A stretch of 64,000 nucleotides of DNA. Source: Sphingobium herbicidovorans (lineage in GTDB: Bacteria; Pseudomonadota; Alphaproteobacteria; Sphingomonadales; Sphingomonadaceae). The notes below the pieces were generated by a model. That model was not told the origin of the DNA. It worked only from the letters and a program-made list of their open reading frames with translations, and made no database searches. The DNA lies in NCBI RefSeq assembly GCF_002080435.1, contig NZ_CP020538.1, forward strand, positions 2,599,501 through 2,663,500. The letters are read 5' to 3'. Positions 1-64,000 of this stretch are shown piece after piece; the first letter of the stretch is position 1; each line of letters opens with the position of its first letter. The position numbers were made by a program, and so were the translations under genes.

Positions 1-1
1 G

Positions 2-400
2 ATCCTCCCGTCGGATTTGTCCGTGAGGGAAAGTCTCCTCTCGATTCCTGCCAATCGCTCTGCGCCCATCGCCGCCAGCCTGATGATAGAGGCGTCGGCG
101 GGCCATGATGTCTCGGTTCAATTTTCCTTTGATCAGCGGGGGCCACAAAGCTGGACCATCGACATTGAGACCGCGACGGAACGGGCGACCCTGCTCGACG
201 GTGGCTCTCACTGGGCGATCGGCGGGGTTGAGCAGCCCCTGGAGGATGACCGCCCGGAATATGCGCGGCTCTACGATCAATTTGCCGATCTCATCGCCAA
301 TGGCGAGAGCGACGTTGATCTGCGACCTTTCCGGCTGGTGGCGGACGCATTTTTTCTCGGTGAGACAAAGCAGGCGCCCAACTTTCTATGGGACAGTTGA
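2..400 (+). CDS. C-terminal part of Gfo/Idh/MocA-family sugar dehydrogenase (probable D-galactose 1-dehydrogenase)
   Basis: The reading frame is open from the window edge, so only the last ~132 codons are present. The C-terminal sequence (ending near FRLVADAFFLGE and PNFLWDS) resembles the substrate-binding half of the Gfo/Idh/MocA oxidoreductases that oxidise D-galactose or related aldoses to lactones with NAD(P). The nucleotide-binding half lies outside the window, so the cofactor cannot be judged. It sits 80 bases upstream of a sugar-acid dehydratase, lactonase, symporter, DgoK and DgoA, which fits the first step of oxidative galactose catabolism. The family is fairly sure. The exact substrate is inferred from context and could also be L-arabinose or D-xylose. 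Confidence 0.6.
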   Translation: MLPSDLSVRESLLSIPANRSAPIAASLMIEASAGHDVSVQFSFDQRGPQSWTIDIETATERATLLDGGSHWAIGGVEQPLEDDRPEYARLYDQFADLIANGESDVDLRPFRLVADAFFLGETKQAPNFLWDS

Positions 401-480
401 GTAGCCCAATGGCGCTTGTCATATTAATAATATACTTATAGACCGCACATCGGTTGATGATGGCGAATAAGGAAGACGCG

Positions 481-2277
481 ATGGCCGAGGAGGGTGGGAG
501 AAAGTTGCGTTCTCAGGCATGGTTCGACAATCCTGCCAACCCTGACATGACGGCTCTCTATATCGAGCGCTATCTCAACTATGGGTATGGGCTGGAAGAG
601 TTGCAGTCGGGTCGGCCGGTCATCGGCATCGCCCAATCGGGGAGCGACCTTGTCCCCTGCAATCGCCATCATCTGGTGCTCGCACAGCGTGTCAGGGACG
701 GTATCCGGGATGCGGGCGGCATCCCGATCGAGTTCCCGACGCATCCCTTGCAGGAGACGGGCAAGCGCCCCACGGCGGGTCTGGACCGGAACCTTGCCTA
801 TATCGGGCTGGTGGAATTGCTCTACGGCTACCCGCTGGACGGGGTGGTGCTCACGATCGGGTGTGACAAGACCACACCATCGGCGCTGATGGCGGCGGCA
901 ACCGTCAACATTCCGGCCATCGCCTTATCGGTGGGGCCGATGCTCAACGGCTGGTACGAGGGCAAACGGACGGGATCTGGCACTATCGTCTGGAAAGCGA
1001 GAGAGATGCTCGCTGCCGGTGAAATCGATTATGCCGGGTTCATCAAGCTGGTGGCATCCTCGGCGCCTTCGACCGGGTATTGCAACACCATGGGCACGGC
1101 AACGACCATGAATTCGCTGGCGGAGGCGCTGGGCATGTCGCTGCCGGGGTCCGCAGCGATTCCCGCACCATATCGTGATCGACAGGAAGCGGCCTATGAA
1201 ACGGGCAAGCAGATTGTGGAAATGGTCGCGACCGATCGTAAGCCGTCCGACATATTGACCCGGTCGGCCTTCTTGAACGCCGTCAAGGTGAACTCCGCCA
1301 TCGGAGGATCGACGAACGCGCCCATCCACCTCAACGCCATCGCGCGCCATGTCGGAGTGGAACTCACGCTCTCCGATTGGACGCGCGAAGGGGCGGACGT
1401 GCCCTTGCTGGTCAATCTGCAACCTGCGGGCGAATATCTGGGTGAGGACTATTATCGGGCGGGCGGTGTTCCAGCCGTTATGGGTGAGCTGTACCGCGCA
1501 GGCCTGCTCGATGGCGAAGCGGTCTGCTGCAACGGACGGAGCGTGGCCGACAATGTGGGTCATGTCCCGATCTTGGACGAGGCAGTCATCCGTCCTTTCT
1601 CCCGCCCACTGAAGCTCGCCGCCGGACTGACCGTCCTGTCTGGCAATCTGTTCGACGGGGCCGTCATGAAGCTGTCCGTTATTTCGGACGAGTTTCGTGA
1701 GCGCTATCTCAGTGACCCTGCCGATCCGGACGCCTTCGAGGCGAAGGTGGTCGTGTTCGACGGGCCGGAGGATTATCATCACCGGATCGATGATCCCGCC
1801 CTGGGTATTGACGAGCGGACAGTGCTGGTGATCCGCGGGACTGGTCCTGTCGGCTATCCGGGTGGTGCCGAAGTCGTCAACATGCGGCCACCGGCGGCGT
1901 TGATCCGTGCGGGCGTCCATGCGCTGCCCTGTATCGGCGATGGACGGCAATCCGGGACGAGCGGCAGTCCGTCGATACTCAACGCCGCGCCGGAAGCCGC
2001 CGTCGGTGGTGGTTTGGCGCTGGTCAGAACCGGCGATCGCATTCGGGTGGATGTTGGCAGGCGGCGGGTGAACTTGCTGGTCTCAGATGCCGAACTGGTT
2101 GAGCGGCGTGCGAGTCTGGGTGGCTCCGGCGGCTACGATTATCCCGAGGCGCAGACACCGTGGCAGGAGATCCAGCGCCAGCTCGTGGGTCAGTTCGATA
2201 CCGGAGCGGTGCTGGAGCCTGCGGTGAAATATCAACGCATCGCGCAGGAGCGGGGATTGCCCCGGGATAGCCACTGA
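481..2277 (+). CDS. IlvD/Edd-family sugar-acid dehydratase (galactonate/arabinonate/xylonate type)
   Basis: About 598 residues, the usual length for pentonate/hexonate dehydratases of the IlvD/Edd family. These remove water from a sugar acid to give a 2-keto-3-deoxy acid, using an Fe-S cluster. The three expected cluster cysteines are visible: Cys60 (DLVPCN), Cys128 (IGCDKT) and Cys201 (GYCNTMG). An upstream in-frame ATG exists at 454, but AAGGA at 469-473 is spaced 7 bases before the ATG at 481, so 481 is preferred. The stop overlaps the next start (TGATG), which implies translational coupling to the lactonase. In this operon the substrate is probably D-galactonate, because dgoK and dgoA follow and no enolase-type DgoD is present. 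L-arabinonate or D-xylonate remain possible. Confidence 0.85.
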
Positions 2278-3127
2278 TGCAGGATGTGAAGATCATTGCC
2301 AGACCGGCGACCGACCGGCTCGGCGAAGGACCGCTCTGGTCCGTCAGGGAGCAGGCGCTTTATTGGGTCGATATCCTCAGTCAGCGCCTCCACTGTCTTC
2401 ACCCTTCCACCGGCACGCTTCGTCACTGGGATATGCCTGAGCCGATCGGTTGGGTGATCGAGCGAGGCCAGGGCGGCCTCATGGCGGGATTGAAAAGCGG
2501 TATTTACCACCTGTCGCTGGAGCCGTTTGTGCTGAAACCGGCGCTAGCACTGGAGCCGGGCAGGGTGGCCAATCGGATGAACGATGCCAAGGCCGATTTT
2601 GCCGGCCGCATTTGGGCAGGCACCATGCCGATGAGCTGCGACGTCCCCGCCGGTTCCTTGTACCGTGTCGAACCCGATCTGAGCTTCGCTTGCGTGGATA
2701 CCGGCTATTGTGTTGCCAATGGACCCGCCATTTCGCCGGATGGACGATCGCTGTTCCATACCGACAGCGTTCTCGGGAACGTCTATCATTTCCCGCTGCA
2801 TGGCGACGGCAGCCTAGGGAAGAGAGAGTTGTTCCTCCACTTTCCGAAGGATTGGGGATCGCCTGATGGCATGACCTTCGATGCTGAGGGGGGGTGTGGA
2901 TCGCTCACTGGGGCGGATCGCGCATCAGCCGGTTCCTAGCGGATGGAACGCTGGACCGCAGCATTTCCCTACCAGCAAGCCAGATCACAAGTTGTGCTTT
3001 TGGCGGGTCGTCGCTCGATCGTTTGTATGTCACCTCCGCGTCTGAGGGACTTGACGCGGATGGTGGGCAGTTGTTCGAGGTTGACTGCGGTTTTCGGGGC
3101 ATGGCTGCCAGCTTGTTTGCGGGCTGA
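2277..3127 (+). pseudogene. SMP-30/gluconolactonase-family lactonase, frameshifted
   Basis: A calcium-dependent six-bladed propeller lactonase that would hydrolyse the sugar lactone made by the upstream dehydrogenase. The first frame (2277-2939) carries the normal start (GEGPLW, then LYWVDI) through the SPDG region. The rest (WIAHWGGSRISRF onward to 3127) is one frame over. The break is at a run of seven G at 2888-2894. One extra G would give an uninterrupted protein of about 283 residues, normal for the family. Either the gene is inactivated by a 1-base deletion or the run was under-called. Its ATG overlaps the dehydratase stop. Confidence 0.8.
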
Positions 3128-3182
3128 ACCAAAGCGACAGAGTTTAGAGGATGATGCCGGTTCGCAGGGCTGAGAGGGGATA

Positions 3183-4808
3183 ATGAAACTTTCCACGATC
3201 GATTTGATTGTAGTTATTGCTTACGCGATCGGCATCTTCGGTCTAGCGCAATGGGTGTCACGTGATAAATCCGGGCACCAGAAGGATAGCTCCGACTATT
3301 TCCTCGCTTCCAAGTCGCTGCCCTGGTGGGCCATCGGCGCATCGCTGATTGCTGCGAATATCTCGGCCGAGCAAATCGTTGGCGCATCGGGTTCCGGATA
3401 TGCGCTCGGCCTTGGCATTGCCTCATACGAATGGATGGCGGCGCTGACGCTGTTGATCGTGGGCAAATTCTTCCTGCCGATCTTCCTCCGCAACGAAATC
3501 TACACCATGCCGCAGTTTTTGGAGCAGCGATATGGGCCGTCGGTCCGCACATTGATGGCGATCTTCTGGCTGGCGCTCTATATCTTCGTCAATCTGACGT
3601 CGATCATCTGGCTCGGTTCGCTCGCTGTCACGCAGGTCGCGGGCGTCGATCAGACTGTTGCGCTTGCTGGCCTCGGTATCTTTGCGCTGGTGTATCAGCT
3701 GCGCGGCGGTCTCAAGGCCGTTGCGCTTACCGACATCGTCCAGGTGACATTGCTTGTTCTAGGCGGCCTGACCGTGTCCTATCTTGCGCTGTCGGAAATC
3801 GGCGGAGCTGACGGCGCGATCGCCGGTTTTGCCGAGCTTACGCGGCGCGCTCCCGAGAAGTTCGACATGATCCTCTCGCCCGACAATCCCTTCTATAAGG
3901 ACCTCCCTGGCATTTCCGTGCTGATCGGCGGCATGTGGATCGCCAACCTGTCCTATTGGGGCTTCAACCAATATATCATCCAGCGAGCGCTGGCGGCGAA
4001 GTCGCTGCCGGAAGCGCAGCGCGGCATCGTATTTGCCGCCTATCTGAAGTTATTGATGCCGTTGGTCATCGTCCTGCCGGGTATTGCCGCGGTTGTCCTC
4101 GCGCCGGGCCTGGAGCGGCCTGATCAAGCCTATCCCACGATGATGAGGCTGCTGCCGCCGGGCCTGCTCGGTCTCGTATTCGCGGCATTGATTGCGGCGA
4201 TCATCGCTTCGACTGCGTCCAAGATCAATTCCATCGCAACCATCTTCACGCTTGATCTCTATGCCAAGATGAAGGGGCTGCCGTCCGCTGTAGAAGATGG
4301 CAACGCAACGGGAGCGGAGCATCGCCTAGTTCTGGTGGGCCGCATCGCCGCAAGCGTCGCGATCGGACTGGCCATTCTCACCGCCCGTCCACTGTTGGGT
4401 GATTCGGAGCAGGCGTTTCAGTTTATCCAGGAATTTTCCGGCTTCTTCACGCCCGGCATCACGGTCATCTTCCTCCTTGGCCTCTTCTGGAAGCGCGCGA
4501 GCGAAGCGGGAGCCATCATGGCTGCTTTGTCATCGGTCGTTCTGTCGACCATCTTCTGGTTCGACTGGAATTCGGTTGGTTTGGGCTTCCTGGCCCCGTT
4601 GAACGCGGTGCCATTCATGGACCGGATGATGATCGTTTTCTTCCTGGCGCTGGCGCTTGCTGTTTTTGTGTCGCTGGCCCGCCCGGCAGGGCCGGAAGCG
4701 AACCGGATTGCCACTGGCGACGTGTCTTATGCCACGTCCAATGCGTTCAACCTGGCTGGGGTCGGGGTGGTTCTTATTCTGATCGCCCTCTATGCGACCT
4801 GGTGGTAA
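3183..4808 (+). CDS. Sodium:solute symporter (SSS family), sugar uptake
   Basis: A 541-residue inner-membrane transporter with a dozen or more hydrophobic segments. It belongs to the SSS family of sodium/sugar symporters (SglT-like): early transmembrane helix with IDLIVVIAYAIGI, conserved SDYFLASKSLPWWAIGAS, IAANISAEQ in the sodium-site helix, and NQYIIQRALAAK mid-protein. A good ribosome site (GAGAGGGGA) precedes the ATG. It lies in the galactose operon between lactonase and kinase, so it is probably the galactose or galactonate importer. The substrate is not readable from sequence. Confidence 0.88.
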   Translation: MKLSTIDLIVVIAYAIGIFGLAQWVSRDKSGHQKDSSDYFLASKSLPWWAIGASLIAANISAEQIVGASGSGYALGLGIASYEWMAALTLLIVGKFFLPIFLRNEIYTMPQFLEQRYGPSVRTLMAIFWLALYIFVNLTSIIWLGSLAVTQVAGVDQTVALAGLGIFALVYQLRGGLKAVALTDIVQVTLLVLGGLTVSYLALSEIGGADGAIAGFAELTRRAPEKFDMILSPDNPFYKDLPGISVLIGGMWIANLSYWGFNQYIIQRALAAKSLPEAQRGIVFAAYLKLLMPLVIVLPGIAAVVLAPGLERPDQAYPTMMRLLPPGLLGLVFAALIAAIIASTASKINSIATIFTLDLYAKMKGLPSAVEDGNATGAEHRLVLVGRIAASVAIGLAILTARPLLGDSEQAFQFIQEFSGFFTPGITVIFLLGLFWKRASEAGAIMAALSSVVLSTIFWFDWNSVGLGFLAPLNAVPFMDRMMIVFFLALALAVFVSLARPAGPEANRIATGDVSYATSNAFNLAGVGVVLILIALYATWW

Positions 4809-4811
4809 GCG

Positions 4812-5669
4812 GTGACGAACGAATTCATCGCTGTTGATTGGGGTACGACCAACCGCCGGGCCTATCTCATTGCTAATGGAGCCGTTCTAGCGAGCGAAGC
4901 CGCCGGTCCCGGCGTCAAGTCCATGCCGCAGGGTGCATATGAGGTCGAGGTCGCGGGCATTCGCCAGCGGCTGGGAGAGTTGCCCATGCTGCTGGTCGGC
5001 ATGGTGGGGTCCACCATAGGCTGGCGCGAAGCTCCCTATATCGATGCACCGGCCTCCATCGCAAGGCTTGCAACCCATCTGTGCCGGATCGACGGCTGCA
5101 CTGCCATCGTGCCGGGCGTTGCCGATCGGAATCGCCCCGACGTTATGCGGGGGGAGGAAGTGCAGATGCTGGGTGCGGTTGCCGCCGGTCTCGTCCCGCC
5201 GGATGCCATTTTGTGTCAGCCAGGCACGCATTGCAAATGGGCTACGCTGCAGGATGGCGCGATCAGCCGCTTCACGACCACCATGACTGGCGAGATATTC
5301 GCCCTGTTGAAAGACCACAGTCTGTTGGGGCCTCAGCTGGCTTATCCTGTAATGGACGACGATGCCTTTGCGGAGGGCGTGGCGGCTGTGGGCGAAGATC
5401 TGCTGGCAGCTTTGTTTAGAATCCGCGCGGCGAGTGTGCTTGGTCAGCGGAAAGACATAGCCGCGGCCAGCTTCGCAAGCGGTCTGCTGATCGGCAGCGA
5501 CGTTGCGGCGCGTCAGGTCGCGGGCCGGACAGTCCACCTCCTTGCTGACCCTGTTCTTGGCCAATTATATGCCCGGGCCATCACAATTGTGGGAGGGCAG
5601 GCCAATTTCATCGACAGCAAGTCGGTATTCGTCGCGGGTGCGGCGGCCATACAAGGATTTACCCGATGA
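4812..5669 (+). CDS. dgoK: 2-dehydro-3-deoxygalactonokinase
   Basis: A 285-residue sugar-acid kinase that phosphorylates 2-keto-3-deoxygalactonate with ATP. The N-terminal phosphate motif VDWGTTNRRAY and the CQPGTHCKWA segment are characteristic of DgoK. The start is GTG at 4812, 3 bases after the symporter stop. The stop overlaps the dgoA start (ATGA), so both are translated together. Together with the dehydratase it channels galactonate into the De Ley-Doudoroff route. Confidence 0.9.
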   Translation: MTNEFIAVDWGTTNRRAYLIANGAVLASEAAGPGVKSMPQGAYEVEVAGIRQRLGELPMLLVGMVGSTIGWREAPYIDAPASIARLATHLCRIDGCTAIVPGVADRNRPDVMRGEEVQMLGAVAAGLVPPDAILCQPGTHCKWATLQDGAISRFTTTMTGEIFALLKDHSLLGPQLAYPVMDDDAFAEGVAAVGEDLLAALFRIRAASVLGQRKDIAAASFASGLLIGSDVAARQVAGRTVHLLADPVLGQLYARAITIVGGQANFIDSKSVFVAGAAAIQGFTR

Positions 5670-6295
5670 CGCACTTGGACAAGTTCAATGCCGCCTTTAC
5701 CGCTTGCCCGCTGATCGCGATTCTGCGCGGCGTGAAACCCGATGAGGTGGTTGCCATAGGTGAAGCGCTGGTCGCATCCGGTATTACCATTATTGAGGTG
5801 CCGCTGAACTCGCCCGACCCGCTCGACAGCATTGCGGCACTTTCCACCTCATTGCAGGGACTGGCCGTTGTCGGCGCGGGTACGGTCTTGAGCGTTGAAG
5901 CCGTCGATGCCGTCGCCGCCGCTGGCGGCACATTGATGATCTCGCCTAACATGGAAGAAGAAGTGATTGCGCACGCGGCGGGCATGGGGCTGGTCGCAAT
6001 CCCAGGAATCGGGACGGTGACGGAGGCGTTCAGGGCTCTGAACGCTGGCGCCGCTGCTCTGAAACTGTTTCCAGCGGAATCGTTCAGTCCCGAAGTCGTC
6101 AAGGCTATGCGCGCAGTTCTCCCGAGTGAAGCGAAGGTTTTGCCGGTTGGCGGGATCACGCCGGAGACGATGGCTCAATGGACTGCAGCCGGGGCGAATG
6201 GGTTTGGAATGGGATCGGCCTTGTATAAGCCAGGGCTATCTGCGGCAGACGTGAGAAGCAAAGCGATGAGGTTTGTTTCAATGTTACGCCTGTAA
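5666..6295 (+). CDS. dgoA: 2-dehydro-3-deoxy-6-phosphogalactonate aldolase
   Basis: A 209-residue class I aldolase of the KDPG/KDPGal family. It splits 2-keto-3-deoxy-6-phosphogalactonate into pyruvate and glyceraldehyde 3-phosphate. The Schiff-base lysine lies in ALKLFPAE, the helper glutamate in IIEVPLNSPDP, and the phosphate-binding PVGGITPE loop is present. It begins inside the dgoK stop (ATGA) and is the last gene of the operon. The LNSPDP variant, rather than the threonine seen in KDPG enzymes, favours the galactose form. Confidence 0.92.
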   Translation: MTHLDKFNAAFTACPLIAILRGVKPDEVVAIGEALVASGITIIEVPLNSPDPLDSIAALSTSLQGLAVVGAGTVLSVEAVDAVAAAGGTLMISPNMEEEVIAHAAGMGLVAIPGIGTVTEAFRALNAGAAALKLFPAESFSPEVVKAMRAVLPSEAKVLPVGGITPETMAQWTAAGANGFGMGSALYKPGLSAADVRSKAMRFVSMLRL

Positions 6296-6433
6296 CCACT
6301 TCATCGTTGAAGATGCCAGTTAGAGTATTTCGGCCGCTGCGGCGACGCGCGAGAGGCGGATATCAGACCCGCGCAATAAGGAAGGCGATACGCGAGTTCC
6401 GCGGGTTGCGAATGCCCTTGCGATCGAGAGACG

Positions 6434-6973
6434 GTGCAAGCCATGGGTCGATTGCGACTTGTGGAAAGTTTCGCTGGCGCTCTTCTAGGCGCCGACGATC
6501 AGTCGCGGCTGCAATGTGAACTGGAGCAGGCAGCAGCCGAGATGGGCTTCGACTATTATGCCCTTGCCCATCATGTCGACCTCCGAACGACAGGTGCCGA
6601 GCCCGTCCTCCTCCATAACTGCCCTGAAAGTTGGGCCGATCTCTACCAGGAGGAGGAACTTGGGCCGATTGATCCGGTGCGGCGGATGAGCGTTCATGGA
6701 AGCCCTGTCCCGCCTTGGTGGGGAGGACTGATTCTGCTTGGGCGACAAGGACCTGCTCCGCATGTTCAGGGCCGCTCGCGATCGCACACAGACGATCTTG
6801 ATCTGTTAAGCCCCGCGCACTTCAGGCGTTGGGACCCGATCTGGTCCTCGTCCGGTGGAGACGCGGATGTTCCTGCCTTCGCAGGAAACAAGGTTCCGTA
6901 TGAAAGCCTGACCAGCCGCGTGGCGCGGCTCCATTTCAAGGTGCCAGGGGAGCGCGACACCGGATTTCTTTAG
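6434..6973 (+). pseudogene. Remnant of a LuxR-type quorum regulator (autoinducer-binding domain only)
   Basis: The first ~80 residues look like a LuxR autoinducer-binding domain: QAAAEMGFDYYALAHHVDLR, then LHNCPESWADLY and GPIDPVRRMS. After about residue 85 the similarity stops. The rest of the 179 residues has no recognisable domain, and no helix-turn-helix (GerE) follows in any frame. It is therefore probably a truncated luxR homologue fused by chance to unrelated sequence. A likely original start is the ATG at 6443. No luxI-type synthase is visible nearby. Confidence 0.55.
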
Positions 6974-7060
6974 CAGCGGTCGCCGCTCCTGGTGGAAACG
7001 GCGACGGTGGGCCACTTCATTTTGCTTCGGCGTTGACGATAAAATCGCTGTCCGGGCAAG

Positions 7061-9406
7061 TCATGGCTGGCGTGACGAGATCCTGAACTTGCCTGTGAAA
7101 GCCGCATCTGAATCTCCTCCGACCGCCACATCAATTTCGCTTTCGTCGATCACCCAGGTACGGCTGACAGCGTTCCAATAACGGAGTTCGGGATCGCCCA
7201 GCACAAAGCGCAGTGTCCGTTTTTCACCGGGCTTCAAGGTCACACGCTGAAACCCCTTTAGTTCGCGCACCGGCCGGGCCGCCGTTCCCGATCTTTGATG
7301 GATATAAAGTTGAGCGACTTCATCAGCCGTTCGCTTGCCGCCGTTGCTGAGGTCCACCGACACCACGACCGAGCCGCCGGGGACGAAGTCAGGCTTATCC
7401 ACCTTCAGGTTCGTGTATGAAAAGCTGGAATAGCTCAAGCCATGGCCGAAAGGATAGACGGGCTTGTTGGACTCGTTCCAGTAGCGCTTGTCGGCGTTTA
7501 TCGGGTCCATCGAGGTCAGCCGGGAATATATCATCGGTATCTGCCCCGCATTGCGCGGCCAGGTGAACGGCAACTTGCCTCCAGGAACCGCATCGCCAAA
7601 CAGGAGGTTGGCGGTGGCCGGACCCGCGGCGGACCCGGGATACCAGATATCCAGAATGGCCTGAGCCTTACTGTCCTTCATGTCGAGCGGCCGCGCGTTC
7701 ATCAGGAGAACGACAACAGGCTTCCCGGTCGCAACGACCGCGTTGAGCAGATCGATCTGGCGGCCCGGCAGGTCGAGCGATGATTTGGAAGCAACCTCAC
7801 CGACCATGTCCTGGCCTTCGCCAAGCACGAGCACGGCCACGTCCGCGGCGCGCGCAGCATCTGCCGCTTGCGCGATACCGGCGTCATCATCGATGGTGGC
7901 AAATCCTTCCCGCGCATTTCCAACCACGCTGACGAAGGGCGAAGGCCTCAGCCTCGGGGGCAGGTTCACGCCCATCGAATAGGTAACGCGGGCGCGACTG
8001 CCCGCCTTTTCCTTTATGCCTGCGAGGATGCTGCTCATCTTGGGCTTGTTCTGTTTGAATACCCATGGCCCGAGGGCGTCGCCGGGTGAATCGGCGAGCG
8101 GCCCGATCACCGCGATCGACTTCAGCTTGCTGAGGTTCAGCGGCAGGAGATCACCGTCATTTTTCAGCAGCACCGCAGAGCGTTCCGCGGCTATTCTCGC
8201 AGCAACAAGATGCTCGGGGTTTTCAGCCGCCTCAGTGGCCTTCTCCTCGTCGACATAGGGCTTGTCGAACAAGCCCATGCGATACTTGGCCTCAAGAACA
8301 CGCTGCACGGAGGCATCGAGCTGCTGGCTGCTAATCTCGTTTTTACCAAGGGCGGAAACAAGGCTCGGAAAGGCGGGGTCGCTGGTGGCCATCTCCATAT
8401 CGACGCCCGCATCCAGCGCCCGCACCGCGGCGCTGGGGAGATCCGGCGTCAGGCCATGCTTTTGCAGGTCCTTGACGGCATTGTTGTCACTGACGACAAA
8501 TCCCCTGAAGCCCCATTCCTTGCGCAGGACATCCGTAAGGAGCCAGCGATTTCCCGAGGCAGGCACGCCGTTCAATCCCATATAGGCGCTCATGACATTG
8601 CCGGCGCCCGCATCGACTGCGGCCTTGAACGGCGGCAAGTAGACGTTCCACAATTCCGAGTCGGAAAGATTGACTTCATCATAGTCGCGTCCACCCAGCG
8701 ACGCGCCGTAGCCGGCAAAATGCTTCACGCCGGAAATGACGCGTCCGGGCGTGCCGATCGCCGGCCCCTGGAAGCCTCGCACTTGCGCCGCTGCCATGGC
8801 GCTGCCGAGGTAGGGATCCTCGCCCGCGCCTTCCACGATACGCCCCCAGCGGGGATCCCGGGCGATGTCTGCATTAGGCGCGAAGGTCCAATGGATACCG
8901 ATTGCGCGCGCTTCGAATGCGGCGATCGCCTGGCTATGCTCCACCATTTGAGGGTCCCACGACGCCGCCGCCGCGATTGGAACGGGAAAGATGGTGGTGA
9001 GGCCGTGAATGACGTCGAAACCGAACATCAATGGAATCTTGAGCCTGGAGCGCTCCAGGGCGATCTTCTGTAGCCGATTGACTTCCGCGGGGTCCGTGAC
9101 GAACAGGACGTTGCCGATGGTTCCGTTCTCGATCCCGCTTTCCAGTTTCTTCTGGAATACCGGATAAGGAAGGGAGAACAGGTTGGTAAGCTGCCCTGCC
9201 TTCTCTTCGGGTGTCATCTGTCGTATCAGCGCGTCGATCCGGGCGCGCGCCTTGGCATCCAGCGGCCGTATCTGAACTGCGGCAGAATCAGCGGATGCGG
9301 ACAGAGGCTGGGCCGCGGCGGGCGCAAGGCTGCAAACCGGTGCAAGGAGCAGACTGGCCGTGGATGCCAGCTTCAGACTGAATGGGATTCTATTACCCTT
9401 TGCCAT
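7061..9406 (-). CDS. Glycoside hydrolase family 3 beta-glucosidase/xylosidase, secreted
   Basis: About 780 residues with a Sec-type signal peptide (SLKLASTASLLLAPVCSLAPAAAQ is the charged-plus-hydrophobic start). It has a GH3 N-terminal barrel with KHFAGYG and the nucleophile Asp307 in FVVSDNN, the alpha/beta sandwich, and a C-terminal fibronectin-III-like domain. The layout is BglX-like, so it probably removes terminal glucose or xylose from oligosaccharides in the periplasm. The open frame extends upstream to 9592, but the ATG at 9406 has a GAGGAA ribosome site and starts the signal peptide. It lies alone on the minus strand before the GH78 gene. Confidence 0.88.
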   Translation of the reverse strand: MAKGNRIPFSLKLASTASLLLAPVCSLAPAAAQPLSASADSAAVQIRPLDAKARARIDALIRQMTPEEKAGQLTNLFSLPYPVFQKKLESGIENGTIGNVLFVTDPAEVNRLQKIALERSRLKIPLMFGFDVIHGLTTIFPVPIAAAASWDPQMVEHSQAIAAFEARAIGIHWTFAPNADIARDPRWGRIVEGAGEDPYLGSAMAAAQVRGFQGPAIGTPGRVISGVKHFAGYGASLGGRDYDEVNLSDSELWNVYLPPFKAAVDAGAGNVMSAYMGLNGVPASGNRWLLTDVLRKEWGFRGFVVSDNNAVKDLQKHGLTPDLPSAAVRALDAGVDMEMATSDPAFPSLVSALGKNEISSQQLDASVQRVLEAKYRMGLFDKPYVDEEKATEAAENPEHLVAARIAAERSAVLLKNDGDLLPLNLSKLKSIAVIGPLADSPGDALGPWVFKQNKPKMSSILAGIKEKAGSRARVTYSMGVNLPPRLRPSPFVSVVGNAREGFATIDDDAGIAQAADAARAADVAVLVLGEGQDMVGEVASKSSLDLPGRQIDLLNAVVATGKPVVVLLMNARPLDMKDSKAQAILDIWYPGSAAGPATANLLFGDAVPGGKLPFTWPRNAGQIPMIYSRLTSMDPINADKRYWNESNKPVYPFGHGLSYSSFSYTNLKVDKPDFVPGGSVVVSVDLSNGGKRTADEVAQLYIHQRSGTAARPVRELKGFQRVTLKPGEKRTLRFVLGDPELRYWNAVSRTWVIDESEIDVAVGGDSDAAFTGKFRISSRQP

Positions 9407-9737
9407 AAGATTCCTCGATTGCTGCTGTGTCACGGCTTGAGCCTTATCCGAGTTGAAGGTCAAATTTTTTGGGGTCGCCAGCCGCTCAACCTCTGAAATC
9501 GACCGGGTGGCGGCTGTGGCTGAGCGACCTATTATGAGAAATCCGGGCTCTGCTCGCCGCATCGAACGGCAGGACGAGCCGTGTATCCTCAATTCACCTT
9601 CATCAAGCTGGTAAATGCGGCCGTAGCCGCCTGAGCGGAAAAATGCGGTCGCTCTTAAAGGGTTAACTCACGATTACCGCCAATTTCAACACCTAACCCG
9701 CGGAACCACAATCAAAGTAGGCGAATCGTCCTCAGCT

Positions 9738-12213
9738 TCAGCGCACCGGCAGAGTCAGACGCGTCCTTATGCGAGAAAGCGGATAGCTTTTACCGCGCCA
9801 CTCGAATGTGCCGGGCAAGGCCGCAGGCCGGGTGACTTCGGCCACCAGATGATCACCCTTCACCTGATAGCGGACGCTGACTGGTCCCGCGGGTGTCGCT
9901 GCGGTTGCGTTCACCTTTTTCAGATAGCCGAGCGCTGGGGCGACTCGCACCGACTTGTAGCCTGCCGCTCCGGGACCAACTCCGGCGACGATGCCCAGCA
10001 GGTCGGCGGTGGGATGCGCGCTCCACGCATGCGTGTCCGATCGCGTGTCGCCCCGCTCTTCAGGCCAGGTCGTGTAATTGAGCTTGAGCAGTTCGCGCCA
10101 GGTATCAAGCAGTGACAGATATCGATCCGCCGCGCCTGCGTGGACGAACGCCTGAACAAGATACCAGGCGAAATAGTAGCTGGTCGTCGCCATTCCCTCC
10201 GGCGCGTCGATGCCCTTGCCGGGTTCGACGATCCGATCGAGTATTTCAAGCGCCTCCTGCGGCGTCGCGACATCGTAGAGAACTGCCAGCGCGTTCATAT
10301 GCTGGCTGAACAGGTCGCCATCAGGATTGTCGGCATAGAGACCTCGGGCAGGCACCCAGCAGCGGGTACGGATGGCCCGCTTCAGTACCTCGGCTTTCGC
10401 ATGATCAGCCGTGGCCAGAGCCTTGTCTCCGAACGCCTCCTCTATCCGCTCCCCTTGCTGCAGCGCGCCTAGCCAAAGGACGCTCATCAGGCAGCTTTCG
10501 TTAGTCTTGCCGTAGGAGGGAAACTGGGTGCGATCATTGGCGGGCTGGCCGACCCAGTCGATGAAATTCCATTGCGGGTTCCTTCGAAGGAGACCGCTCG
10601 GCTGCTGCCAAGGCTTGAACCAGTCGATCACCTCACGCATCCGTCCCAGGTGCCGGGTGATCGGCGCGGGGTCCGGCTGCTGCATGCGCCAATCGTCCAG
10701 CATCCCGACCCAAAGCAGTGCAAAGGGCGCGATGACATTGGGCGATCGCTGGGGATAGGCGCCGCCCATCAGGCCGCCGTCGACGTTGGAACTGGCAAAG
10801 GCGTCGATCGCTTGTGCCGCAAGCCGCGCGTCCCCGGACACGGCGTAGGAGATCAGCATCTGCAACCGGGTGTCGCCCGTATATTGCAGCTGTTCCCAAT
10901 AGGCCGTGTCCATGTAGGTTTCGTGCGCATCGATGCGCGCGGTCCGCCAGCCGATGTCGAAAATCCGCGTGAGCGCCGGGTCGTCGCTGGTAAAACGGCC
11001 TGTCTGCTGGAATGGATAGCCCGTTTCAAAGGCGCGCATGCCCCGCAGGACCAGCGGCTGCCCCTTGGTCTCGACCGCGATTTCGGCATAGCGCCAGGTC
11101 CGCCACCACAGGGGGCGAAGGTGCGCTCCTGTCCATCGGGCAGAAACGTATCATGGACGCCGAAAATCTTGCGATCCTCGATCAGATTGCGATCGCCCTT
11201 CTTGAGATCGGCATCGTTCAGCGCCTCGGACCAGGTCAGCTTGACCGTCGCACCCGCCCCGCCGGAAACGTCGAGTTGCGGATAGGCAGACACCATCGCG
11301 TCGCGTTGCAGGAGCAACTTGACCTTGCTGTTCGCGGGGACGACCAGGCTGCGGCCGGGAAAGCGGGTCGCGCCGCGCAGATCGCCGCGCACAATCTTGC
11401 CAGGCGATACTGGCACATAGCTTTGCTGCGGCAATGGATCGTCGACCAAAGTGCGCCGCGCAGCCTCCGGGGCAGACACCGCATCGACCCAGCCCGGGCC
11501 AATCTCCACGGGTCCGGCCCAGTCGAAGTCCGCCTTGGAAGCATCGATGATTTCCGACGGACCCGCGACGTAGAACCACTTCTTCAATTGAGCATAGCCA
11601 TTCTCGAAACCATGCCCCTCGTCCCGCCGGACGCGCCAGCCGCCAAGACGTGTCGACAAGATCGCCGCATCGCCCTTGCCTTCGATGTGGAGGCCCGTTG
11701 CAACGCTTTGCTGGAAATTGGGCGCAGTCTGCTTCATCAGTGCCGCGCCTTCCGCCATGCGGATCTGCCAGACCTTGGGATTCGCTGGAAGCTTCAACGG
11801 CTGGACACCGTTCCAAACCACCGCTGCCACAATATTATGCCCGCGTCTCAGGAAGGGGGCGAGGTCGATCGTTTCGACACGCCAGTGGGCGATGTCGCCC
11901 GTCGATGGGCCGGCTGCAACGCGGACACCATTGACGTACAGTACAAAGCGGTTGTCGGCGGTCACACGGACCAAGTAAGCGCGGGGCTTGCGCGCCAGAT
12001 CGACCATTTTCCTGAAGTGCAGCACAACCGGATTTGCTTCAGGCGCGGCCGCCGGGTGGCTGATCCAACCCTGCACAGCGTTCCGGGGGCCACGGGGTGA
12101 ACGGGCCGTTGCTGGTCTGTTTTCGACGCCACTTGCGCCAGGGCCATTGGAGTGGCCAGGCAAATCGGCGCGATCATGCTCACCCACTTAGTGCGCACGA
12201 TAAATCTCCCCAT
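9738..12213 (-). pseudogene. GH78-type alpha-L-rhamnosidase, two frameshifts
   Basis: Three overlapping frames join into one secreted enzyme of ~825 residues. A signal peptide starts at 12213 (MGRFIVRTK..., MALAQVA cleavage region). A sugar-binding beta domain (YVNGVRVAAGPS) comes next, and the (alpha/alpha)6 barrel contains AHETYMDTAYWEQLQYTGDTR, typical of family 78. Breaks lie at G5 runs at 12085-12089 and 11111-11115. In each case one extra base would restore the frame, giving APRNAVQGWI and FAPLWWRTWRYAE. The product would release rhamnose from pectin or glycosides. Whether the gene is dead or the runs were under-called cannot be decided here. Confidence 0.75.
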
Positions 12214-12279
12214 CCTGTATATTTATGCATGCCATGTATAAGCGCGATCCGTGATGACGACCAAAGCACTTGTCCTGCA

Positions 12280-13339
12280 CTAGATCTGCAGATCCTGGCC
12301 TATCACCCTGAACTTCACCGGCATAAGCTGCTCTGAGCTTGAACCGCTGCTCAAAGTGAACATGCCCGGTTCCACAACCCGCTTCATATCCCTGTTCCAA
12401 AGGGCGAATGCCTCTGGCGCCAGCTCGAACCGCAACGTGCGGGATTGTCCCGCCTTCAAGGTCACGCGCCGGAAGGCCTTGAGTTCGTTCACGGGACGCG
12501 GGACGGAGCTGACGTCGTCGCGAACATATATCTGCACGACTTCCGAACCTTCGCGGACGCCCGTGTTCTTGACATCGACGTCGAAGATCAGCTTTTCCCC
12601 CGCGCGAACCTCGGCTCTTTCCAATCGAGGGGCTGAAATCTCGAAGGTCGTGTAGCTGAGTCCGAAGCCGAACGGGAACAAGGCCGAACGTTTCTTGCCT
12701 GCCTCGATATAGGTGTTCTTGTCGGCGCTGGGATGCCGATTGTAGAAGGCCGGCAGTTCGCCGACCGAGCGCGGGATGCTGACCGGCAGCTTGCCGCTCG
12801 GATTAACATGGCCAAACAGCACATCGGCGAAGGCGCTTCCTCCCTCCTGTCCGAGATACCAGCCTTCGAGTAGGGCATTGGCTTTTTCCGTCAGCCCCCC
12901 CACCGCGAGCGGCCGACCGTTGAGCAGGAGTGCAATCAATGGCTTCCCCGTCGCAATCATCGCCTCCACAAGCAAATCCTGGCCACCGAACAGGTTGAGC
13001 GTGCTGCGGTCTCCAGGCGACGTCGGCATCGTCGCTTCGCGGGTGATTTGCGCATTGTCGCCGACGACGAGGAGGATGGCGTCGGCGCGGGAGGCCACTG
13101 CTACGGCTTGCGCGATCCCCTTCTTGTCCTGCTCGGCCGTCGGCAACCGGATGGTGTCACCAGCGTTTCGTTTTCCCTTGTAGCCGGCACGCGTGATCTG
13201 AACGCCTTCCGCATGTTCGATGACCAGCTTTTCCCCGGCCGCCGACTGAACGCCTTCGAGGATCGAGATTACGCTTTCCGGTTCACCGCTGTAGCCGCCC
13301 AGAAGCTTATCGGCGGCATTCGGCCCGATCACGGCCAGC
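12280..13339 (-). pseudogene. C-terminal half of a GH3 enzyme, truncated by IS21
   Basis: About 353 codons covering the GH3 alpha/beta sandwich and fibronectin-III domain (starting LAVIGPNAADKLLGGYSG, later PFGFGLSYTTFEIS). It is clearly paralogous to the GH3 gene at 20776-23145 (both have REYVRDDVSSVPRP-like stretches and LLEGWYLGQEGG-like stretches). The N-terminal barrel with the catalytic Asp is missing. The reading frame runs straight into the end of the IS21 element at 13340, and what lies beyond the element is not GH3 but an IS5 fragment, so the front half is deleted. Confidence 0.85.
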
Positions 13340-13368
13340 TGTTGATTTCCGTTGAGAGCTGACCCGGG
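13340..13368. repeat. IS21 left terminal inverted repeat
   Basis: Matches the reverse complement of 15800-15828 with one mismatch. It abuts the GH3 reading frame directly. Confidence 0.92.
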
Positions 13369-13425
13369 ATTTTCATCGAGAAGTGACCCGGGTGGATGTG
13401 TGTTTCCCGCGTTGCGGGTGGTGGG

Positions 13426-14205
13426 TCAAGCTGGTGATTTTTCCTTTCTGGTTTTGGGTGCTGCGGAGCTGGCCCTGAACCGGAAGCTGTCGTTTCCGGT
13501 CTCCAGGATGTGGCAGTGATGGGTGAGCCGGTCGAGCAGTGCGGTGGTCATCTTGGCATCGCCGAACACACCAGCCCATTCGCTGAAGCTGAGGTTGGTG
13601 GTGATGATCACGCTGGTCTGCTCGTAGAGCTTGGAGAGCAGGTGGAACAGCAGGGCTCCGCCTGAAGGGCTGAACGGCAGGTATCCGAGCTCATCGAGGA
13701 TGACGAGGTCGAGGCGCAACAGGCGCTCGGCAAGCTGGCCAGCCTTGTTCATGGCCTTTTCCTGTTCGAGCATGTTGACCAGATCGACGGTGGAGAAGAA
13801 CCGGGCCTTCCTGCGGTGGTGTTCCACAGCCTGGATGCCGAGCGCGGTGGCCATGTGGGTCTTGCCTGTGCCGGGGCCGCCGATCAGCACGACATTGTCG
13901 GCCCCGTCGATGAACTCGCCGCGATGCAGTTGCCTGACCAGCGCCTCGTTCACCTCGCTGGATGCGAAGTCGAACCCGGCCAGGTCCTTGTAGGCGGGGA
14001 ACCGGGCTGCCTTGATCTGGTAGGCAATGGACCGGACCTCGCGCTCGGCCATCTCGGCCTTGAGCAGCTGCGAGAGGATCGGCACGGCGGCATCGAAGGC
14101 CGGTGCACCTTGGGCGATGAGATCGCTCACCGCCTGGGCCATGCCATACATCTTGAGGCCGCGCAGCATGACCTCGACGGCAGCGCTGGCGGGATCATGA
14201 CGCAT
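13426..14205 (-). CDS. istB: IS21 helper ATPase IstB
   Basis: A 259-residue AAA+-type ATPase that assists the IS21 transposase in target choice. The Walker A motif is GGPGTGKTH, Walker B is [12 protein letters not shown], and the sensor region is [11 protein letters not shown]. An upstream extension to 14262 exists, but the ATG at 14205 overlaps the istA end by 11 bases, the normal istA/istB arrangement. The gene looks intact. Confidence 0.92.
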
Positions 14206-15715
14206 GACGCAGCCCCCGCAGGTTATCATAGCGGCCGACGTCGGCCAGCGGCTCCTGGGCAAGGCGCAGGGCTTGCGGCGCGTCGATCGGTGCAGCGGGC
14301 GGCGCCTTGCCGTCGGTCAGCCGATGCAGGATGTTGAGCACGTGGGTCTTGGTCGGAACGCCGGCCTCCAGCGCCAGCTCGACGGCACAGAGCACCGCCT
14401 GTTCGTCATGGTGCAGCACCAGCGAGAGTATCTCAACCATCTCCCTGTCGCCGCCGGGCCGCTTGAGCAGGTGCCCCTGCAACTGACGGAACGCATCGGG
14501 CATCTCGGTAAACGGCGCACCGTTGCGCAGGGCACCGGGCTTGCGCTGGATTACCGCCAGATAGTGTCGCCAGTCATAGACGATCCGCCCCGGCAGATGA
14601 TGCGAACGGGCGATGATCCGGCCATGCTCGCACAGGATCCGGCCCTAGGCGGCGATGACGATCCGGTCCGGGTAGATCCGCAGGCTCACCGGGCGGTTGG
14701 CGAACGAGGCCGGCACCGAGTAACGGTTGCGCTCGAAGTTTACGAGGCAGGTCGGCGATACCCGCTTGGTATGTTCGACGAAGCCGTCGAAGGGCCGCCC
14801 CAGCGGCATCAGGCTGGCAACCTCCGCGGCATGCACATCGGCGATGCTGCCGGGCAACGCGCCATGTGCGATCTGCCCCCATTGCGCGATGCAGCGTTCC
14901 TCGAGCCAGGCATTGAGTGCATCGAGATCGGGGAAGCTGGGCATCGGTTGCCACAGCCGGCGGCGGGCATCCTGGACGTTCTTCTCGACCTGTCCCTTCT
15001 CCCATCCCGAAGCCGGGTTACAGAACTCGGGCTCGAACAGGTAATGGCTGGCCAGCGCAGCGAACCGGGCGTTGACCTGCCGAGCCTTGCCGCTGCCGAT
15101 CCGATCCACCGCGGTCTTCATGTTGTCGAAGATCCCGCGCTGCGGCACACCGCCGAGCACCCGGAAGGCCTGGGTCAGGGCATCGAACAGCATCTCGTGG
15201 GTCTGGAGCAGATAGGCCCTGACGATGAACGCCCGGCTGTGCGACAGCTTGGTGTGCGCCACCTGCAGCTTGGTCTGCTTGCCGGCAATGATCGCCCAGT
15301 CCTCGCTCCAGTCGAACTGGAACGCTTCGCCTGACTGGAACGCCAGCGGCACGAAGGTCCCGCGCCCGCTGGTCTGGGCATCACGCTGGCGGTCGGCCTT
15401 CCAGCTACGAGCAAAGGCCGCAACACGGCCGTAGGAACCATCGAAGCCCAGGGCGACGAGATCGGCGTGCATCTGCTTCACCGTGCGGCGCTGCTTGCGC
15501 GAGCGGCCAGCCTCGATCTGCAACCATCCCGCTAGCTTCTCGGCAAACGGGTCCAGCTTGCTTGGCCGGTCGGGCACCTTGAACCTGGGCTCAACCGCAC
15601 CGCTGCGAAGGTACTTGCGGATCGTATTACGTGAGAGACCGGTCCGTCGCTCAATCTCCCGGATCGGCATCCCATCACGGAAATGCCAGCGCCGGATAAC
15701 GCTCAGTAACGCCAT
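14195..15715 (-). pseudogene. istA: IS21 transposase IstA, interrupted by an in-frame TAG
   Basis: Starts MALLSVIRRWHFRDGMPI with an N-terminal helix-turn-helix (SRNTIRKYLR), followed by the DDE integrase core (FQFDWSEDWAII; GVPQRGIFDNMKTAV; EKGQVEKNVQDARR). At 14645-14647 a TAG follows RIVIAA. The same frame then continues with GRILCEHGRIIARSHHLPGR and an intact C-terminus to 14195, so the protein would be ~507 residues without the stop. A GAG-to-TAG change explains it. The stop falls after the catalytic core, so partial activity is imaginable. Confidence 0.88.
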
Positions 15716-15799
15716 GTCGATCACTCCAATGTCCCCCGACGCAACAGCCAGGGGGAAGGTCAGAACATGGGTCACTTCTCAGTGGAAATTATCGCCCCT

Positions 15800-15828
15800 C
15801 CCGGGTCAGCTCTTAACGGAAATCAACA
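15800..15828. repeat. IS21 right terminal inverted repeat
   Basis: Partner of 13340-13368. It abuts the truncated IS5 transposase gene at 15829. Confidence 0.92.
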
Positions 15829-16001
15829 GGCCCGTAGTCCGCGGGACAGTCGCACCATCTGCAGCCAGACTTCAGGACATGCAGGATTCCCGAAATTACC
15901 CGACGATCATAGACGCGTCGGGCTCCGGGCTGGTTCTTCGGCAGGTGCGGCTCGATCACCTGCCAAGCTTCATCCGACAACCAGAATAACGAGCGCGACA
16001 T
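15829..16001 (-). pseudogene. N-terminal fragment of an IS5-family transposase
   Basis: About 57 codons starting MSRSLFWLSDEAWQVIEP and reading SGCRWCDCPADYGP, the typical N-terminus of sphingomonad and rhizobial IS5-family transposases. The frame stops exactly at the IS21 terminus, so the rest was lost when IS21 arrived or rearranged. No catalytic DDE residues remain. Confidence 0.85.
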
Positions 16002-16081
16002 CGTAGGGGCCTCCATCCAGCTTGGAGCCCCCAGTGAATCAGCCTATGAACATACTTTCAAGAGGTTGATTGGGTTTTGAC

Positions 16082-16165
16082 CCTAGGTTCTTCTCACCCT
16101 TCACTGCAGCAAGAGCAACTTTTGCTTTGAAGTCTGGCTATGGCTCGGCGCGGACGTTTGCTCAT
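16082..16165 (-). pseudogene. Remnant of an IS3-family orfA
   Basis: The minus strand starts MSKRPRR and, after a frame change, reads FKAKVALAAVKGEK, both parts of a common IS3-family orfA N-terminus. The similarity ends near 16082 against the IS5 debris. A dead fragment of fewer than 30 codons. Confidence 0.6.
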
Positions 16166-16277
16166 CTTCGCTTCTGCCTCCCAGCCAGTCCGGCCACCAT
16201 CACGCAGAAAATCTATTTACACCGCTATTCAGTTTTACCAGGTCACTTCTGAGCGATTGGACGTGTTTCGTGCAGTA

Positions 16278-16925
16278 TTACCAGGCCACCCGCCCTTCAA
16301 ACAGCACTTCCACCGCGTTTCTAGCGAACTCTTCTACTTCCGCATTCTCCAGTTCCCGAACGAGCTCTTGAGTCCGGCGCCAGCCCATAATCATACTGAG
16401 TAGCTGTTGCGCGACCCCTTCAGGATTCTGGGCTGGTTTCAAAGTGTCTGCAGCGCCCTTGCGGATTTCAGCTGCCAGGAACTCCACTTCATAACGATAG
16501 CCTAGTTCGTGAAAGGCTTTTGCAAACTCCGGGAAGCGCGAGGAGGTGGATTGTATCAAACGATCAAAGTCCCGCACCTCCTTACCGCCCAGAGCATGAG
16601 CCAGGGTCTGTGCATGCCTGACCATTCGCTCCTTGAAATCATCCGGCAAATTAACGTCGTTCTCACCCGCAGCGGCCGCCCATTGCTTCACACGATCTTG
16701 GATAACTCCATTCATCAGGGCTTCTTTTGTCCCATATCTTGAATAAAGAGTGCGTTTCGACACACCCGCAGCTGAAGCGACCGCGACCATCGAGGTAGCG
16801 TCATAGCCCCGGGCGAGAAACAATCGGGTCGCGGCTTCGAGAATAACGCGCTCAATCACCCCGGCTTCATCTAGAGTGGGCCTTCCGGTCCTGCCCTGCC
16901 GGTGAACTTTTTTCGACGCGTTCAA
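16278..16925 (-). CDS. TetR/AcrR-family transcriptional regulator
   Basis: A 215-residue repressor with an N-terminal TetR helix-turn-helix (residues ~25-70: ILEAATRLFLARGYDATSM, then AAGVSKRTLYSRYGTKEAL) and an all-helical ligand domain that I cannot assign. The likely start is TTG at 16925, preceded by GAAGG. An internal start is possible because the first 20 residues are basic and unconserved. It is flanked by transposon debris on both sides, so its target genes may no longer be adjacent. Confidence 0.85.
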   Translation of the reverse strand: MNASKKVHRQGRTGRPTLDEAGVIERVILEAATRLFLARGYDATSMVAVASAAGVSKRTLYSRYGTKEALMNGVIQDRVKQWAAAAGENDVNLPDDFKERMVRHAQTLAHALGGKEVRDFDRLIQSTSSRFPEFAKAFHELGYRYEVEFLAAEIRKGAADTLKPAQNPEGVAQQLLSMIMGWRRTQELVRELENAEVEEFARNAVEVLFEGRVAW

Positions 16926-16994
16926 ACTGTGCGACCTTCGATCTGTTTGCTGCTGTTGCGGCCCTTATCTTAGAAGGGCAACATTAGGTCAACT

Positions 16995-17017
16995 TGAACT
17001 GATGCGGTGGATGCCTC
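16995..17017. repeat. Left arm of 23-bp perfect inverted repeat
   Basis: Reverse complement of 17474-17496 without mismatch. No sequence similarity continues outside the two arms. Confidence 0.85.
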
Positions 17018-17062
17018 CCTTCATCGGGCATCGTATGAGGCTCAGTAGCGCCATGGCGGCGC

Positions 17063-17473
17063 ATGAAGGAGGAGCATATGGCGAATGCACACATGCTGTC
17101 GATCGACCTGGCAAAGCGCGGCTTCCAGGTCTGCGCGACCGATCGAGCAGGGTCGGTTCTATATAATCGGACGATCTCCCGGTCCGAACTGGAGGCACTG
17201 CTCAAGGAGCAGCCCCAGTGTATTGTCGCTATGGAAACCTGCGCGACGAGCCATTTTCTGGGGCCGATTTGCCGGCGCAGAAGGTCATGAAGTTCGGCTA
17301 TGGCCAACGAGGACGTCGACGTGCCTCCCGGTATCCGGGAGATCGCAGGCCTCTAGCTCGAACATATCGATACCCTGTCTGAAGATTGACGAGCTTTCGC
17401 TCAGACTACGGGAAGCCATGGCGGTCAGCATCGAGCTTCGCCGCCTTTGCACGGTGCCGGGCGTTGGACCGGT
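17063..17473 (+). pseudogene. Broken IS110-family transposase
   Basis: The N-terminus MLSIDLAKRGFQVCATD is the DEDD-type start of IS110 transposases (first Asp in SIDLAK). It continues to METCATSHF, shifts frame to WGRFAGAEGHEVRL, loses about 60 codons, and resumes at IDELSLRLREAM and RLCTVPGVGPV. The C-terminal Transposase_20 domain is absent. Non-functional. Confidence 0.8.
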
Positions 17474-17496
17474 GAGGCATCCACCGCATCAGTTCA
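17474..17496. repeat. Right arm of 23-bp perfect inverted repeat
   Basis: Partner of 16995-17017. It directly follows the truncated transposase frame. Confidence 0.85.
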
Positions 17497-17904
17497 GATC
17501 ACTGAAGGCATCTACCGTCACTGCGCGCAATTGGGGCAGGATGGCGGCTGTTACTTGCTGTGCGTCAACTTGCGGCGAGACAGAGGAGAGGAAGGCGAGG
17601 GCTGCGCCGGCCCGGGTCGTATCTGCTCATCCCCGGAAGGTTGAAGTTGGGCGTGCGTCTGGATGGTTCAACCTTCAAAAAAAAGGATACATATCCGTTT
17701 ACTTCATGGGCGCTTTTAGTCATAGAGATATCCGCGGTCGCAAACTTCTAGCTGCACAAGAGGTTCGCGGCCCTTCTTCCTTTCAGACGGGGGTCATTGG
17801 CAGCGCTTGGCTTCTCCGGCCTGGCATGCTTGCAGGGCAAAGCCTCGCTTCGCGCAGGAAGTGAAAGTGCTGATCTCCTGCACCACATGGCGCAAACTAG
17901 CCTT

Positions 17905-17920
17905 TGCTGTTTACTTCTCC
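17905..17920 (+). promoter_or_regulatory. GTTTACTT motif, copy 1 (upstream of TonB receptor)
   Basis: TGCTGTTTACTTCTCC. The core GTTTACTT recurs in intergenic DNA before three other genes of the locus (20675, 25352, 31563). Possible site of a shared regulator. The protein is unknown. Confidence 0.4.
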
Positions 17921-18011
17921 ACTGATTTGATTATTGTAGCCGATGGCAGCGCCGCTGCAGGGGCGTTTGAGATGCGCGGATGAATGGAAAAGGGGATTCT
18001 GCTTTTGCTAT

Positions 18012-18023
18012 GGTAGCGCTACC
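18012..18023. promoter_or_regulatory. LacI-type operator (xyl-box-like), perfect palindrome
   Basis: GGTAGCGCTACC is a perfect 12-bp palindrome 112 bases before the TonB-receptor start. Near copies lie before the sugar transporter (35549-35560) and xylB (40450-40461). The AGCGCT centre matches the kind of site bound by LacI-family xylose regulators in Caulobacter and Xanthomonas, and a LacI-family gene lies at 35582-36640. Confidence 0.75.
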
Positions 18024-18134
18024 GCTCTGCCACGTTCGCGTGTGCCGGGCGCGCCACGCGTTGCGCTGGCCTGCACTCAAAAGGGTCGCTTGAGTTACGA
18101 CGATCTAGCCAATGATTTTTCCTGGGAGGAAATG

Positions 18135-20525
18135 ATGAAGGGGAAGTTACAAATTAATAAATTGCTTTTGCTCGCGACGAGCGCGACCTGCGGTTTTTCA
18201 GCCCAAGCGTGGGCGCAGGAAAGTGCGCAAAATGTCGCGACCGGCGCGAACCGATCTGACGCCGAGATTGTCGTGACCGCCACCCGCCGCGTGCAGGCGC
18301 TGCAGGACGTTCCAATGAGCATCAATGTCGCGACGGGCGAGCAGATCGAGCGGCTGAAGATCTTCGACATTAAGGATGTGCAGCAACTTGCGCCCGGCCT
18401 TGAATTGAGAAACGACAATGGCCGCAACAACACGGCGACCTTGCGCGGCGTGTCGTTCGATCCTGATCAGGGTACTGGTCCTGCAGTGGATCTCTATTTC
18501 AACGAAGTTCCCGTGGACGCGCAGACCGCATTCACCGCCATCTATGACGTTGACCAGATCGAAGTGCTTCGCGGACCTCAAGGCGGCCTGCGCGGCCGTA
18601 CCGCCCCATCGGGCGCCATCACCATCCGTACCCGTCGGCCGAACCTGAGCGCGATCGAAGGTTATGCGCAGGCGACTGGCACTGAAGATCATGCCTTTAA
18701 CGTGCAGGGCGGCGTTTCATTGCCGCTCGTGCAGGACAAGGTCGCGATTCGCGCATCGATGCTGGTCGATGGCAATCGTGGTGCCCAGATCCGCAACATC
18801 ACGCGTGACGACTGGTCGCAAAGCCGCACGATGAGCGGGCGTTTGTCTTTGGCGCTGCAGCCGGCCGAAGGCTTCGACATCAACCTGATGTACCAATATC
18901 TGAACGCCGACAATCGCGTTTATCCCCAGATATTCGGTCCTGGCAATGCCGCTATCGGTAACCCGCCGATCGGCCTTGACGACCGCGCCGCGCTGGCTGA
19001 AGGCCGCAGCCGCTTCATCAACAACAGCCATCTGCTCACCCTGGATCTGAATTATGACTTGGGCCCGGTTACTCTGGCTTTTGTTGGCGGGCACCAGGAA
19101 ACCAAACTTACCCAATATGGTGAGAACGATCCGGGCAACGCCATCCATGGCTATGCTCCTACGCAGGTCACGCGATCTCCTTACAATGTTGATACGGCGG
19201 AGCTTCGCTTGCTCTCCAACAATGAAGGCTTCTTCAACTGGACGATCGGCGGCTATTACACCAAACAGACCGGTAACGTGACGGTTGATCGGCCACTCGA
19301 CTTCATTCCCAGCCTGCCTGGCGTGCCTGTACCCGTTGCTCCGATATTCCCGGTAGCGGGCGTCATCACCATACCCGTGAATGCCGAGACCATGGCGCTC
19401 GCAGGCAGTGTTCGCCTTAAGCCCACCGACCAGCTGACCTTCGAGGCGGCAGGCCGCTATTCGATTATTAAATCAAGGCAGTCGGCGGTGCTTAACATCC
19501 CCGGTTTGGCGCCGATCTCGATTCTGAATCCCGCTTTCAATTACAAGGCACATCCTTTTACTGGTTCGGCGACGCTGACTTATGAATTCAGCCCGGATCT
19601 TACGGTCTATGCCGCCTACGGACGCTCGTTCCGCGCCGCCACGGCGGGAGTGGGGGTGCCTCAGAATACCAGCCGGGATTTGGCGATCAGCAAGCAGGAG
19701 CGCTCAGATTCCTTTGAAGTGGGCTTCAAGACAGCTTTCCTGGATCGGCGAGTGTCGCTCGATGTGTCTGCCTTTTACCAAAAGTTCGATAACTTCATTT
19801 CCCGCTTTACTGGTATCGCAACTGATCAGGGCACAAACCTGGATTTCAACAACGACGGTATCCCCGATGGCTTTTTCGTAGGCCCGCCCGATGGGACCGT
19901 CGATACGAATGCCGATTATAATTATAATGGCGACGCCACCGTGAAGGGGATCGAAGCGACGATTGCGGGCAGACCGACGGATTATTGGGACGTTTCGGTC
20001 AGCATGTCTTATGTGAAGGCGCGTTACGACAACGCGCTGCTGCCTTGCAACACTGTGGACCCGGTCACCGGACTGCCGGTGATTGTGCCTGAGCCCGCTT
20101 TTGGCGGCGTCAACAATGTAAGCTATTGCCAGCGCAGTTCGCGGCTCGCCGACGTTCCCAACTTCACATTGACCGCGAACAGTGAAATTCGTTTCGGATC
20201 TGGTCCGGTGCAGCCGTTCATTCGCGGGCTGATCAACTATCGTCCCAGCGTCTTTTCGGAACGGCAGCAGTTCCGCTATTCGCACCGCGAGTTAATCAAC
20301 CTTTTCGCCGGGCTTAGAGGTGATGAGAATAAATGGGAGATTTCCGCGTTCGTTCGTAACGTCCTGAATCAAAAGAAAATCACCAACATCGGTACCAGCA
20401 ACAGCACCATCACCGGTAACAATGTGATACCGGGTGGAGCCGGTGTAATTTTCGATTCAGGCTACCGCGTCGTGAACGTCACCAACCCGCGGGAGTTCGG
20501 TATCTCCGGCTCGATTCGGTTTTAA
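18135..20525 (+). CDS. TonB-dependent outer-membrane receptor (oligosaccharide uptake)
   Basis: About 796 residues: signal peptide (KLQINKLLLLATSATCGFSA... cleaved near AWAQE), TonB-box region EIVVTATRR, plug domain (VPMSINVATGEQI; ATLRGVSF; VEVLRGPQG-like IEVLRGPQGG), then a 22-strand barrel ending in aromatic Phe (ISGSIRF). It actively imports a ligand across the outer membrane using TonB energy. The first gene of the polysaccharide locus, it is followed by GH3 and GH39, so a xylo-oligosaccharide or similar ligand is likely. The start at 18135 has SD GGAGG at 5 bases. The upstream palindrome suggests control by the LacI regulator. Confidence 0.9.
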   Translation: MKGKLQINKLLLLATSATCGFSAQAWAQESAQNVATGANRSDAEIVVTATRRVQALQDVPMSINVATGEQIERLKIFDIKDVQQLAPGLELRNDNGRNNTATLRGVSFDPDQGTGPAVDLYFNEVPVDAQTAFTAIYDVDQIEVLRGPQGGLRGRTAPSGAITIRTRRPNLSAIEGYAQATGTEDHAFNVQGGVSLPLVQDKVAIRASMLVDGNRGAQIRNITRDDWSQSRTMSGRLSLALQPAEGFDINLMYQYLNADNRVYPQIFGPGNAAIGNPPIGLDDRAALAEGRSRFINNSHLLTLDLNYDLGPVTLAFVGGHQETKLTQYGENDPGNAIHGYAPTQVTRSPYNVDTAELRLLSNNEGFFNWTIGGYYTKQTGNVTVDRPLDFIPSLPGVPVPVAPIFPVAGVITIPVNAETMALAGSVRLKPTDQLTFEAAGRYSIIKSRQSAVLNIPGLAPISILNPAFNYKAHPFTGSATLTYEFSPDLTVYAAYGRSFRAATAGVGVPQNTSRDLAISKQERSDSFEVGFKTAFLDRRVSLDVSAFYQKFDNFISRFTGIATDQGTNLDFNNDGIPDGFFVGPPDGTVDTNADYNYNGDATVKGIEATIAGRPTDYWDVSVSMSYVKARYDNALLPCNTVDPVTGLPVIVPEPAFGGVNNVSYCQRSSRLADVPNFTLTANSEIRFGSGPVQPFIRGLINYRPSVFSERQQFRYSHRELINLFAGLRGDENKWEISAFVRNVLNQKKITNIGTSNSTITGNNVIPGGAGVIFDSGYRVVNVTNPREFGISGSIRF

Positions 20526-20534
20526 ACTTCAGCT

Positions 20535-20561
20535 CCCGCCAGCCGCGATCCGGTTGGCGGG
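20535..20561 (+). terminator. Rho-independent terminator after TonB receptor
   Basis: Stem CCCGCCA (20535-20541) / TGGCGGG (20555-20561) followed by ATTTTCC, 10 bases after the stop codon. Confidence 0.7.
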
Positions 20562-20674
20562 ATTTTCCCTGATGCAGGCTCGGCGGCGATCAGCTCTGGC
20601 CTGCGGCTGATCCTGATCATTTGCAACTCGGCAGCGCTCCCCAATGCAATTCACACGGCGCTACAAAACGCTCC

Positions 20675-20694
20675 TGCGCTGTTTACTTTGTCCC
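20675..20694 (+). promoter_or_regulatory. GTTTACTT motif, copy 2 (upstream of GH3)
   Basis: TGCGCTGTTTACTTTGTCCC, about 80 bases before the GH3 start. It shares CTGTTTACTT with copies 1 and 3. Confidence 0.4.
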
Positions 20695-20775
20695 GGGCTG
20701 TGCTGTAAGGCTGCGCAAATTAATCGTTCGCCACTTCGGGGGTGAACGTGCCACAAATTTTAGACGGAGGATTTC

Positions 20776-23145
20776 TTGGCTGACCGGCTAGCCGTTACGC
20801 GGCGCATGTTCATCGCTTCAACCGCTCTGGCGATGCCGGTGACGGCCATGGCTCAGATTACCGGCAAGGAGGTGTATCGCGATCCAAAGGCCCCGGTGCA
20901 GGACCGCGTCCGCGATCTCCTCAGTCGCATGACGCTGGAGGAAAAGGCGGCGCAGATGCGCTCCATGGCCTATACCAAGGCGTCCTTCCTGGAAGGCGAT
21001 GATTTCTCGCCGGAAAAGGCGATGAAGGTCTTCCAGAACGGTATTGGCCAGATCGGGAGCCCCAGCGACACCAACGGCACAAAGCGCTATATCAAGGACG
21101 CCTACCGCGCGGCGGGTGAGACGATCGACCTCATCAACGCGATCCAGCGTCATCTCGTTGAACATACCCGCCTGGGCATTCCAGCAATCTTCCATGAGGA
21201 AACGGCGCATGGCCTGAAAGCCCGCGACGCGACCATCTTCCCCGTCCCCCTCGGCCTTGGCAGTACCTGGGACCCCGCACTTGTCCAGCAGGCGTTCGAG
21301 CTTGCGGGGCGGGAGGCGCGCATGCGCGGTGCGACCGTCGCGCTCAGCCCGGTACTCGACCTCGCCCGCGATCCCCGCTTCGGCCGGGTGGAGGAGTTTT
21401 TCGGCGAAGACCCTTATCTCGTCAGCCAGATGGGCATCGCTTCGGTACGCGGCCAGCAAGGGACGCGCCCACTCGCCGCCGACAAGGTTTTTACCACGCT
21501 CAAGCATTTTATCCATGGCTCTCCGGAGGGCGGGCTCAACACCGCGCCCGCCGACATGAGCGAGCGCACCTTGCGGGAAAATTTCCTGGTCCCCTTCGAG
21601 CAGGTGATCAAGAAGGCCGACCCCGCGATCATCATGCCCTCCTATAATGAGATAGGGGGCGTTCCCTCCCACGCCAATTTCGAACTGCTCCAGCGCACCG
21701 GCCGCGAGCGGCTCGGGTTCCGCGGCGCTTATTTCAGCGATTATGGCGGCGTCACCAATCTCGTGACCCAGCACCATATGGCGGCGAACGATGACGAGGC
21801 GGCGGTTCTTGCGCTCCATGCGGGCGTCGATGCCGAACTGCCCGAAGGCCATTCCTATATGCGCCTGCCCGAGCTCGTCCGCGCCGGGCGCATCCCGGAA
21901 GCCAGTCTGGACGCTGCGGTCGGCCGCATTCTCGCGCTCAAGTTCGAAGCCGGGCTGTTCGAAAATCCCTATGTGAACAAGGCGCGCGCGCTGCGCCAGG
22001 TCAATGCTCCGGCCAGCAAGGCGCTCGCCCGCAAGGTCGCCCAAAAATCGCTCATCCTGCTCAAGAATGACGGCATCTTGCCGCTCGATCCCGCCGCGCC
22101 GCGCAAGATTGCAGTGATCGGCCCCAACGCTGTCGAGGCGTTGTTCGGCGGTTATTCGTCGGTCAACGCGCAGGCGGTCGGCATCCTCGCGGGCGTCAAG
22201 GCGGCGGCGGGCAAGGGCATCACGATCGAACATGCCGAAGGCGTGCAGATCGTCAAACCCGATGAAATGGGTCAGCATCTTCCCGGCCGGGGTGCGCGTT
22301 ACGCGGACCCGGCCGAGAACGCCGCGCGCATCGCGCAGGCGGTTGAGGTAGCCAAGCGATCGGACGTCATCCTGCTCGTCGTGGGCGACGTGCCGGAAAT
22401 CACGCGGGAGGCGATCAACGCCGGCGCGCCGGGTGATCGCAACAGCCTGGGTCTGTTTGGCGATCAGGACACTCTGGTTGAAGCGATGATTGGGACTGGC
22501 AAGCCGATCGTGGCGCTGCTGATCAACGGGCGGCCGCTGACGGTGACACGCCTTGCCGACAAGGCCAATGCGCTGGTCGAAGGCTGGTATCTGGGGCAGG
22601 AAGGCGGCAACGCCTTCGCCGACATGCTGTTCGGCAAGGTCAATCCCGGGGGCAAGCTGCCGGTCACCTTCCCTCGCTCCGTCGGGGATCTGCCGATGTA
22701 TTATAACCAGCATCCTTCCGCAAAGACGAGGAAGCGCTATGTCGAAGGCAAGCCTACGCCGCTGTTCCCCTTCGGCTATGGTCTGAGCTACACGACGTTC
22801 GAGATATCGGCGCCGCGCCTCGCCAAATCGGCCATCGCCATGGGCGAAACCGCCATGGTCGAGGTTGATGTGACCAACAGTGGGTCGCGCACCGGGGACG
22901 AGGTGGTGCAGCTTTATGTTCGCGATGACGTAAGCTCGGTGCCGCGTCCACTTCTGGAACTGCGCGGTTTTGAACGGGTCACGCTGAAGCCTGGTGAAAA
23001 GCGAACCGTCCAGTTCAGGCTCGATCCCGACAGCTTGGCCTTTTGGAACATCGACATGCAATATGTCGTGGAGCCCGGCACTTTCACGATCCATGCAGGT
23101 TCCAGTTCGGACAAGTTGAAGTCAGTGAAGCTGACGGTGGCCTGA
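20776..23145 (+). CDS. GH3 beta-xylosidase/glucosidase, Tat-exported
   Basis: A 789-residue GH3 enzyme. The N-terminus VTRRMFIAS followed by a hydrophobic stretch and AMA is a twin-arginine signal, so it is probably exported folded to the periplasm. The nucleophile is Asp322 in AYFSDYGG. The KHFIHGSPEGG loop, sandwich domain and C-terminal fibronectin-III domain (FGYGLSYTTFEIS) follow. The start is TTG at 20776 with ACGGAGG 5 bases upstream. The short gap (23 bases) to the GH39 gene implies one transcript. Neighbours (GH39, xylA/xylB downstream) favour xylan-derived substrates. Confidence 0.88.
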   Translation: MADRLAVTRRMFIASTALAMPVTAMAQITGKEVYRDPKAPVQDRVRDLLSRMTLEEKAAQMRSMAYTKASFLEGDDFSPEKAMKVFQNGIGQIGSPSDTNGTKRYIKDAYRAAGETIDLINAIQRHLVEHTRLGIPAIFHEETAHGLKARDATIFPVPLGLGSTWDPALVQQAFELAGREARMRGATVALSPVLDLARDPRFGRVEEFFGEDPYLVSQMGIASVRGQQGTRPLAADKVFTTLKHFIHGSPEGGLNTAPADMSERTLRENFLVPFEQVIKKADPAIIMPSYNEIGGVPSHANFELLQRTGRERLGFRGAYFSDYGGVTNLVTQHHMAANDDEAAVLALHAGVDAELPEGHSYMRLPELVRAGRIPEASLDAAVGRILALKFEAGLFENPYVNKARALRQVNAPASKALARKVAQKSLILLKNDGILPLDPAAPRKIAVIGPNAVEALFGGYSSVNAQAVGILAGVKAAAGKGITIEHAEGVQIVKPDEMGQHLPGRGARYADPAENAARIAQAVEVAKRSDVILLVVGDVPEITREAINAGAPGDRNSLGLFGDQDTLVEAMIGTGKPIVALLINGRPLTVTRLADKANALVEGWYLGQEGGNAFADMLFGKVNPGGKLPVTFPRSVGDLPMYYNQHPSAKTRKRYVEGKPTPLFPFGYGLSYTTFEISAPRLAKSAIAMGETAMVEVDVTNSGSRTGDEVVQLYVRDDVSSVPRPLLELRGFERVTLKPGEKRTVQFRLDPDSLAFWNIDMQYVVEPGTFTIHAGSSSDKLKSVKLTVA

Positions 23146-23168
23146 TCGGCGCGAAAGGAATCTGAATC

Positions 23169-24686
23169 ATGTGGAATCGCCGGGAAATCATGGGTGCGGG
23201 CGCAGCCGCATTCGCCGCTTCTTCCTTTGCACGCACGGCATTTGGCCAGACCGCGACCGAGCAGGTCGAAATCGATTTGCGCCAGGAAACGGGCGCACTT
23301 GATCATATCTGGTCGCGCTGCGCTGGTTCCGATCGTGCGTCCGCGACCCTGCGTGAGGCGTGGCGGACCGATCTGGAGCGTTTCCGCTCCGAAACAGGCC
23401 TCGAACGGGTGCGCTTCCACGGCATCTTCAATGATGACCTCGGCGTCTGGCCGGGCGGCTTGAATGGCAAGGACCCGAACTTCCAGAATGTCGATGCCGT
23501 CTATGACGGCCTGCTGGAGCGCGGCGTCCAGCCCTTCGTCGAACTGAGCTTCATGCCCAAGAAGCTGGCGAGCGGGAACACGAAGCTCAACTTCACCTAC
23601 AATGCCAACATCACGCCACCTGCGTCGCCCGACGCCTGGGGGCAGTTTATTGGCGTGTTCGTGCGGCATCTGATCGACCGCTATGGCGCGAATGAAGTGC
23701 GCCAATGGTATTTCGAGGTCTGGAACGAGCCCAACCTCACCTGGTTTTTTAGCGGAACCCAGGCGGATTATTTCGCCATGTACAAGGCCGCGGCGCAGGC
23801 GATCAAGGCGGTCGACCCAAAGCTTCGGGTGGGGGGACCTTCGACGGCTGCGGCGCAATGGATGCCCGAATTTCTCGGCTTCTGCGCACAGGAAAATCTG
23901 CCGGTCGATTTCGTATCGACCCATATCTATGCAGGGGACGACCAGAAGGAACTGTTCGGCCAGGCCGATCGCTATCCTCACAAGGACGTGATCCCCGCGG
24001 CCATGGCCAAGGTCCGCAGTCAGATCGACGCTACCCGCTACAAGGGCGCGGAATTGTGGCTTAGCGAATGGTCGTCTGACAGCCCGGCGATGATCGCCCA
24101 TGTCATCAGCAACTGCCTGCCCTACTGCCACGCCATGTCGCAATGGTGCATCAGCAACGTGTTCGAGGAAATCAACTTTCCCAACTTCATCATCAAGGAA
24201 GGCGATGGCGGCTGGGGCATGCTTGCGCAGCGCAACATCCCGCGCCCCTCGTTCAATACCTACAAGCTGTTGCATCGGTTGGGTCAGCGGCGGCTGGCGG
24301 CGACCGGCCCCGCGCTCGCAAGCAGGACGAAGGACGGCGCGGCGGCGCTGGTGTGGAACCTTGCCGAAGTGAAGCAGCCCGCTGGCATACCCGGCATGAG
24401 CAGCCAGCGGATCGTAACCGGCGAACGCAAGAACATACAGGTCAGGCTGAAGGGCGCGCGCCCCGGCGCGGCCGTGCGCGTCAGCTATGTCGATCAGGAA
24501 CGTGGGTCGCCCCTGCCCAAATGGCGGGAACTGGGATCGCCGCAATATCCCAAGAAGGATGAGGTCGATCAGATCCGGCGCTCGGCGGAACTCGCGCCGC
24601 CCGAAACGCGGCGCTTGGACAAGCAGGGAATGCTTACGCTCGACCTGCCGCCAGAAGGGGTGGCGCTGATCGAACTGCGGGCCTGA
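23169..24686 (+). CDS. GH39 beta-xylosidase, Tat-exported
   Basis: A 505-residue family 39 enzyme with (beta/alpha)8 barrel. The acid/base Glu187 lies in EVWNEPN and the nucleophile Glu300 in ELWLSEWS. An N-terminal NRREIMGAGAAAFAASSF twin-arginine-like signal suggests export. It cleaves xylose from the non-reducing end of xylo-oligosaccharides (alpha-iduronidase is the other activity of the family, unlikely here). Co-directional with, and 23 bases after, the GH3 gene. Confidence 0.88.
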   Translation: MWNRREIMGAGAAAFAASSFARTAFGQTATEQVEIDLRQETGALDHIWSRCAGSDRASATLREAWRTDLERFRSETGLERVRFHGIFNDDLGVWPGGLNGKDPNFQNVDAVYDGLLERGVQPFVELSFMPKKLASGNTKLNFTYNANITPPASPDAWGQFIGVFVRHLIDRYGANEVRQWYFEVWNEPNLTWFFSGTQADYFAMYKAAAQAIKAVDPKLRVGGPSTAAAQWMPEFLGFCAQENLPVDFVSTHIYAGDDQKELFGQADRYPHKDVIPAAMAKVRSQIDATRYKGAELWLSEWSSDSPAMIAHVISNCLPYCHAMSQWCISNVFEEINFPNFIIKEGDGGWGMLAQRNIPRPSFNTYKLLHRLGQRRLAATGPALASRTKDGAAALVWNLAEVKQPAGIPGMSSQRIVTGERKNIQVRLKGARPGAAVRVSYVDQERGSPLPKWRELGSPQYPKKDEVDQIRRSAELAPPETRRLDKQGMLTLDLPPEGVALIELRA

Positions 24687-25009
24687 TCGACGTTTTACGA
24701 AAGGGTGGCTAAAGGAAGGCGGCGTCCGATAGCCCCACCCACTCGCGCACGATGATAGATGGCGTTAGAGTATCGAGCGCCAGTCGGGATCATCTCGCCC
24801 CGTTCGCCCCGGGCCTGTCGAAGATATCTACTTCTTCAGACGCCGCAGGTCAGAAGGAAAGAGAAGGGCTTTCAGCTCGAAACGGGGGTGGTTCTGATGA
24901 ACCACGCTCTGCTCTGCTGAAATAATGGCTATCAGCCAGGAAGGCGGCCGAGTTGGCCGCCTATGCCACAAGGGCGGGCTGGCCGGGTCCCCCGGCCAGC
25001 CTTTCAATC
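24687..25009. other. Intergenic region between GH39 and the small secreted protein
   Basis: No gene is supported. It contains a strong hairpin (24977-25001) between two convergent genes and otherwise nothing recognised. Confidence 0.6.
24977..25001. terminator. Hairpin between convergent genes, probable bidirectional terminator
   Basis: A perfect 11-bp stem GGCTGGCCGGG / CCCGGCCAGCC with a 3-base loop lies 8 bases beyond the stop of the minus-strand gene and is followed on the plus strand by TTTC. Confidence 0.6.
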
Positions 25010-25297
25010 TTACTTCTTGAGTTTCGCCAGGTCCGCGTCGATTGCGGCCAGCACCTTGTCGGTGATCTCGTCGGGCGAATATTGCTGAACGTCCTTCAGC
25101 GTCATCGAGCGCGCCATATCGATCTGGTCATTGGCGGTCATGCCCGGAACATGCTTGTCCAGGACCGCCTTCGCTGCGGGATCGTCAAGCAGTGCGCCGA
25201 TTTCAGTGGTGCTCGTCGAATAAGCAGCGGTCTGCGCGAATGCAGGCATCGGCGACATCGCCATCAGGGCCGCAGCGATAATCCATTTTTTCATCAT
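25010..25297 (-). CDS. Small secreted protein of unknown function
   Basis: About 95 residues starting MMKKWIIAAALMAMSPMPAFA, a clear Sec signal peptide, leaving a ~74-residue acidic mature protein (IGALLDDPAAKAVLDKHVPG; SPDEITDKVLAAIDADLAKL). Similar small periplasmic proteins occur in sphingomonads, but I know no function. GGAGAG precedes a double ATG (25297/25294), and either could start it. It is divergently oriented to the GH2 gene, so the two share a 127-base intergenic region containing GTTTACTT copy 3. Confidence 0.7.
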   Translation of the reverse strand: MMKKWIIAAALMAMSPMPAFAQTAAYSTSTTEIGALLDDPAAKAVLDKHVPGMTANDQIDMARSMTLKDVQQYSPDEITDKVLAAIDADLAKLKK

Positions 25298-25351
25298 ACT
25301 CTCCGTTCGATGGGTAGCGTGCATGTAAAGCAGCTTCGCAAAAAATGCAAC

Positions 25352-25370
25352 CGCACTGTTTACTTCCGTG
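25352..25370 (+). promoter_or_regulatory. GTTTACTT motif, copy 3 (upstream of GH2)
   Basis: CGCACTGTTTACTTCCGTG, about 60 bases before the GH2 start. It shares CTGTTTACTT with copies 1 and 2. Confidence 0.4.
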
Positions 25371-25424
25371 TGTATATATCGCTATGCCTTGCTGGCTGCT
25401 GAACGATGAGAGCCGGGACGAGTT

Positions 25425-28292
25425 ATGGAAAGACGCACCCTCCTGAAACTGCTGGCAGGCGGCACGGGCATGTCCCTACTTCCGGCTGGTCTCTTCGCGC
25501 GTTCAGCTTCGCGCCCGCTCGCGGCTGATCCGGCAGGTGCTGCCTTCGCGCCCGAAGGTGCCTCGCTCAATGTGGGATGGCGCTTTCAGAAGGGCGACAT
25601 CGTCCCGCCACCGCTCAAGGAGCAGTCGGCAACCTATGTAGCATCCAAGGCGGGTGGCGCACGCGGCGCGGCGGCAATATCCTACAACGACAGCGACTGG
25701 CGCACGCTGGACCTGCCGCATGATTGGGCGATGGATCAGCCGCCGCAGCAGTCGCAGAATATCGCGCAGGGCTATCGCGAGCGTGGCATCGGCTGGTATC
25801 GGCGGACGATCGCTCTCGATCCCTCGCTGGAGGGCCGCTATCTGGAAATCCAGGTCGGGGCCGCATCGACCAATGCCTCCGTCTGGCTCAACGGCACGCC
25901 CGTTGCGCACAACTGGTCCGGCTACAACAGTTTCTACATCGACATCACCTCGATGGCGCTGTTCGGTGAGAAGCCCAACATCCTGGCGGTTCGCGTCGAC
26001 GCGGAAAGCTCCGAAGGCTGGTGGTATGAAGGCGCTGGCCTCTACCGCGACGTCCGGCTGGTGGATCGCGCGCCGGTCAGCATTTCGACTGACGGCGTCC
26101 ATGCCGATCCGCGCAAGGGTGCGGATGGTACATGGTCCGTGCCGGTCTCGGTGACCGCCTATTCGATCGAGAAGGCGCCCGCCGCCGTTTCCGTCGTCGC
26201 CGATCTTATCGACGCCAATGGCGCGGTGGTCGCCTCTGCAACGGGCCAGGGCCAGGTGCTGCCGCTGGAGCAGGGCATCGTCACTGCCACCATCGCCGAT
26301 TTCCAGCCGCGCCTCTGGTCGGTGGAGGAACCGAACCTCTACAGCGTCCGCACCCGGCTGCTGCGCGACGGCAAGGTGGTGGATGAACGCACGACCCCCT
26401 GCGGGTTCCGCACCATCCGTTTCGACGGGCAGCACGGCTTTTTCCTCAACGACGTGCCGACCAAGCTCAAGGGCGTCTGCCTGCACCAGGACCATGCAGG
26501 CGTCGGCGTCGCCGTGCCGCCTGCGCTGGTGGAGTGGCGCGTGCGCCAGATCAAGGCGATGGGCGCGAACGCCATCCGCTGTTCGCACGGCGCGCCGGAC
26601 GTATCGCTGCTCGACGCATGCGACCGGCTGGGCGTGCTGGTGATGGACGAGAACCGCAATTTCAACATCAGCCCCGACTACGTAGAGCAGCTGTCCTGGC
26701 TGGTCCGGCGCGACCGCAACCGGCCAAGCATCATCCTGTGGTCCGTGTTCAATGAAGAACCTTTCCAGGGTACGCCGGTGGGTTTTGAGATGGTCCGGCG
26801 CGCTGCGTCAATCGTGAAGGAGCTGGACGACAGCAGGCCCGTCACCGCAGCCATGAATTCCGGCATGTTCACGCCGGTCAATGTCAGCCAGGCGGTCGAT
26901 GTGGTCGGCTTCAACTATCAGCAGCAGTCATACGACCGTTTCCACGCGGAAAATCCATCCAAGCCGATGCTGAGTTCCGAGGATACCAGCGCGTTCATGA
27001 CCCGCGGCGAATGGACGACCGACAAGGCGCGCAAGATCGCCGGCAGCGACGACACGCAACGCGCAGGATGGGGGCTGACCCAGCGCGAAGCATGGAAATC
27101 CATTGATACCCGGCCGTTCATGGCCGGTGGCTTCGTGTGGACTGGCATGGATTACCATGGCGAACCGACGCCGCACAGATGGCCCGCCAACAGCAGCTAT
27201 TTCGGCATCATGGATCTGTGCGGCTTTCCCAAGGCGGCCTTCTACATTCGCCGCGCGCTGTGGATCAAGGATGAGCCTGTTCTGCATATCCGGCCGCACT
27301 GGAACTGGCAGGGGCAGGAAGGAAAGCCGGTAAAGGTCATGCTCGCCACCAATCTCGACCGGGTCGAGCTGTGGTGCAATGGCAAGAAGGTAGGGGAGGG
27401 CAAGCCCGATCCCTATGACATGATCAGCTTCGACGTGCCCTATGAGACGGGTATGCTGGAAGCGCGGGGCTGGCGCGGGGAGCGCATGGTCCAGCGTGAC
27501 AGGGTGGAGACGACCGGCGCGCCCGTGCGCCTGCGCCTGGTCGCGGATCGGGCGAAACTGGCTGGCGACGGTATCGATGCCCAGCCGATCCGCATCGAGG
27601 CGCTGGACGCGCGCGGCCGCCCGGTCCCGACTGCGGATCTCGACGTGACGCTGACGATCACCAATGGGCGTATCATCGGCGTCGGCAATGGCAATCCTGT
27701 CTCCCTTGCCCCGTCGAAGGGCAACCAGATCAAGCTGTTCAACGGCCTGGCGCAGGCCATCGTCCAGACAGACCGCGGCTCGTCGGGCAAACTGTCGCTG
27801 AGCGCCAGCGCGCCCGGCGTGCGGCAGGGCGGCCTTCTGATCACCGTCAGCCCCGCCGAAGTGCGCCACTCGCTGCCAGCATCGCTGCAACAGAGCGTAT
27901 CGATGTGGCGGCAGTCGCCGGTCATGGCAGAGCGGCCCAAGGTCATTCCCGACCTGGCCGACAATGACATGAACAGCTGGGACCCGGTAATCGCAGGGGA
28001 ACGCCCGGCGGCTGCTTCGGGTAACGGCTATGTCATCCTCGCGACGAAAGTGACGCTGGCCGGTGATATGAGCAGGTCCGGCGCAACCCTGCGCTTCGCC
28101 GGCATCACCGGGTCGGGCGAGGTGCTGTTGAACGGCAGCCCGGCAGGCCGCAAGGCGGCCGCAGCGCCCGGCCCTCTTGAAGTCGTTATCCCTGCCGGTA
28201 AAACCGATGTAGCCGTTGCTCTGGTGCTGGCCACCAATGCCGGTGACGCGGTGGGTCTGTCGGGGCCGGTGTTTCTTGAAGCCAAGCGTTGA
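25425..28292 (+). CDS. GH2 beta-galactosidase, Tat-exported
   Basis: A 955-residue family 2 enzyme. The start MERRTLLKLLAGGTGMSL is a twin-arginine signal. It has a jelly-roll sugar-binding domain (WRTLDLPHDWAMD, GIGWYRR), an Ig-like domain, and a TIM barrel with acid/base Glu444 in SVFNEEP and probable nucleophile Glu519 in MLSSEDTS. Extra beta domains make up the C-terminal third (ITNGRIIGVGNGNPVS), longer than LacZ-type tails. It likely removes galactose from galactans or xyloglucan-type side chains. Galactose released could feed the operon at the window start. 12 bases separate it from the ThuA gene. Confidence 0.88.
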   Translation: MERRTLLKLLAGGTGMSLLPAGLFARSASRPLAADPAGAAFAPEGASLNVGWRFQKGDIVPPPLKEQSATYVASKAGGARGAAAISYNDSDWRTLDLPHDWAMDQPPQQSQNIAQGYRERGIGWYRRTIALDPSLEGRYLEIQVGAASTNASVWLNGTPVAHNWSGYNSFYIDITSMALFGEKPNILAVRVDAESSEGWWYEGAGLYRDVRLVDRAPVSISTDGVHADPRKGADGTWSVPVSVTAYSIEKAPAAVSVVADLIDANGAVVASATGQGQVLPLEQGIVTATIADFQPRLWSVEEPNLYSVRTRLLRDGKVVDERTTPCGFRTIRFDGQHGFFLNDVPTKLKGVCLHQDHAGVGVAVPPALVEWRVRQIKAMGANAIRCSHGAPDVSLLDACDRLGVLVMDENRNFNISPDYVEQLSWLVRRDRNRPSIILWSVFNEEPFQGTPVGFEMVRRAASIVKELDDSRPVTAAMNSGMFTPVNVSQAVDVVGFNYQQQSYDRFHAENPSKPMLSSEDTSAFMTRGEWTTDKARKIAGSDDTQRAGWGLTQREAWKSIDTRPFMAGGFVWTGMDYHGEPTPHRWPANSSYFGIMDLCGFPKAAFYIRRALWIKDEPVLHIRPHWNWQGQEGKPVKVMLATNLDRVELWCNGKKVGEGKPDPYDMISFDVPYETGMLEARGWRGERMVQRDRVETTGAPVRLRLVADRAKLAGDGIDAQPIRIEALDARGRPVPTADLDVTLTITNGRIIGVGNGNPVSLAPSKGNQIKLFNGLAQAIVQTDRGSSGKLSLSASAPGVRQGGLLITVSPAEVRHSLPASLQQSVSMWRQSPVMAERPKVIPDLADNDMNSWDPVIAGERPAAASGNGYVILATKVTLAGDMSRSGATLRFAGITGSGEVLLNGSPAGRKAAAAPGPLEVVIPAGKTDVAVALVLATNAGDAVGLSGPVFLEAKR

Positions 28293-28304
28293 AAATCAAA
28301 TAAG

Positions 28305-29243
28305 GTGAAGAGGATGATGGCAAGGCTGTGGCGCGTTCTCAAATGGCTAGTAGGGATCATCATCCTTGCCGCGATTGGCCTGGCCATCATGTTCATGCTC
28401 GCCGTCGGGCCCGGCAATTTCGGGCGTCTCGTACTCGGCATCGGCGCAAGGTATGACGAGACGCCGCCGCAACTGCCTACGGAGCTTCCCGGCCCCGCTA
28501 TCCTCATCTTCTCCAAGACGAACGGCTTTCGCGATGACGCGCAGATCGCCGCCGCGAACCGCGCCCTGGAAGAAATCGCCCGGCAGCGGGGCTGGAGCAG
28601 CTACACCACCGAAAACGCCGCCGTGTTCAATCCCGCGCAGCTCTCCCGCTTCAAGGCCGTAGTCTGGAACAGCGTCAGCGGCGACGTCCTGACGCCGCAG
28701 CAGCGTGATGCATTCCGCACGTGGCTGGAAAAAGGCGGGGGCTTCGTCGGTTTGCATGGGGCTGGCGGCGATCCGCAATATGCCTGGCGCTGGTATGTGG
28801 ACGACCTCATCGGCGCGCAGTTCATCGGCCATATCATGGACCCGCAATTCCAGGCGGCGGACCTGAAGGTCGAGGATCGCGCCCATCCCGCGACCCGGGG
28901 CCTGCCCCAGACCTGGCGGCGCACCGACGAATGGTATTCCTTCGCCTCCAACCCCCGCGACAAGGGCTATCGGATCCTCGTCACCATCGACGAGAAAAGC
29001 TACAGCCCGTTCGAAAAGCTGTTCCCCTTCACCGAGCCCAAGGACATCCGCATGGGCAGCGACCATCCGATGGTCTGGACCCATTGCGTGGGAGACGGGC
29101 GCGCCTTCTATTCCGCGCTGGGCCATGCGGCGTCCACCTATGGCGAGCCGCTGCACCGCAAGATGATCGGTGGCGCCATCGCCTGGGCGGCGGGGCTTGA
29201 AAGCCCCCGCTGCGCCGGCGGCAAAGAAATCGACCCTTCATAA
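28305..29243 (+). CDS. ThuA-domain protein, membrane-anchored
   Basis: 312 residues. One N-terminal membrane helix (residues ~12-38, LVGIIILAAIGLAIMFMLAV) precedes a ThuA-like, class-I-glutamine-amidotransferase-like fold: ILIFSKTNGFRDD, KGGGFVGLHGAG, and late GRAFYSALGHAASTY. ThuA proteins occur in trehalose and polysaccharide loci. One proposed activity is handling of 3-keto sugars, but the reaction is not established. It sits between GH2 and GH3, co-transcribed. Confidence 0.85.
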   Translation: MKRMMARLWRVLKWLVGIIILAAIGLAIMFMLAVGPGNFGRLVLGIGARYDETPPQLPTELPGPAILIFSKTNGFRDDAQIAAANRALEEIARQRGWSSYTTENAAVFNPAQLSRFKAVVWNSVSGDVLTPQQRDAFRTWLEKGGGFVGLHGAGGDPQYAWRWYVDDLIGAQFIGHIMDPQFQAADLKVEDRAHPATRGLPQTWRRTDEWYSFASNPRDKGYRILVTIDEKSYSPFEKLFPFTEPKDIRMGSDHPMVWTHCVGDGRAFYSALGHAASTYGEPLHRKMIGGAIAWAAGLESPRCAGGKEIDPS

Positions 29244-29274
29244 CCCTATCGCCGTACCACTGGAGTTCCCCGCC

Positions 29275-31536
29275 ATGCCTCGCGACACCACCATCAGCCG
29301 GCGTTCGGTCCTGATCAGTTCCGCCTGCCTGTTCGCATGGCAGGCGTCAGGCATCCCGGCGGCGATGGCGGCTGTCCGCCGTCCGCTGTCGAGCCGCGTC
29401 AAGTCGCTGATCGCGCAGATGACGATCGAGGAGAAAGCGGGCCAGCTCACCCTGATGCCGACGCCCTGGACGTCGGCCGCCGCTGCCAGGATCAACCCCG
29501 CTGCCGCTGTCAAGAATGTCGAGAATCTGGTCGGCGACGCGCAGGCTGGGCGGCTTGGCGGCGTCTTCAACGGCTTTGGCGTCGATGCCCACCGCAAGCT
29601 CCAGACGGCTGCGGTAAAGGGCCGCCTCGGCATCCCGATGATCTTCGCAGGCGACGTCATCCACGGCTATCGCACCGTCTTCCCGGTCCCGCTGGGCGAA
29701 GCGGCAAGCTTCGACACCGCCCTTGCGGAGCGCACCGCGCGGGCGGCGGCTGAGGAGATGGCCGCGACCGGTTTCGACTGGGTCTTCGCGCCGATGGTTG
29801 ATGTCGGCCGCGACGCGCGCTGGGGCCGCACGGTCGAGGGGGCAGGGGAGGACGTGCTGCTGTCCAGTGACATGGCCCGCGCCCGCACCCGCGGCTTCCA
29901 GGGCCGTTCCCTCGCCGACAATGGCTCGGTCGCCGCCTGCATGAAGCATTTCGCGGCCTATGGCGCGGCGGAAGGCGGCGTCGACTATAATACAGCCGAC
30001 ATTTCCGAACGCACGCTGCGGGAAGTCTATCTGCCCCCCTTCCAGGCTGCAATCGATGCGGGCTGCGCCACCGTCATGGCGGCGTTCGAAGATATCGCCG
30101 GGCGTCCGGTCCATGGCAGCCATGAGATGCTGACCGGCATATTGCGTGGCGAGATGGGCTTCGATGGCCTGGTCGTCGGCGACTATAATGGCGACTTGGA
30201 GATCGCCGCGCGCGGCCTGGCCGCCGACGCCCGCGACGCCGCGCGCATTGCGATCATGGCCGGGCTCGACATGAGCATGGCGAGCGGCATCTATCGCGAC
30301 CATCTCCCTTCGCTGGTTGCGGCGGGCGAAGTGCCGATGGAGCGGGTGGATGAGGCGGTCGGCCGCGTGCTGACGCTCAAGGAAAAGCTCGGTCTGTTCG
30401 ACGATCCCTTCCGCCGCATGGACCCCAAACGCCAGCAGGCGCGCATGCGCACAAAACCCGCCTTGTCGCTCGCGCGGGAAGCTGCGCAGCGCTCGATCGT
30501 GCTGCTGAAGAATGAAGGCGACCTGCTGCCCCTGCCGCGCGCTGGCAAGCGCATCGCCATCATCGGGCCATTCGCCGAAGGACAGAGCAACCTGCATGGC
30601 CCCTGGACCCTGTTCGCCGACAGCAAGGAAGCGGTGGACCTGGCGGCCGGTATTCGCGCCGCGGTCGCGGACCCGGCGCTGGTGGCGGTGGTCAAGGGCA
30701 GTGAAGTCACGTCTCCGGTCAGCGGTGGTATCGACGCGGCAGTCGCTGCGGCGCGCGCCGCCGACATCGTCATCCTGGCAGTTGGCGAGCGCGAGGCCAT
30801 GTCGGGCGAGGCATCCTCGCGCGACCTCATCGTCCTGCCCGCGCCGCAGCAGGCGCTTGCCGAAGCGGTCGCTGCGGTGGGCAAGCCCATGGTCGTAGCC
30901 CTGCGCAACGGCCGCGCTCTGGCGCTGGAAGGCGCGGTGCTGAATGCACCCGCGATCCTCGTAACATGGTTCCTGGGGTCGGAATCCGGCAATGCGACCG
31001 CCGATATCCTGTTCGGCGCGGCTGGCCCCTCCGGCCGCCTTCCGGTCAGCTTCCCGATCTCGGCAGGCCAGGTTCCCTATTATTATGCGCATCGCCGCCC
31101 CGGCCGCCCGAACAACACGCGCTTCATCACCGTCAAGAACGAGGCGCGCTTCCCCTTCGGCCATGGCCTGACCTACGGCAAGATCAGCTATTCGGACCTC
31201 AGCCTGTCCACCCGGCAGATCGGCAAGAACGGGCAACTGCGCGCGACCCTCACCGTCAAAAATGACGGCAAACATGCCGCGCGCGAACTGGTGCAAATCT
31301 ATGTGCAGGATGTGGTGGCCAGCGTCACCCAGCCCATCCGGGAACTGAAGGCCTATCAGCATGTCGACTTGGCGCCCGGCCAGTCGAAGCAGGTCAGCTT
31401 TACCCTCTCGGCAGCGGATCTCGCCTTCCTTGGTCTTGACCTGAAGCCTTTGATCGAGCCGGGCCAGTTCACCCTATGGGCGGCGCCGTCCGCCGAGGCC
31501 GCGGGCCTGACCGCCGGGTTCGAAGTCATCGCTTAG
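29275..31536 (+). CDS. GH3 beta-glucosidase (BglX-like), Tat-exported
   Basis: About 753 residues. The ISRRSVLISS twin-arginine signal begins at the ATG at 29275 (GGAG at 9 bases). The longer open frame from 29170 overlaps the ThuA gene and is not used. The GH3 nucleophile Asp lies in LVVGDYNGD, KHFAAYGAAEGG is present, and the sandwich and fibronectin-III domains follow (FPFGHGLTYGKISY). It is the third complete GH3 gene of the window and less like the other two, so probably of different linkage specificity. Confidence 0.88.
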   Translation: MPRDTTISRRSVLISSACLFAWQASGIPAAMAAVRRPLSSRVKSLIAQMTIEEKAGQLTLMPTPWTSAAAARINPAAAVKNVENLVGDAQAGRLGGVFNGFGVDAHRKLQTAAVKGRLGIPMIFAGDVIHGYRTVFPVPLGEAASFDTALAERTARAAAEEMAATGFDWVFAPMVDVGRDARWGRTVEGAGEDVLLSSDMARARTRGFQGRSLADNGSVAACMKHFAAYGAAEGGVDYNTADISERTLREVYLPPFQAAIDAGCATVMAAFEDIAGRPVHGSHEMLTGILRGEMGFDGLVVGDYNGDLEIAARGLAADARDAARIAIMAGLDMSMASGIYRDHLPSLVAAGEVPMERVDEAVGRVLTLKEKLGLFDDPFRRMDPKRQQARMRTKPALSLAREAAQRSIVLLKNEGDLLPLPRAGKRIAIIGPFAEGQSNLHGPWTLFADSKEAVDLAAGIRAAVADPALVAVVKGSEVTSPVSGGIDAAVAAARAADIVILAVGEREAMSGEASSRDLIVLPAPQQALAEAVAAVGKPMVVALRNGRALALEGAVLNAPAILVTWFLGSESGNATADILFGAAGPSGRLPVSFPISAGQVPYYYAHRRPGRPNNTRFITVKNEARFPFGHGLTYGKISYSDLSLSTRQIGKNGQLRATLTVKNDGKHAARELVQIYVQDVVASVTQPIRELKAYQHVDLAPGQSKQVSFTLSAADLAFLGLDLKPLIEPGQFTLWAAPSAEAAGLTAGFEVIA

Positions 31537-31562
31537 GGCGCCTTTTATTGGGATTACCGCTC

Positions 31563-31578
31563 CCCCGTTTACTTCGCC
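31563..31578 (+). promoter_or_regulatory. GTTTACTT motif, copy 4 (upstream of ene-reductase)
   Basis: CCCCGTTTACTTCGCC, about 80 bases before the ATG at 31654. It keeps GTTTACTT but not the preceding CT of copies 1-3. Confidence 0.35.
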
Positions 31579-31653
31579 TTTCCACCTTTCCCTTAGCGCG
31601 CTTGACCGTTAACAAGCGGCCACGCTCGGTTCCATTTTGGAAAGCCCAAGTTC

Positions 31654-32741
31654 ATGACCGATCTTTTCGCACCGCTTCCCTTGACCCGCGGCCCCGCGAT
31701 GAAGAACCGGCTGATGCTGGCGCCGCTGACGAACCAGCAAAGCCATCCCGATGGCCGCCTGTCGGACGAGGAATATAATTGGCTGACGAAGCGGGCGAGC
31801 GGTGGCTTCGGTCTGGTCATGACAGCGGCCTCGCATGTGCAGTCAGTGGGGCAGGGCTTTCCCGGCCAGCTTGGCATCTTCGGAGACGAGCATCTCGACG
31901 GACTCATCCGGCTTGCCGCCGGCATCAGGGAACGGGGTGCGCTTTCGGCGGTCCAGCTGCACCATGCGGGCTATCGCGCGCCCAAGGAGCTTGTCGGCAC
32001 CCCCGTCTGCCCGTCCGATCATGAGGAAAGCGGCTCGCGCGGTCTGTCTCTGGATGAGGTGTATCAGCTGCGCGACGATTTCATCGCGGCAGCCAAGCGG
32101 GCCGAAAAGGCGGGCTTCGACGGCGTCGAGGTTCATGGCGCGCACGGCTATATCCTCGCTGAATTTCTTTCGCCCGGCGTCAACCAGCGCACCGATCAAT
32201 ATGGCGGCAATCCGGAAAACCGCGCGCGCTTGCTGTTCGAGATCATCGACGGCATCCGCAGCGCATGCCGGTCCGATTTTCAGGTCGGCTTGCGCCTGTC
32301 CCCCGAACGCTATGAGCAGCAGCTCGATGAGGTGGTTGCAGTCGCTGCCCGGACGATGGCTGAGGGGAAGATCGACTATCTCGATCTTTCGCTCTGGGAC
32401 GTGACCAAGGAGCCCATGGATGAGCGGTTCACGGGCCGCACCTTGATGAGCTATTTCACCGAACTGCCCAGGGGGGTGTCCGCCTGGGCGCGGCGGGGAA
32501 GGTGATGGACGGCAAAACTGCGGCGTGGGTACTCGAATCCGGCTGCGACTTCGTCACCATCGGCCGGGGCGCCATCTTGCGTCACGATTTTCCCGAACGC
32601 GTGCGGGCCGACGCAGCCTATGAATCGCCCGCGCTTCCCGTCACCATCGACCATCTGCTCGATGAAGGTCTATCGCCGCCCTTCATCGACTATATGAACA
32701 GCTGGCCTGGTTTTGTGGCAGACCAGGCGTCGGGCAATTGA
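31654..32741 (+). pseudogene. Old Yellow Enzyme-family NADH:flavin oxidoreductase, frameshifted
   Basis: An FMN-dependent ene-reductase of ~362 residues. The N-terminal barrel has LMLAPLTNQQSHPDG, the active-site region AVQLHHAG, GVEVHGAHGYILAEFLSP, and DQYGGNPENRARL. At a run of six G (32471-32476) the frame breaks. One more G gives LPRGGVRLGAAGKVMDGKTA and continues to CDFVTIGRGAILRHDFP in the second frame (32502-32741). Either a real 1-base deletion or an under-called run. Its role in a polysaccharide locus is unclear. Confidence 0.8.
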
Positions 32742-33045
32742 TCATCTGAACCCGCCGCCGCGCACGGCTTCGGCAGCTCTTCAAGTTTTTGGCCATCGGA
32801 AGTGGGGCAGGGGGGGAGCAAGGCTCCCTCCGCCCGGCGCTTGGCCCTTACCCCTGCATATCTTCCAGCTCGATGCCCTTGGTCTCGTTCACCATGCTTT
32901 TCACGAAGATCAGCGAAAGCAACGCAAAGGCGGTGTACATCGCGTAGGTGGCCGGCAGGCCAAGGTTCTTGGCAAGCCAGGGTGATCTGCCCCCCGCTGA
33001 GTGGCCCAGAGACTATGATAGTCTGGACCACGAAGGGGACATTGA

Positions 33046-33324
33046 ATGCCAAGCAAGAAGCACAAGCCGGAAGAGATCATCGGCAAGCTGCGTGAAGTTG
33101 AGATTGTGCTGGCGCAGGGGGCGTCGACCGCTGAGGCGTGCCGCCGGATTGGGGTCAGCGAGCAGACCTATTATCGCTGGCGCAAAGAATATGGCGGGCT
33201 GAAGACCGACCAGGCGCGGCGGATGAAGGATCTGGAGAGAGAGAACCAGCGGCTGCGTCGGGCGATCTCGGACCTGACGCTGGACAAGCTGATCCTGCAG
33301 GAGGCTGCACGGGGAAACTTCTGA
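33046..33324 (+). CDS. IS3-family OrfA
   Basis: A 92-residue DNA-binding protein with helix-turn-helix ([20 protein letters not shown]) and a C-terminal leucine-zipper-like helix. Its end overlaps OrfB in the -1 frame, so a fused OrfAB transposase is expected by programmed frameshifting near GGGGAAAC at the orfA end. Confidence 0.9.
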
Positions 33325-34223
33325 GCCCCGCGCGGCGACGGCGCTGCATCGATCATCTGCGACGAGAGCTTCCAGTCCGGGTGTCTGAGAGACGGATATG
33401 CCGGGTGCTGGGCCAGCATCGATCGACACAGCGCAAGGTGCCGCGTGGGGCGGATGACGAACAGGCGCTGACCGAGGACATCGTCGCCTTGGCGAAGCAA
33501 TATGGTCGTTATGGTTACCGCCGGGTGACGGCGCTGCTGTGCCATGCGGGGTGGACGGTGAACCATAAGCGGGTTGAGCGTATCTGGCGGCGTGAGGGAC
33601 TGAAGGTTCCGCCGCGCCAGCCAAAGCGGGGACGCCTGTGGCTCAACGATGGATCATGTATCCGCCTGCGGCCCGAGTATCCGGGGCATGTATGGGCTTA
33701 CGACTTCGTCGAAGGGCGGACGCATGATGGCCGCAAGTTCCGCATCCTGACCATCATCGACGAGGCGAGCAGAGAATGCCTGGCGCTCATTGTCGCACGG
33801 CAGCTCCGCCACGAAGACGTGCTGGCCGCCTTGGCCGACCTGTTCATCACGCGTGGCCCGCCAGCGAATATCCGGTCCGACAATGGCAGCGAATTTGTCG
33901 CGACAGCTGTCCAGAAATGGCTGGGGCAGATCGGCGTGAAGACGCTCTACATCGCACCGGGATCACCATGGGAGAATGGCTATAACGAAAGCTTCAACGG
34001 GTCGCTTCGCGACGAACTGCTCAACGGCGAGATCTTCTACAGCCTCGCAGAGGCCAAGGTGCTGATCGAAGCATGGCGGCGGCATTACAACACCGTCCGC
34101 CCTCATAGCAGCCTGGGCTACCGACCACCGGCACCGGAAACGGCGACACCGCCATATCCGGCCTCCGGTTCCGCTTCGCTCCACCTCCACCCGGATATGG
34201 CGCCAGCGGTTTTAATCCACTAA
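33138..34223 (+). CDS. IS3-family OrfB transposase (DDE)
   Basis: The integrase core begins after ~33320 ([17 protein letters not shown]). The upstream part of the frame only overlaps orfA. Catalytic residues are visible: Asp in [10 protein letters not shown], Asp in IRSDNGSEF, and Glu in [19 protein letters not shown]-terminal [18 protein letters not shown] is typical. Intact. Confidence 0.92.
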
Positions 34224-35548
34224 CAAACCAATCGGTCCACTCGGTGGGGGCAGATCAAGGGGAAGCTGGAGCTGACGAGGAAATTCGCCAGCCACTGGGC
34301 CGCTCCCGCGACGGCCAGGGCGGAACCGCGCATCTGGTTGGGGAACATCTCACCCAGCATGACCCACATTACCGGTCCCCAGCTGAGATTGAAGAAGATG
34401 ACGAAGATGTTCGCCGCGAACAGTGCGATTGTCCCGGTTGCATCCGGCATCTGCAGGGCGCCGTTCACCATCCCGGCCTGGCTGAAGCACCAGGCCCGCG
34501 TGCCGAGCGTCAGCGTCATGCCTGCCGATCCTACCAGCAGCAGCGGCCGCCTGCCTATCCGGTCGATCAGCATGATCGACACCAGGCATGCCAGGATCGA
34601 GACCACACCGGAAACGATGTTGATCTTCAACGCATCGCCTTCGGTGAAGCCGACCGCCTGCCACAGGCTGGCGCCATAGTAGAAGACGACGTTGATGCCG
34701 ACCAGTTGCTGGAAGATGGCGAGGCCAATGCCTACCCACACGATCGTCCGCCACCCGCCGCCAGGCTTGCGGATGTCGGCCAGGCTGGGGCGGTGGTCAT
34801 GGGAAAGGGATGCGTCGATCTCGGCCAGCTTGATCGTCGCTGCCTGGGTGCCGAGCAGCCGGGCGAGAACGCGGAGCGCTTCGTCCTTGCGTCCCTTGGC
34901 CACCAGGAAGCGGGGGCTTTCCGGAATGCCGAGAAGTGCCGTCAGGAACAGGAGGGCGGGGAGCGCCTGCACCCAGAACATCCACCGCCATGCAGGCTGG
35001 CCGCCCCAGATGATGCCCAGCGAAGACCCCGCGGTCTGTGCCAGATAATAGTTCGCGAAAAAGGCGCCGGTCAGGCCGGAAATGATCATGACCTGCTGCA
35101 GGCTCGACAGGCGACCGCGTATGTCGGCCGGCGTGACCTCGCTGATATAGGCCGGTGACAGGACGCTCGCGGCGCCGACCGCCATGCCCGCGAAAAAGCG
35201 GGCGAATGCGAGCATCAGCGCCGAACTGGCCCCGCCCGACGCCACCGCGCTGATGATGAAGATGATGGCGGCCGCCATCATGACCGTCCTGCGGCCCCAG
35301 ATGTCGGCAAAGCGCCCGGCCATGAACGCTCCCAGCGCGCAGCCGGGAAGCAGGGCGCTGACTGTCAGGCCCAGCTGCGTCTCGCCCAGTCCGAAGGCAT
35401 GTTTCAGGCCGTCCTGCGTGCCATTGATCGCGCCGGAATCATATCCGAACATGAACCCGCCGATCGTGGCCACGGCCACGATGCGCCCGATCAGCGCCAG
35501 GTTGAGACTATTCCGCTCAATCGCCTGCATCAAAGCTTCCTCCCTTAT

Positions 35549-35560
35549 GAGAGCGCTACC
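35549..35560. promoter_or_regulatory. LacI-type operator before the MFS transporter
   Basis: GAGAGCGCTACC, matching 10 of 12 positions of the palindrome at 18012-18023. It lies between the transporter start (35533) and the LacI gene end (35582). Confidence 0.65.
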
Positions 35561-35581
35561 ATCACTTTTCAGGGTGGCGCG

Positions 35582-36640
35582 TCAAGTGCCTGCTTCCAAC
35601 CGGGCGTCGGATCCGCGCCGGACAAGCTCGAACGGCAGCAGGACGCGCTGCATCGCTATGGATTGAGAGCCATCTTTCCTGCGGATTGAATTGGCCAATA
35701 TGGTGATGGCGCGATGGGCCATGGCCGAAACTGGCTGGCGGATCGTCGTGAGCTCCGGCCAGGTCGCCGTGGCGATGGCAGTATCGTCGAATCCGCAGAC
35801 CGACAGCGTGCCCGGGACGTCCAGCGCCATGCGGTGCGCGGCGCCGACGATGGCGGCGGCCATGTCGTCGTTGGCGGCGAAAATGGCAGTCGGCCGGATC
35901 GACGGGTTGAGCAGTCTTTCCGCAGCCTCCAGCCCCGACCGATAGGTATAATCGCCCGGGACGATCAGCACCTCTTCGATATCGATGCCAAAGTCTTTCA
36001 GCGCCCGCTTATAACCCCGGCGGCGCAAGTGGCTGGCGGACTGGTCGGGGCTCCCTGAAACATAGCCGATCCGCCGATGGCCCTGCTCCAGCAGGTGCAT
36101 TGTCATCGCAAAGGCGGCCGCCTCGTCATCGATGAAGACCGCGTGTGCAGTGGAAGCGGGCGCGCCCGTCGCAACCTGCGCAACCTCCAGGCGCTGGCTT
36201 GCGAGCGACGCCAGCAGCGCCTCGTCGTCGCAAAGCGGCGGTGGTAGCAACACGCCATCGACCCGGTGTGCGGCCAGTCGCGCTGCCAACGCGGCGGGGC
36301 TTTCGCCGCTATCATGCTGTTCGACGATCAGTTCAGCGTCGCTCTTCCGCGCGGAGGCAAGGCTGCCGAGCAGGAACTCGCTCAGATAGGCGGCGCTCGG
36401 GTTTGTATGCAGCAGCACCAGCCTGCACTGGCGCGCGCCCGCCAGGTTGCGCGCTGCCGGATTGGGGACATAGCCCAGTCTGCCGATCGCCTCCTGAACC
36501 TTGTCCCGCGTGGCAGGAAGCACCCGCGCGTCGCCGTTTATGACCCGCGACACGGTCATCGGCGAGACCCCGGCAGCAGTGGCGACATCGGCCATGGTGG
36601 GTCCATCCCGTCTCTTGCGCGAATATATCCTGCCGCTCAT
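35582..36640 (-). CDS. LacI/GalR-family regulator, probable xylose/xylan repressor
   Basis: About 352 residues. The N-terminal LacI helix-turn-helix is TMADVATAAGVSPMTVSRV, the hinge helix NPAARNLAGARQ, and the periplasmic-binding-protein-like domain carries YVSGSPDQ, AIFAANDDMAAA and CGFDDT. The frame extends to 36676, but the MSGR start at 36640 lies directly before the basic leader. It sits between the transporter and the xylA-xylB operon. AGCGCT-centred operators lie before the TonB receptor, the transporter and xylB, so it is the natural candidate for their repressor (XylR-like). This assignment is inference. Confidence 0.85.
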   Translation of the reverse strand: MSGRIYSRKRRDGPTMADVATAAGVSPMTVSRVINGDARVLPATRDKVQEAIGRLGYVPNPAARNLAGARQCRLVLLHTNPSAAYLSEFLLGSLASARKSDAELIVEQHDSGESPAALAARLAAHRVDGVLLPPPLCDDEALLASLASQRLEVAQVATGAPASTAHAVFIDDEAAAFAMTMHLLEQGHRRIGYVSGSPDQSASHLRRRGYKRALKDFGIDIEEVLIVPGDYTYRSGLEAAERLLNPSIRPTAIFAANDDMAAAIVGAAHRMALDVPGTLSVCGFDDTAIATATWPELTTIRQPVSAMAHRAITILANSIRRKDGSQSIAMQRVLLPFELVRRGSDARLEAGT

Positions 36641-36707
36641 CGATTGATCGCTATCGGCCGCACCGCGCCTAGGCAAGCCTGTCGCGCTTCATCGCTCAGT
36701 TCGCCGC

Positions 36708-36733
36708 AAAAAAAGGGCGCCTCAAGGGCGCCC
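36708..36733 (-). terminator. Rho-independent terminator of the xylB-xylA-epimerase operon
   Basis: On the minus strand the stem GGGCGCC / GGCGCCC with a 5-base loop is followed by seven T, 52 bases after the epimerase stop. Confidence 0.85.
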
Positions 36734-36784
36734 CAGGGAGGAGAGGAAGAGGTCCAGACAGGACCGCCGCCCCACAGAATCCGT

Positions 36785-37687
36785 TCAATTCGCTATTTCA
36801 TTCGCGATTTCCCCCGCCGACAGCATCACGCTCCCCGAAAAGCTCTCATCCTTCAAAAGCCACCGCATGTCCGGAGCGCCGCTCGCATTCAGAGCGTCGG
36901 TCCCATGCGTCACCGGCTCGACACAGAAAAAGCCGGCATTTTCCGGAACATAAACAACCGTGTGTCGGAAGACCGGATCGGGTGTCATCTCCAGCGACAC
37001 GCCCCGGCGAGGCCAATCGATCCGCAGCGAACCAGCCCTGTCGGTATAAACAGTATCGACGGATCGCTGCGCCACCGCCACGCCGTCCCACCAGTCCCGC
37101 GCCTCCTCCCGCTGATCGAGCCGCTCAGGCAGGCAGTCCCCGCTGTTTTGCCACTCGCCCCGATGCAAGCCACGATACACAGTGTCGGCATCGCGCGGGA
37201 AATAGGGGTGGAACCCGAGCCCCGCGGGCATCGGCTCATCCGCCAGATTGGACACAGCGAGCGTCATCGTCAGGCCCTCTCTGCAAAGCTCGAAGCGCTG
37301 CTTCGCGCGATACGGCCAGGGCCATTCGCCGCCGGGGTACTCGTGCTCCAGCGTGGCACTGCTACCCTCGGCCTTCGTGACCTGCCATTGCGATAGCCAG
37401 CCAAAGCCATGAAGCGTATGCGGATGGTCCGTTCCAGGAAAGTTGGGGGCAAGCCTCACCAGTCGTTCCCCCATCTTGAAACGGCCAAATGCGATGCGGT
37501 TGGAGAAAGGAACGAGAGGGAAGCAGCCAGCATCCACGACCGACGGCCCTTCGGCTCGCCGGAAAAGGTGCATCCCTTTCCAGTCGAACCGCAGCACCGA
37601 TCCGCCCCTTTCGGGAGCGATATCGATCCGATAGTCGCCTGCTTCCAGCGTCAGCACCAGAAGCGGTTCACCATATTCTCCAACCAT
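36785..37687 (-). CDS. Aldose 1-epimerase family protein
   Basis: About 300 residues of the galactose-mutarotase fold: [16 protein letters not shown] with the conserved Asn-Arg, HTLHGFGW with an active-site His, [10 protein letters not shown] with the second His, and a C-terminal glutamate in [11 protein letters not shown]. It interconverts alpha and beta anomers of aldoses, feeding xylose isomerase. It overlaps the end of xylA. The GTG at 37657, which overlaps the xylA stop (GTGCTGA), is an alternative start. Confidence 0.85.
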
Positions 37688-38970
37688 TCCTGACGGCCGG
37701 AGCGGGGCTGCGGCTGCATGTCGCGTTCAGCCGCCATGTCGGCGATGGAGGCAAGAGTGGCGTCTTCCTTGTGAACGGCCTGGCCAAGTTCGCCCGTCCA
37801 TCCCGCATAGCGTTCGGCCCGGAACGCATCGACCCGGCCGTCTTCGATGATCGCGGCCGCTTTCACCAGTGCATGCGCAATTGAATCGACGCCGCCGATA
37901 TGGCCGTGAAAGAGGTCAACCGCATCAATGCTCTGGCGGCGCACCTTCGCATCGAAGTTGAAGCCGCCGGTGGTGAACCCGCCTGCGCGAACAATTTCCA
38001 GCATGGCAAGCGTCAATTCCTCCACCGAGTTGGGGAATTGGTCTGTATCCCATCCATTTTGATGATCGCCGCGGTTGGCGTCGATTGAACCGAAAATGCC
38101 GAGCGCGCGTGCCATCGCTATTTCATGTTCGAAAGTGTGGCCTGACAGAGTCGCGTGATTGGCTTCGATATTGACGCAGACTTCTTTTTCAAGCCCGAAG
38201 CGCTTCAGGAAGCCGTAAACGGTCTGAGTATCGAAATCATATTGATGTTTAGTTGGTTCATGCGGCTTGGGCTCGATCAAGATCGTGCCCTTGAAGCCGA
38301 TGCGGTGCTTGTGATCGACGACCAGACTGAGAAACCGCCCGAAATTCTCCTGTTCGATGCCGACTTCCGTGTTGAGGATGGTGTCATATCCTTCGCGGCC
38401 GCCCCACAGGACGTAATTCTGCCCACCAAGCCGATGGGTCGCCTCCAGAGCGTCGCGAACCTGGCTCGCGGCCCAGGCATAGACCTCCGGATCCGGATTG
38501 GTGGCGGCGCCTGCCATGTAGCGCGGATGGCTGAAAAGATTGGCGGTGCCCCACAGAAGCTTGCGGCCATGCCTTGCCTGAAGCTCCTCCAGATGATCGA
38601 CCGCCTCCGCGAAGCTCTTGCGGAACGCGCCGATCCCGTCGGCATCCGCCATGACATCGACATCATGAAAACAATAGAAGGGCAGATCGAGTTTCTCGAC
38701 GAACGCCAGCGCAGCGTCCCGCTTTGCATATGCTGCCGCAGCGTCGTTCGGGCCTGCATGCCAAGGGCGACGGAAGGTGCCGCCGCCAAAAACGTCACTG
38801 CCGGGCCAGCAGAATGTGTGCCAGAAGCAGACGGCGAAGCGCAGATGATCTTCCATCCGCTTGCCAAGAATTACGCGATCCTTGTCGTAATAGCGGTAGG
38901 CGAGATCGTTGGCGCTATCGGGCCCTTCATATCGGACAGTGTCGAATTCGGCGAAATAGTCAGCGGACAT
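37651..38970 (-). CDS. xylA: Xylose isomerase
   Basis: A 439-residue class II xylose isomerase converting D-xylose to D-xylulose with two divalent metals. The signature [11 protein letters not shown] holds the catalytic His and its Asp partner. [30 protein letters not shown] and the metal-binding SIDANRGD are present. Second gene of the operon after xylB, 12 bases apart. Intact, so cytoplasmic xylose use proceeds by the isomerase route here rather than through xylonate. Confidence 0.95.
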
Positions 38971-38982
38971 GAGATTTCCTCT

Positions 38983-40425
38983 TCAAACGGATTTGAGCGC
39001 GGCATAGGCCGCACGAAAACGAGCCAGCTTAGGCGCAAGGCGATCCGCCAAGGCACGATCCGGCTCAATGACCCGGGAAAGAGGCGGGGCAACGCAGGCC
39101 TCCGCGGGGCTGGCGCCCGTTACGGCCATCAATGCGAGCTTGGCCGCTCCCAGGGCAGGCCCCACCTCTCCACCCTCCAGATAGGCAAGCCGGACATCGA
39201 GCACAGACGCTAATATCTGTCCCCAATACCGCGAACGCGCTCCTCCGCCGATGACGGACAGTTGCTTTATGGCGGTCCCGGCCTCACGTAGGACGGCCAT
39301 GCCATCAGCATGGGCGAAGGCCACGCCTTCCAGCACCGCAGCAGCGATGCGGCCTTTATCTGTTTCGTTGTCGAGCCCAAGCAACGCAGCGCGGATATGC
39401 GGATCATTGTGCGGGGTACGTTCACCCGACAGGTAGGGAAGGAACAATTCGGGCCCGGTAGCGGCTCCTGCCGACTCTGCTAGGGAAAAAAACTCCGCGA
39501 GGCCTTGGACGCCAATAGCCCGTACGCCCCAGTCGATGCAGGAGGCGGCGGACAGATGCACGCTCATCTGGTGCCACATACCCGGCAAGCAGTGGCAGAA
39601 GGCGTGGACTGCGCGTTCCGGGTTAGGGCGGAAGTTATCGGTTGCGACGCAGATGACGCCCGACGTCCCTAGGGAGAGCAGGGCGTCGCCGTCATTCACG
39701 ACGCCTACGCCTGCGGCGCCCGCCGCATTGTCGCCCCCGCCACCGACAATGGGGATCGCCTCCATACCCCATGCTAACGCGACTTCGCGGCGCAGTAGTC
39801 CCGTGACTTCGCTGCCTTCGAAGAGCTGGGGCATGTGATTGCGCGTTAGCCCCGTCGCACCGAGCATGGCATCGCTCCACTCTCGCGCAGCCACATCCAG
39901 CCAGAGCGTACCAGAGCTGTCGGCCATATCGGACGCCTTGTCCCCCGTCATGCACAGGCGGACATAGTCTTTAGGAAGCAGCACAGTACGGATTTGAGGG
40001 AATAGAGCCGGCTCGTGTTGCTTGATCCAGAGCAGCTTAGGCGCAGTGAAGCCCGGCATCGCGAGATTGCCGGTAATCGCGCGGGATTGCGGGACGAGAG
40101 CTTCCAGCTCCTGGCACTCAGCAAAACTGCGGCCGTCATTCCATAAAATAGCGGGGCGCAATGGCTTGTCATCGGTGCCCAGCAGCGTTGCTCCATGCAT
40201 CTGACCTGCCAAGCCGATACCCCGCACCTGGCCGCGGAGAGCGGGATCGATCCCCAGTACGGCCTCTTGAGTGGCGTTCCACCAGTCGTCGGGCGCCTGC
40301 TCCGACCAGAGCGGCTGTCGACGAGCAACGTCGAGCGGATCCGTCTTTTGGGCCACCACCTTTCCGTCGTGAGCGACGATCACGGCCTTGACGCCGGAGG
40401 TTCCAATATCGATGCCAAGAAACAT
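38983..40425 (-). CDS. xylB: Xylulokinase
   Basis: About 480 residues of the FGGY kinase family. The N-terminal phosphate motif is GIDIGTSGVKAVI, the active-site region contains GLAGQMHGA and AILWNDGRS, and the ATP-binding GGGARSRYWGQILA lies toward the C-terminus. It phosphorylates D-xylulose to enter the pentose phosphate pathway. The ATG at 40425 has AGG at 5 bases and is preferred over the GTG at 40431. An AGCGCT operator lies 25 bases upstream. First gene of xylB-xylA-epimerase. Confidence 0.93.
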   Translation of the reverse strand: MFLGIDIGTSGVKAVIVAHDGKVVAQKTDPLDVARRQPLWSEQAPDDWWNATQEAVLGIDPALRGQVRGIGLAGQMHGATLLGTDDKPLRPAILWNDGRSFAECQELEALVPQSRAITGNLAMPGFTAPKLLWIKQHEPALFPQIRTVLLPKDYVRLCMTGDKASDMADSSGTLWLDVAAREWSDAMLGATGLTRNHMPQLFEGSEVTGLLRREVALAWGMEAIPIVGGGGDNAAGAAGVGVVNDGDALLSLGTSGVICVATDNFRPNPERAVHAFCHCLPGMWHQMSVHLSAASCIDWGVRAIGVQGLAEFFSLAESAGAATGPELFLPYLSGERTPHNDPHIRAALLGLDNETDKGRIAAAVLEGVAFAHADGMAVLREAGTAIKQLSVIGGGARSRYWGQILASVLDVRLAYLEGGEVGPALGAAKLALMAVTGASPAEACVAPPLSRVIEPDRALADRLAPKLARFRAAYAALKSV

Positions 40426-40449
40426 ATTCACCTACTCTATCATTCATGA

Positions 40450-40461
40450 GGTAGCGCTATC
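40450..40461. promoter_or_regulatory. LacI-type operator before xylB
   Basis: GGTAGCGCTATC, 11 of 12 positions identical to the palindrome at 18012-18023, flanked symmetrically by ATGA and AT. Confidence 0.7.
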
Positions 40462-40574
40462 ATGCAACAAAATGCAAGGTCCTTGCTTAAGATACTGATG
40501 GAGTTCGTTCCGCGGAGGTTAGGTTGCGCAAACAGGGTAGCAAAGCCTATCCGGATCGCTCCCGGCGGACTGCG

Positions 40575-40870
40575 ACTAGCGTTTCTGGCGGGCCTGGCTC
40601 CCCTCTTCCGTTGGTCAGGTGAGTGGAAGGACGCAGCTTCCACCAAGGAGGACGAGCCAGGGTGAGGCGTGCGCTATACATTCCGGCGTGGGTAGCCGTT
40701 CGTTACAACCCCGACCTCAGGAAAAATATCAACGCCTTATAGCGTCTGGTAAAGCAGCGAAGATCGCAGTCGTCACGCATATGCGCAAGATTGTCGTGAT
40801 GAGTGCGCTCATCAAAGCCAACCCACTGTGGATAGAAAACGGGTTTGATCACCACGAAACTGTGTGGTCA
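40575..40870 (+). pseudogene. C-terminal remnant of an IS110-family transposase
   Basis: Fragments in different frames line up with the Transposase_20 domain: LAGLAPLFRWSGEW, then GGRARVRRALYIPAWVAVRY, NPDLRK, then KYQRLIASGKAAKIAVV and MRKIVVMSALIKANPLW. At least two frameshifts separate them, one at a run of five A (40722-40726). The N-terminal DEDD domain is missing. From 40871 to 40967 nothing is recognised. Confidence 0.7.
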
Positions 40871-40967
40871 AGGCCTGCCTATCCAGCGGTCCCGGTAACC
40901 AACCGTCCATGGAGCCGCTATTTGCCGGTCGCTGAGCGATCTACCGACATGCGATCTGACGATCCAT

Positions 40968-42359
40968 TCAGACCATGAGGATCATGTCGGCAGCTTTTTC
41001 AGCCACCATCATGGTCGGGATATTGGTGTTGCCACCCGGCACGCGGGGCATGACCGAAGCATCGACCACGCGCAATCCGGCGACGCCGCGAACGCGCAGC
41101 TGGGGATCGACCACGGCCATCAGGTCATGCCCCATGCGGCAGGTGCCGACGGCGTGAATGTCCGAAATCGCAGTCTCGCGCAGATAGGCGTCCAGTTCGT
41201 CATCGGACTGGATGCTGGCCCCAGGCGCCAGCTCCTCGCCACGGAAGGGATCGAAGGGGTTCTGGGCGAAAACATTGCGCACCGCGCGGATCGCGGCGCG
41301 GCCCATAGCCATATCATTGGCGGTCGAAAGTATATTGGGATCGATCGACAACGGCGCGGATGCGTCGGGGCCTGACAGTTTGATCTCGCCAACGCTTTCG
41401 GGATTCAGCAGATCGATATGGGCGAAATAACCATGCTCCATGATGAGCTTGCGGCCCATGGCTTCATAGAGAGCCATGGCAAAATGCACCTTCACATCGG
41501 GATATTCGGCGCCGGGCATGGTCTTGAGATAAGCGCCGATTTCAGCCGGCGGTCTAGCGAGCGGTCCCTTGCGGAACAGGAGGAAATTGGCGACCGCTTT
41601 GGTCGCGACCAGCGGGTGGAAGACATTGAAGAGCGAAACCGGCTGCGTGCAATATTGCTTGATGCTGACGGCCACATGATCGCGGTAATTCTGTCCGACG
41701 CCGGGCAGGTGATGGACGACCGGCGCGCCTACTTGGCGCAGATGATCGCCATCGCCGATGCCCGAGAGCATCAGGATCCAGGGGGAGTGGATGGAGCCCG
41801 CCGACAGGATCACTTCGCGCGAGGCACTTGCCTGCTCCAGCTGGCCGGCGCGTCGCCAGCTGATCCCGGTCGCACGGCCATTCTCGACGATCACGCGCTC
41901 GACATGCGCGCCGGTGATGACGCGCAGGTTCGGTCGACGCAGCGCAGGCTTCAGGTAGGCGCGCGCAGCGCTCCACCGGTAACCGGCCGACGCGGTCACG
42001 TCGGCAGGCACGACGCCTTCGCGCTGCGACCCGCTGGGATCATCATTATAGGGCACGCCAGCGGCGACCGCCGCATCGCGGAACGCCTTGGCCTGCGGAT
42101 TGAATGCCGGGCCGAGTTACGACTACGGGGCCGCCGCGGCCATGATAGCCGTCCTCGCCGCCGGGCTGGAATCCTCCAGCTTCTTGAAATAGGGGAGCAC
42201 ATCGTCATAGCTCCACCCTTCATTGCCGAGCTGCCGCCAGCCGTCATAGTCGGCCGCAGCGCCGCGGTCATAGACCATGCCGTTGATGGACGAGGAGCCG
42301 CCCAGCACCTTGCCGCGCGGCGTATACATCTTTCGTCCGCCAGCATGCGATTGGGGCAC
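40968..42359 (-). pseudogene. GMC-family alcohol dehydrogenase/choline dehydrogenase-like, truncated and frameshifted
   Basis: The order of the pieces is normal for GMC flavoproteins: [20 protein letters not shown] (42123-42359), then RWSAARAYLKPALRRPN, REVILSAGSIHSPWIL, and the C-terminal [13 protein letters not shown] with the catalytic His and [15 protein letters not shown]. The N-terminal FAD-binding GxGxxG segment (~80 residues) is absent. Two indels between 42060 and 42170 put the middle in other frames. This is real decay rather than a single base-call problem. It lies next to decayed ferredoxin and P450 genes. Confidence 0.8.
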
Positions 42360-42657
42360 GTGGTGAATTGGTCAATATGATACGCAGGTCAAGCCCGATG
42401 TGATGCGTCTGACGACCTTGAGCTGTCCATGTTGCGAAAACAGGCCATGATGTCCCAGCACGTTGCGGAGGATACGTCGGAAAATGGCCTTATCGAACCT
42501 CGAAACTTCCGCACGCCTCGACCTCGGGTCGATGTAAGACTGGCGAAGCACGGAATGTCTTGAACGGTTCCTGATGGCAGATGCTCCCACCCCATCATAG
42601 GCCTTCCGTCGCCGCCTTGTTAATAAGTGGAACCGGATGAGCAGGAGAGAGTGCTGG

Positions 42658-42863
42658 ATGCGCGTGATTGCCAATATAAAGGTCTGTCAGGGACAGGCCG
42701 ATGTGAAGACCTGTGCCCGGAAGTCTTTTCGACAGACGCCGCCGAGGGCAAGGTAGTCATAGAAAAAGCTGAATTTCCGCAAGAATTGGAAGAAAAGGTG
42801 CGTCTTGCAGTTCGCAACTGTCCTGAAGGCGCTCTTCGTATCGCCAGAGGGGTGGCGGAATGA
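42658..42863 (+). pseudogene. P450-type [3Fe-4S]/[4Fe-4S] ferredoxin, frameshifted
   Basis: The ATG at 42658 (GGAGAG upstream) starts MRVIANIKVCQGQAD. The next part, CEDLCPEVFSTDAAEGKVVI to NCPEGALRIA, is one frame away. A single missing base near 42704 separates them. The cysteine pattern (VCQGQAD, C..LCPEVF, NCPEGAL) is that of small ferredoxins feeding bacterial P450s. The stop overlaps the P450 start (ATGA). Confidence 0.75.
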
Positions 42864-43155
42864 GCTTTTATCCACAATCTCCTGATCATGTTCCAGCAGA
42901 CCGAATTATCGATTTCGATTTTTTCGACGTGCCGGCCGGCATATCTGATCCGATCGAAATATGGCACGGGCTGGTGAAGCGCGGTGCCCCGCCCATTTTC
43001 TAGACACCGCGCAATGGCGGGCACTGGGTATTCCTGCGCTATAGCGATATCGCGGAGGGATATCGTAACCACGAGATGTTTTCGACGACCAAGGCACAGG
43101 TTCCGCCGTTGGAGCCATTCCCGGTTCTGCAACCCAATGGCGTTGACCCGCCAAT
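42860..43155 (+). pseudogene. N-terminal fragment of a CYP101-like cytochrome P450 with in-frame TAG
   Basis: About 98 codons: HVPADRIIDFDFFDVPAG, then a TAG at 43001-43003 after RGAPPIF, then TPRNGGHWVFLRYSDIAEG, HEMFSTTKA and QPNGVDPP. This matches the first quarter of P450cam-like enzymes. The heme-binding part is missing, because the gene is cut near 43155 where the parB-like gene begins in the opposite direction. Confidence 0.75.
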
Positions 43156-43156
43156 G

Positions 43157-43617
43157 CGGGGCAGCAGGTTGCCGAGCGCAAGGATGCGCCGCACCGTCAG
43201 TTCAGGCAGACCGAATGTGGACGAAAGATCCTCGAGCGTCCGCCCCTGCTTCACCAGCCGGACAAAGCTCTCCCAGCGCGACACTTCGTCAGGGTCGAGG
43301 CGGGCGAGATTTTCGATCAGCGAGGCTTCGAGCGCTGCGGCATCGTCTCCTGCCTCCATGATGGCGGCCGGCAGGCGGGCGAGCTCGGGGTCGGCACCCT
43401 CCTCCTGGCACGCGAGTCGCGCTGCGTGCACGCGCCGCCTTCCTGCAACGATTTCGAAGCGGCCTTCTTCGCTGCCGGGCCGGAGGATCACGGGGACGAT
43501 GACGCCGCGCTTGCGGACCGTTGGCAGGAGATCGGAGACGTCCGGGTCCCTGCGGCTGTGCCGCATGTTCATGACACACACATCGATATTGCAAAGGTCG
43601 ATAAAGTCGAGTTTCAT
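43157..43617 (-). pseudogene. ParB/Spo0J-like nuclease-fold protein, C-terminally truncated
   Basis: Starts MKLDFIDLCNIDVCVMNMRH (AGGAG upstream). It contains the ParB N-terminal domain (VPVILRPGSEEGRFEIVAGRRRVHAARL; ASLIENLARLDPDEVSRWESF) and the start of a helix-turn-helix (LSSTFGLPELTVRRILALGNLLPRI). Similarity stops at ~43157 and the frame runs on into P450 sequence. Such ParB-like proteins accompany DUF2958 and ArdC genes on alphaproteobacterial plasmids and integrative elements. It is the last gene of that backbone here. Confidence 0.75.
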
Positions 43618-43710
43618 CGGTCTGGCTCCTGATGGAGTGCCGGTTCCGTTATGCGTTGGACTGCCAGACGGAACCGGCTTTCTTCGAAAAGACGGCAAAC
43701 GGCCGCCGCG

Positions 43711-44127
43711 TCAGCCGCCGTGCGAGGGCGGAAGCTTGTGGAAGCGGGAGGATGCCCGGTTCAGGAAAGTTTCGGCTTGGATGATCGAGCCTGTGCGCTG
43801 GGCGGTCTGCGCCCATGCGGACAGGGGAAAGGGCGCGGCAAAGCCCAGGTCCCGTTCGATGCGAAGGCCAAAAGGCAGACGGATCGCCTCGATTTCCATC
43901 AGCGAGAAGCAGCCCAGTTCCGGGCACCCAAAGCCAAGGTCGGCGAGGCCGAAGAGGGTGTCGCCGTTCTCATACAGTTCCGTCGCCAGCCAAGTCGCTG
44001 CGCCAACGGGGTTGAAGAATTTGACGACCGGGGCGGGATCATGAAGCCGGTCATCATGCTGAGCCTCCATGCTGGCCGCGAAATTGGCTGACAGCGCGGC
44101 GCGCAGTTCGGGGGTGAGGAGGATCAT
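43711..44127 (-). CDS. DUF2958-domain protein
   Basis: About 138 residues starting MILLTPELRAALSANFAAS. It contains PAPVVKFFNPVGAATWLATEL and GFGCPELGCFSLMEIE, the conserved core of DUF2958. No biochemical function is known to me. The family is a regular neighbour of ArdC and ParB-like genes on mobile elements. The start overlaps the stop of the ardC C-terminal piece (ATGA), so it was translationally coupled to ardC before that gene was split. Confidence 0.85.
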   Translation of the reverse strand: MILLTPELRAALSANFAASMEAQHDDRLHDPAPVVKFFNPVGAATWLATELYENGDTLFGLADLGFGCPELGCFSLMEIEAIRLPFGLRIERDLGFAAPFPLSAWAQTAQRTGSIIQAETFLNRASSRFHKLPPSHGG

Positions 44128-44295
44128 GCGGCCAGCCTCCCGTCGCAAACGGCTTGTCCAGCCTCCCGATGCCGCGCGAGCAGCCATTCAGCAGCTTGGC
44201 TTGCCTGTCGGGCTGCCCGGAAGATGGCGCGTCCACGCGGGCCGGTGCTGCCGCGCACGGCGGGATCGTCGCTCATGTCGCCGCGCAACACCTCC
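44124..44295 (-). pseudogene. ardC piece 3 (C-terminus), beyond the RIT element
   Basis: Reads LEVLRGDMSDDPAVRG, then PRGRAIFRAARQASQAAEWL and ends DGRLAA. This is the C-terminal helix region of ArdC-type zincins (compare SWLQLLKDEPRAIFTAASKA in the intact ardC at 51857). It joins in sense to piece 2 (48197-48285), from which the RIT element separates it. The internal ATG at 44276 could look like a 50-codon gene but is not needed. Confidence 0.75.
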
Positions 44296-44343
44296 AGTAA
44301 TCGCGAGGTGACAGTAATGTGAAGGAACGGAGTTCGGGCTGCG
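44296..44343. repeat. RIT inverted repeat, left
   Basis: Reverse complement of 48123-48170 with three mismatches. The outer end is AGTAATCGCGAGGTGAC. Confidence 0.9.
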
Positions 44344-44382
44344 CTACTCTGCGGCGATCCGAGCCCCGTCCTGCACATTATT

Positions 44383-45384
44383 TCAGAGGGTATCGAGCCA
44401 GGCGAGCAGGCTCGCATCCCGCTTCCATGACGGCTGACACGCTGCTGCTGGAACGCCGACGTGTTCGAGCGCCTTTCGCTTGGTTTCCAGATTGGCTTGG
44501 GCGTAGTGGCTGGTCGTATCGAGGCTGACGTGCCCGAGCCAACTGCGGATGACGGTAATATCGACGCCGGACGAGACGAGGTGGACAGCGGTCGCATGGC
44601 GGAAGCTGTGCGGGGTCACGTGCTTCGACCGCAGCGTGGGGACTATCTTAGCGGCGGCCTGGACGTATGATGCGAGTTTGAACCGTACACCCGATGCGCC
44701 AAGCGGTTCGCCATAGCGATTGACGAAGAGCCGATCGCTCGGTGCCCTTGGCTGCCTGTCCAAGAGTTTCTTCAACAACGTCACCGTTTCCGGCCAGAGC
44801 GGACTGATGCGTTCCTTACGCCCTTTGCCGTAAAGGCGCACGCAATGCGGCGCTTCGAACCGGATCGCATCGGGACGTAAATCGAGCGCTTCCTGGATGC
44901 GTGCGCCGCTGTTGTACAGGAAGGATAACAGCGCGTGGTCACGCATTCCCTCCAGCGTTGATCGGTCGGGTTGTGCGAGGATCGCTTCGACCTCATTCGG
45001 CTCAAGATAACAGGGCGCAGGGATCGCTCCCCGTTTTATCGGGACGGCAAGAACCTCGGCGCATTGGGCGATATATGTTGGCTCTTTACCCGCCACGAAG
45101 CCGAAGAAGCTGCGGATGGCGGCAAGCCGGCAGTTGCGCGTGCCGATCGTGCCTTTCCGCTCATGTTCCGCATGGGCCAGGAACGCGCCGAGCTCACCGG
45201 CGGTGAGATCGGCCAGCGCAACCGCCGCTACTCCACCACCTTTTCGTGCAGCGACGAACCGGAGGAACAACCGCCAGGTGTCACGATAGGACCGGATGGT
45301 ATGGACGGACGCGTTGCGCTGCTCGGCCAGCCACTCATGGAAGAAGGCGCGCAGCAGGGCGGGGAACGGATCGATCTTTCTCAT
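44383..45384 (-). CDS. RIT tyrosine recombinase, third gene
   Basis: About 333 residues: SAM-like N-terminal core-binding domain (ASVHTIRSYRDTWRLFLRF) and catalytic domain with Arg in YNSGARIQEAL, HSFRHATAVHL (HxxR), and WLGHVSLDTTSHYAQ (His and nucleophile Tyr). All catalytic residues are present. The start at 45384 (MRKIDPF) overlaps the stop of the second gene. The longer upstream frame is inside that gene. Confidence 0.9.
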   Translation of the reverse strand: MRKIDPFPALLRAFFHEWLAEQRNASVHTIRSYRDTWRLFLRFVAARKGGGVAAVALADLTAGELGAFLAHAEHERKGTIGTRNCRLAAIRSFFGFVAGKEPTYIAQCAEVLAVPIKRGAIPAPCYLEPNEVEAILAQPDRSTLEGMRDHALLSFLYNSGARIQEALDLRPDAIRFEAPHCVRLYGKGRKERISPLWPETVTLLKKLLDRQPRAPSDRLFVNRYGEPLGASGVRFKLASYVQAAAKIVPTLRSKHVTPHSFRHATAVHLVSSGVDITVIRSWLGHVSLDTTSHYAQANLETKRKALEHVGVPAAACQPSWKRDASLLAWLDTL

Positions 45385-46745
45385 GCCCGCGCCTCCTGCG
45401 TTATATTGAGGCAGGCGGCGCCGATCATGCGGAACCTCTCGCTTGCTTCCTGCATCAGGTCCTGCGTGACCGTGATGTAGACCAGCGTCGAGTTGATATC
45501 CCGATGCCCAAGATAAGTTGCAAGGAACGGCAGCCTGTCCTGGGGATTGATGCCGGACCGATACCATTGAAGCATCCGGTTCACGACCATCGAGTGCCGC
45601 AGGTCATGGATGCGCGGTCCGGTTTTTCCCGATGGTGGTTTGAACCCAGCACGGCGAAGGATATCGACAAGCATCCAGCTAACCGCTGCGGGGCTGTAGC
45701 GGTTATTGGATTGGTCGTGCCAGAACAACCCCGATTGGGGATACTGCGGCCCGCCGGCACGCCCTCTATCCTCGATATAGGCACGCAGTTCGACCATCAC
45801 GCTATCGGGCAACGGCAAGATTCTGGTCTTGAAGAACTTCGTTTCGCGGATTGTGATCGTACCGTTTTCGAGGTCCACGTCCCCAAGGTCGAGGCGTGCT
45901 ATCTCACTACGGCGCAGCCCCGCGCAATAGGCCAGCAGCAGCATGGTATAAATGGCCATTGGCCGCAGCGGCGCGCGCGGTGATGGGTAGGACCGCGCGA
46001 TGTCCAACATGCGCTGCACATCGGCGGGGCTGTAAATATGCGGCTTGCGATAATGCCGTGCCACTTCCTTCAGCGGCCGTGTATTGGGCCGACGCACTGG
46101 CAGGCTCGGGTCCCGATGCCGGAGAGCCTTGGCCAATGCCTGTTTGAGTCTTTCGCATTCGGCCGCATGATTGCGGGTGGACTTGGCCTCCGCCCAATGT
46201 TCCAGCATCACCGCTAACGGCTTGGTTGCCAGCTCCGGATTCGCCTGGAGGAACCGATCGAACCGAAGGAACCATGCGCGTTGGGTCGTATAGCGATAGC
46301 CCCTGTTGCGCATCAGCGCGATATGATCGCGCATGATCTCGCCAAGCACGCTGCCGAAGGGCTTGGGCCGACGCAGTGCGGCAAGAGCATGATCCGGCAT
46401 AGGTGCTATCAGCGCCCGCCAGATTGGCTTGCTATGTTCGACGCCGTATTCGCTGCGCAGGTCCGCGATGGGGTTGCGGGCGATCAGGTTCACTTCGACC
46501 AGATGGTCGAGAAAGCGATCAACGATCCGGGTACGATGCAACAAGGTGGAGGGGTGCCAGCGCGCTCCCCATTCCCGCAGCCACGCCTCCAGTGTCGACC
46601 GGTCGATGACCGGATGGCGCTCAGCCACTTCCCGGAAGCCATTCAGGACCTGGCGATAATAAATGTGGCTGATCTTGCTCCGCAACCGCAGCGTCGCCAG
46701 ATACCTGGTGATGACGGCACGATCAGGATTGGGCAACGCGGTCAT
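45381..46745 (-). CDS. RIT tyrosine recombinase, second gene
   Basis: 454 residues. Catalytic motifs are YCAGLRRSEIARL (Arg I), HDLRHSMVVNRML (HxxR) and YLGHRDINSTLVYITV (His, Tyr). It overlaps both neighbours by ATGA, so the three are made in fixed ratio from one message. Appears intact. Confidence 0.9.
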   Translation of the reverse strand: MTALPNPDRAVITRYLATLRLRSKISHIYYRQVLNGFREVAERHPVIDRSTLEAWLREWGARWHPSTLLHRTRIVDRFLDHLVEVNLIARNPIADLRSEYGVEHSKPIWRALIAPMPDHALAALRRPKPFGSVLGEIMRDHIALMRNRGYRYTTQRAWFLRFDRFLQANPELATKPLAVMLEHWAEAKSTRNHAAECERLKQALAKALRHRDPSLPVRRPNTRPLKEVARHYRKPHIYSPADVQRMLDIARSYPSPRAPLRPMAIYTMLLLAYCAGLRRSEIARLDLGDVDLENGTITIRETKFFKTRILPLPDSVMVELRAYIEDRGRAGGPQYPQSGLFWHDQSNNRYSPAAVSWMLVDILRRAGFKPPSGKTGPRIHDLRHSMVVNRMLQWYRSGINPQDRLPFLATYLGHRDINSTLVYITVTQDLMQEASERFRMIGAACLNITQEARA

Positions 46746-47977
46746 GCCAGCACCTCCGATCCCGGCACATCAAGAGCGATTGCCCTCAGATCCTCGGTGG
46801 CCAGCTTGAGATAGGGGATTGTGGATTCGCTCGATCGATGTCCGAGCAGGTCGCCGATCACCTTTTGCGGCACCGACGCGCGCAGCAGTTCGACGGCCCT
46901 GGCGTGGCGGAAGATGTGAGGGCCGCATTTTCCTGGCGGCTTGATCCCGGCAGCCCACAGCCGCCGTCGCACTTCGCTATGCAGGTCTTGCAGGGGCCGG
47001 TACGGCGCACGCGAGCGGATAAAGATTTCCCGCCTGTCTGTCTCAGGGCGTCCATGCCGTAAATAGTCGAGCAATGCCTCGCCAACCGGCGCCATCAACG
47101 GCAGGTACGAACAAGCGCCGGTTTTTGTATGCCGGATGCGCAAGGATTCCGCACGCCAGTTGACGTCCTCCAACAGGAGATTGCGGATTTCACCGGAGCG
47201 CAGCCCATAGGTCGCCAGCAGTTGCAATATGGCATAATCACGCAGCCCTTTGGGCGAGGTGTCGCGCCTCGTGATTTCCAGGACGGCCGCAATCTGGTCA
47301 CGGCCCAATGTCGAAGGCACGCCTTCATAGGCGTACAGCACCGGGCCTACGACATGACCCGTGAGATCGGCGGCGACGTACCCCATGCGGTGCATGTAGC
47401 GCAGCAGCGAGCGAAGGCGTTCAGCGACATCCTTTAAGGACCGACGGCTCAGACCCGGCGCGCGCATGTCCATGTAGAGATCGATGTCCCGCACGCTCAG
47501 TTCCATGACGCTCGCCGTTCCGCCGTGATCGAGCTGCCATGCCAGAAAGTGACGCGCTTCCCACATCAGCGCGTAGATACTTGCACGGGCCAGGCCGCGG
47601 TCCTCATGCAGCCAGCGATCATATTCGCAGCATATCGCGTGCCGAACCGTCGCCTCTGGTCCGATCACTTCCGGTTCAGGCGGCCATTTGCCTTGGGCGA
47701 GGCGCAGCAACGCGTGGATTCCTGAGCGAGGGATCGCGTGCCACCGTGACGCGGGTGCTCGGTCATGACGCTTGCGAAAGCACCGGATTGCGTGGTGCAG
47801 ATATTGTTCGATCTGGGGCGGCTTCACCGCCGCCACGTCCAGCTTCCGCCGTGCCAGGTATTGGAGAAAGCCGCGCGCGTAGCTGCAATAATTGGCCGCT
47901 GCCACCGGGCTATATTTCTGTCGGGCAAGGTCTTCCGCAAGCCTGGCGATCAATTCTTCATCGGGACTTAGCATCAT
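46742..47977 (-). CDS. RIT tyrosine recombinase, first gene
   Basis: About 411 residues. The ATG at 47977 (MMLSPDEEL) is preceded by GAGGAG, so it is preferred over the longer frame to 48034. Motifs are TYGLRSGEIRNL (Arg I), HIFRHARAVEL (HxxR) and LLGHRSSESTIPYLK (His, Tyr). First gene of the trio, transcribed from near the right inverted repeat. Confidence 0.9.
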   Translation of the reverse strand: MMLSPDEELIARLAEDLARQKYSPVAAANYCSYARGFLQYLARRKLDVAAVKPPQIEQYLHHAIRCFRKRHDRAPASRWHAIPRSGIHALLRLAQGKWPPEPEVIGPEATVRHAICCEYDRWLHEDRGLARASIYALMWEARHFLAWQLDHGGTASVMELSVRDIDLYMDMRAPGLSRRSLKDVAERLRSLLRYMHRMGYVAADLTGHVVGPVLYAYEGVPSTLGRDQIAAVLEITRRDTSPKGLRDYAILQLLATYGLRSGEIRNLLLEDVNWRAESLRIRHTKTGACSYLPLMAPVGEALLDYLRHGRPETDRREIFIRSRAPYRPLQDLHSEVRRRLWAAGIKPPGKCGPHIFRHARAVELLRASVPQKVIGDLLGHRSSESTIPYLKLATEDLRAIALDVPGSEVLA

Positions 47978-48122
47978 TGGCTCCTCAGTCGGTTCGACGA
48001 CCGCTGAGGTTCGCAACGTACTGGCTCCAGTCAAATAATGCGGATCCTTCCGCCTTCCGTCAGCAATGAAAAATAATGCTCAGCACTGTAGTTCGATTAT
48101 CGCTGAAATTCTGCGGTTTTAA

Positions 48123-48170
48123 CGCAGCCCGAACCTCGTTCCTTCACATTACCGTCACCTCGCGATTACT
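48123..48170. repeat. RIT inverted repeat, right
   Basis: Partner of 44296-44343. It begins inside as CGCAGCCCGAAC and ends outside as GTCACCTCGCGATTACT. Confidence 0.9.
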
Positions 48171-48196
48171 CGCCTAATGTCGAGCTGCCCATTAGG

Positions 48197-48285
48197 TCAA
48201 CCATGATCCGATATAGTCCGCATGACGCACGGTCGGAACGATGCCCAGCGCCGCGCACAGGAAAGCCGATCCCATTTCGGCCACA
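48197..48285 (-). pseudogene. ardC piece 2 (middle, 29 codons)
   Basis: Reads AEMGSAFLCAALGIV, then HADYIGSW, the segment that in ArdC follows the EELVA helix (compare ASFLLADLGIAHEP and HAAYIASWL in the intact ardC at 51857). It is bounded by the mer-island end on one side and the RIT region on the other. Upstream inside the island an ATG at ~48334 is in frame with it. Confidence 0.75.
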
Positions 48286-48298
48286 TATCCTGACAGTC
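48286..48298. repeat. Left terminal inverted repeat of the mer island
   Basis: TATCCTGACAGTC. It pairs with 58365-58377 in inverse orientation with two mismatches. Confidence 0.6.
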
Positions 48299-48338
48299 CA
48301 GCCCAAAATGGCGGTTGGAAGGTGAAAACCATCGGTTG

Positions 48339-48539
48339 CCTCCAGCACTGCCCAAAAGCCCCATGGCCTCCCCCGAGGCGGGGGTGGGCGGCGAGAGCGA
48401 CCGGAGAGGCCTGCTGAAGCGGCGGGCTGCACCCGCAGGGGCGAAATGAAATGGAGCAGCCCGGCGAAGCCGAGGCTTGCAGCGCGCCGCGGCGGGCCTA
48501 GCAGGGAGCGCCGACCACTCCCGCATCGAGGGAGAGGCC
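48339..48539 (-). repeat. Copy A of a GC-rich ardC leader sequence (inside the mer island)
   Basis: Diverged copy of 59171-59376. Shared blocks in order include CTGCCCAAAA, GCGGGGGTGGGCGGCGA, GCAGGGGCG, GCCGCGGCGGG and GGGAGAGGCC. On the minus strand it ends in GGAGGCAACCGATG, a ribosome site and start codon at the same position as the true ardC start in copy B. No protein is supported inside it. Confidence 0.75.
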
Positions 48540-48662
48540 AAAAAATCGGAGCCGCCGCGCAAGCGGCGTCCGCTTAATGGCGGGCGACAGCCCGCATCGA
48601 CATGCATCGCGAAGCGGCCGATCGCGCGAGGGATCGGCCGCCATGGCAGTGGCGCTCGTGCG

Positions 48663-50012
48663 TTAAGTCAGCATGTAGCCGACGTCGGAGGCGCCGGTCG
48701 GATAGGCGAACATGGTGGAGCGAAGATCGGCCGCGGTGAGGCCGTGGCGGATTGCCAGACCGAAAACGTTGATTACCTCGTCGGCGTTCGGCCCCACGAG
48801 ATGCGCGCCGAGGATGAGGTCCGTGTCCTCGTCGATCAGCAGCTTATGGCCGTAGACCGGCTCGGCGAGGCGGCGGGCGGTGAACCAGTCTGGCGTCGAG
48901 GCTGCGTTGACCCGGAGCGCGACGCCGCCGCGGCGCGCCGCCTCCTCTGACAGTCCGACGGCGGCGATCGGCGGCAGAGTGAAGGCCACGCTCGGCACGC
49001 CGCGATAGTCCGGCTGGTGCGTCGGGCCATCCAGGAGGTTGGCGGCAACTACCTTGGCATCGTGGCTGGACACCGGCGTCAGCCGCGGCCCGACTCCGGC
49101 AGCGTCGCCGGCGGCATAGACCCGCGGGTTGGAAATGCTCCGCAGATGCGCGTCGAGCTGCAGGCGCCCGTCCTGCACCGCCACCTCGCCGGCGGACAGG
49201 TCGAGCGCCTTGAGGTCAGGACCGCGCCCGGCGGCATGAACGACGAGATCGGCGGCGACGCTGAGATCAGGCTCGCCCTGGCGCTCGGCGTGGACCAGCA
49301 GACCGCTCCCGCTGCGCTCGACCCGGGTAACGGTGGCACCGGTCTCGACGCGGATGCCGAGCGCCTCGAACCGGGGCGTCAGCCAGCCCACCAGGTCGGG
49401 ATCGAAGTGCGGCAGGAGCCGCTCGGCCCGCTGTAGGATGGTGACCTCTGCGCCCGCTCGGGCCGCCAGATGCGAGAACTCCGCAGCGACATAGCCGCCG
49501 CCGATCAGCACGATCCGGCGCGGCAGGGCCTGAAGCTCCAGGAACGCATCGCTTGTGCTCACCAGATCTTCGCCCGGAATGCCGAGCGGGACTGGACGCG
49601 CGCCGCTGGCGATCAGGATATGGCGGGCCCGCAATGTCCGGCCTTCCACCACGATCGTGTCTGGGCCGGCAAAGCGAGCAACACCGTGTAATGCGTCGAC
49701 ACCGAGCTCGGCGTAGCGGTGCGCCTGCTTGGCGGGGATCGGATCGGTGAAGGTCCGCTTGAACGCCATCAGGTCGGGCCAGTCGATCGCCAGCGTGCCG
49801 TCGACGCCATGTCTGGCCATGCGCCTTGCCGCGTCGATCGCTTCCTCGCCGCTGACCAGCATCCTCTTGGGATCGCAGCCACGCAGCGCACAGGTGCCGC
49901 CGAACGGACGGTGATCGATGACGGCGACGGACCATCCAGCGGCACGGACCCGGCCGACCGCGACCTGCGCTGCCGTGCCACTGCCGATGACGATCAGGTC
50001 GTAGGAAGCCAT
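48663..50012 (-). CDS. MerA-like FAD/NAD(P)-dependent disulfide oxidoreductase (atypical mercuric reductase)
   Basis: About 449 residues. FAD-binding DLIVIGSGTAAQ, redox-active cysteines in GGTCALRGCDPKRM, NAD(P)-binding IVLIGGGYVAAEFSHLA, second FAD motif VYAAGDAAG, and C-terminal dimerisation domain ending YPTGASDVGYMLT. In the mer operon it would reduce Hg(II) to Hg(0). It lacks the N-terminal heavy-metal domain and, notably, the C-terminal Cys-Cys pair of classical MerA. The start MASYDL at 50012 overlaps merB. The function is inferred mainly from position. Confidence 0.8.
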   Translation of the reverse strand: MASYDLIVIGSGTAAQVAVGRVRAAGWSVAVIDHRPFGGTCALRGCDPKRMLVSGEEAIDAARRMARHGVDGTLAIDWPDLMAFKRTFTDPIPAKQAHRYAELGVDALHGVARFAGPDTIVVEGRTLRARHILIASGARPVPLGIPGEDLVSTSDAFLELQALPRRIVLIGGGYVAAEFSHLAARAGAEVTILQRAERLLPHFDPDLVGWLTPRFEALGIRVETGATVTRVERSGSGLLVHAERQGEPDLSVAADLVVHAAGRGPDLKALDLSAGEVAVQDGRLQLDAHLRSISNPRVYAAGDAAGVGPRLTPVSSHDAKVVAANLLDGPTHQPDYRGVPSVAFTLPPIAAVGLSEEAARRGGVALRVNAASTPDWFTARRLAEPVYGHKLLIDEDTDLILGAHLVGPNADEVINVFGLAIRHGLTAADLRSTMFAYPTGASDVGYMLT

Positions 50013-50773
50013 GGTCGCATCTCCATCCGCATCGGCGCAAAAATCGCGCGCCCAACCTCGAGCGCTTCGGCCAGGCACAGACGAATGCCGTCATCGGCTC
50101 CGACCGGACCGCTCGCGCACCAGGCCGCCAGATGATCGTCATCGCAGAAGAAGGCCTGCAAGGTGCAGAGCGACGATGCCGCGCAGCCACTGGCATAGCG
50201 ACGGCCGGACCAGACGACGATCGCGCCCGGCTCAACCTCTTCCAGCTCGCGGCCGCGGCTGGGGGTATGGATGGCGAGCGTGCGCCGGCACTGGCGGCAG
50301 GCCGAGCGGATCATGCAGTCCCGCTCCAGCATGGCGCCGATCCCCAACGCGTCGATGGCGCACATGGCGCTCATGGTCACTCCGCTGACTTCGACTTGAT
50401 GTTCGCTGGGGCCGTCGGTGAACGGATAGGCGCCGGTCACCCGGCCCGCGCCGTCGAGGACCACGAGATCGCGCCCGGCGAGCCGCTGCAGGGCCGAGCC
50501 GACCTCGCCGGAGGGGAGTCCCGATGCGGCGGCGATCTGTGCCGGCACCGGCGAGCGACCATCGGCAGCATAGGCTTGAAGCACGGCGCGCCGGACCCGC
50601 TCCTCGACGCCGTCCATCCCGCGCCACTTCGAACCGATGAACGCCGCGAACAGTGCCGTCAGGGCTGCGCGGGCGCTGGGTGTTGTGACTGCGCTCCAGT
50701 CCGGGACAACGGCACCGCCGGGAAATGTAACCGTCGATCCAAAGGCGGCTTCAGCGGATGATGCGCGCGCCAT
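49994..50773 (-). CDS. merB: Organomercurial lyase MerB
   Basis: 259 residues. MerB-type fold with N-terminal winged helix (PVPAQIAAASGLPSGEV) and the catalytic Cys138-Asp141 pair in SAMCAIDALG, plus Cys203 in SLCTLQAFFCDDDHLAAW. It cleaves the carbon-mercury bond of organomercurials, giving Hg(II) for reduction. It starts 13 bases after the cysteine-rich gene and overlaps the merA-like gene by 19 bases. Broad-spectrum mercury resistance is thus expected. Confidence 0.88.
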   Translation of the reverse strand: MARASSAEAAFGSTVTFPGGAVVPDWSAVTTPSARAALTALFAAFIGSKWRGMDGVEERVRRAVLQAYAADGRSPVPAQIAAASGLPSGEVGSALQRLAGRDLVVLDGAGRVTGAYPFTDGPSEHQVEVSGVTMSAMCAIDALGIGAMLERDCMIRSACRQCRRTLAIHTPSRGRELEEVEPGAIVVWSGRRYASGCAASSLCTLQAFFCDDDHLAAWCASGPVGADDGIRLCLAEALEVGRAIFAPMRMEMRPWLPTT

Positions 50774-50785
50774 CGCCCGCCCTCC

Positions 50786-51010
50786 TCAGCCGCAGCACGC
50801 CTTGCCGCCGCTCTCCTGGATCGGCGGACAGGGCACGTCGCCGTAGGAGCAATAGACGCAGCAATCGCCCGGCTTGGGCTTGAGGACCGCGCCGCAACCC
50901 CGGCAGTCGTAGAAATACTGGCAGGCATTGGTCGGCATGGTCTCCGTCGCCCGATGACCGCAGTGGGGACAGGTCAGCGTCGAGCGCAGCTCGGGGGTGG
51001 CATCAGACAT
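50786..51010 (-). CDS. Small cysteine-rich protein with GDCC...CSYG motif, mer operon
   Basis: 74 residues with 11 cysteines: CPHCGH zinc-ribbon half, CQYFYDCRGCG second half, then GDCCVYCSYGDVPCPPIQ and a terminal CCG. The pattern suggests a zinc ribbon followed by a soft-metal site. The family turns up in mer operons, but I know of no assigned function. With no merP present it may pass Hg(II) from MerT to the cytosolic enzymes (inference). The ATG at 51010 overlaps the merT stop by 8 bases. Confidence 0.75.
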   Translation of the reverse strand: MSDATPELRSTLTCPHCGHRATETMPTNACQYFYDCRGCGAVLKPKPGDCCVYCSYGDVPCPPIQESGGKACCG

Positions 51011-51362
51011 AGCGATAGCCTGCCCAGAGCAGGGCCGCACCGAGCAGCAATCCGATGAGCGTGAGAACACGCATCCAGCGCGGCGTGCATATGCCGCCCG
51101 GCCCACAGCGCGCCGCCGTAACTTGCTGGCGCAACAGCAGCGCCGCGCCGGCAAGCAGGCACAATGCGCCAATGAGGAGAAGCGGCGTGCGATACGGCGC
51201 GGCGACAATGGCCACGCCGCCGAGCCAAGCTGCGCCGATCCCGGCGGATGCGAAGAGGATCGGCAGCGCACAGCAGGCGGCGACGCCGAACGCCGCAGCG
51301 ATCCCCGCCAGCGTGAGCGTGGCGGTGCCGATCCCCTTAGGCGGGCTTGGCGTCTGGGTCAC
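51003..51362 (-). CDS. merT: Mercuric transport protein MerT
   Basis: About 119 residues with three membrane helices. The cysteine pair in the first helix (AACCALPILFASAG) and the second pair in the loop (RCGPGGIC) are the Hg(II)-relay sites of MerT. The start is GTG at 51362, preceded by AAGGAG at 6 bases. First gene of the mer operon. No MerP follows. Confidence 0.9.
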   Translation of the reverse strand: MTQTPSPPKGIGTATLTLAGIAAAFGVAACCALPILFASAGIGAAWLGGVAIVAAPYRTPLLLIGALCLLAGAALLLRQQVTAARCGPGGICTPRWMRVLTLIGLLLGAALLWAGYRYV

Positions 51363-51391
51363 GGGCGACTCCTTGTGGCGGGCATTGAGCT

Positions 51392-51422
51392 GTCCTAACA
51401 TCTGTAGCGACTACAGACTCAA
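51392..51422 (-). promoter_or_regulatory. MerR-controlled merT promoter with 19-bp spacer
   Basis: On the minus strand TTGAGT (51417-51422) and TAGGAC (51392-51397) are separated by 19 bases. The spacer contains the dyad CTGTAG-N3-CTACAG (51402-51416). The over-long spacer and central dyad are the hallmark of MerR-activated promoters. merR lies divergently on the other side. Confidence 0.8.
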
Positions 51423-51436
51423 GAGGTATTTTGGGG

Positions 51437-51853
51437 ATGGCCGCAACCGGCGCGATCCAGATCGGCGAACTCTCACGCCGCACCGGATGCAACATCGAGA
51501 CGATCCGCTATTACGAGCGGATCGGGCTGCTGCCCGCTCCGCCGCGGCGGGGCCGCTACCGCAGCTATGGCCGGGAGGACGTGGCTCGCCTGGGCTTCGT
51601 GCGCCGCGCGAGGGAGCTGGGCTTTACCCTGGACGAGGTACGCGCCTTGCTCGGACTCGCGGTTGGCGGTCAGGCCTCCTGCGCCGAGGTGCGCGAGCTC
51701 GCGGCGTCGCACCTGAAGGACGTACGCGCGCGGATCGCGGACCTCAAGCGGATGGAACGGGTTCTGGCCGACTCGGTGCGCGCCTGCGATGCCGGTCGGG
51801 ATCCGGGCTGTCCGCTGCTCGACACACTTGGCGCCGAAGTGCGGGTCGCGTGA
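51437..51853 (+). CDS. merR: Mercury-responsive regulator MerR
   Basis: 138 residues. Winged helix-turn-helix (IGELSRRTGCNIETIRYYERIGLL), dimerisation helix, and the three mercury-binding cysteines at residues 82, 117 and 125 (ASCAEV, RACDAG, PGCPLLD), almost exactly as in Tn501 MerR (82, 117, 126). The ATG at 51437 is preferred over the TTG at 51431. Divergent from the mer operon with the operator between. Confidence 0.93.
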   Translation: MAATGAIQIGELSRRTGCNIETIRYYERIGLLPAPPRRGRYRSYGREDVARLGFVRRARELGFTLDEVRALLGLAVGGQASCAEVRELAASHLKDVRARIADLKRMERVLADSVRACDAGRDPGCPLLDTLGAEVRVA

Positions 51854-51856
51854 GCA

Positions 51857-52720
51857 TTACGGCTGTCGGGCGTGCATCCAGTCGGCTGCCGCCTGCGCCT
51901 TGCTCGCCGCGGTGAAGATCGCCCGAGGCTCGTCCTTGAGCAGTTGCAGCCAGGAGGCGATGTAGGCCGCATGATCGGGTCGCGGTTCGTGCGCGATCCC
52001 AAGATCGGCGAGCAGGAACGATGCGGTCAGTTCGGCGGTCGCTTCCTCCATGGCGAGCGCGTGCCTGGTCCACTTGGCGCTGAAATCCCGGTCAAGCCGA
52101 TGGGCTGCGCCACTGGCATGAGCCGCTTCGTGAATGTGGGTGGCGTAGAAGCCGTGGGCATCGTGGAAGGCGCTGAAATCCGGCATGTGAATGCGGTCTT
52201 CGGCGATATGATAATAGGCGCTGGCCGAGCCGTAGACAGTATCGATGCCGAGCGCGGCGATGAAGGCTTCGGCGGCGGCGAGGCGTTCGCTCTCAGGCAG
52301 GTCCGGCGCCGGTTCGGGCGCGTAGCCATCGACCTGATCGGCGTTGAACAGGCTGAACGCCTTGGCGAAAAGCCGTCGATGGTCGTCATCGCCGCCGGCG
52401 TCGTCACCCTTCGCGCGAAACTCCTTCCAGAGGACGCCGAGGCTGGCGTGCTCGCCCTTGCGGACCTGCGCGCCGAGCGCCTGCCACTGGCGATAGGTGC
52501 CCCAGACCCCGCTCGCGTAGCCGCTGCCATAGGCGGCCGCCCAGAGCGAGATCGTATTTATGCCGCGATAGGGCTTGCCGCTGGCGACGTTGGTCGGGCG
52601 GGTGACGTCGGCGCCAAAATGATGCCACGGCATGCGCCAGGTGCCGGTGCCGGCTTCGATGGCGTCGACGATCGCTTGCGTGACGCGAGCGTAGACGTCT
52701 GAGCGTGGTGAGGCTGACAT
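51857..52720 (-). CDS. ArdC-type antirestriction/zincin protein (intact, island-borne)
   Basis: 287 residues. N-terminal DUF1738 ssDNA-binding domain (SDVYARVTQAIVDAIE, GKPYRGINTISLW) and a C-terminal metallopeptidase domain with HIHEAAHASGA (HExxH) and DLGIAHEPRPDHAAYIASWL. ArdC proteins protect incoming DNA from host restriction during conjugation. The ATG at 52720 is chosen over the extended frame. Located between merR and the recombinases, converging on merR. It is the reference for recognising the split ardC in this window. Confidence 0.85.
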   Translation of the reverse strand: MSASPRSDVYARVTQAIVDAIEAGTGTWRMPWHHFGADVTRPTNVASGKPYRGINTISLWAAAYGSGYASGVWGTYRQWQALGAQVRKGEHASLGVLWKEFRAKGDDAGGDDDHRRLFAKAFSLFNADQVDGYAPEPAPDLPESERLAAAEAFIAALGIDTVYGSASAYYHIAEDRIHMPDFSAFHDAHGFYATHIHEAAHASGAAHRLDRDFSAKWTRHALAMEEATAELTASFLLADLGIAHEPRPDHAAYIASWLQLLKDEPRAIFTAASKAQAAADWMHARQP

Positions 52721-52889
52721 GATATGTTCTCCGTTCTCGCGCCGGGGACCATCCCCGGCGGCGGAGGCCCGTTCGCGCCGGGCACAGGGGGGCTCGCGCA
52801 CCCGTCAGGGCCGCAGCGAAGCGAAGGACGGCGAAGCCGTTGCGCGGGCGCGCCGACCGGCGCAGGACTCCGCCAACAGCCGGGGTGGT
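52721..52889 (-). other. GC-rich leader of the island ardC
   Basis: About 170 bases between the third recombinase stop and the ardC start. It contains GGGGACCATCCCC, a short palindrome at ~52744-52756, and a GC-rich character like the other two ardC leaders, but only weak sequence similarity to them. No gene is supported. Confidence 0.4.
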
Positions 52890-55052
52890 CTACGGCGCGG
52901 GAGGGTCGATCCCGGCAATCACCGCGGTCAGGCGATCAAGCTCGCGCTGGAGCGCCTGACGCTGGAGGTCGGAGATGCGCCGTTCGCGTAAGTGCGCCCG
53001 GGCATCGGCCGCCGCACGTTCCCAGGCCGGTCTGTGGCGGGCGGTGATGCAGGCGTTGGGGCAGCGGGTCGGTTCGCACAGGGCGGTAAGCGGCTGCGCG
53101 GGATCGGGGGTCGTCACGCGCTTGAGGCAGAGCGCGGTCGCGGGATCGAAGAAGCAATCCGCGAGCGGGCCGACATGGAAGGTGCGCGCGACGCTGGCGA
53201 GCATGACGCGCAGGCGGGCCCGATCGGCGATCATGGCGGGCAGTGGCCCGAGCTTAACGGCGGCATCGTCGAGGGTCCGCGCGATGCGTGGTCCCGCCGG
53301 TCCGCCGAGTGATGCGCCGCCCTGCCGCCGGTCGAAATAGTCCAGCAGATCGTCAATCTGACCGAGCCGGCGCTGCGCCTCGACCTCTGCGCGAAACCCC
53401 GATCCACTGGTCCCGGCATAGCCCTCGAAAGCGGCGACCGAGGCATGCTTGTACTGGATCATGCCGGCGATGGTGCCGAACGGACGGTTGGCGATGTGCC
53501 ACGCGATGGTGCGCCGGAACTGCCGCGTCGTGATGCGCCACGGCTTGCCATCGGGGCCGGGTGGGATGACCGGCGCATCGGGGCTGCCGAAGACGGTGTT
53601 GAGGTGGTCGCGGAAGGCGTTGAGCTGGCGGACCACCTCGCTCGACAGATGCGTCTTGGTGACAGCGCGGGGACGAAGCACCGGCCAGAGCGTGTCGCTT
53701 CCAGTCTTCCGTGCCGCGTGTTCCGACAGCCGTTCGAGCACCGTGATCGCCTCGGCCACCGGTTCGATCGTCACCCAGCTCGCCGACTCACCGGCGCTCG
53801 ATCGGCGCTTGTAGAGGGTCGATCGGACGCGTTGCCGCTCGATCAGGCCGTCTTCGCTGCGCGCGATCGAGAGGCAGCCGCGCCGCATCGCCTGGACCTC
53901 GCAGTCGCGCATGCCGGTCAGATAGGCGCATACGATATAGGCGGCGGCCTGCAGCATCCGCTCCTCGATCGCTAGGGTCTTCACGTCGAAGCGGGCACGC
54001 CATGGCCGACCGCTCTCGGGAGCGATCGAGATCGGCGTGTCCATGCCGCCGACCTCGGTACCAAGCGATGCAACCGCTTCGCGAATGACATCCGGTGCGC
54101 CGGTAGTGAGCATGAGATGCATGGCCGGCTCGGCGACGGCATCGATGCCGGCATGCAAATGGAGGAGATGGGCGTTGATCGGCGGGGTTGCATCCCCGGT
54201 GAGGGGATCGATGCGCGTGGCGCCGTTGTGTGCCGTCGTCCAGATGGGCACGCCGCGTCCTTGCCGGGCTCGGCGCGCGAGATAGCGCTCGAGGCGCGCG
54301 CGCTGCCGCAGGCGGCGCTCTGCATCAGGCAGTCCGCGTTCGGCGGCGAGCAGCCGAGCGCGGACTGCCTCGAGCCGATCGAGCGCGACCCGAGCCGCCA
54401 GAATATCGGTCGCGAAGGTCGTGACATAGCGCAGCGACCAGGCGAGCAGCGGCGTGACAATCTCCTCCGGCATGCGTGGGGTGCGGTTCTCGCGCACATG
54501 CCGATATCCGGCGACGCGCGCAGCCGCTTGCCCGGCCCACGGCTCGAACCCGAAACCGCCTCCAGGCAGGTGATCCCGGAGATGGTAGAGATCGGTGACC
54601 ACCTGCAAGAGCTGGCCGACGATGACGGGGCGCCGCGCTGAATCATCCCGCAGGTGGCGCGCATAAGCGTCGATCAGCGCCTGATCGATGCGGCCCAGGT
54701 CGAGCCGCCCAAGCCGCTCGCGCGCGAAGGCGAAGAACCGGCGAGCCCGGTTGAATGCCTGTCGGATGCTGGCGGGCGGCAGCTTCGGGTGGTAGCCGGG
54801 AAGACCGACGTTGAGGCGGGCGTAGAGATAGGCGCGCATTGCCGCCTGCACATCGGCATGTTCGAGCACGTCGAAATGCACGGTGACGTGGCAGCGCCGA
54901 GCGTTCTCGCGGAAGACGGCGGGACCGAGATCCCAGGTCGGGTCGCCGACGTGCGACAGCTCCTCGCGGGCATGGCCCGCCTTGAGCGGCGCGCTCGCCA
55001 GCACAGGGCGATCGTCGAACGCGGGCACGAGGGCATGGACGGGCGTGGTCAT
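52890..55052 (-). CDS. Large tyrosine recombinase, third of island trio (720 residues)
   Basis: An N-terminal ~250 residues without clear domain is followed by a recombinase catalytic half: Arg in YLTGMRDCEVQAM, RQFRRTIAWHI where the usual HxxR histidine is replaced, and YKHASVAAFEGYAG supplying the His and nucleophile Tyr at normal spacing. The C-terminal tail has a cysteine cluster (CFFDPATALC; CEPTRCPNACITARH) that could bind zinc. It overlaps the second gene by ATGA. Twice the length of ordinary integrases. Confidence 0.8.
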   Translation of the reverse strand: MTTPVHALVPAFDDRPVLASAPLKAGHAREELSHVGDPTWDLGPAVFRENARRCHVTVHFDVLEHADVQAAMRAYLYARLNVGLPGYHPKLPPASIRQAFNRARRFFAFARERLGRLDLGRIDQALIDAYARHLRDDSARRPVIVGQLLQVVTDLYHLRDHLPGGGFGFEPWAGQAAARVAGYRHVRENRTPRMPEEIVTPLLAWSLRYVTTFATDILAARVALDRLEAVRARLLAAERGLPDAERRLRQRARLERYLARRARQGRGVPIWTTAHNGATRIDPLTGDATPPINAHLLHLHAGIDAVAEPAMHLMLTTGAPDVIREAVASLGTEVGGMDTPISIAPESGRPWRARFDVKTLAIEERMLQAAAYIVCAYLTGMRDCEVQAMRRGCLSIARSEDGLIERQRVRSTLYKRRSSAGESASWVTIEPVAEAITVLERLSEHAARKTGSDTLWPVLRPRAVTKTHLSSEVVRQLNAFRDHLNTVFGSPDAPVIPPGPDGKPWRITTRQFRRTIAWHIANRPFGTIAGMIQYKHASVAAFEGYAGTSGSGFRAEVEAQRRLGQIDDLLDYFDRRQGGASLGGPAGPRIARTLDDAAVKLGPLPAMIADRARLRVMLASVARTFHVGPLADCFFDPATALCLKRVTTPDPAQPLTALCEPTRCPNACITARHRPAWERAAADARAHLRERRISDLQRQALQRELDRLTAVIAGIDPPAP

Positions 55053-56836
55053 GCGCGTGCCTCCGGCGGCAGATAGAGCCGTTCGCTCCCCATCTGCCGG
55101 CGCGCTTCGGCGATAACGGCATCGGAGAAGACCGGCAGGACCTGGACCGTGATCCGGGTGTGGACGCGGCCGAACTTGGCGGCCCAGTCGCTCGCCGGCA
55201 GGCTGCATCGCTGCTCTTCGACGAACGCGAGAAAGGCGAGGATCGCGGGGAGCTTGCGCGCGGTGATGACGGCGTTGGGACAATCGAGGCAGCCCCAGAA
55301 GGGCTGCGCGCAGGGCGAACCGGGCTCGGCGAAAGGACTGCTATGGAAGCCCGCGCAGGCGGCGAGCCAGACATCCTGTTCGCCGTCGAGCACCGGACCC
55401 ACCGTATCAGCCGACATCAGCGACGCGACCTGTTCGGGCGCTTCGCGCAGCGCCTGCTCGGCGGTGGGTGGAAGCACGGTCGGCATCGCCGCAGCGACCG
55501 CTGCGCGGAAGGCATCGGCGACGGCCGCCTCGTGCAACGGCCGGAGCGACGGCAGATCGGCATAGTGGCGCGCCGCAACCTCGCGGGTGTGACCGACCGC
55601 GAAGCGGGCCATATGCCCCTCGGTCTTGGTGTACCATAACGCCTTGTGGGTCTTGCGCAGCCGGGAAAGCAGCAGATGGAGCGGCTTCCCATCATCGCCG
55701 GCGATACCATGGCGACGAGCCCAGGCGGCGAGTTGGAACTTGGGATCGACGATGCCGGCGCGAAGGCCGCCAACGTTGTGATAGAGCCAGAGGCAATCGT
55801 CGGTCAGATGCTCGCGTGCGACGGCGGTGACGTCGATCAGGCGACGCATGAGGCCGCCGGGTGTGCCGCTACCACCATCGCGGACCCGCATGCTCTTGTG
55901 CTCGGCACCGCGGGCGCGGCGCTTCAGATAGCGCAGCTCCACCGTGCCGGCATGCGGGTTGGTGAGACAATCCACGGTCAGCGTCTTCAGGCACTCCGGC
56001 TCGAGGCCGGTATCGAGCGTGAGCAGCACGAGCAGCGCCGGCAGATCGCGCGCGAGCAGATGATGGCGGCCATGCAGGTCGTCGATGAGCGTGCTGATCG
56101 GCAATCCGCGCCGCATGCGCATGAAATAGAGGCGCTTCAGCGCGGGCTGGTCTGCGACGATAAAGCCCTGCCGCGCGATGATCGCTTCGACATCGGCGCG
56201 CGCCCTGGCGACGACAGGGTCGCCCTCATCAGTGCGGTCGTCGGCGCCGAGGCGGCGAAGCATCGCTTCGATATCGGCCCTCGCGGCGTCGCGCAGCGCG
56301 CGGGCGACGAAGGGGCTATAGGCATCGCGCGGGGTCGAGCGGCCCGCCGAAGTGGCCAGCGTGTAGCGCAGCCGCTCATGCAGGTCGGGCGCGATCCGAT
56401 CGGGCCGGTCTGCCTCGATCGCGCGCAGCGTGTTGATGACCTTGCCGACCGTTATGTGCCGGTGGATCGCGCCCATCCCACGCCGTTCGAGCGCGGACGC
56501 AAAGCCATCGATATGGACTGCGCGCAGGTCGTTGACGCCGGTCACCTCCGGCGCATCATCGCCAAGCCAGGCGAAGAAGTGGCGATAGACCTGAACATAC
56601 TGCTTGATGACGCTGGCCGCACCGATGGGGCCGCCGAGCGCCGCCGATCGACGCAGCGCACCGGCGAAAGCGATGGCGAGTGGGCGAGGATCGAGCCCGG
56701 TCATATCGACTAGGACCGTTCCGCCATGCCGCGCCTCGATGGTGAACTTGAGGCCGAGCACAGGATCGGGCTGCGATCGCTCCGGCGTGATCGGCGCAAA
56801 GGCGACAGGCCGGCCCTTGCGGGGACGCCCGCTCAT
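55049..56836 (-). CDS. Large tyrosine recombinase, second of island trio (595 residues)
   Basis: Recombinase-like C-terminal half, but Arg I is replaced (DTGLEPECLKTL) and the HxxR site reads LLSRLRKTHKAL. The final His and Tyr are present (VGHTREVAARHYADL). A cysteine group near the C-terminus (CAQPFWGCLDCPNAVIT) resembles that of the third protein. It is probably an accessory subunit or catalytically altered. Starts at 56836, overlapping the first gene by ATGA. Confidence 0.8.
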   Translation of the reverse strand: MSGRPRKGRPVAFAPITPERSQPDPVLGLKFTIEARHGGTVLVDMTGLDPRPLAIAFAGALRRSAALGGPIGAASVIKQYVQVYRHFFAWLGDDAPEVTGVNDLRAVHIDGFASALERRGMGAIHRHITVGKVINTLRAIEADRPDRIAPDLHERLRYTLATSAGRSTPRDAYSPFVARALRDAARADIEAMLRRLGADDRTDEGDPVVARARADVEAIIARQGFIVADQPALKRLYFMRMRRGLPISTLIDDLHGRHHLLARDLPALLVLLTLDTGLEPECLKTLTVDCLTNPHAGTVELRYLKRRARGAEHKSMRVRDGGSGTPGGLMRRLIDVTAVAREHLTDDCLWLYHNVGGLRAGIVDPKFQLAAWARRHGIAGDDGKPLHLLLSRLRKTHKALWYTKTEGHMARFAVGHTREVAARHYADLPSLRPLHEAAVADAFRAAVAAAMPTVLPPTAEQALREAPEQVASLMSADTVGPVLDGEQDVWLAACAGFHSSPFAEPGSPCAQPFWGCLDCPNAVITARKLPAILAFLAFVEEQRCSLPASDWAAKFGRVHTRITVQVLPVFSDAVIAEARRQMGSERLYLPPEARA

Positions 56837-58182
56837 ACGCCTTGCGGCCCCGGCAGTAACGCCAGCAGCTCCTCGACGGCCGCGTCCACCGTATCGGCGC
56901 GGGTCGCGATATGGTCGAGGTAGATATAGGTGGTGGTGAGGCTGGCGTGGCCAAGCAGGCGTTGCACCTGTTGCAGCGGGTCGCCCAGGATCAGCCGATA
57001 GCTCTCCACCGGCCCCACCGGCAATGCCGCTTCGCGCAGCCGCTGCTGGATCAGCAAGGCGAGCATATGGACTGCGAAGGCGTGGCGAAGCTGGTGCGGG
57101 CTGATCGACAGCGGGAAGCCGTTCTGTGCGCACCGCTTGCAGGCGCGGGTGAAGATCACCTCCCACGAGTTGGGGCGGACAGGCTGGCCGACCTCGGTCA
57201 GCCATAGCGCCGCCGGCTCGCGGGGCGTTCCATCCTCGTCGCACAGGATCAGGCGGCATCGTTCCTCCGGGGTGCAGATATCGCGCATGCGGTCGAGACC
57301 GGCGCGGGTGACAGGGATCGGTCGGTCGAAGCTGGCCGCACCGTCGCGCGCGGCGAACTTGGCCACGCCCGCGGCGCGCTCGACCGCGACATAGGCGGCG
57401 ATCTGACGAAGCAGCCGGCGTGGGACCAGAACGCTGCGTCCGCGGTCGCCCTTGGTGAGCGGCGGCGGAAGGGGCAACCAAAGTTGTTGGACGTCACCGT
57501 CCTCGCGGTCGATCGCCGCGAGCTCGACGGTGAGCAAGCCCGACGCCTCTTCGAGGCGCAGGCCGGTGGTGACGAGAAGATCCGCGAACAGCGCGTTGCG
57601 CAGCCCATTACGGTCGCGAGCGCCGGGGCGCTCCGTGCCGTCAGGGGTGAGCCCGCGCAGGCCGACCTCGCGGAAAATGCGGTAGTCGTCCATCGTGACG
57701 AACCGGACATCCGATCGCCTGGCGACACGTTCATAGGCATCGTTGCGCGCCGCGATCATGCCGCGACGGCCACCTTGCGCCGGTCGCCACACGGCGCGGC
57801 GGCTGAACGGCGCGTCGGCGATCAACCCTTGCTGCTCGCCCCAACGGTAAAGGCGATCGAGGCTGGCGACGGCGCGGTTCCAGCTTGCCGCCGTTATCCG
57901 GTGATCGGCATCGTCGCGGCGTCGCTCACGATGATAGGCGTCGACATCGTCGCGGGTCGCAGCCCACACGGTCTTGCCGCAGGCATCGAGAAAACGAAGC
58001 CAGACTACGACATCATAGGCGTAGGCGCGAAGCGAGTGCCGCGAGCGGACGCCCGACAGCGGCAGGTCGAGAAAGAAGCGATCCAGATCGGGATCGTAGA
58101 GCGCGTCGTCGCGCTGGATCAGCGGCACATGCGCATCGAGGCCCCTGGCCTCGCGACGCTCGCAAACAGTAATGATCGACAC
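56833..58182 (-). CDS. Tyrosine recombinase, first of island trio (449 residues)
   Basis: Complete catalytic set: TTGLRLEEASGLL (Arg I), SPHQLRHAFAVHML (HxxR) and LLGHASLTTTYIYLDH (His, Tyr). The N-terminal core-binding domain has HSLRAYAYDVVVWLRFL. It is likely the main strand-exchange enzyme of the island. First gene after the right end, behind an inverted repeat at 58259-58308. Confidence 0.88.
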   Translation of the reverse strand: MSIITVCERREARGLDAHVPLIQRDDALYDPDLDRFFLDLPLSGVRSRHSLRAYAYDVVVWLRFLDACGKTVWAATRDDVDAYHRERRRDDADHRITAASWNRAVASLDRLYRWGEQQGLIADAPFSRRAVWRPAQGGRRGMIAARNDAYERVARRSDVRFVTMDDYRIFREVGLRGLTPDGTERPGARDRNGLRNALFADLLVTTGLRLEEASGLLTVELAAIDREDGDVQQLWLPLPPPLTKGDRGRSVLVPRRLLRQIAAYVAVERAAGVAKFAARDGAASFDRPIPVTRAGLDRMRDICTPEERCRLILCDEDGTPREPAALWLTEVGQPVRPNSWEVIFTRACKRCAQNGFPLSISPHQLRHAFAVHMLALLIQQRLREAALPVGPVESYRLILGDPLQQVQRLLGHASLTTTYIYLDHIATRADTVDAAVEELLALLPGPQGV

Positions 58183-58258
58183 CGGCGCGAAGCCCTCCCC
58201 CCGGACCCCCCACCCGGAAGCTGACCTTCACACCGATGCGCGCTATGGCCCGGCAGCT

Positions 58259-58308
58259 ATCAGGCTGGCCTCCGCCAGCTCTTGGGTCAGCGCTACGGCC
58301 AGCCTGAT
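58259..58308. repeat. 12-bp perfect inverted repeat near the island right end
   Basis: ATCAGGCTGGCC (58259-58270) and GGCCAGCCTGAT (58297-58308) with a 26-base loop, between the first recombinase start and the island end. It may be a recombinase arm site or a control hairpin. There is no T-run. Confidence 0.55.
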
Positions 58309-58364
58309 TACTGCCTACCGTGGGCGTCCATCGCCGACCTTACTGCAATGTTGCGGACGGCGCA

Positions 58365-58377
58365 GACTGTCCAGATA
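58365..58377. repeat. Right terminal inverted repeat of the mer island
   Basis: GACTGTCCAGATA, inverse of 48286-48298 with two mismatches. The ardC coding sequence resumes just beyond. Confidence 0.6.
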
Positions 58378-59164
58378 ACGCGACCAGTTCCTCGCGGGCA
58401 TAGTCCTTCGTCCCGAAGCTGGTCCCGAATGTCCGGGCAAGACGCTTGGGATGGCCTGTCGCGTGAATCAGTTCGTGCAGACAGGTGCGATAATAGTCGA
58501 CCTGCGCATAGAAAGCCGGTTGCGGCGGCACCTGCACAAAGTCTGCTGACGGAACATAATAGGCCTCGTCGCCGCCGATCCGGAAATCAACGCCGCTGGC
58601 GGCGATCACCTCCTCGGCGACCGGGATGATCTCACGTCCCGGGAGGGGAAGGGGATCGCGCGCAAGGCCGGGGTCAAGCCCCTCGCATTGCGCTACATTG
58701 AACAGGGTGAAGCGCTTGAGGAAGGCTATGGTCCTGGCTTGCCCACCTTCCGCAGCGACCCCCGCCTTCTCCTCGTCGGTGACGAACCGGTCGGCGTAGG
58801 CGACCATCGTCCCCTGTTCGCCCTTGCGAACATTGCCGCCTGCCTGCAACGCTTGGCCATAAGTCAGCCAGCCCTGCGAGGGCCAGCCGTTCGCGATGAC
58901 CGCGCCCCAGAGCATGAGAATATTGACGCCCGAATAGGGGCGACCGGTGATGGCGTTGCGGGGCAGAGCAGGTCCAGCGCAGGCGGTGCTGTCCCATGGC
59001 TGAACCCATGGCAGGCGTCCCTCTTCCAGCTGCGATATGATTTTGGCTGTGACTTCCTCGTAGAGGCTTTTGCGGTTGGTGCCTTCACCATCTGCTGCCC
59101 GCAACTTGCGTTCCTTCCTCGCTCCGGGAGCGGAACGGGCCTTTCCGTTGATCATCTGGTTCAT
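58378..59164 (-). pseudogene. ardC piece 1 (N-terminal three quarters), cut by the mer island
   Basis: About 260 codons from MNQMINGKAR (GGAGG upstream at 59164): DUF1738 domain (YEEVTAKIISQLEEG, GRPYSGVNILMLW) and zincin motif CLHELIHATGHPKRL. It ends in YAREELVA, where the next residues of ArdC should be xxxxAFLCAxLGI. These are found 10 kb away at 48197-48285. The frame continues a few codons into the island to a stop at 58340. Present product would lack the C-terminus. Confidence 0.82.
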
Positions 59165-59170
59165 GCCTGT

Positions 59171-59376
59171 CCTCCAAGCCTGCCCAAAAACCACAAGGCC
59201 TCCCCGGAAAGCGGGGGTGGGCGGCGATGAGCGGACGGGAAGGCCCGCTGGAGCGGCCGGCGGCACCGGCAGGGGCGCAATGCACATGGAGCACCCCAAG
59301 CGTAGCGCCGGGGTTGCCGCAGGCCGCGGCGGGACTATCCGGGAGCGACGCCCGCTCCCGCGTTTCGGGAGAGGCC
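59171..59376 (-). repeat. Copy B of the GC-rich ardC leader sequence
   Basis: Immediately upstream of the ardC start at 59164, and homologous to 48339-48539. Very GC-rich, with several short self-complementary blocks and no supported gene. Its conservation without coding suggests a regulatory or structural RNA/DNA role. Confidence 0.7.
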
Positions 59377-60057
59377 TCATCATCACGCCGTCGCGGCAAG
59401 CGCCGCAGCGACCATGGATAAGCCCGGTCCACAGGACGGGGCGTCGCGCCAGTGATCGTCACCGCAGGCCAAGACCCGGAGGGGCTTGGGGGCGAAGCCC
59501 TAGAGCACGGTCGGAAGGAGGCGCCGGAATGACGCTCTTTATGGAATGGACCTCACAAGAGGACGCCGCGGCCACAGGGAGTGATGGAAGCTCGCCCTGG
59601 AAGGTTGGCGAGGCATCTGTTCGCATCATGTGCCGGAGCGCGTGTTTGCAAACATCGATGCCGAGGAGTTTGATCAGGCGAATTTTGCGAGCCCTTTCCG
59701 GCGGTGGCAATCTTATCGGGATTGTCCGGCCGGCTGGATGAGCCGCTGGCTTGAGGATTGACCCGACGATCATGCGCCATGCGTGCATTGGGCGCTCCGG
59801 TTCGTGAAGCAACCGGGCTAAGACGTCGGAACGGACCGGCGGTCATGTCCTTGCCCATAGGAAGACATGCCGCCGTCCGCAGGAGGCCATGAGGACGCGA
59901 CTCAAAACGTCAGCATGACCTGACCCGTCGGCAAGCTCACCCGCCGGGCTGTCCATATGATGATCTATCCGGAGGGGTGCAGCAAGTCTCCACGGTCAAG
60001 GCATTTGGCTTAAGACGGAGAGCAGCATCCTATCTGGTTTCCCAGCTGCACGCGAAA
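59377..60057. other. Intergenic region between ardC leader and DUF736 gene
   Basis: About 680 bases with no confident gene. A good ribosome site (AAGGAGG) precedes an ATG at 59529 (see separate entry). The remainder shows nothing recognised. Confidence 0.5.
59529..59761 (+). other. Possible small gene, perhaps frameshifted
   Basis: AAGGAGG at 7 bases before the ATG at 59529 gives MTLFMEWTSQEDAAATGSDG. In the adjacent frame 59624-59761 reads VPERVFANIDAEEFDQANF and SPFRRWQSYRDCPAGWM before a stop. The second part has natural-looking composition. A single indel would join the two into a ~77-residue protein. Not recognised, and possibly chance. Confidence 0.3.
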
Positions 60058-60087
60058 AGGGGCGCCCCAGACCAGCGGGGCGCCCCT
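60058..60087 (-). terminator. Terminator after DUF736 gene
   Basis: AGGGGCGCCCC (60058-60068) pairs with GGGGCGCCCCT (60077-60087). On the minus strand the stem is followed by TTTCG, 5 bases beyond the stop. Confidence 0.75.
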
Positions 60088-60091
60088 CGGC

Positions 60092-60388
60092 TTATCGTGA
60101 CCAGATGAGGTCGCAGGTCTTGCCATCCTCGCGCAGGACTAGCGAGGCGTAGACCGGAGCGGGGAAGCTTGGATCGTCAAACTTGCACGATAGATACTCC
60201 GATCCTGCGGCGGAGACCTTCTGCCAAGCCGCGCCAACGTCGGCATCGCCGGCGTAGAAGCGGTAGTCAGGCGCCTTGTCGGTTTCCTTCTCTGCCGGAC
60301 GGAGGGTGACGCCGATATCGAGTGTCAGCGTCTTGATGGTGCCGGCAAAGCCGGCTTGGGTCTTGGTGAGTGTACCGATGATAGCCAT
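60092..60388 (-). CDS. DUF736 family protein
   Basis: 98 residues: MAIIGTLTKTQAGFAGTIKTL, APDYRFYAGDADVGAAW and EYLSCKFDDPSFPAPVYASL, diagnostic of DUF736, a small protein found on almost every alphaproteobacterial conjugative plasmid or integrative element. Function unknown. AAGGAG at 7 bases selects the ATG at 60388 over 60394. It faces the same way as the ardC-DUF2958-parB backbone. Confidence 0.9.
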   Translation of the reverse strand: MAIIGTLTKTQAGFAGTIKTLTLDIGVTLRPAEKETDKAPDYRFYAGDADVGAAWQKVSAAGSEYLSCKFDDPSFPAPVYASLVLREDGKTCDLIWSR

Positions 60389-60714
60389 GTTCATTCTCCT
60401 TTGCGGAAGGCCGCGCCCTTTGCGACCTCGATGGCGCCGAGAGGGGCGGAGGCGCGGTGACGGCATGCGAGATGCACCGCAGCGGCAGCGAAGGACCCGA
60501 AGCGCCGGCATTTTGTTTCGCGATGCAAAGCTGGCACGCCGGCGGCGGAAAATGGCGGCAGGCGCAGGGTTGCCGTCCAACCGCGAAGGCGCAGCCGGCT
60601 TCGGTCAGGCAGCCATCCCAGGAGAGGTCGGAAGGGCCGTTCCGCAGCTTTGGGAACATGTGCTGGGCGGCCCTCGATCCGAGCCCGGTCAGATCGAGCA
60701 CCATTTTAGTGCGT
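60389..60714. other. GC-rich spacer between DUF736 and the dnaE2 remnant
   Basis: No gene is supported. Open frames lack ribosome sites and recognisable protein. The border between the imu cassette and the mobile backbone lies at its right end. Confidence 0.5.
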
Positions 60715-60773
60715 GCGGGTCCGCGCAGGAAGGAGAAGTGGCTGGTGACCTGCAATTCGACATAGCGCGCCAT
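60715..60773 (-). pseudogene. dnaE2: 5' remnant of dnaE2 (error-prone polymerase)
   Basis: Starts at 60773 overlapping the imuB stop (ATGA) and reads MARYVELQVTSHFSFLRG, the conserved N-terminus of DnaE2/ImuC with the HFSFLRG motif of the PHP domain. After ~18 codons similarity ends abruptly and the mobile-element spacer follows. More than 1,000 codons are missing, so the imuABC cassette lacks its polymerase here. Confidence 0.75.
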
Positions 60774-62581
60774 CAGCCGAACATCCCGTGCATGAACCAG
60801 CTGAGATTGCCGGTCTCCGCGTCGACGCCATCACCGCGTCGGAAGAGCCAGAAGCGTTCGCCGCCTGCCGCCTCCGCCCGGAAATAATCCCGTACCGCCC
60901 ACATTTCGTTCTCGTTCCTCCACCATTCGCCATGGATGCGCTCGGGGCCGTCGCCGGCGATGACGCGGTAGCTCTTGCCGCGCCAGGTGAAGCGGTGCGG
61001 CGGATGGTCGGGCATCAGAGCAACGACATGGACAAGAAGTTCAGGGCGCCTCAGCATCCGCACCGGCCGTTTCCAATCGGGCCAGCCCAGCGGCATTGCT
61101 AGCGGCGCGACACGCCGCACCGCCCGCTCGGGCACATCGCTTTCGTAGGACGAGAGGCGGAAGGGCCTGTCCGGCTCGATCCTGCCGGTCAACTGATCGA
61201 TGAGCGGCGCGATGTCGCGCGGCCGATGATCATCCCCGCCAAGGCCGGCCTCTATCGTCTGGGCTGCGAGCGTCTCAACGCGCGGCGCGGCAAGGGTCAT
61301 CGCTTCGATCCCGAGGCCTGGATCGATCCGCTCGACGCGCATGGCGAGCATGCGCTTCAAATGTAGGGGCTCGCGGGTCGCCCGGGCGGTGCCGATGGCG
61401 ATGCGCTGCTCGCTGCCGTCCACGATCAGGCAGGCAAGATGCGCTGTGCGCAGGCCAAGGCCGCGTTGCTGCAGCGCGATGACCAGGTCCTCGATGAGAT
61501 CGCCGATCACCTGGATGATCGCCTCTGCCGTGCCGATGGGCTCAAGCAGCCGCCGTCTCACGCGGGGCGCCTCGAACGGCACCACCGGGATTATGGGTTC
61601 GGCCGCCATGCCGCGCGCCTGGTCGAGCCGTTGCACGGTCGTGATGCCGAGCCGCCGGGCAAGGGGCGCGCGCGGCATGGAATAGAGGTCCGCTATCCGC
61701 TCGAGACCAAAGCGGGCGGCTGCGTGCAGCGCTTCAGGTTCAAGGCGCAGTGCGGCAAGCGGCAGATCGGCAAGCGCCTGCGTCTCTTCTCCCGGCGGCA
61801 AGAGCGTGATGGGGGCGCCGCCGTGGCGCGCAAGTGCATAAGCGGCGCCCCCCGTCCCCGCGACCGCGATGCTGGCGGTAAAGCCCAGCCGCTGCAGAAA
61901 GCGCAGCAGCCGGCGGCAGAAGCGCTGCTCGCCGCCGAAAAGATGGGTGGTCCCCGTCAGGTCCAGCCAGAGACCATCGGGATCGCAGACGCTGGCCGTC
62001 GGCGTCCAATGCCCCACCGCATGAAGGGCGAGGCGATCGAGCCAGGCGCGGTCGGCATCCGGCTCGGCGTCGCGGACCTCAAGCTCTGTCACCAGCGCGC
62101 GAGCGTGGGCCGCCGCCATGCCAGGCCGTAGACCAAGATCCAGCGCGACCGGGCAGGCCGAGGTGACAATGTCGCGCTGCCCGGAGCGGGCGATCAGGAT
62201 AGTGGGCCTGCCCCACAAGCGCCTCCAGCTTATCGCAGGCGCTGAACCGCCGCCGCCTTCACCGGGTGCCATGGCCTTGAAGGGATGCTCGGCGGCTTCA
62301 CTCCTGCGGCCCATCTCGCGCATGGACGGACGTTGAGGAGCCGGCAAGGCGTCGATGTCGGACTGGTTGGGCTTATGTCCTGGCGCTCCTTCTCGCGCCC
62401 AGCGCGCACCGGGCCGCCAGCCGCCGCCGCGCGGCACGGAGCATGCGCCTGGATCATCGTCGATCGGCCGCGCGAAACGGGGCGCGGCCGGGACGTGCTC
62501 AAGCGGCCTGGCTGGCCGCTCCAACCGCCGCAATCGCTCGATGGCGAGTTGCGGCAGGTAGAGCGAGGCGACCCGTGTCAT
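60773..62581 (-). CDS. imuB: ImuB, Y-family polymerase-like mutagenesis protein
   Basis: 602 residues. Y-family palm start RVASLYLPQLAIERLRR, an unusually long Gly/Pro/Arg-rich insertion (~100 residues), then ACPVALDLGLRPGMAAAHARAL, the DPDGLWLDLTGTTHLFGGE segment, helix-hairpin-helix region and C-terminal tail. ImuB proteins lack polymerase activity and bridge ImuA and DnaE2 at the beta clamp in SOS mutagenesis. It overlaps imuA by 83 bases and the dnaE2 start by ATGA. Confidence 0.92.
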   Translation of the reverse strand: MTRVASLYLPQLAIERLRRLERPARPLEHVPAAPRFARPIDDDPGACSVPRGGGWRPGARWAREGAPGHKPNQSDIDALPAPQRPSMREMGRRSEAAEHPFKAMAPGEGGGGSAPAISWRRLWGRPTILIARSGQRDIVTSACPVALDLGLRPGMAAAHARALVTELEVRDAEPDADRAWLDRLALHAVGHWTPTASVCDPDGLWLDLTGTTHLFGGEQRFCRRLLRFLQRLGFTASIAVAGTGGAAYALARHGGAPITLLPPGEETQALADLPLAALRLEPEALHAAARFGLERIADLYSMPRAPLARRLGITTVQRLDQARGMAAEPIIPVVPFEAPRVRRRLLEPIGTAEAIIQVIGDLIEDLVIALQQRGLGLRTAHLACLIVDGSEQRIAIGTARATREPLHLKRMLAMRVERIDPGLGIEAMTLAAPRVETLAAQTIEAGLGGDDHRPRDIAPLIDQLTGRIEPDRPFRLSSYESDVPERAVRRVAPLAMPLGWPDWKRPVRMLRRPELLVHVVALMPDHPPHRFTWRGKSYRVIAGDGPERIHGEWWRNENEMWAVRDYFRAEAAGGERFWLFRRGDGVDAETGNLSWFMHGMFG

Positions 62582-63191
62582 CGCACGCTTCCAGTTCGAG
62601 GGAGAAGGGGACGCCGTTACGCTGGCGAACCAGCTCGACCGACCAGCGGGCGCGGCCCACCCCCGGATGAGGAAGGGGCGCAGAAGGTAGGCAGCCGATC
62701 CGCCAGCGTGTCATCGCCGAGGAGAGCCCGCTCAAGGGACAGCGCTCGCGCAACCGATGGCGCCGGTAGAGCAGGATTGGGGTCTTGCCGTCGGAAGCCG
62801 CGAGTTGCAGCCGGCGGGTTGCGGTCTGATCCGCCGCCTTCACCTCCGCAATGACGCAGGCCAGTGATCCATCGCGCAGGGCATCCTCCGCCATGGCGAG
62901 AACGGCGCTGTCCTTCAGGCCTTGCGCATAGAAAATCCGGTCGGGGCCAAGGCCCACCTGTTCAAGACCTGGGGCATAAAGGTCAAAACGGCTCAAGGCC
63001 CAGAAAATCTCGGCCTTCTCGCGCGCCGCGAAGCGCGCGGCAATACCGGCGGCAAAGAGAGTGGCGGCGGCATCGTCGTTCAGCGTTGCCGAAGCAGCGG
63101 CAATCTCATGCAGGCCCGCGCCATGCAGACCATGGTCGGCAAGCCGGTCATCCATCTCCGGCAATCCGAAAGGCAGCGAAGCGGCCTGCAC
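62499..63191 (-). CDS. imuA: ImuA, RecA/SulA-like mutagenesis protein
   Basis: About 230 residues from the GTG at 63191, with LPFGLPEMDDRLADHGLHG and GLHEIAAASATLNDDAAATLFAAGIAAR-like RecA-fold start, and FWALSRFDLYAPGLEQVGL. The frame is open for ~18 more codons upstream without an ATG, so the start is uncertain. First gene of the SOS cassette. A LexA site lies ~100 bases upstream. Confidence 0.88.
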   Translation of the reverse strand: MQAASLPFGLPEMDDRLADHGLHGAGLHEIAAASATLNDDAAATLFAAGIAARFAAREKAEIFWALSRFDLYAPGLEQVGLGPDRIFYAQGLKDSAVLAMAEDALRDGSLACVIAEVKAADQTATRRLQLAASDGKTPILLYRRHRLRERCPLSGLSSAMTRWRIGCLPSAPLPHPGVGRARWSVELVRQRNGVPFSLELEACDDTGRLALPAATRHRAIAAVGAASQAA

Positions 63192-63294
63192 CGAGCAGCT
63201 CTGCCCGAGGCTCGCGCGAAAGGTCGCAACAGCATCAGCTGAGGCTGATCAAGAGAAAGAGAAGGGTTGGGCATGGGAACATATCGACTCAGAT

Positions 63295-63309
63295 GTTCCC
63301 TTTATGTTC
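63295..63309. promoter_or_regulatory. LexA (SOS) box
   Basis: GTTC-CCTTTAT-GTTC, the direct-repeat GTTC-N7-GTTC form used by alphaproteobacterial LexA, located between the imuA start and the DUF1810 gene end. Confidence 0.85.
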
Positions 63310-63378
63310 CGTTGTCGCGCGGGATTCGTCAAGGCTGATGAATCCTGCCGCTCCAGTCTCTTGGCGTGGCTTATCGGC

Positions 63379-63801
63379 TCAACCTTTGAGCATCTGCAGC
63401 GTTGCTGGATCCCGCGCACCGTCAAACCAGCGGTCCAGCGCCTCGGCAAAGAGCGGCTAAGGGTCAGCCCACTCGAACAGCGTCAAAGAGGAGCGCAGCT
63501 TCGTGGCGTCGACAGAACCCAAGACCGCGGCCGGGTCCTGGCTCCTGAGTGCCTGCAGCGCCGACACGCACTCGAGATAGCGGGTGCCGAGCAAGCCATG
63601 GGCGAGATAGGCACGGGCTTCGGCGAGCGAGGCAATGCCGTAATAATGGGCAGTCGGGCTCTGGCCCAAACCACGAAGCTGCGGGAAGATGAACCACATC
63701 CAGTGCGAGCGTTTTGCACCCGCCCGAATTTCCGCCAAGGCCGTATCATAGATTTCAGCCTGCGCCTCGACGAAGCGCGCGAGGGTCGCATCGGCTGTCA
63801 T
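63379..63801 (-). pseudogene. DUF1810 family protein with in-frame TAG
   Basis: About 140 codons. FVEAQAEIYDTALAEIRAG, KRSHWMWFIFPQLRGLGQS, YYGIASLAEARAYLAH and GTRYLECVSALQAL define DUF1810 (YfcD-type calpastatin-like). At 63457-63459 a TAG follows LFEWADP. The frame continues PLFAEALDRWFDG and DPATLQMLKG to a normal stop at 63379. Without the TAG it would be of full family length. It overlaps the preceding gene by ATGA. Confidence 0.82.
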
Positions 63802-64000
63802 CGAACGAGCCCTCCCTGTGCGGGTGGGGCACCATAGACCTGGGTGACGGGCAGGCTACCCGGCGGCAGCCAGCGCAGTACCTCATTGGTCGGCACCGTC
63901 GGATCAAGCCAGTCGGCCCATTGGTCGCGGGTGAGCGGGATGATCTGGCGATGATGATAGGGCGCAACGTCGGGGCCTGCATCCATGGTCAGCATCGTGA
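63798..64000 (-). CDS. C-terminal part of an SRAP (YedK/HMCES-like) peptidase
   Basis: The last ~66 codons, running off the window: MLTMDAGPDVAPYHHRQIIPL, then DQWADWLDPT and ending near QVYGAPP. The HHRQ motif with the active-site histidine is typical of SOS-response-associated peptidases, which cap abasic sites in single-stranded DNA. It is adjacent to the imu cassette, consistent with a DNA-damage neighbourhood. The catalytic N-terminal Cys lies outside. Confidence 0.85.
   Translation of the reverse strand, partial: TMLTMDAGPDVAPYHHRQIIPLTRDQWADWLDPTVPTNEVLRWLPPGSLPVTQVYGAPPAQGGLVR

What the first reader, a model, noticed from the sequence alone, without database searches (positions are those of the whole stretch)
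44124..59164. One ardC gene split into three pieces by two different multi-recombinase elements
The minus strand carries ArdC N-terminus (ending EELVA, 58378), a 29-codon middle (AEMGSAFLCAALGI..IGSW, 48197-48285) and a C-terminus (LEVLRGD..., 44295-44124). Concatenated they give one normal ArdC. The two gaps are filled by a 10.1-kb mer island and a 3.9-kb RIT element. The C-terminal piece is still ATGA-coupled to DUF2958, confirming original operon order. Two unrelated three-recombinase systems using the same short gene segment suggests ardC is a preferred landing site.
Basis: partly seen in the sequence, partly recalled or inferred. Interest (0 to 1): 0.78.

Follow-up and report, generated by a model that had tools for sequence, protein, structure and literature searches.

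The report
Transposons that break and replace ardC
One plasmid-type gene, ardC, was cut into three pieces by two site-specific mobile elements; in the copies examined, one of these elements nearly always sits at the same codon of an ardC gene and mostly brings a spare ArdC gene of its own, as if to make good the damage it does.

Summary
The three-way split is real: the window pieces map in order on intact ArdC genes of relatives that are followed by the same DUF2958 gene. The larger insert (48285-58378, 10,094 bp) is more than a mer island: three recombinase-type genes, its own complete ArdC (51857-52801), then mer genes. The same genome holds six such elements in six different ardC genes, all at one codon (EEL|VA|E, beside the metal-ligand Glu); no uninterrupted backbone ardC was found. 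Of 91 copies examined, 68 of 71 with readable left flanks sit in this ArdC motif; 53 of 62 complete copies carry an ArdC. These ArdCs form one clade that a second, distant recombinase family, which cuts ardC at HExxH, also carries. At the target codons 60 of 61 element ArdCs do not read EELVAE. The RIT (44298-48168) has four near-identical copies in this genome, each in a broken ardC at one codon; its 6-bp junctions fit a circle with two crossover sites and suggest an order of moves. Best reading: a new variant of Tn554/SE/GInt-like transposons that targets ardC and supplies a partly recoded replacement. Rescue and immunity are inferred; nothing was tested at the bench.

The parts
58379..59164 (-). 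ardC N-terminal piece (262 codons): ssDNA-binding domain, HExxH and metal-ligand Glu; its frame reads on into the island as LSGQSAPSATLQ*
   Evidence: Pfam ArdcN 8.3e-38 and MPTase-PolyVal positions 3-82 only; alignment to L110
58379..58384 (-). left 6-bp crossover hexamer GTCGCG (codons V-A)
48285..58378 (-). family-1 element (A-B-C-ArdC-mer), 10,094 bp, ends TTATCTGGACAGTC ... GACTGTCAGGATAT
   Evidence: 100% identical copy L007, 99.98-99.99% copies L021, L023, L067
56833..58182 (-). A: tyrosine recombinase, 449 aa
   Evidence: Pfam Phage_integrase 1.7e-11; alignment A1
55049..56836 (-). B: recombinase-like, 595 aa, Glu where Arg I is expected
   Evidence: weak Cre/Tn1549-integrase-like fold, best E 8e-3
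52890..55052 (-). C: large recombinase-like, 720 aa
   Evidence: weak Cre-like fold, best E 1.6e-2
51857..52801 (-). element-borne complete ArdC (314 aa, start uncertain), target codons read EEATAE
   Evidence: Pfam ArdcN and full MPTase-PolyVal; match to ArdC structure 6i89; tree
51431..51853 (+). MerR-type regulator
51003..51401 (-). MerT-like protein (below the Pfam cut-off)
49994..50773 (-). MerB alkylmercury lyase
48663..50078 (-). pyridine-nucleotide disulphide oxidoreductase, probably MerA
   Evidence: the name MerA is inferred from the neighbours
48339..48539 (-). island tail, 79% like the region upstream of the broken ardC (59171-59376)
48195..48284 (-). ardC middle piece: incoming hexamer GTGGCC (48284-48279), host codons EMGSAFLCAALGIVPTVRHADYIGSW, hexamer TTGACC (48200-48195, taken as native)
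48169..48194 (-). 20-bp RIT module TAATGGGCAGCTCGACATTA (48194-48175) and hexamer GGCGAG (48174-48169)
44298..48168 (-). RIT element with about 51-bp terminal inverted repeats
46742..48034 (-). RIT recombinase 1
45381..46745 (-). RIT recombinase 2
44383..45567 (-). RIT recombinase 3 (start uncertain)
44124..44297 (-). right RIT hexamer CTGGAG (44297-44292) and ardC C-terminal piece (44291-44124)
43711..44127 (-). DUF2958, ATGA-coupled to the ardC C piece

Best explanation
The 10.1-kb insert is one member of a family of tyrosine-recombinase transposons (genes A, B, C, usually ArdC, optional cargo) that integrate by a 6-bp crossover at the codons around the third metal-ligand motif of ArdC (EEL|VA|E). 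Shown from sequence: target, ends, differing hexamers, multicopy spread, own ArdC lineage. Inferred: A/B/C form a circle that carries 6 bp of the donor site and integrate it into a new ardC; because ardC is a gene of conjugative plasmids and similar elements, this targeting tends to keep the transposon on a vehicle; the element's own ArdC makes up for the one it breaks, and its altered target codons partly spare it from the element's own recombinase. The RIT is a second, independent ardC-specific transposon that also cut the C-terminal remnant, moving as a circle with two 6-bp crossover sites either side of a 20-bp module.
For: Own genome: 12 ArdcN hits = 6 broken + 6 intact element-borne, 18 MPTase hits = 6 whole + 6 N halves + 6 C halves, all six cut at the same codon. 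Survey: 68 of 71 readable left flanks read the ArdC motif; 53 of 62 complete elements carry ArdC, 0 of 3 at other targets (Fisher p 0.002, copies not independent). In a tree of 89 rows, the 24 family-1 and 5 family-2 element ArdCs make up 29 of the 30 rows of one clade, 100/99. Target codons: 60 of 61 element ArdCs do not read EELVAE (1 does), against 49 of 49 host targets with EE or ED + L/I/M; left 15-bp score median 4.5 against 19.0 for used and 16.3 for intact sites. None of the six element ArdCs in the own genome is cut. The two mer-type copies differ by 0 bases in 10,094. RIT hexamers: WIN hex2 GGCGAG = reverse complement of L007 hex1 CTCGCC; L007 hex2 and hex3 = reverse complements of CTGGAG and GGACAG of L010/L011. 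E229 is the metal ligand of R388 ArdC (PMC7213743, passages; its place in EELIAE counted).
Against: No experiment. 6 of 59 complete elements at ardC or unread sites carry no ArdC, so ArdC is not required for being there. Self-immunity is partial: L093 reads EELVAE, 8 read EEICAE with site scores of 16-17, 2 read EELTAE. Left and right hexamers are equal in 14 of 51, and GTNGCN hexamers recur by codon constraint, so the island's donor-hexamer genealogy is only suggestive. Of 156 plasmid records with an A relative, 68 are predicted non-mobilizable, 62 conjugative, 26 mobilizable, and four of the six own-genome copies lie on the 2.9-Mb contig, so residence on a vehicle is not general as sequenced. 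In R388 the protease activity was not needed for antirestriction in P. putida (PMC7213743, passages), so the N-terminal fragment might still work and need no rescue. Two of 18 intact ArdC rows (L112, L124) lack the motif. B and C show only weak fold matches.
Confidence: 0.72

Rival explanations
1. ArdC is a transposition factor, not a rescue gene: a ssDNA-binding, Spartan-like protease that handles single-stranded or protein-linked recombination intermediates and stands where GInts have ginD and SEs have srap.
For: In 53 of 62 copies with both genes the gap from C to ArdC is at most 169 bp, too short for a D gene of family-2 size. ArdC resembles Spartan and IrrE and binds ssDNA (PMC7213743, passages). 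A single-stranded circle is proposed for Tn552-II (PMC12486829, passages). Of the six ArdC-less copies with both hexamers readable, four (L013, L015, L051, L055) have equal hexamers, i.e. no sign of a move from a different site.
Against: 9 of 62 complete elements lack ArdC, and two of these (L083, L091) have differing hexamers, so they probably moved. Family 2 has a D gene and carries ArdC in the opposite orientation to the trio. ArdC is absent from all 3 copies at non-ardC targets, which fits rescue better.
Confidence: 0.15
2. ArdC is cargo that helps the element's own establishment in new hosts against restriction; use of ardC as target is a coincidence of a conserved DNA motif.
For: R388 ArdC broadens conjugation host range (PMC7213743, abstract and passages). 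In L015 and L091 the element uses the same core, GARGAACTG-6bp-GARMT, in another gene, so recognition is of DNA.
Against: Two recombinase families that cut ardC at different codons carry the same ArdC clade; most element ArdCs are altered at the target codons.
Confidence: 0.15
3. The six loci arose by duplication or recombination of one interrupted ardC, not by repeated insertion.
For: Island copies within one genome are nearly identical.
Against: Flanking ardC pieces differ at once outside the element and their N parts lie in different parts of the tree; the six left hexamers are all different.
Confidence: 0.02

Closest known systems
Tn552-II (Tn554-like, S. aureus; PMC12486829, passages read)
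   Same: Site-specific tnpABC transposon that carries a 'target-gene-like' gene; its authors suggest it may rescue disrupted target genes; short att brought in from the donor through a circle.
   Different: Its target is a YolD-like/CDS40-type gene with a 7-bp site, and it carries bla genes; here ardC, 6 bp, three recombinase-type genes, a family seen in many alphaproteobacterial records, and target codons mostly altered in the carried copy.
Strand-biased circularizing integrative elements, SE (PMC10214605, passages)
   Same: One ordinary recombinase, one partner lacking the catalytic motif, one large recombinase, in that order; 6-bp footprint; few target sites.
   Different: No srap-sized gene fits between C and ArdC in 53 of 62 copies; SEs are described in Gammaproteobacteria; no sequence comparison with named SE proteins was made.
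GInt (PMC5385486, parts 1 and 2 of 6 read)
   Same: Three recombinase genes then cargo; target-specific; 6-nt staggered exchange; distant members may share one target. Family 2 here also has a small fourth gene.
   Different: In family 1 the second, not the third, protein lacks Arg I, and most copies leave no room for ginD; targets named in the parts read are ABC transporter, ssb and ribonucleotide reductase genes, not ardC.
RIT elements (PMC3414803, passages)
   Same: Three overlapping recombinase genes, about 3.5-3.9 kb, inverted-repeat ends.
   Different: Fixed ardC codon as target and two crossover hexamers around a 20-bp module. Relatives at about 73% sit at the same ardC region (L168, L164) or in or beside a strawberry-notch helicase gene (L012, L165-L167).

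Membership tests
GInt | three recombinase-type genes in one operon | tested here: met
   A by Pfam; B and C by weak fold match only; gene overlaps
GInt | small fourth gene ginD next to ginC | tested here: not met
   family 1: gap from C to ArdC at most 169 bp in 53 of 62 copies with both genes, including window (89) and L008 (5); the 9 with 312-2541 bp were not examined for a D gene. Family 2 does have a 147-148-aa D in the two read
GInt | third protein lacks the first catalytic Arg | tested here: not met
   B has TGLE at Arg I, C has TGMR
GInt | sequence kinship with named GinABCD | not tested
   no named reference sequence was at hand
SE | order intA, tfp (no catalytic motif), intB | tested here: met
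   A complete, B without Arg I, C with Arg I
SE | fourth gene srap | tested here: not met
   no room between C and ArdC in 53 of 62 copies; other positions not examined
SE | 6 bp of the donor's left flank found right of the new copy | tested here: inconclusive
   hexamers differ left/right in 37 of 51; own-genome matches L010 to L008 and L009, L009 to L011 could be codon constraint
Tn554 | two recombinases plus TnpC | tested here: not met
   three recombinase-type genes
RIT | three adjacent overlapping tyrosine recombinase genes | tested here: met
RIT | about 3.5-3.9 kb with terminal inverted repeats | tested here: met
   (51 nt, 92%)
ArdC (element-borne) | ArdcN plus complete MPTase-PolyVal domain with HExxH and Glu ligand | tested here: met
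ArdC (element-borne) | antirestriction activity | not testable with these tools
   needs a transfer assay

The most novel reading that the evidence does not exclude
A natural 'break and rescue' selfish element of bacteria: it inactivates its vehicle's ardC, supplies an ArdC whose target codons are recoded so that it escapes the same recombinase, and so makes itself costly to lose, in the manner of engineered rescue gene drives. Two recombinase families share the same rescue lineage while cutting different catalytic motifs of the gene.
Probability: 0.4. Interest if true: 0.9.

Novelty: new variant of a known kind. Interest (0 to 1): 0.8.

Why it matters
It ties a family of transposons to a conserved establishment gene of conjugative plasmids and shows elements that carry a version of the gene they break, so ArdC-like 'cargo' can be read as part of the transposition strategy. 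The hexamers left at each insertion could be used to test order and direction of moves, also for RIT elements, whose transposition had not been reproduced in the laboratory according to PMC10214605 (2023, passages). It also warns that an 'ArdC-like ssDNA-binding' gene close to a 'zincin-like' gene in plasmid annotations can be a broken target near its replacement (seen).

Tried and rejected
Rejected: pieces from different ArdC subfamilies (each piece matches the same intact relatives). Rejected: duplication of one interrupted locus (flanks differ at once). Weakened: strict self-immunity (L093 and the EEICAE group keep good sites). Nothing at Rfam's gathering threshold in the window; no tRNA; no PADLOC match for 8 proteins; no PDB sequence relatives for B and C at E up to 1. 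Fold matches of B and C stay above E 0.001.

Results that limit the reading: RIT-1 relatives in other genomes (L099-L103, L105; 53-70% protein identity) had no convincing ArdC match in the short stretches fetched, nor had L170. RIT2 relatives in G188 and G485 were not examined for their target. The A2 search in 396 genomes found 43-44% relatives in 2 and scored at most 4 candidates per genome, so family-2 prevalence is not estimated; the A search found 13 of 396 with the same cap, and it listed only 4 of the 6 own-genome copies. Tree caveats: h_L030 is not a true ArdC N part (its frame runs through another insert) and the L008 host piece is frame-shifted; both are long branches. L046 and L024 were dropped before the codon count (frame-shifted or cut). 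20 of 91 loci had no readable 36-bp left flank. One search returned only the best 80 of 268 confirmed loci, so the survey leans to close relatives.

Literature: nine searches. Among the papers listed (lists were cut in most) none describes, by title or opening of abstract, ardC as a recombinase target; the library holds open-licence papers only. Of papers opened I read passages of four and parts 1-2 of 6 of one, no paper whole.
Full report
What is in the window. On the minus strand the order is DUF736, ardC N piece, a 10,094-bp element, ardC middle piece, a RIT element, ardC C piece, DUF2958, ParB. The N, middle and C pieces match the same intact ArdC genes in the same order (L110: 67%, 96%, 74%; also L111 and L136), and those intact genes are followed by DUF2958.

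The large element. Its ends are TTATCTGGACAGTC and GACTGTCAGGATAT, an imperfect inverted repeat. It carries A (449 aa, a tyrosine recombinase by Pfam), B (595 aa, Glu at the Arg I position), C (720 aa), a complete ArdC (314 aa) and a mer set. B and C have no Pfam match; their AlphaFold models (mean pLDDT 70 and 68) find Tn1549-integrase and Cre folds first, at E-values of 0.008 and 0.016, so 'recombinase' for these two is probable, not proven.

The same genome. G000 has 12 ArdcN matches: six broken and six intact. A DNA search finds six elements: two mer types that are identical over 10,094 bp, and four 6.55-kb types without mer that differ by two single-base gaps. All six broke ardC at the same codon, and the flanking ardC sequences differ immediately outside the element. 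The MPTase profile gives 18 matches: six whole, six N halves, six C halves. No uninterrupted backbone ardC was found in these two searches.

The survey. One scan of genome contigs returned the best 80 of 268 confirmed loci; with five plasmid loci, five own-genome loci and the window there were 91. Left flanks were readable in 71. In 68 the codons before and in the hexamer read the ArdC motif EE(L/I/M)xA, with EDLVA once; 49 of these had a long enough frame for alignment (one of them, L030, is a true ArdC only near the junction). L015 (pTiBo542) and L091 sit in another gene with the same DNA core, and L051 at an unrelated site. Of 62 complete elements, 53 carry an ArdC; the nine that do not include all three at other targets. 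A relatives occur in 156 of 72,556 plasmid records at E up to 1e-20, 68 of them predicted non-mobilizable, 62 conjugative, 26 mobilizable, and in 13 of 396 genomes of the order, with at most four candidates scored per genome. On R388 ArdC the motif is EELIAE with E229 as metal ligand (PMC7213743 passages), so the crossover hexamer covers the second and third codons behind that ligand.

The carried ArdC. In a tree of 89 non-redundant ArdC N parts the 24 family-1 and five family-2 element ArdCs fall in one clade (100/99) with one other row, h_L078, which is itself a family-2-type ArdC that was hit by family 1. Host targets are scattered (14 changes). At the target codons 61 readable family-1 ArdCs read EEATAE (26), EECCVE (16), EEICAE (8), EEACAE (6), EELTAE (2), EECSVE, EECLVE and EELVAE (1 each). 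A position score of the left 15 bp gives medians of 19.0 for used sites (n 68, leave-one-out), 16.3 for 18 intact genes and 4.5 for 61 element ArdCs; 16 distinct element sites against used sites p 1.5e-6, element against intact p 0.01, but intact sites also score below used ones (p 0.004). Coding constraint confounds this score, copies are not independent, and the EEICAE group scores nearly as high as real targets. I therefore call the immunity partial and inferred.

A second family and a second RIT. In L149 and pLA1 (L017) distant A/B/C relatives (21-30% where aligned in L149) sit in opposite orientation exactly at the CAYGAG codons of HExxH, with an own ArdC at the other end. pCAR3, pML2037, MesoLjLa2 and pF2 also have the trio, a small D gene (146-149 aa by annotated coordinates) and a zincin/ArdC gene; for these four I rely on annotation, the tree and, for MesoLjLa2, tblastn, not on junctions read base by base. 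L161 and L163 (45% and 39% A2 identity) show no annotated ArdC within 9 kb, and L160 is unresolved. In MesoLjLa2 one ardC is cut by both families, each with its own ArdC. In G405 a different trio of recombinases (RIT2, about 3.1 kb) cuts the HExxH codons in three ardC genes that also hold the family-1 element.

The window RIT. Four near-identical copies occur in G000, all at the S-W-L codons of a broken ardC; a fifth, 71% copy lies elsewhere (L012). Each of the four has the form hexamer, 20-bp module, hexamer, RIT, hexamer. L010 and L011: CTGGAG, module, GGACAG, RIT, CTTTCG or CTCGAG. L007, with RIT and module both inverted: CTCGCC, module, CTCCAG, RIT, CTGTCC. WIN: TTGACC, module, GGCGAG, RIT, CTGGAG. 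The L007 inner and right hexamers are reverse complements of the L010/L011 ones, and the WIN inner hexamer is the reverse complement of the L007 left one. A circle with two crossover hexamers explains this and suggests a move from an L010/L011-like copy to L007 and from there to the window; which outer hexamer is native in L010 and L011 stays open. A 73% relative in Sphingobium sp. YC-XJ3 (L168) shows the same form at the same ardC codons, next to a family-1 ArdC (its C-side flank matches intact ArdC C-termini at E 5e-5); in L164 both flanks match ArdC C-termini. L012, L165, L166 and L167 show a like module in or beside a strawberry-notch helicase gene. Six more distant relatives in other genomes and L170 gave no convincing ArdC match.

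How it most likely works. Shown: the target, the ends, the recurrence, the separate ArdC lineage, the changed codons. Inferred: circle formation with donor hexamer, as reported for Tn552-II and SEs; preference for ardC because it is conserved on conjugative plasmids and similar elements; rescue of ArdC function; partial immunity of the carried copy. The best rival makes ArdC a transposition helper: in 53 of 62 copies it follows C within 169 bp, where SE and GInt elements have a small fourth gene, and ArdC resembles proteases that act on protein-DNA links. Copies without ArdC and the family-2 layout speak against it, though four of the six ArdC-less copies with readable hexamers show equal hexamers and so no sign of a move between different sites.

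Known or new. The mechanism class is known (Tn554, SE, GInt, RIT), and a carried target-like gene has one precedent that I saw (Tn552-II). Nine searches of the open library listed no paper whose title or opening of abstract describes ardC as the target, the carried ArdC clade or the two-hexamer RIT form; the lists were cut and no paper was read whole.

Noticed in passing
window 48339-48539 and 59171-59376: The tail of the 315-type elements is 73-79% like the region upstream of the window ardC; it may put a promoter-like copy in front of the C remnant and DUF2958. Seen in the 10.1-kb, 8.7-kb and 6.9-kb elements, not in the 6.55-kb type.
   Followed up: partly
L021, L023, L067 against window 48285-58378: The mer-carrying element is 99.98-99.99% identical over 10,094 bp in Sphingomonas panni, Sphingomonas sp. 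MA1305 and a MAG labelled Hyphomonas (another order; MAG binning not checked): recent spread.
   Followed up: partly
L078 7875-16510: Nested case: a family-2-type ArdC beside a host ardC piece was itself cut by family 1.
   Followed up: partly
L169 and L164 (Sphingomonas sp. MEA3-1 plasmids): RIT copies between two inverted family-1 elements, and between two ardC C-termini in opposite orientation, as if RIT copies had recombined with each other.
   Followed up: partly
L015 8786 and L091 7556: Family-1 elements without ArdC use the same DNA core in another gene (MLLEQHIEELRA), which suggests that DNA, not the gene as such, is recognised.
   Followed up: partly
L043, L056, L060, L089, L097: In these draft assemblies the element is a contig that starts exactly at its left end: probably collapsed multicopy repeats.
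   Followed up: no
L012 1634-5410: A fifth, 71% RIT in G000 lies outside ardC; its left flank equals that of L166, which is annotated as strawberry-notch.
   Followed up: partly
window 44291-44240: About 12 extra residues (MSDDPAVRGSTG) in the C piece against intact relatives.
   Followed up: no
window 50786-51271: 161-aa frame within the mer set, partly overlapping the MerT-like gene, without a Pfam match.
   Followed up: no
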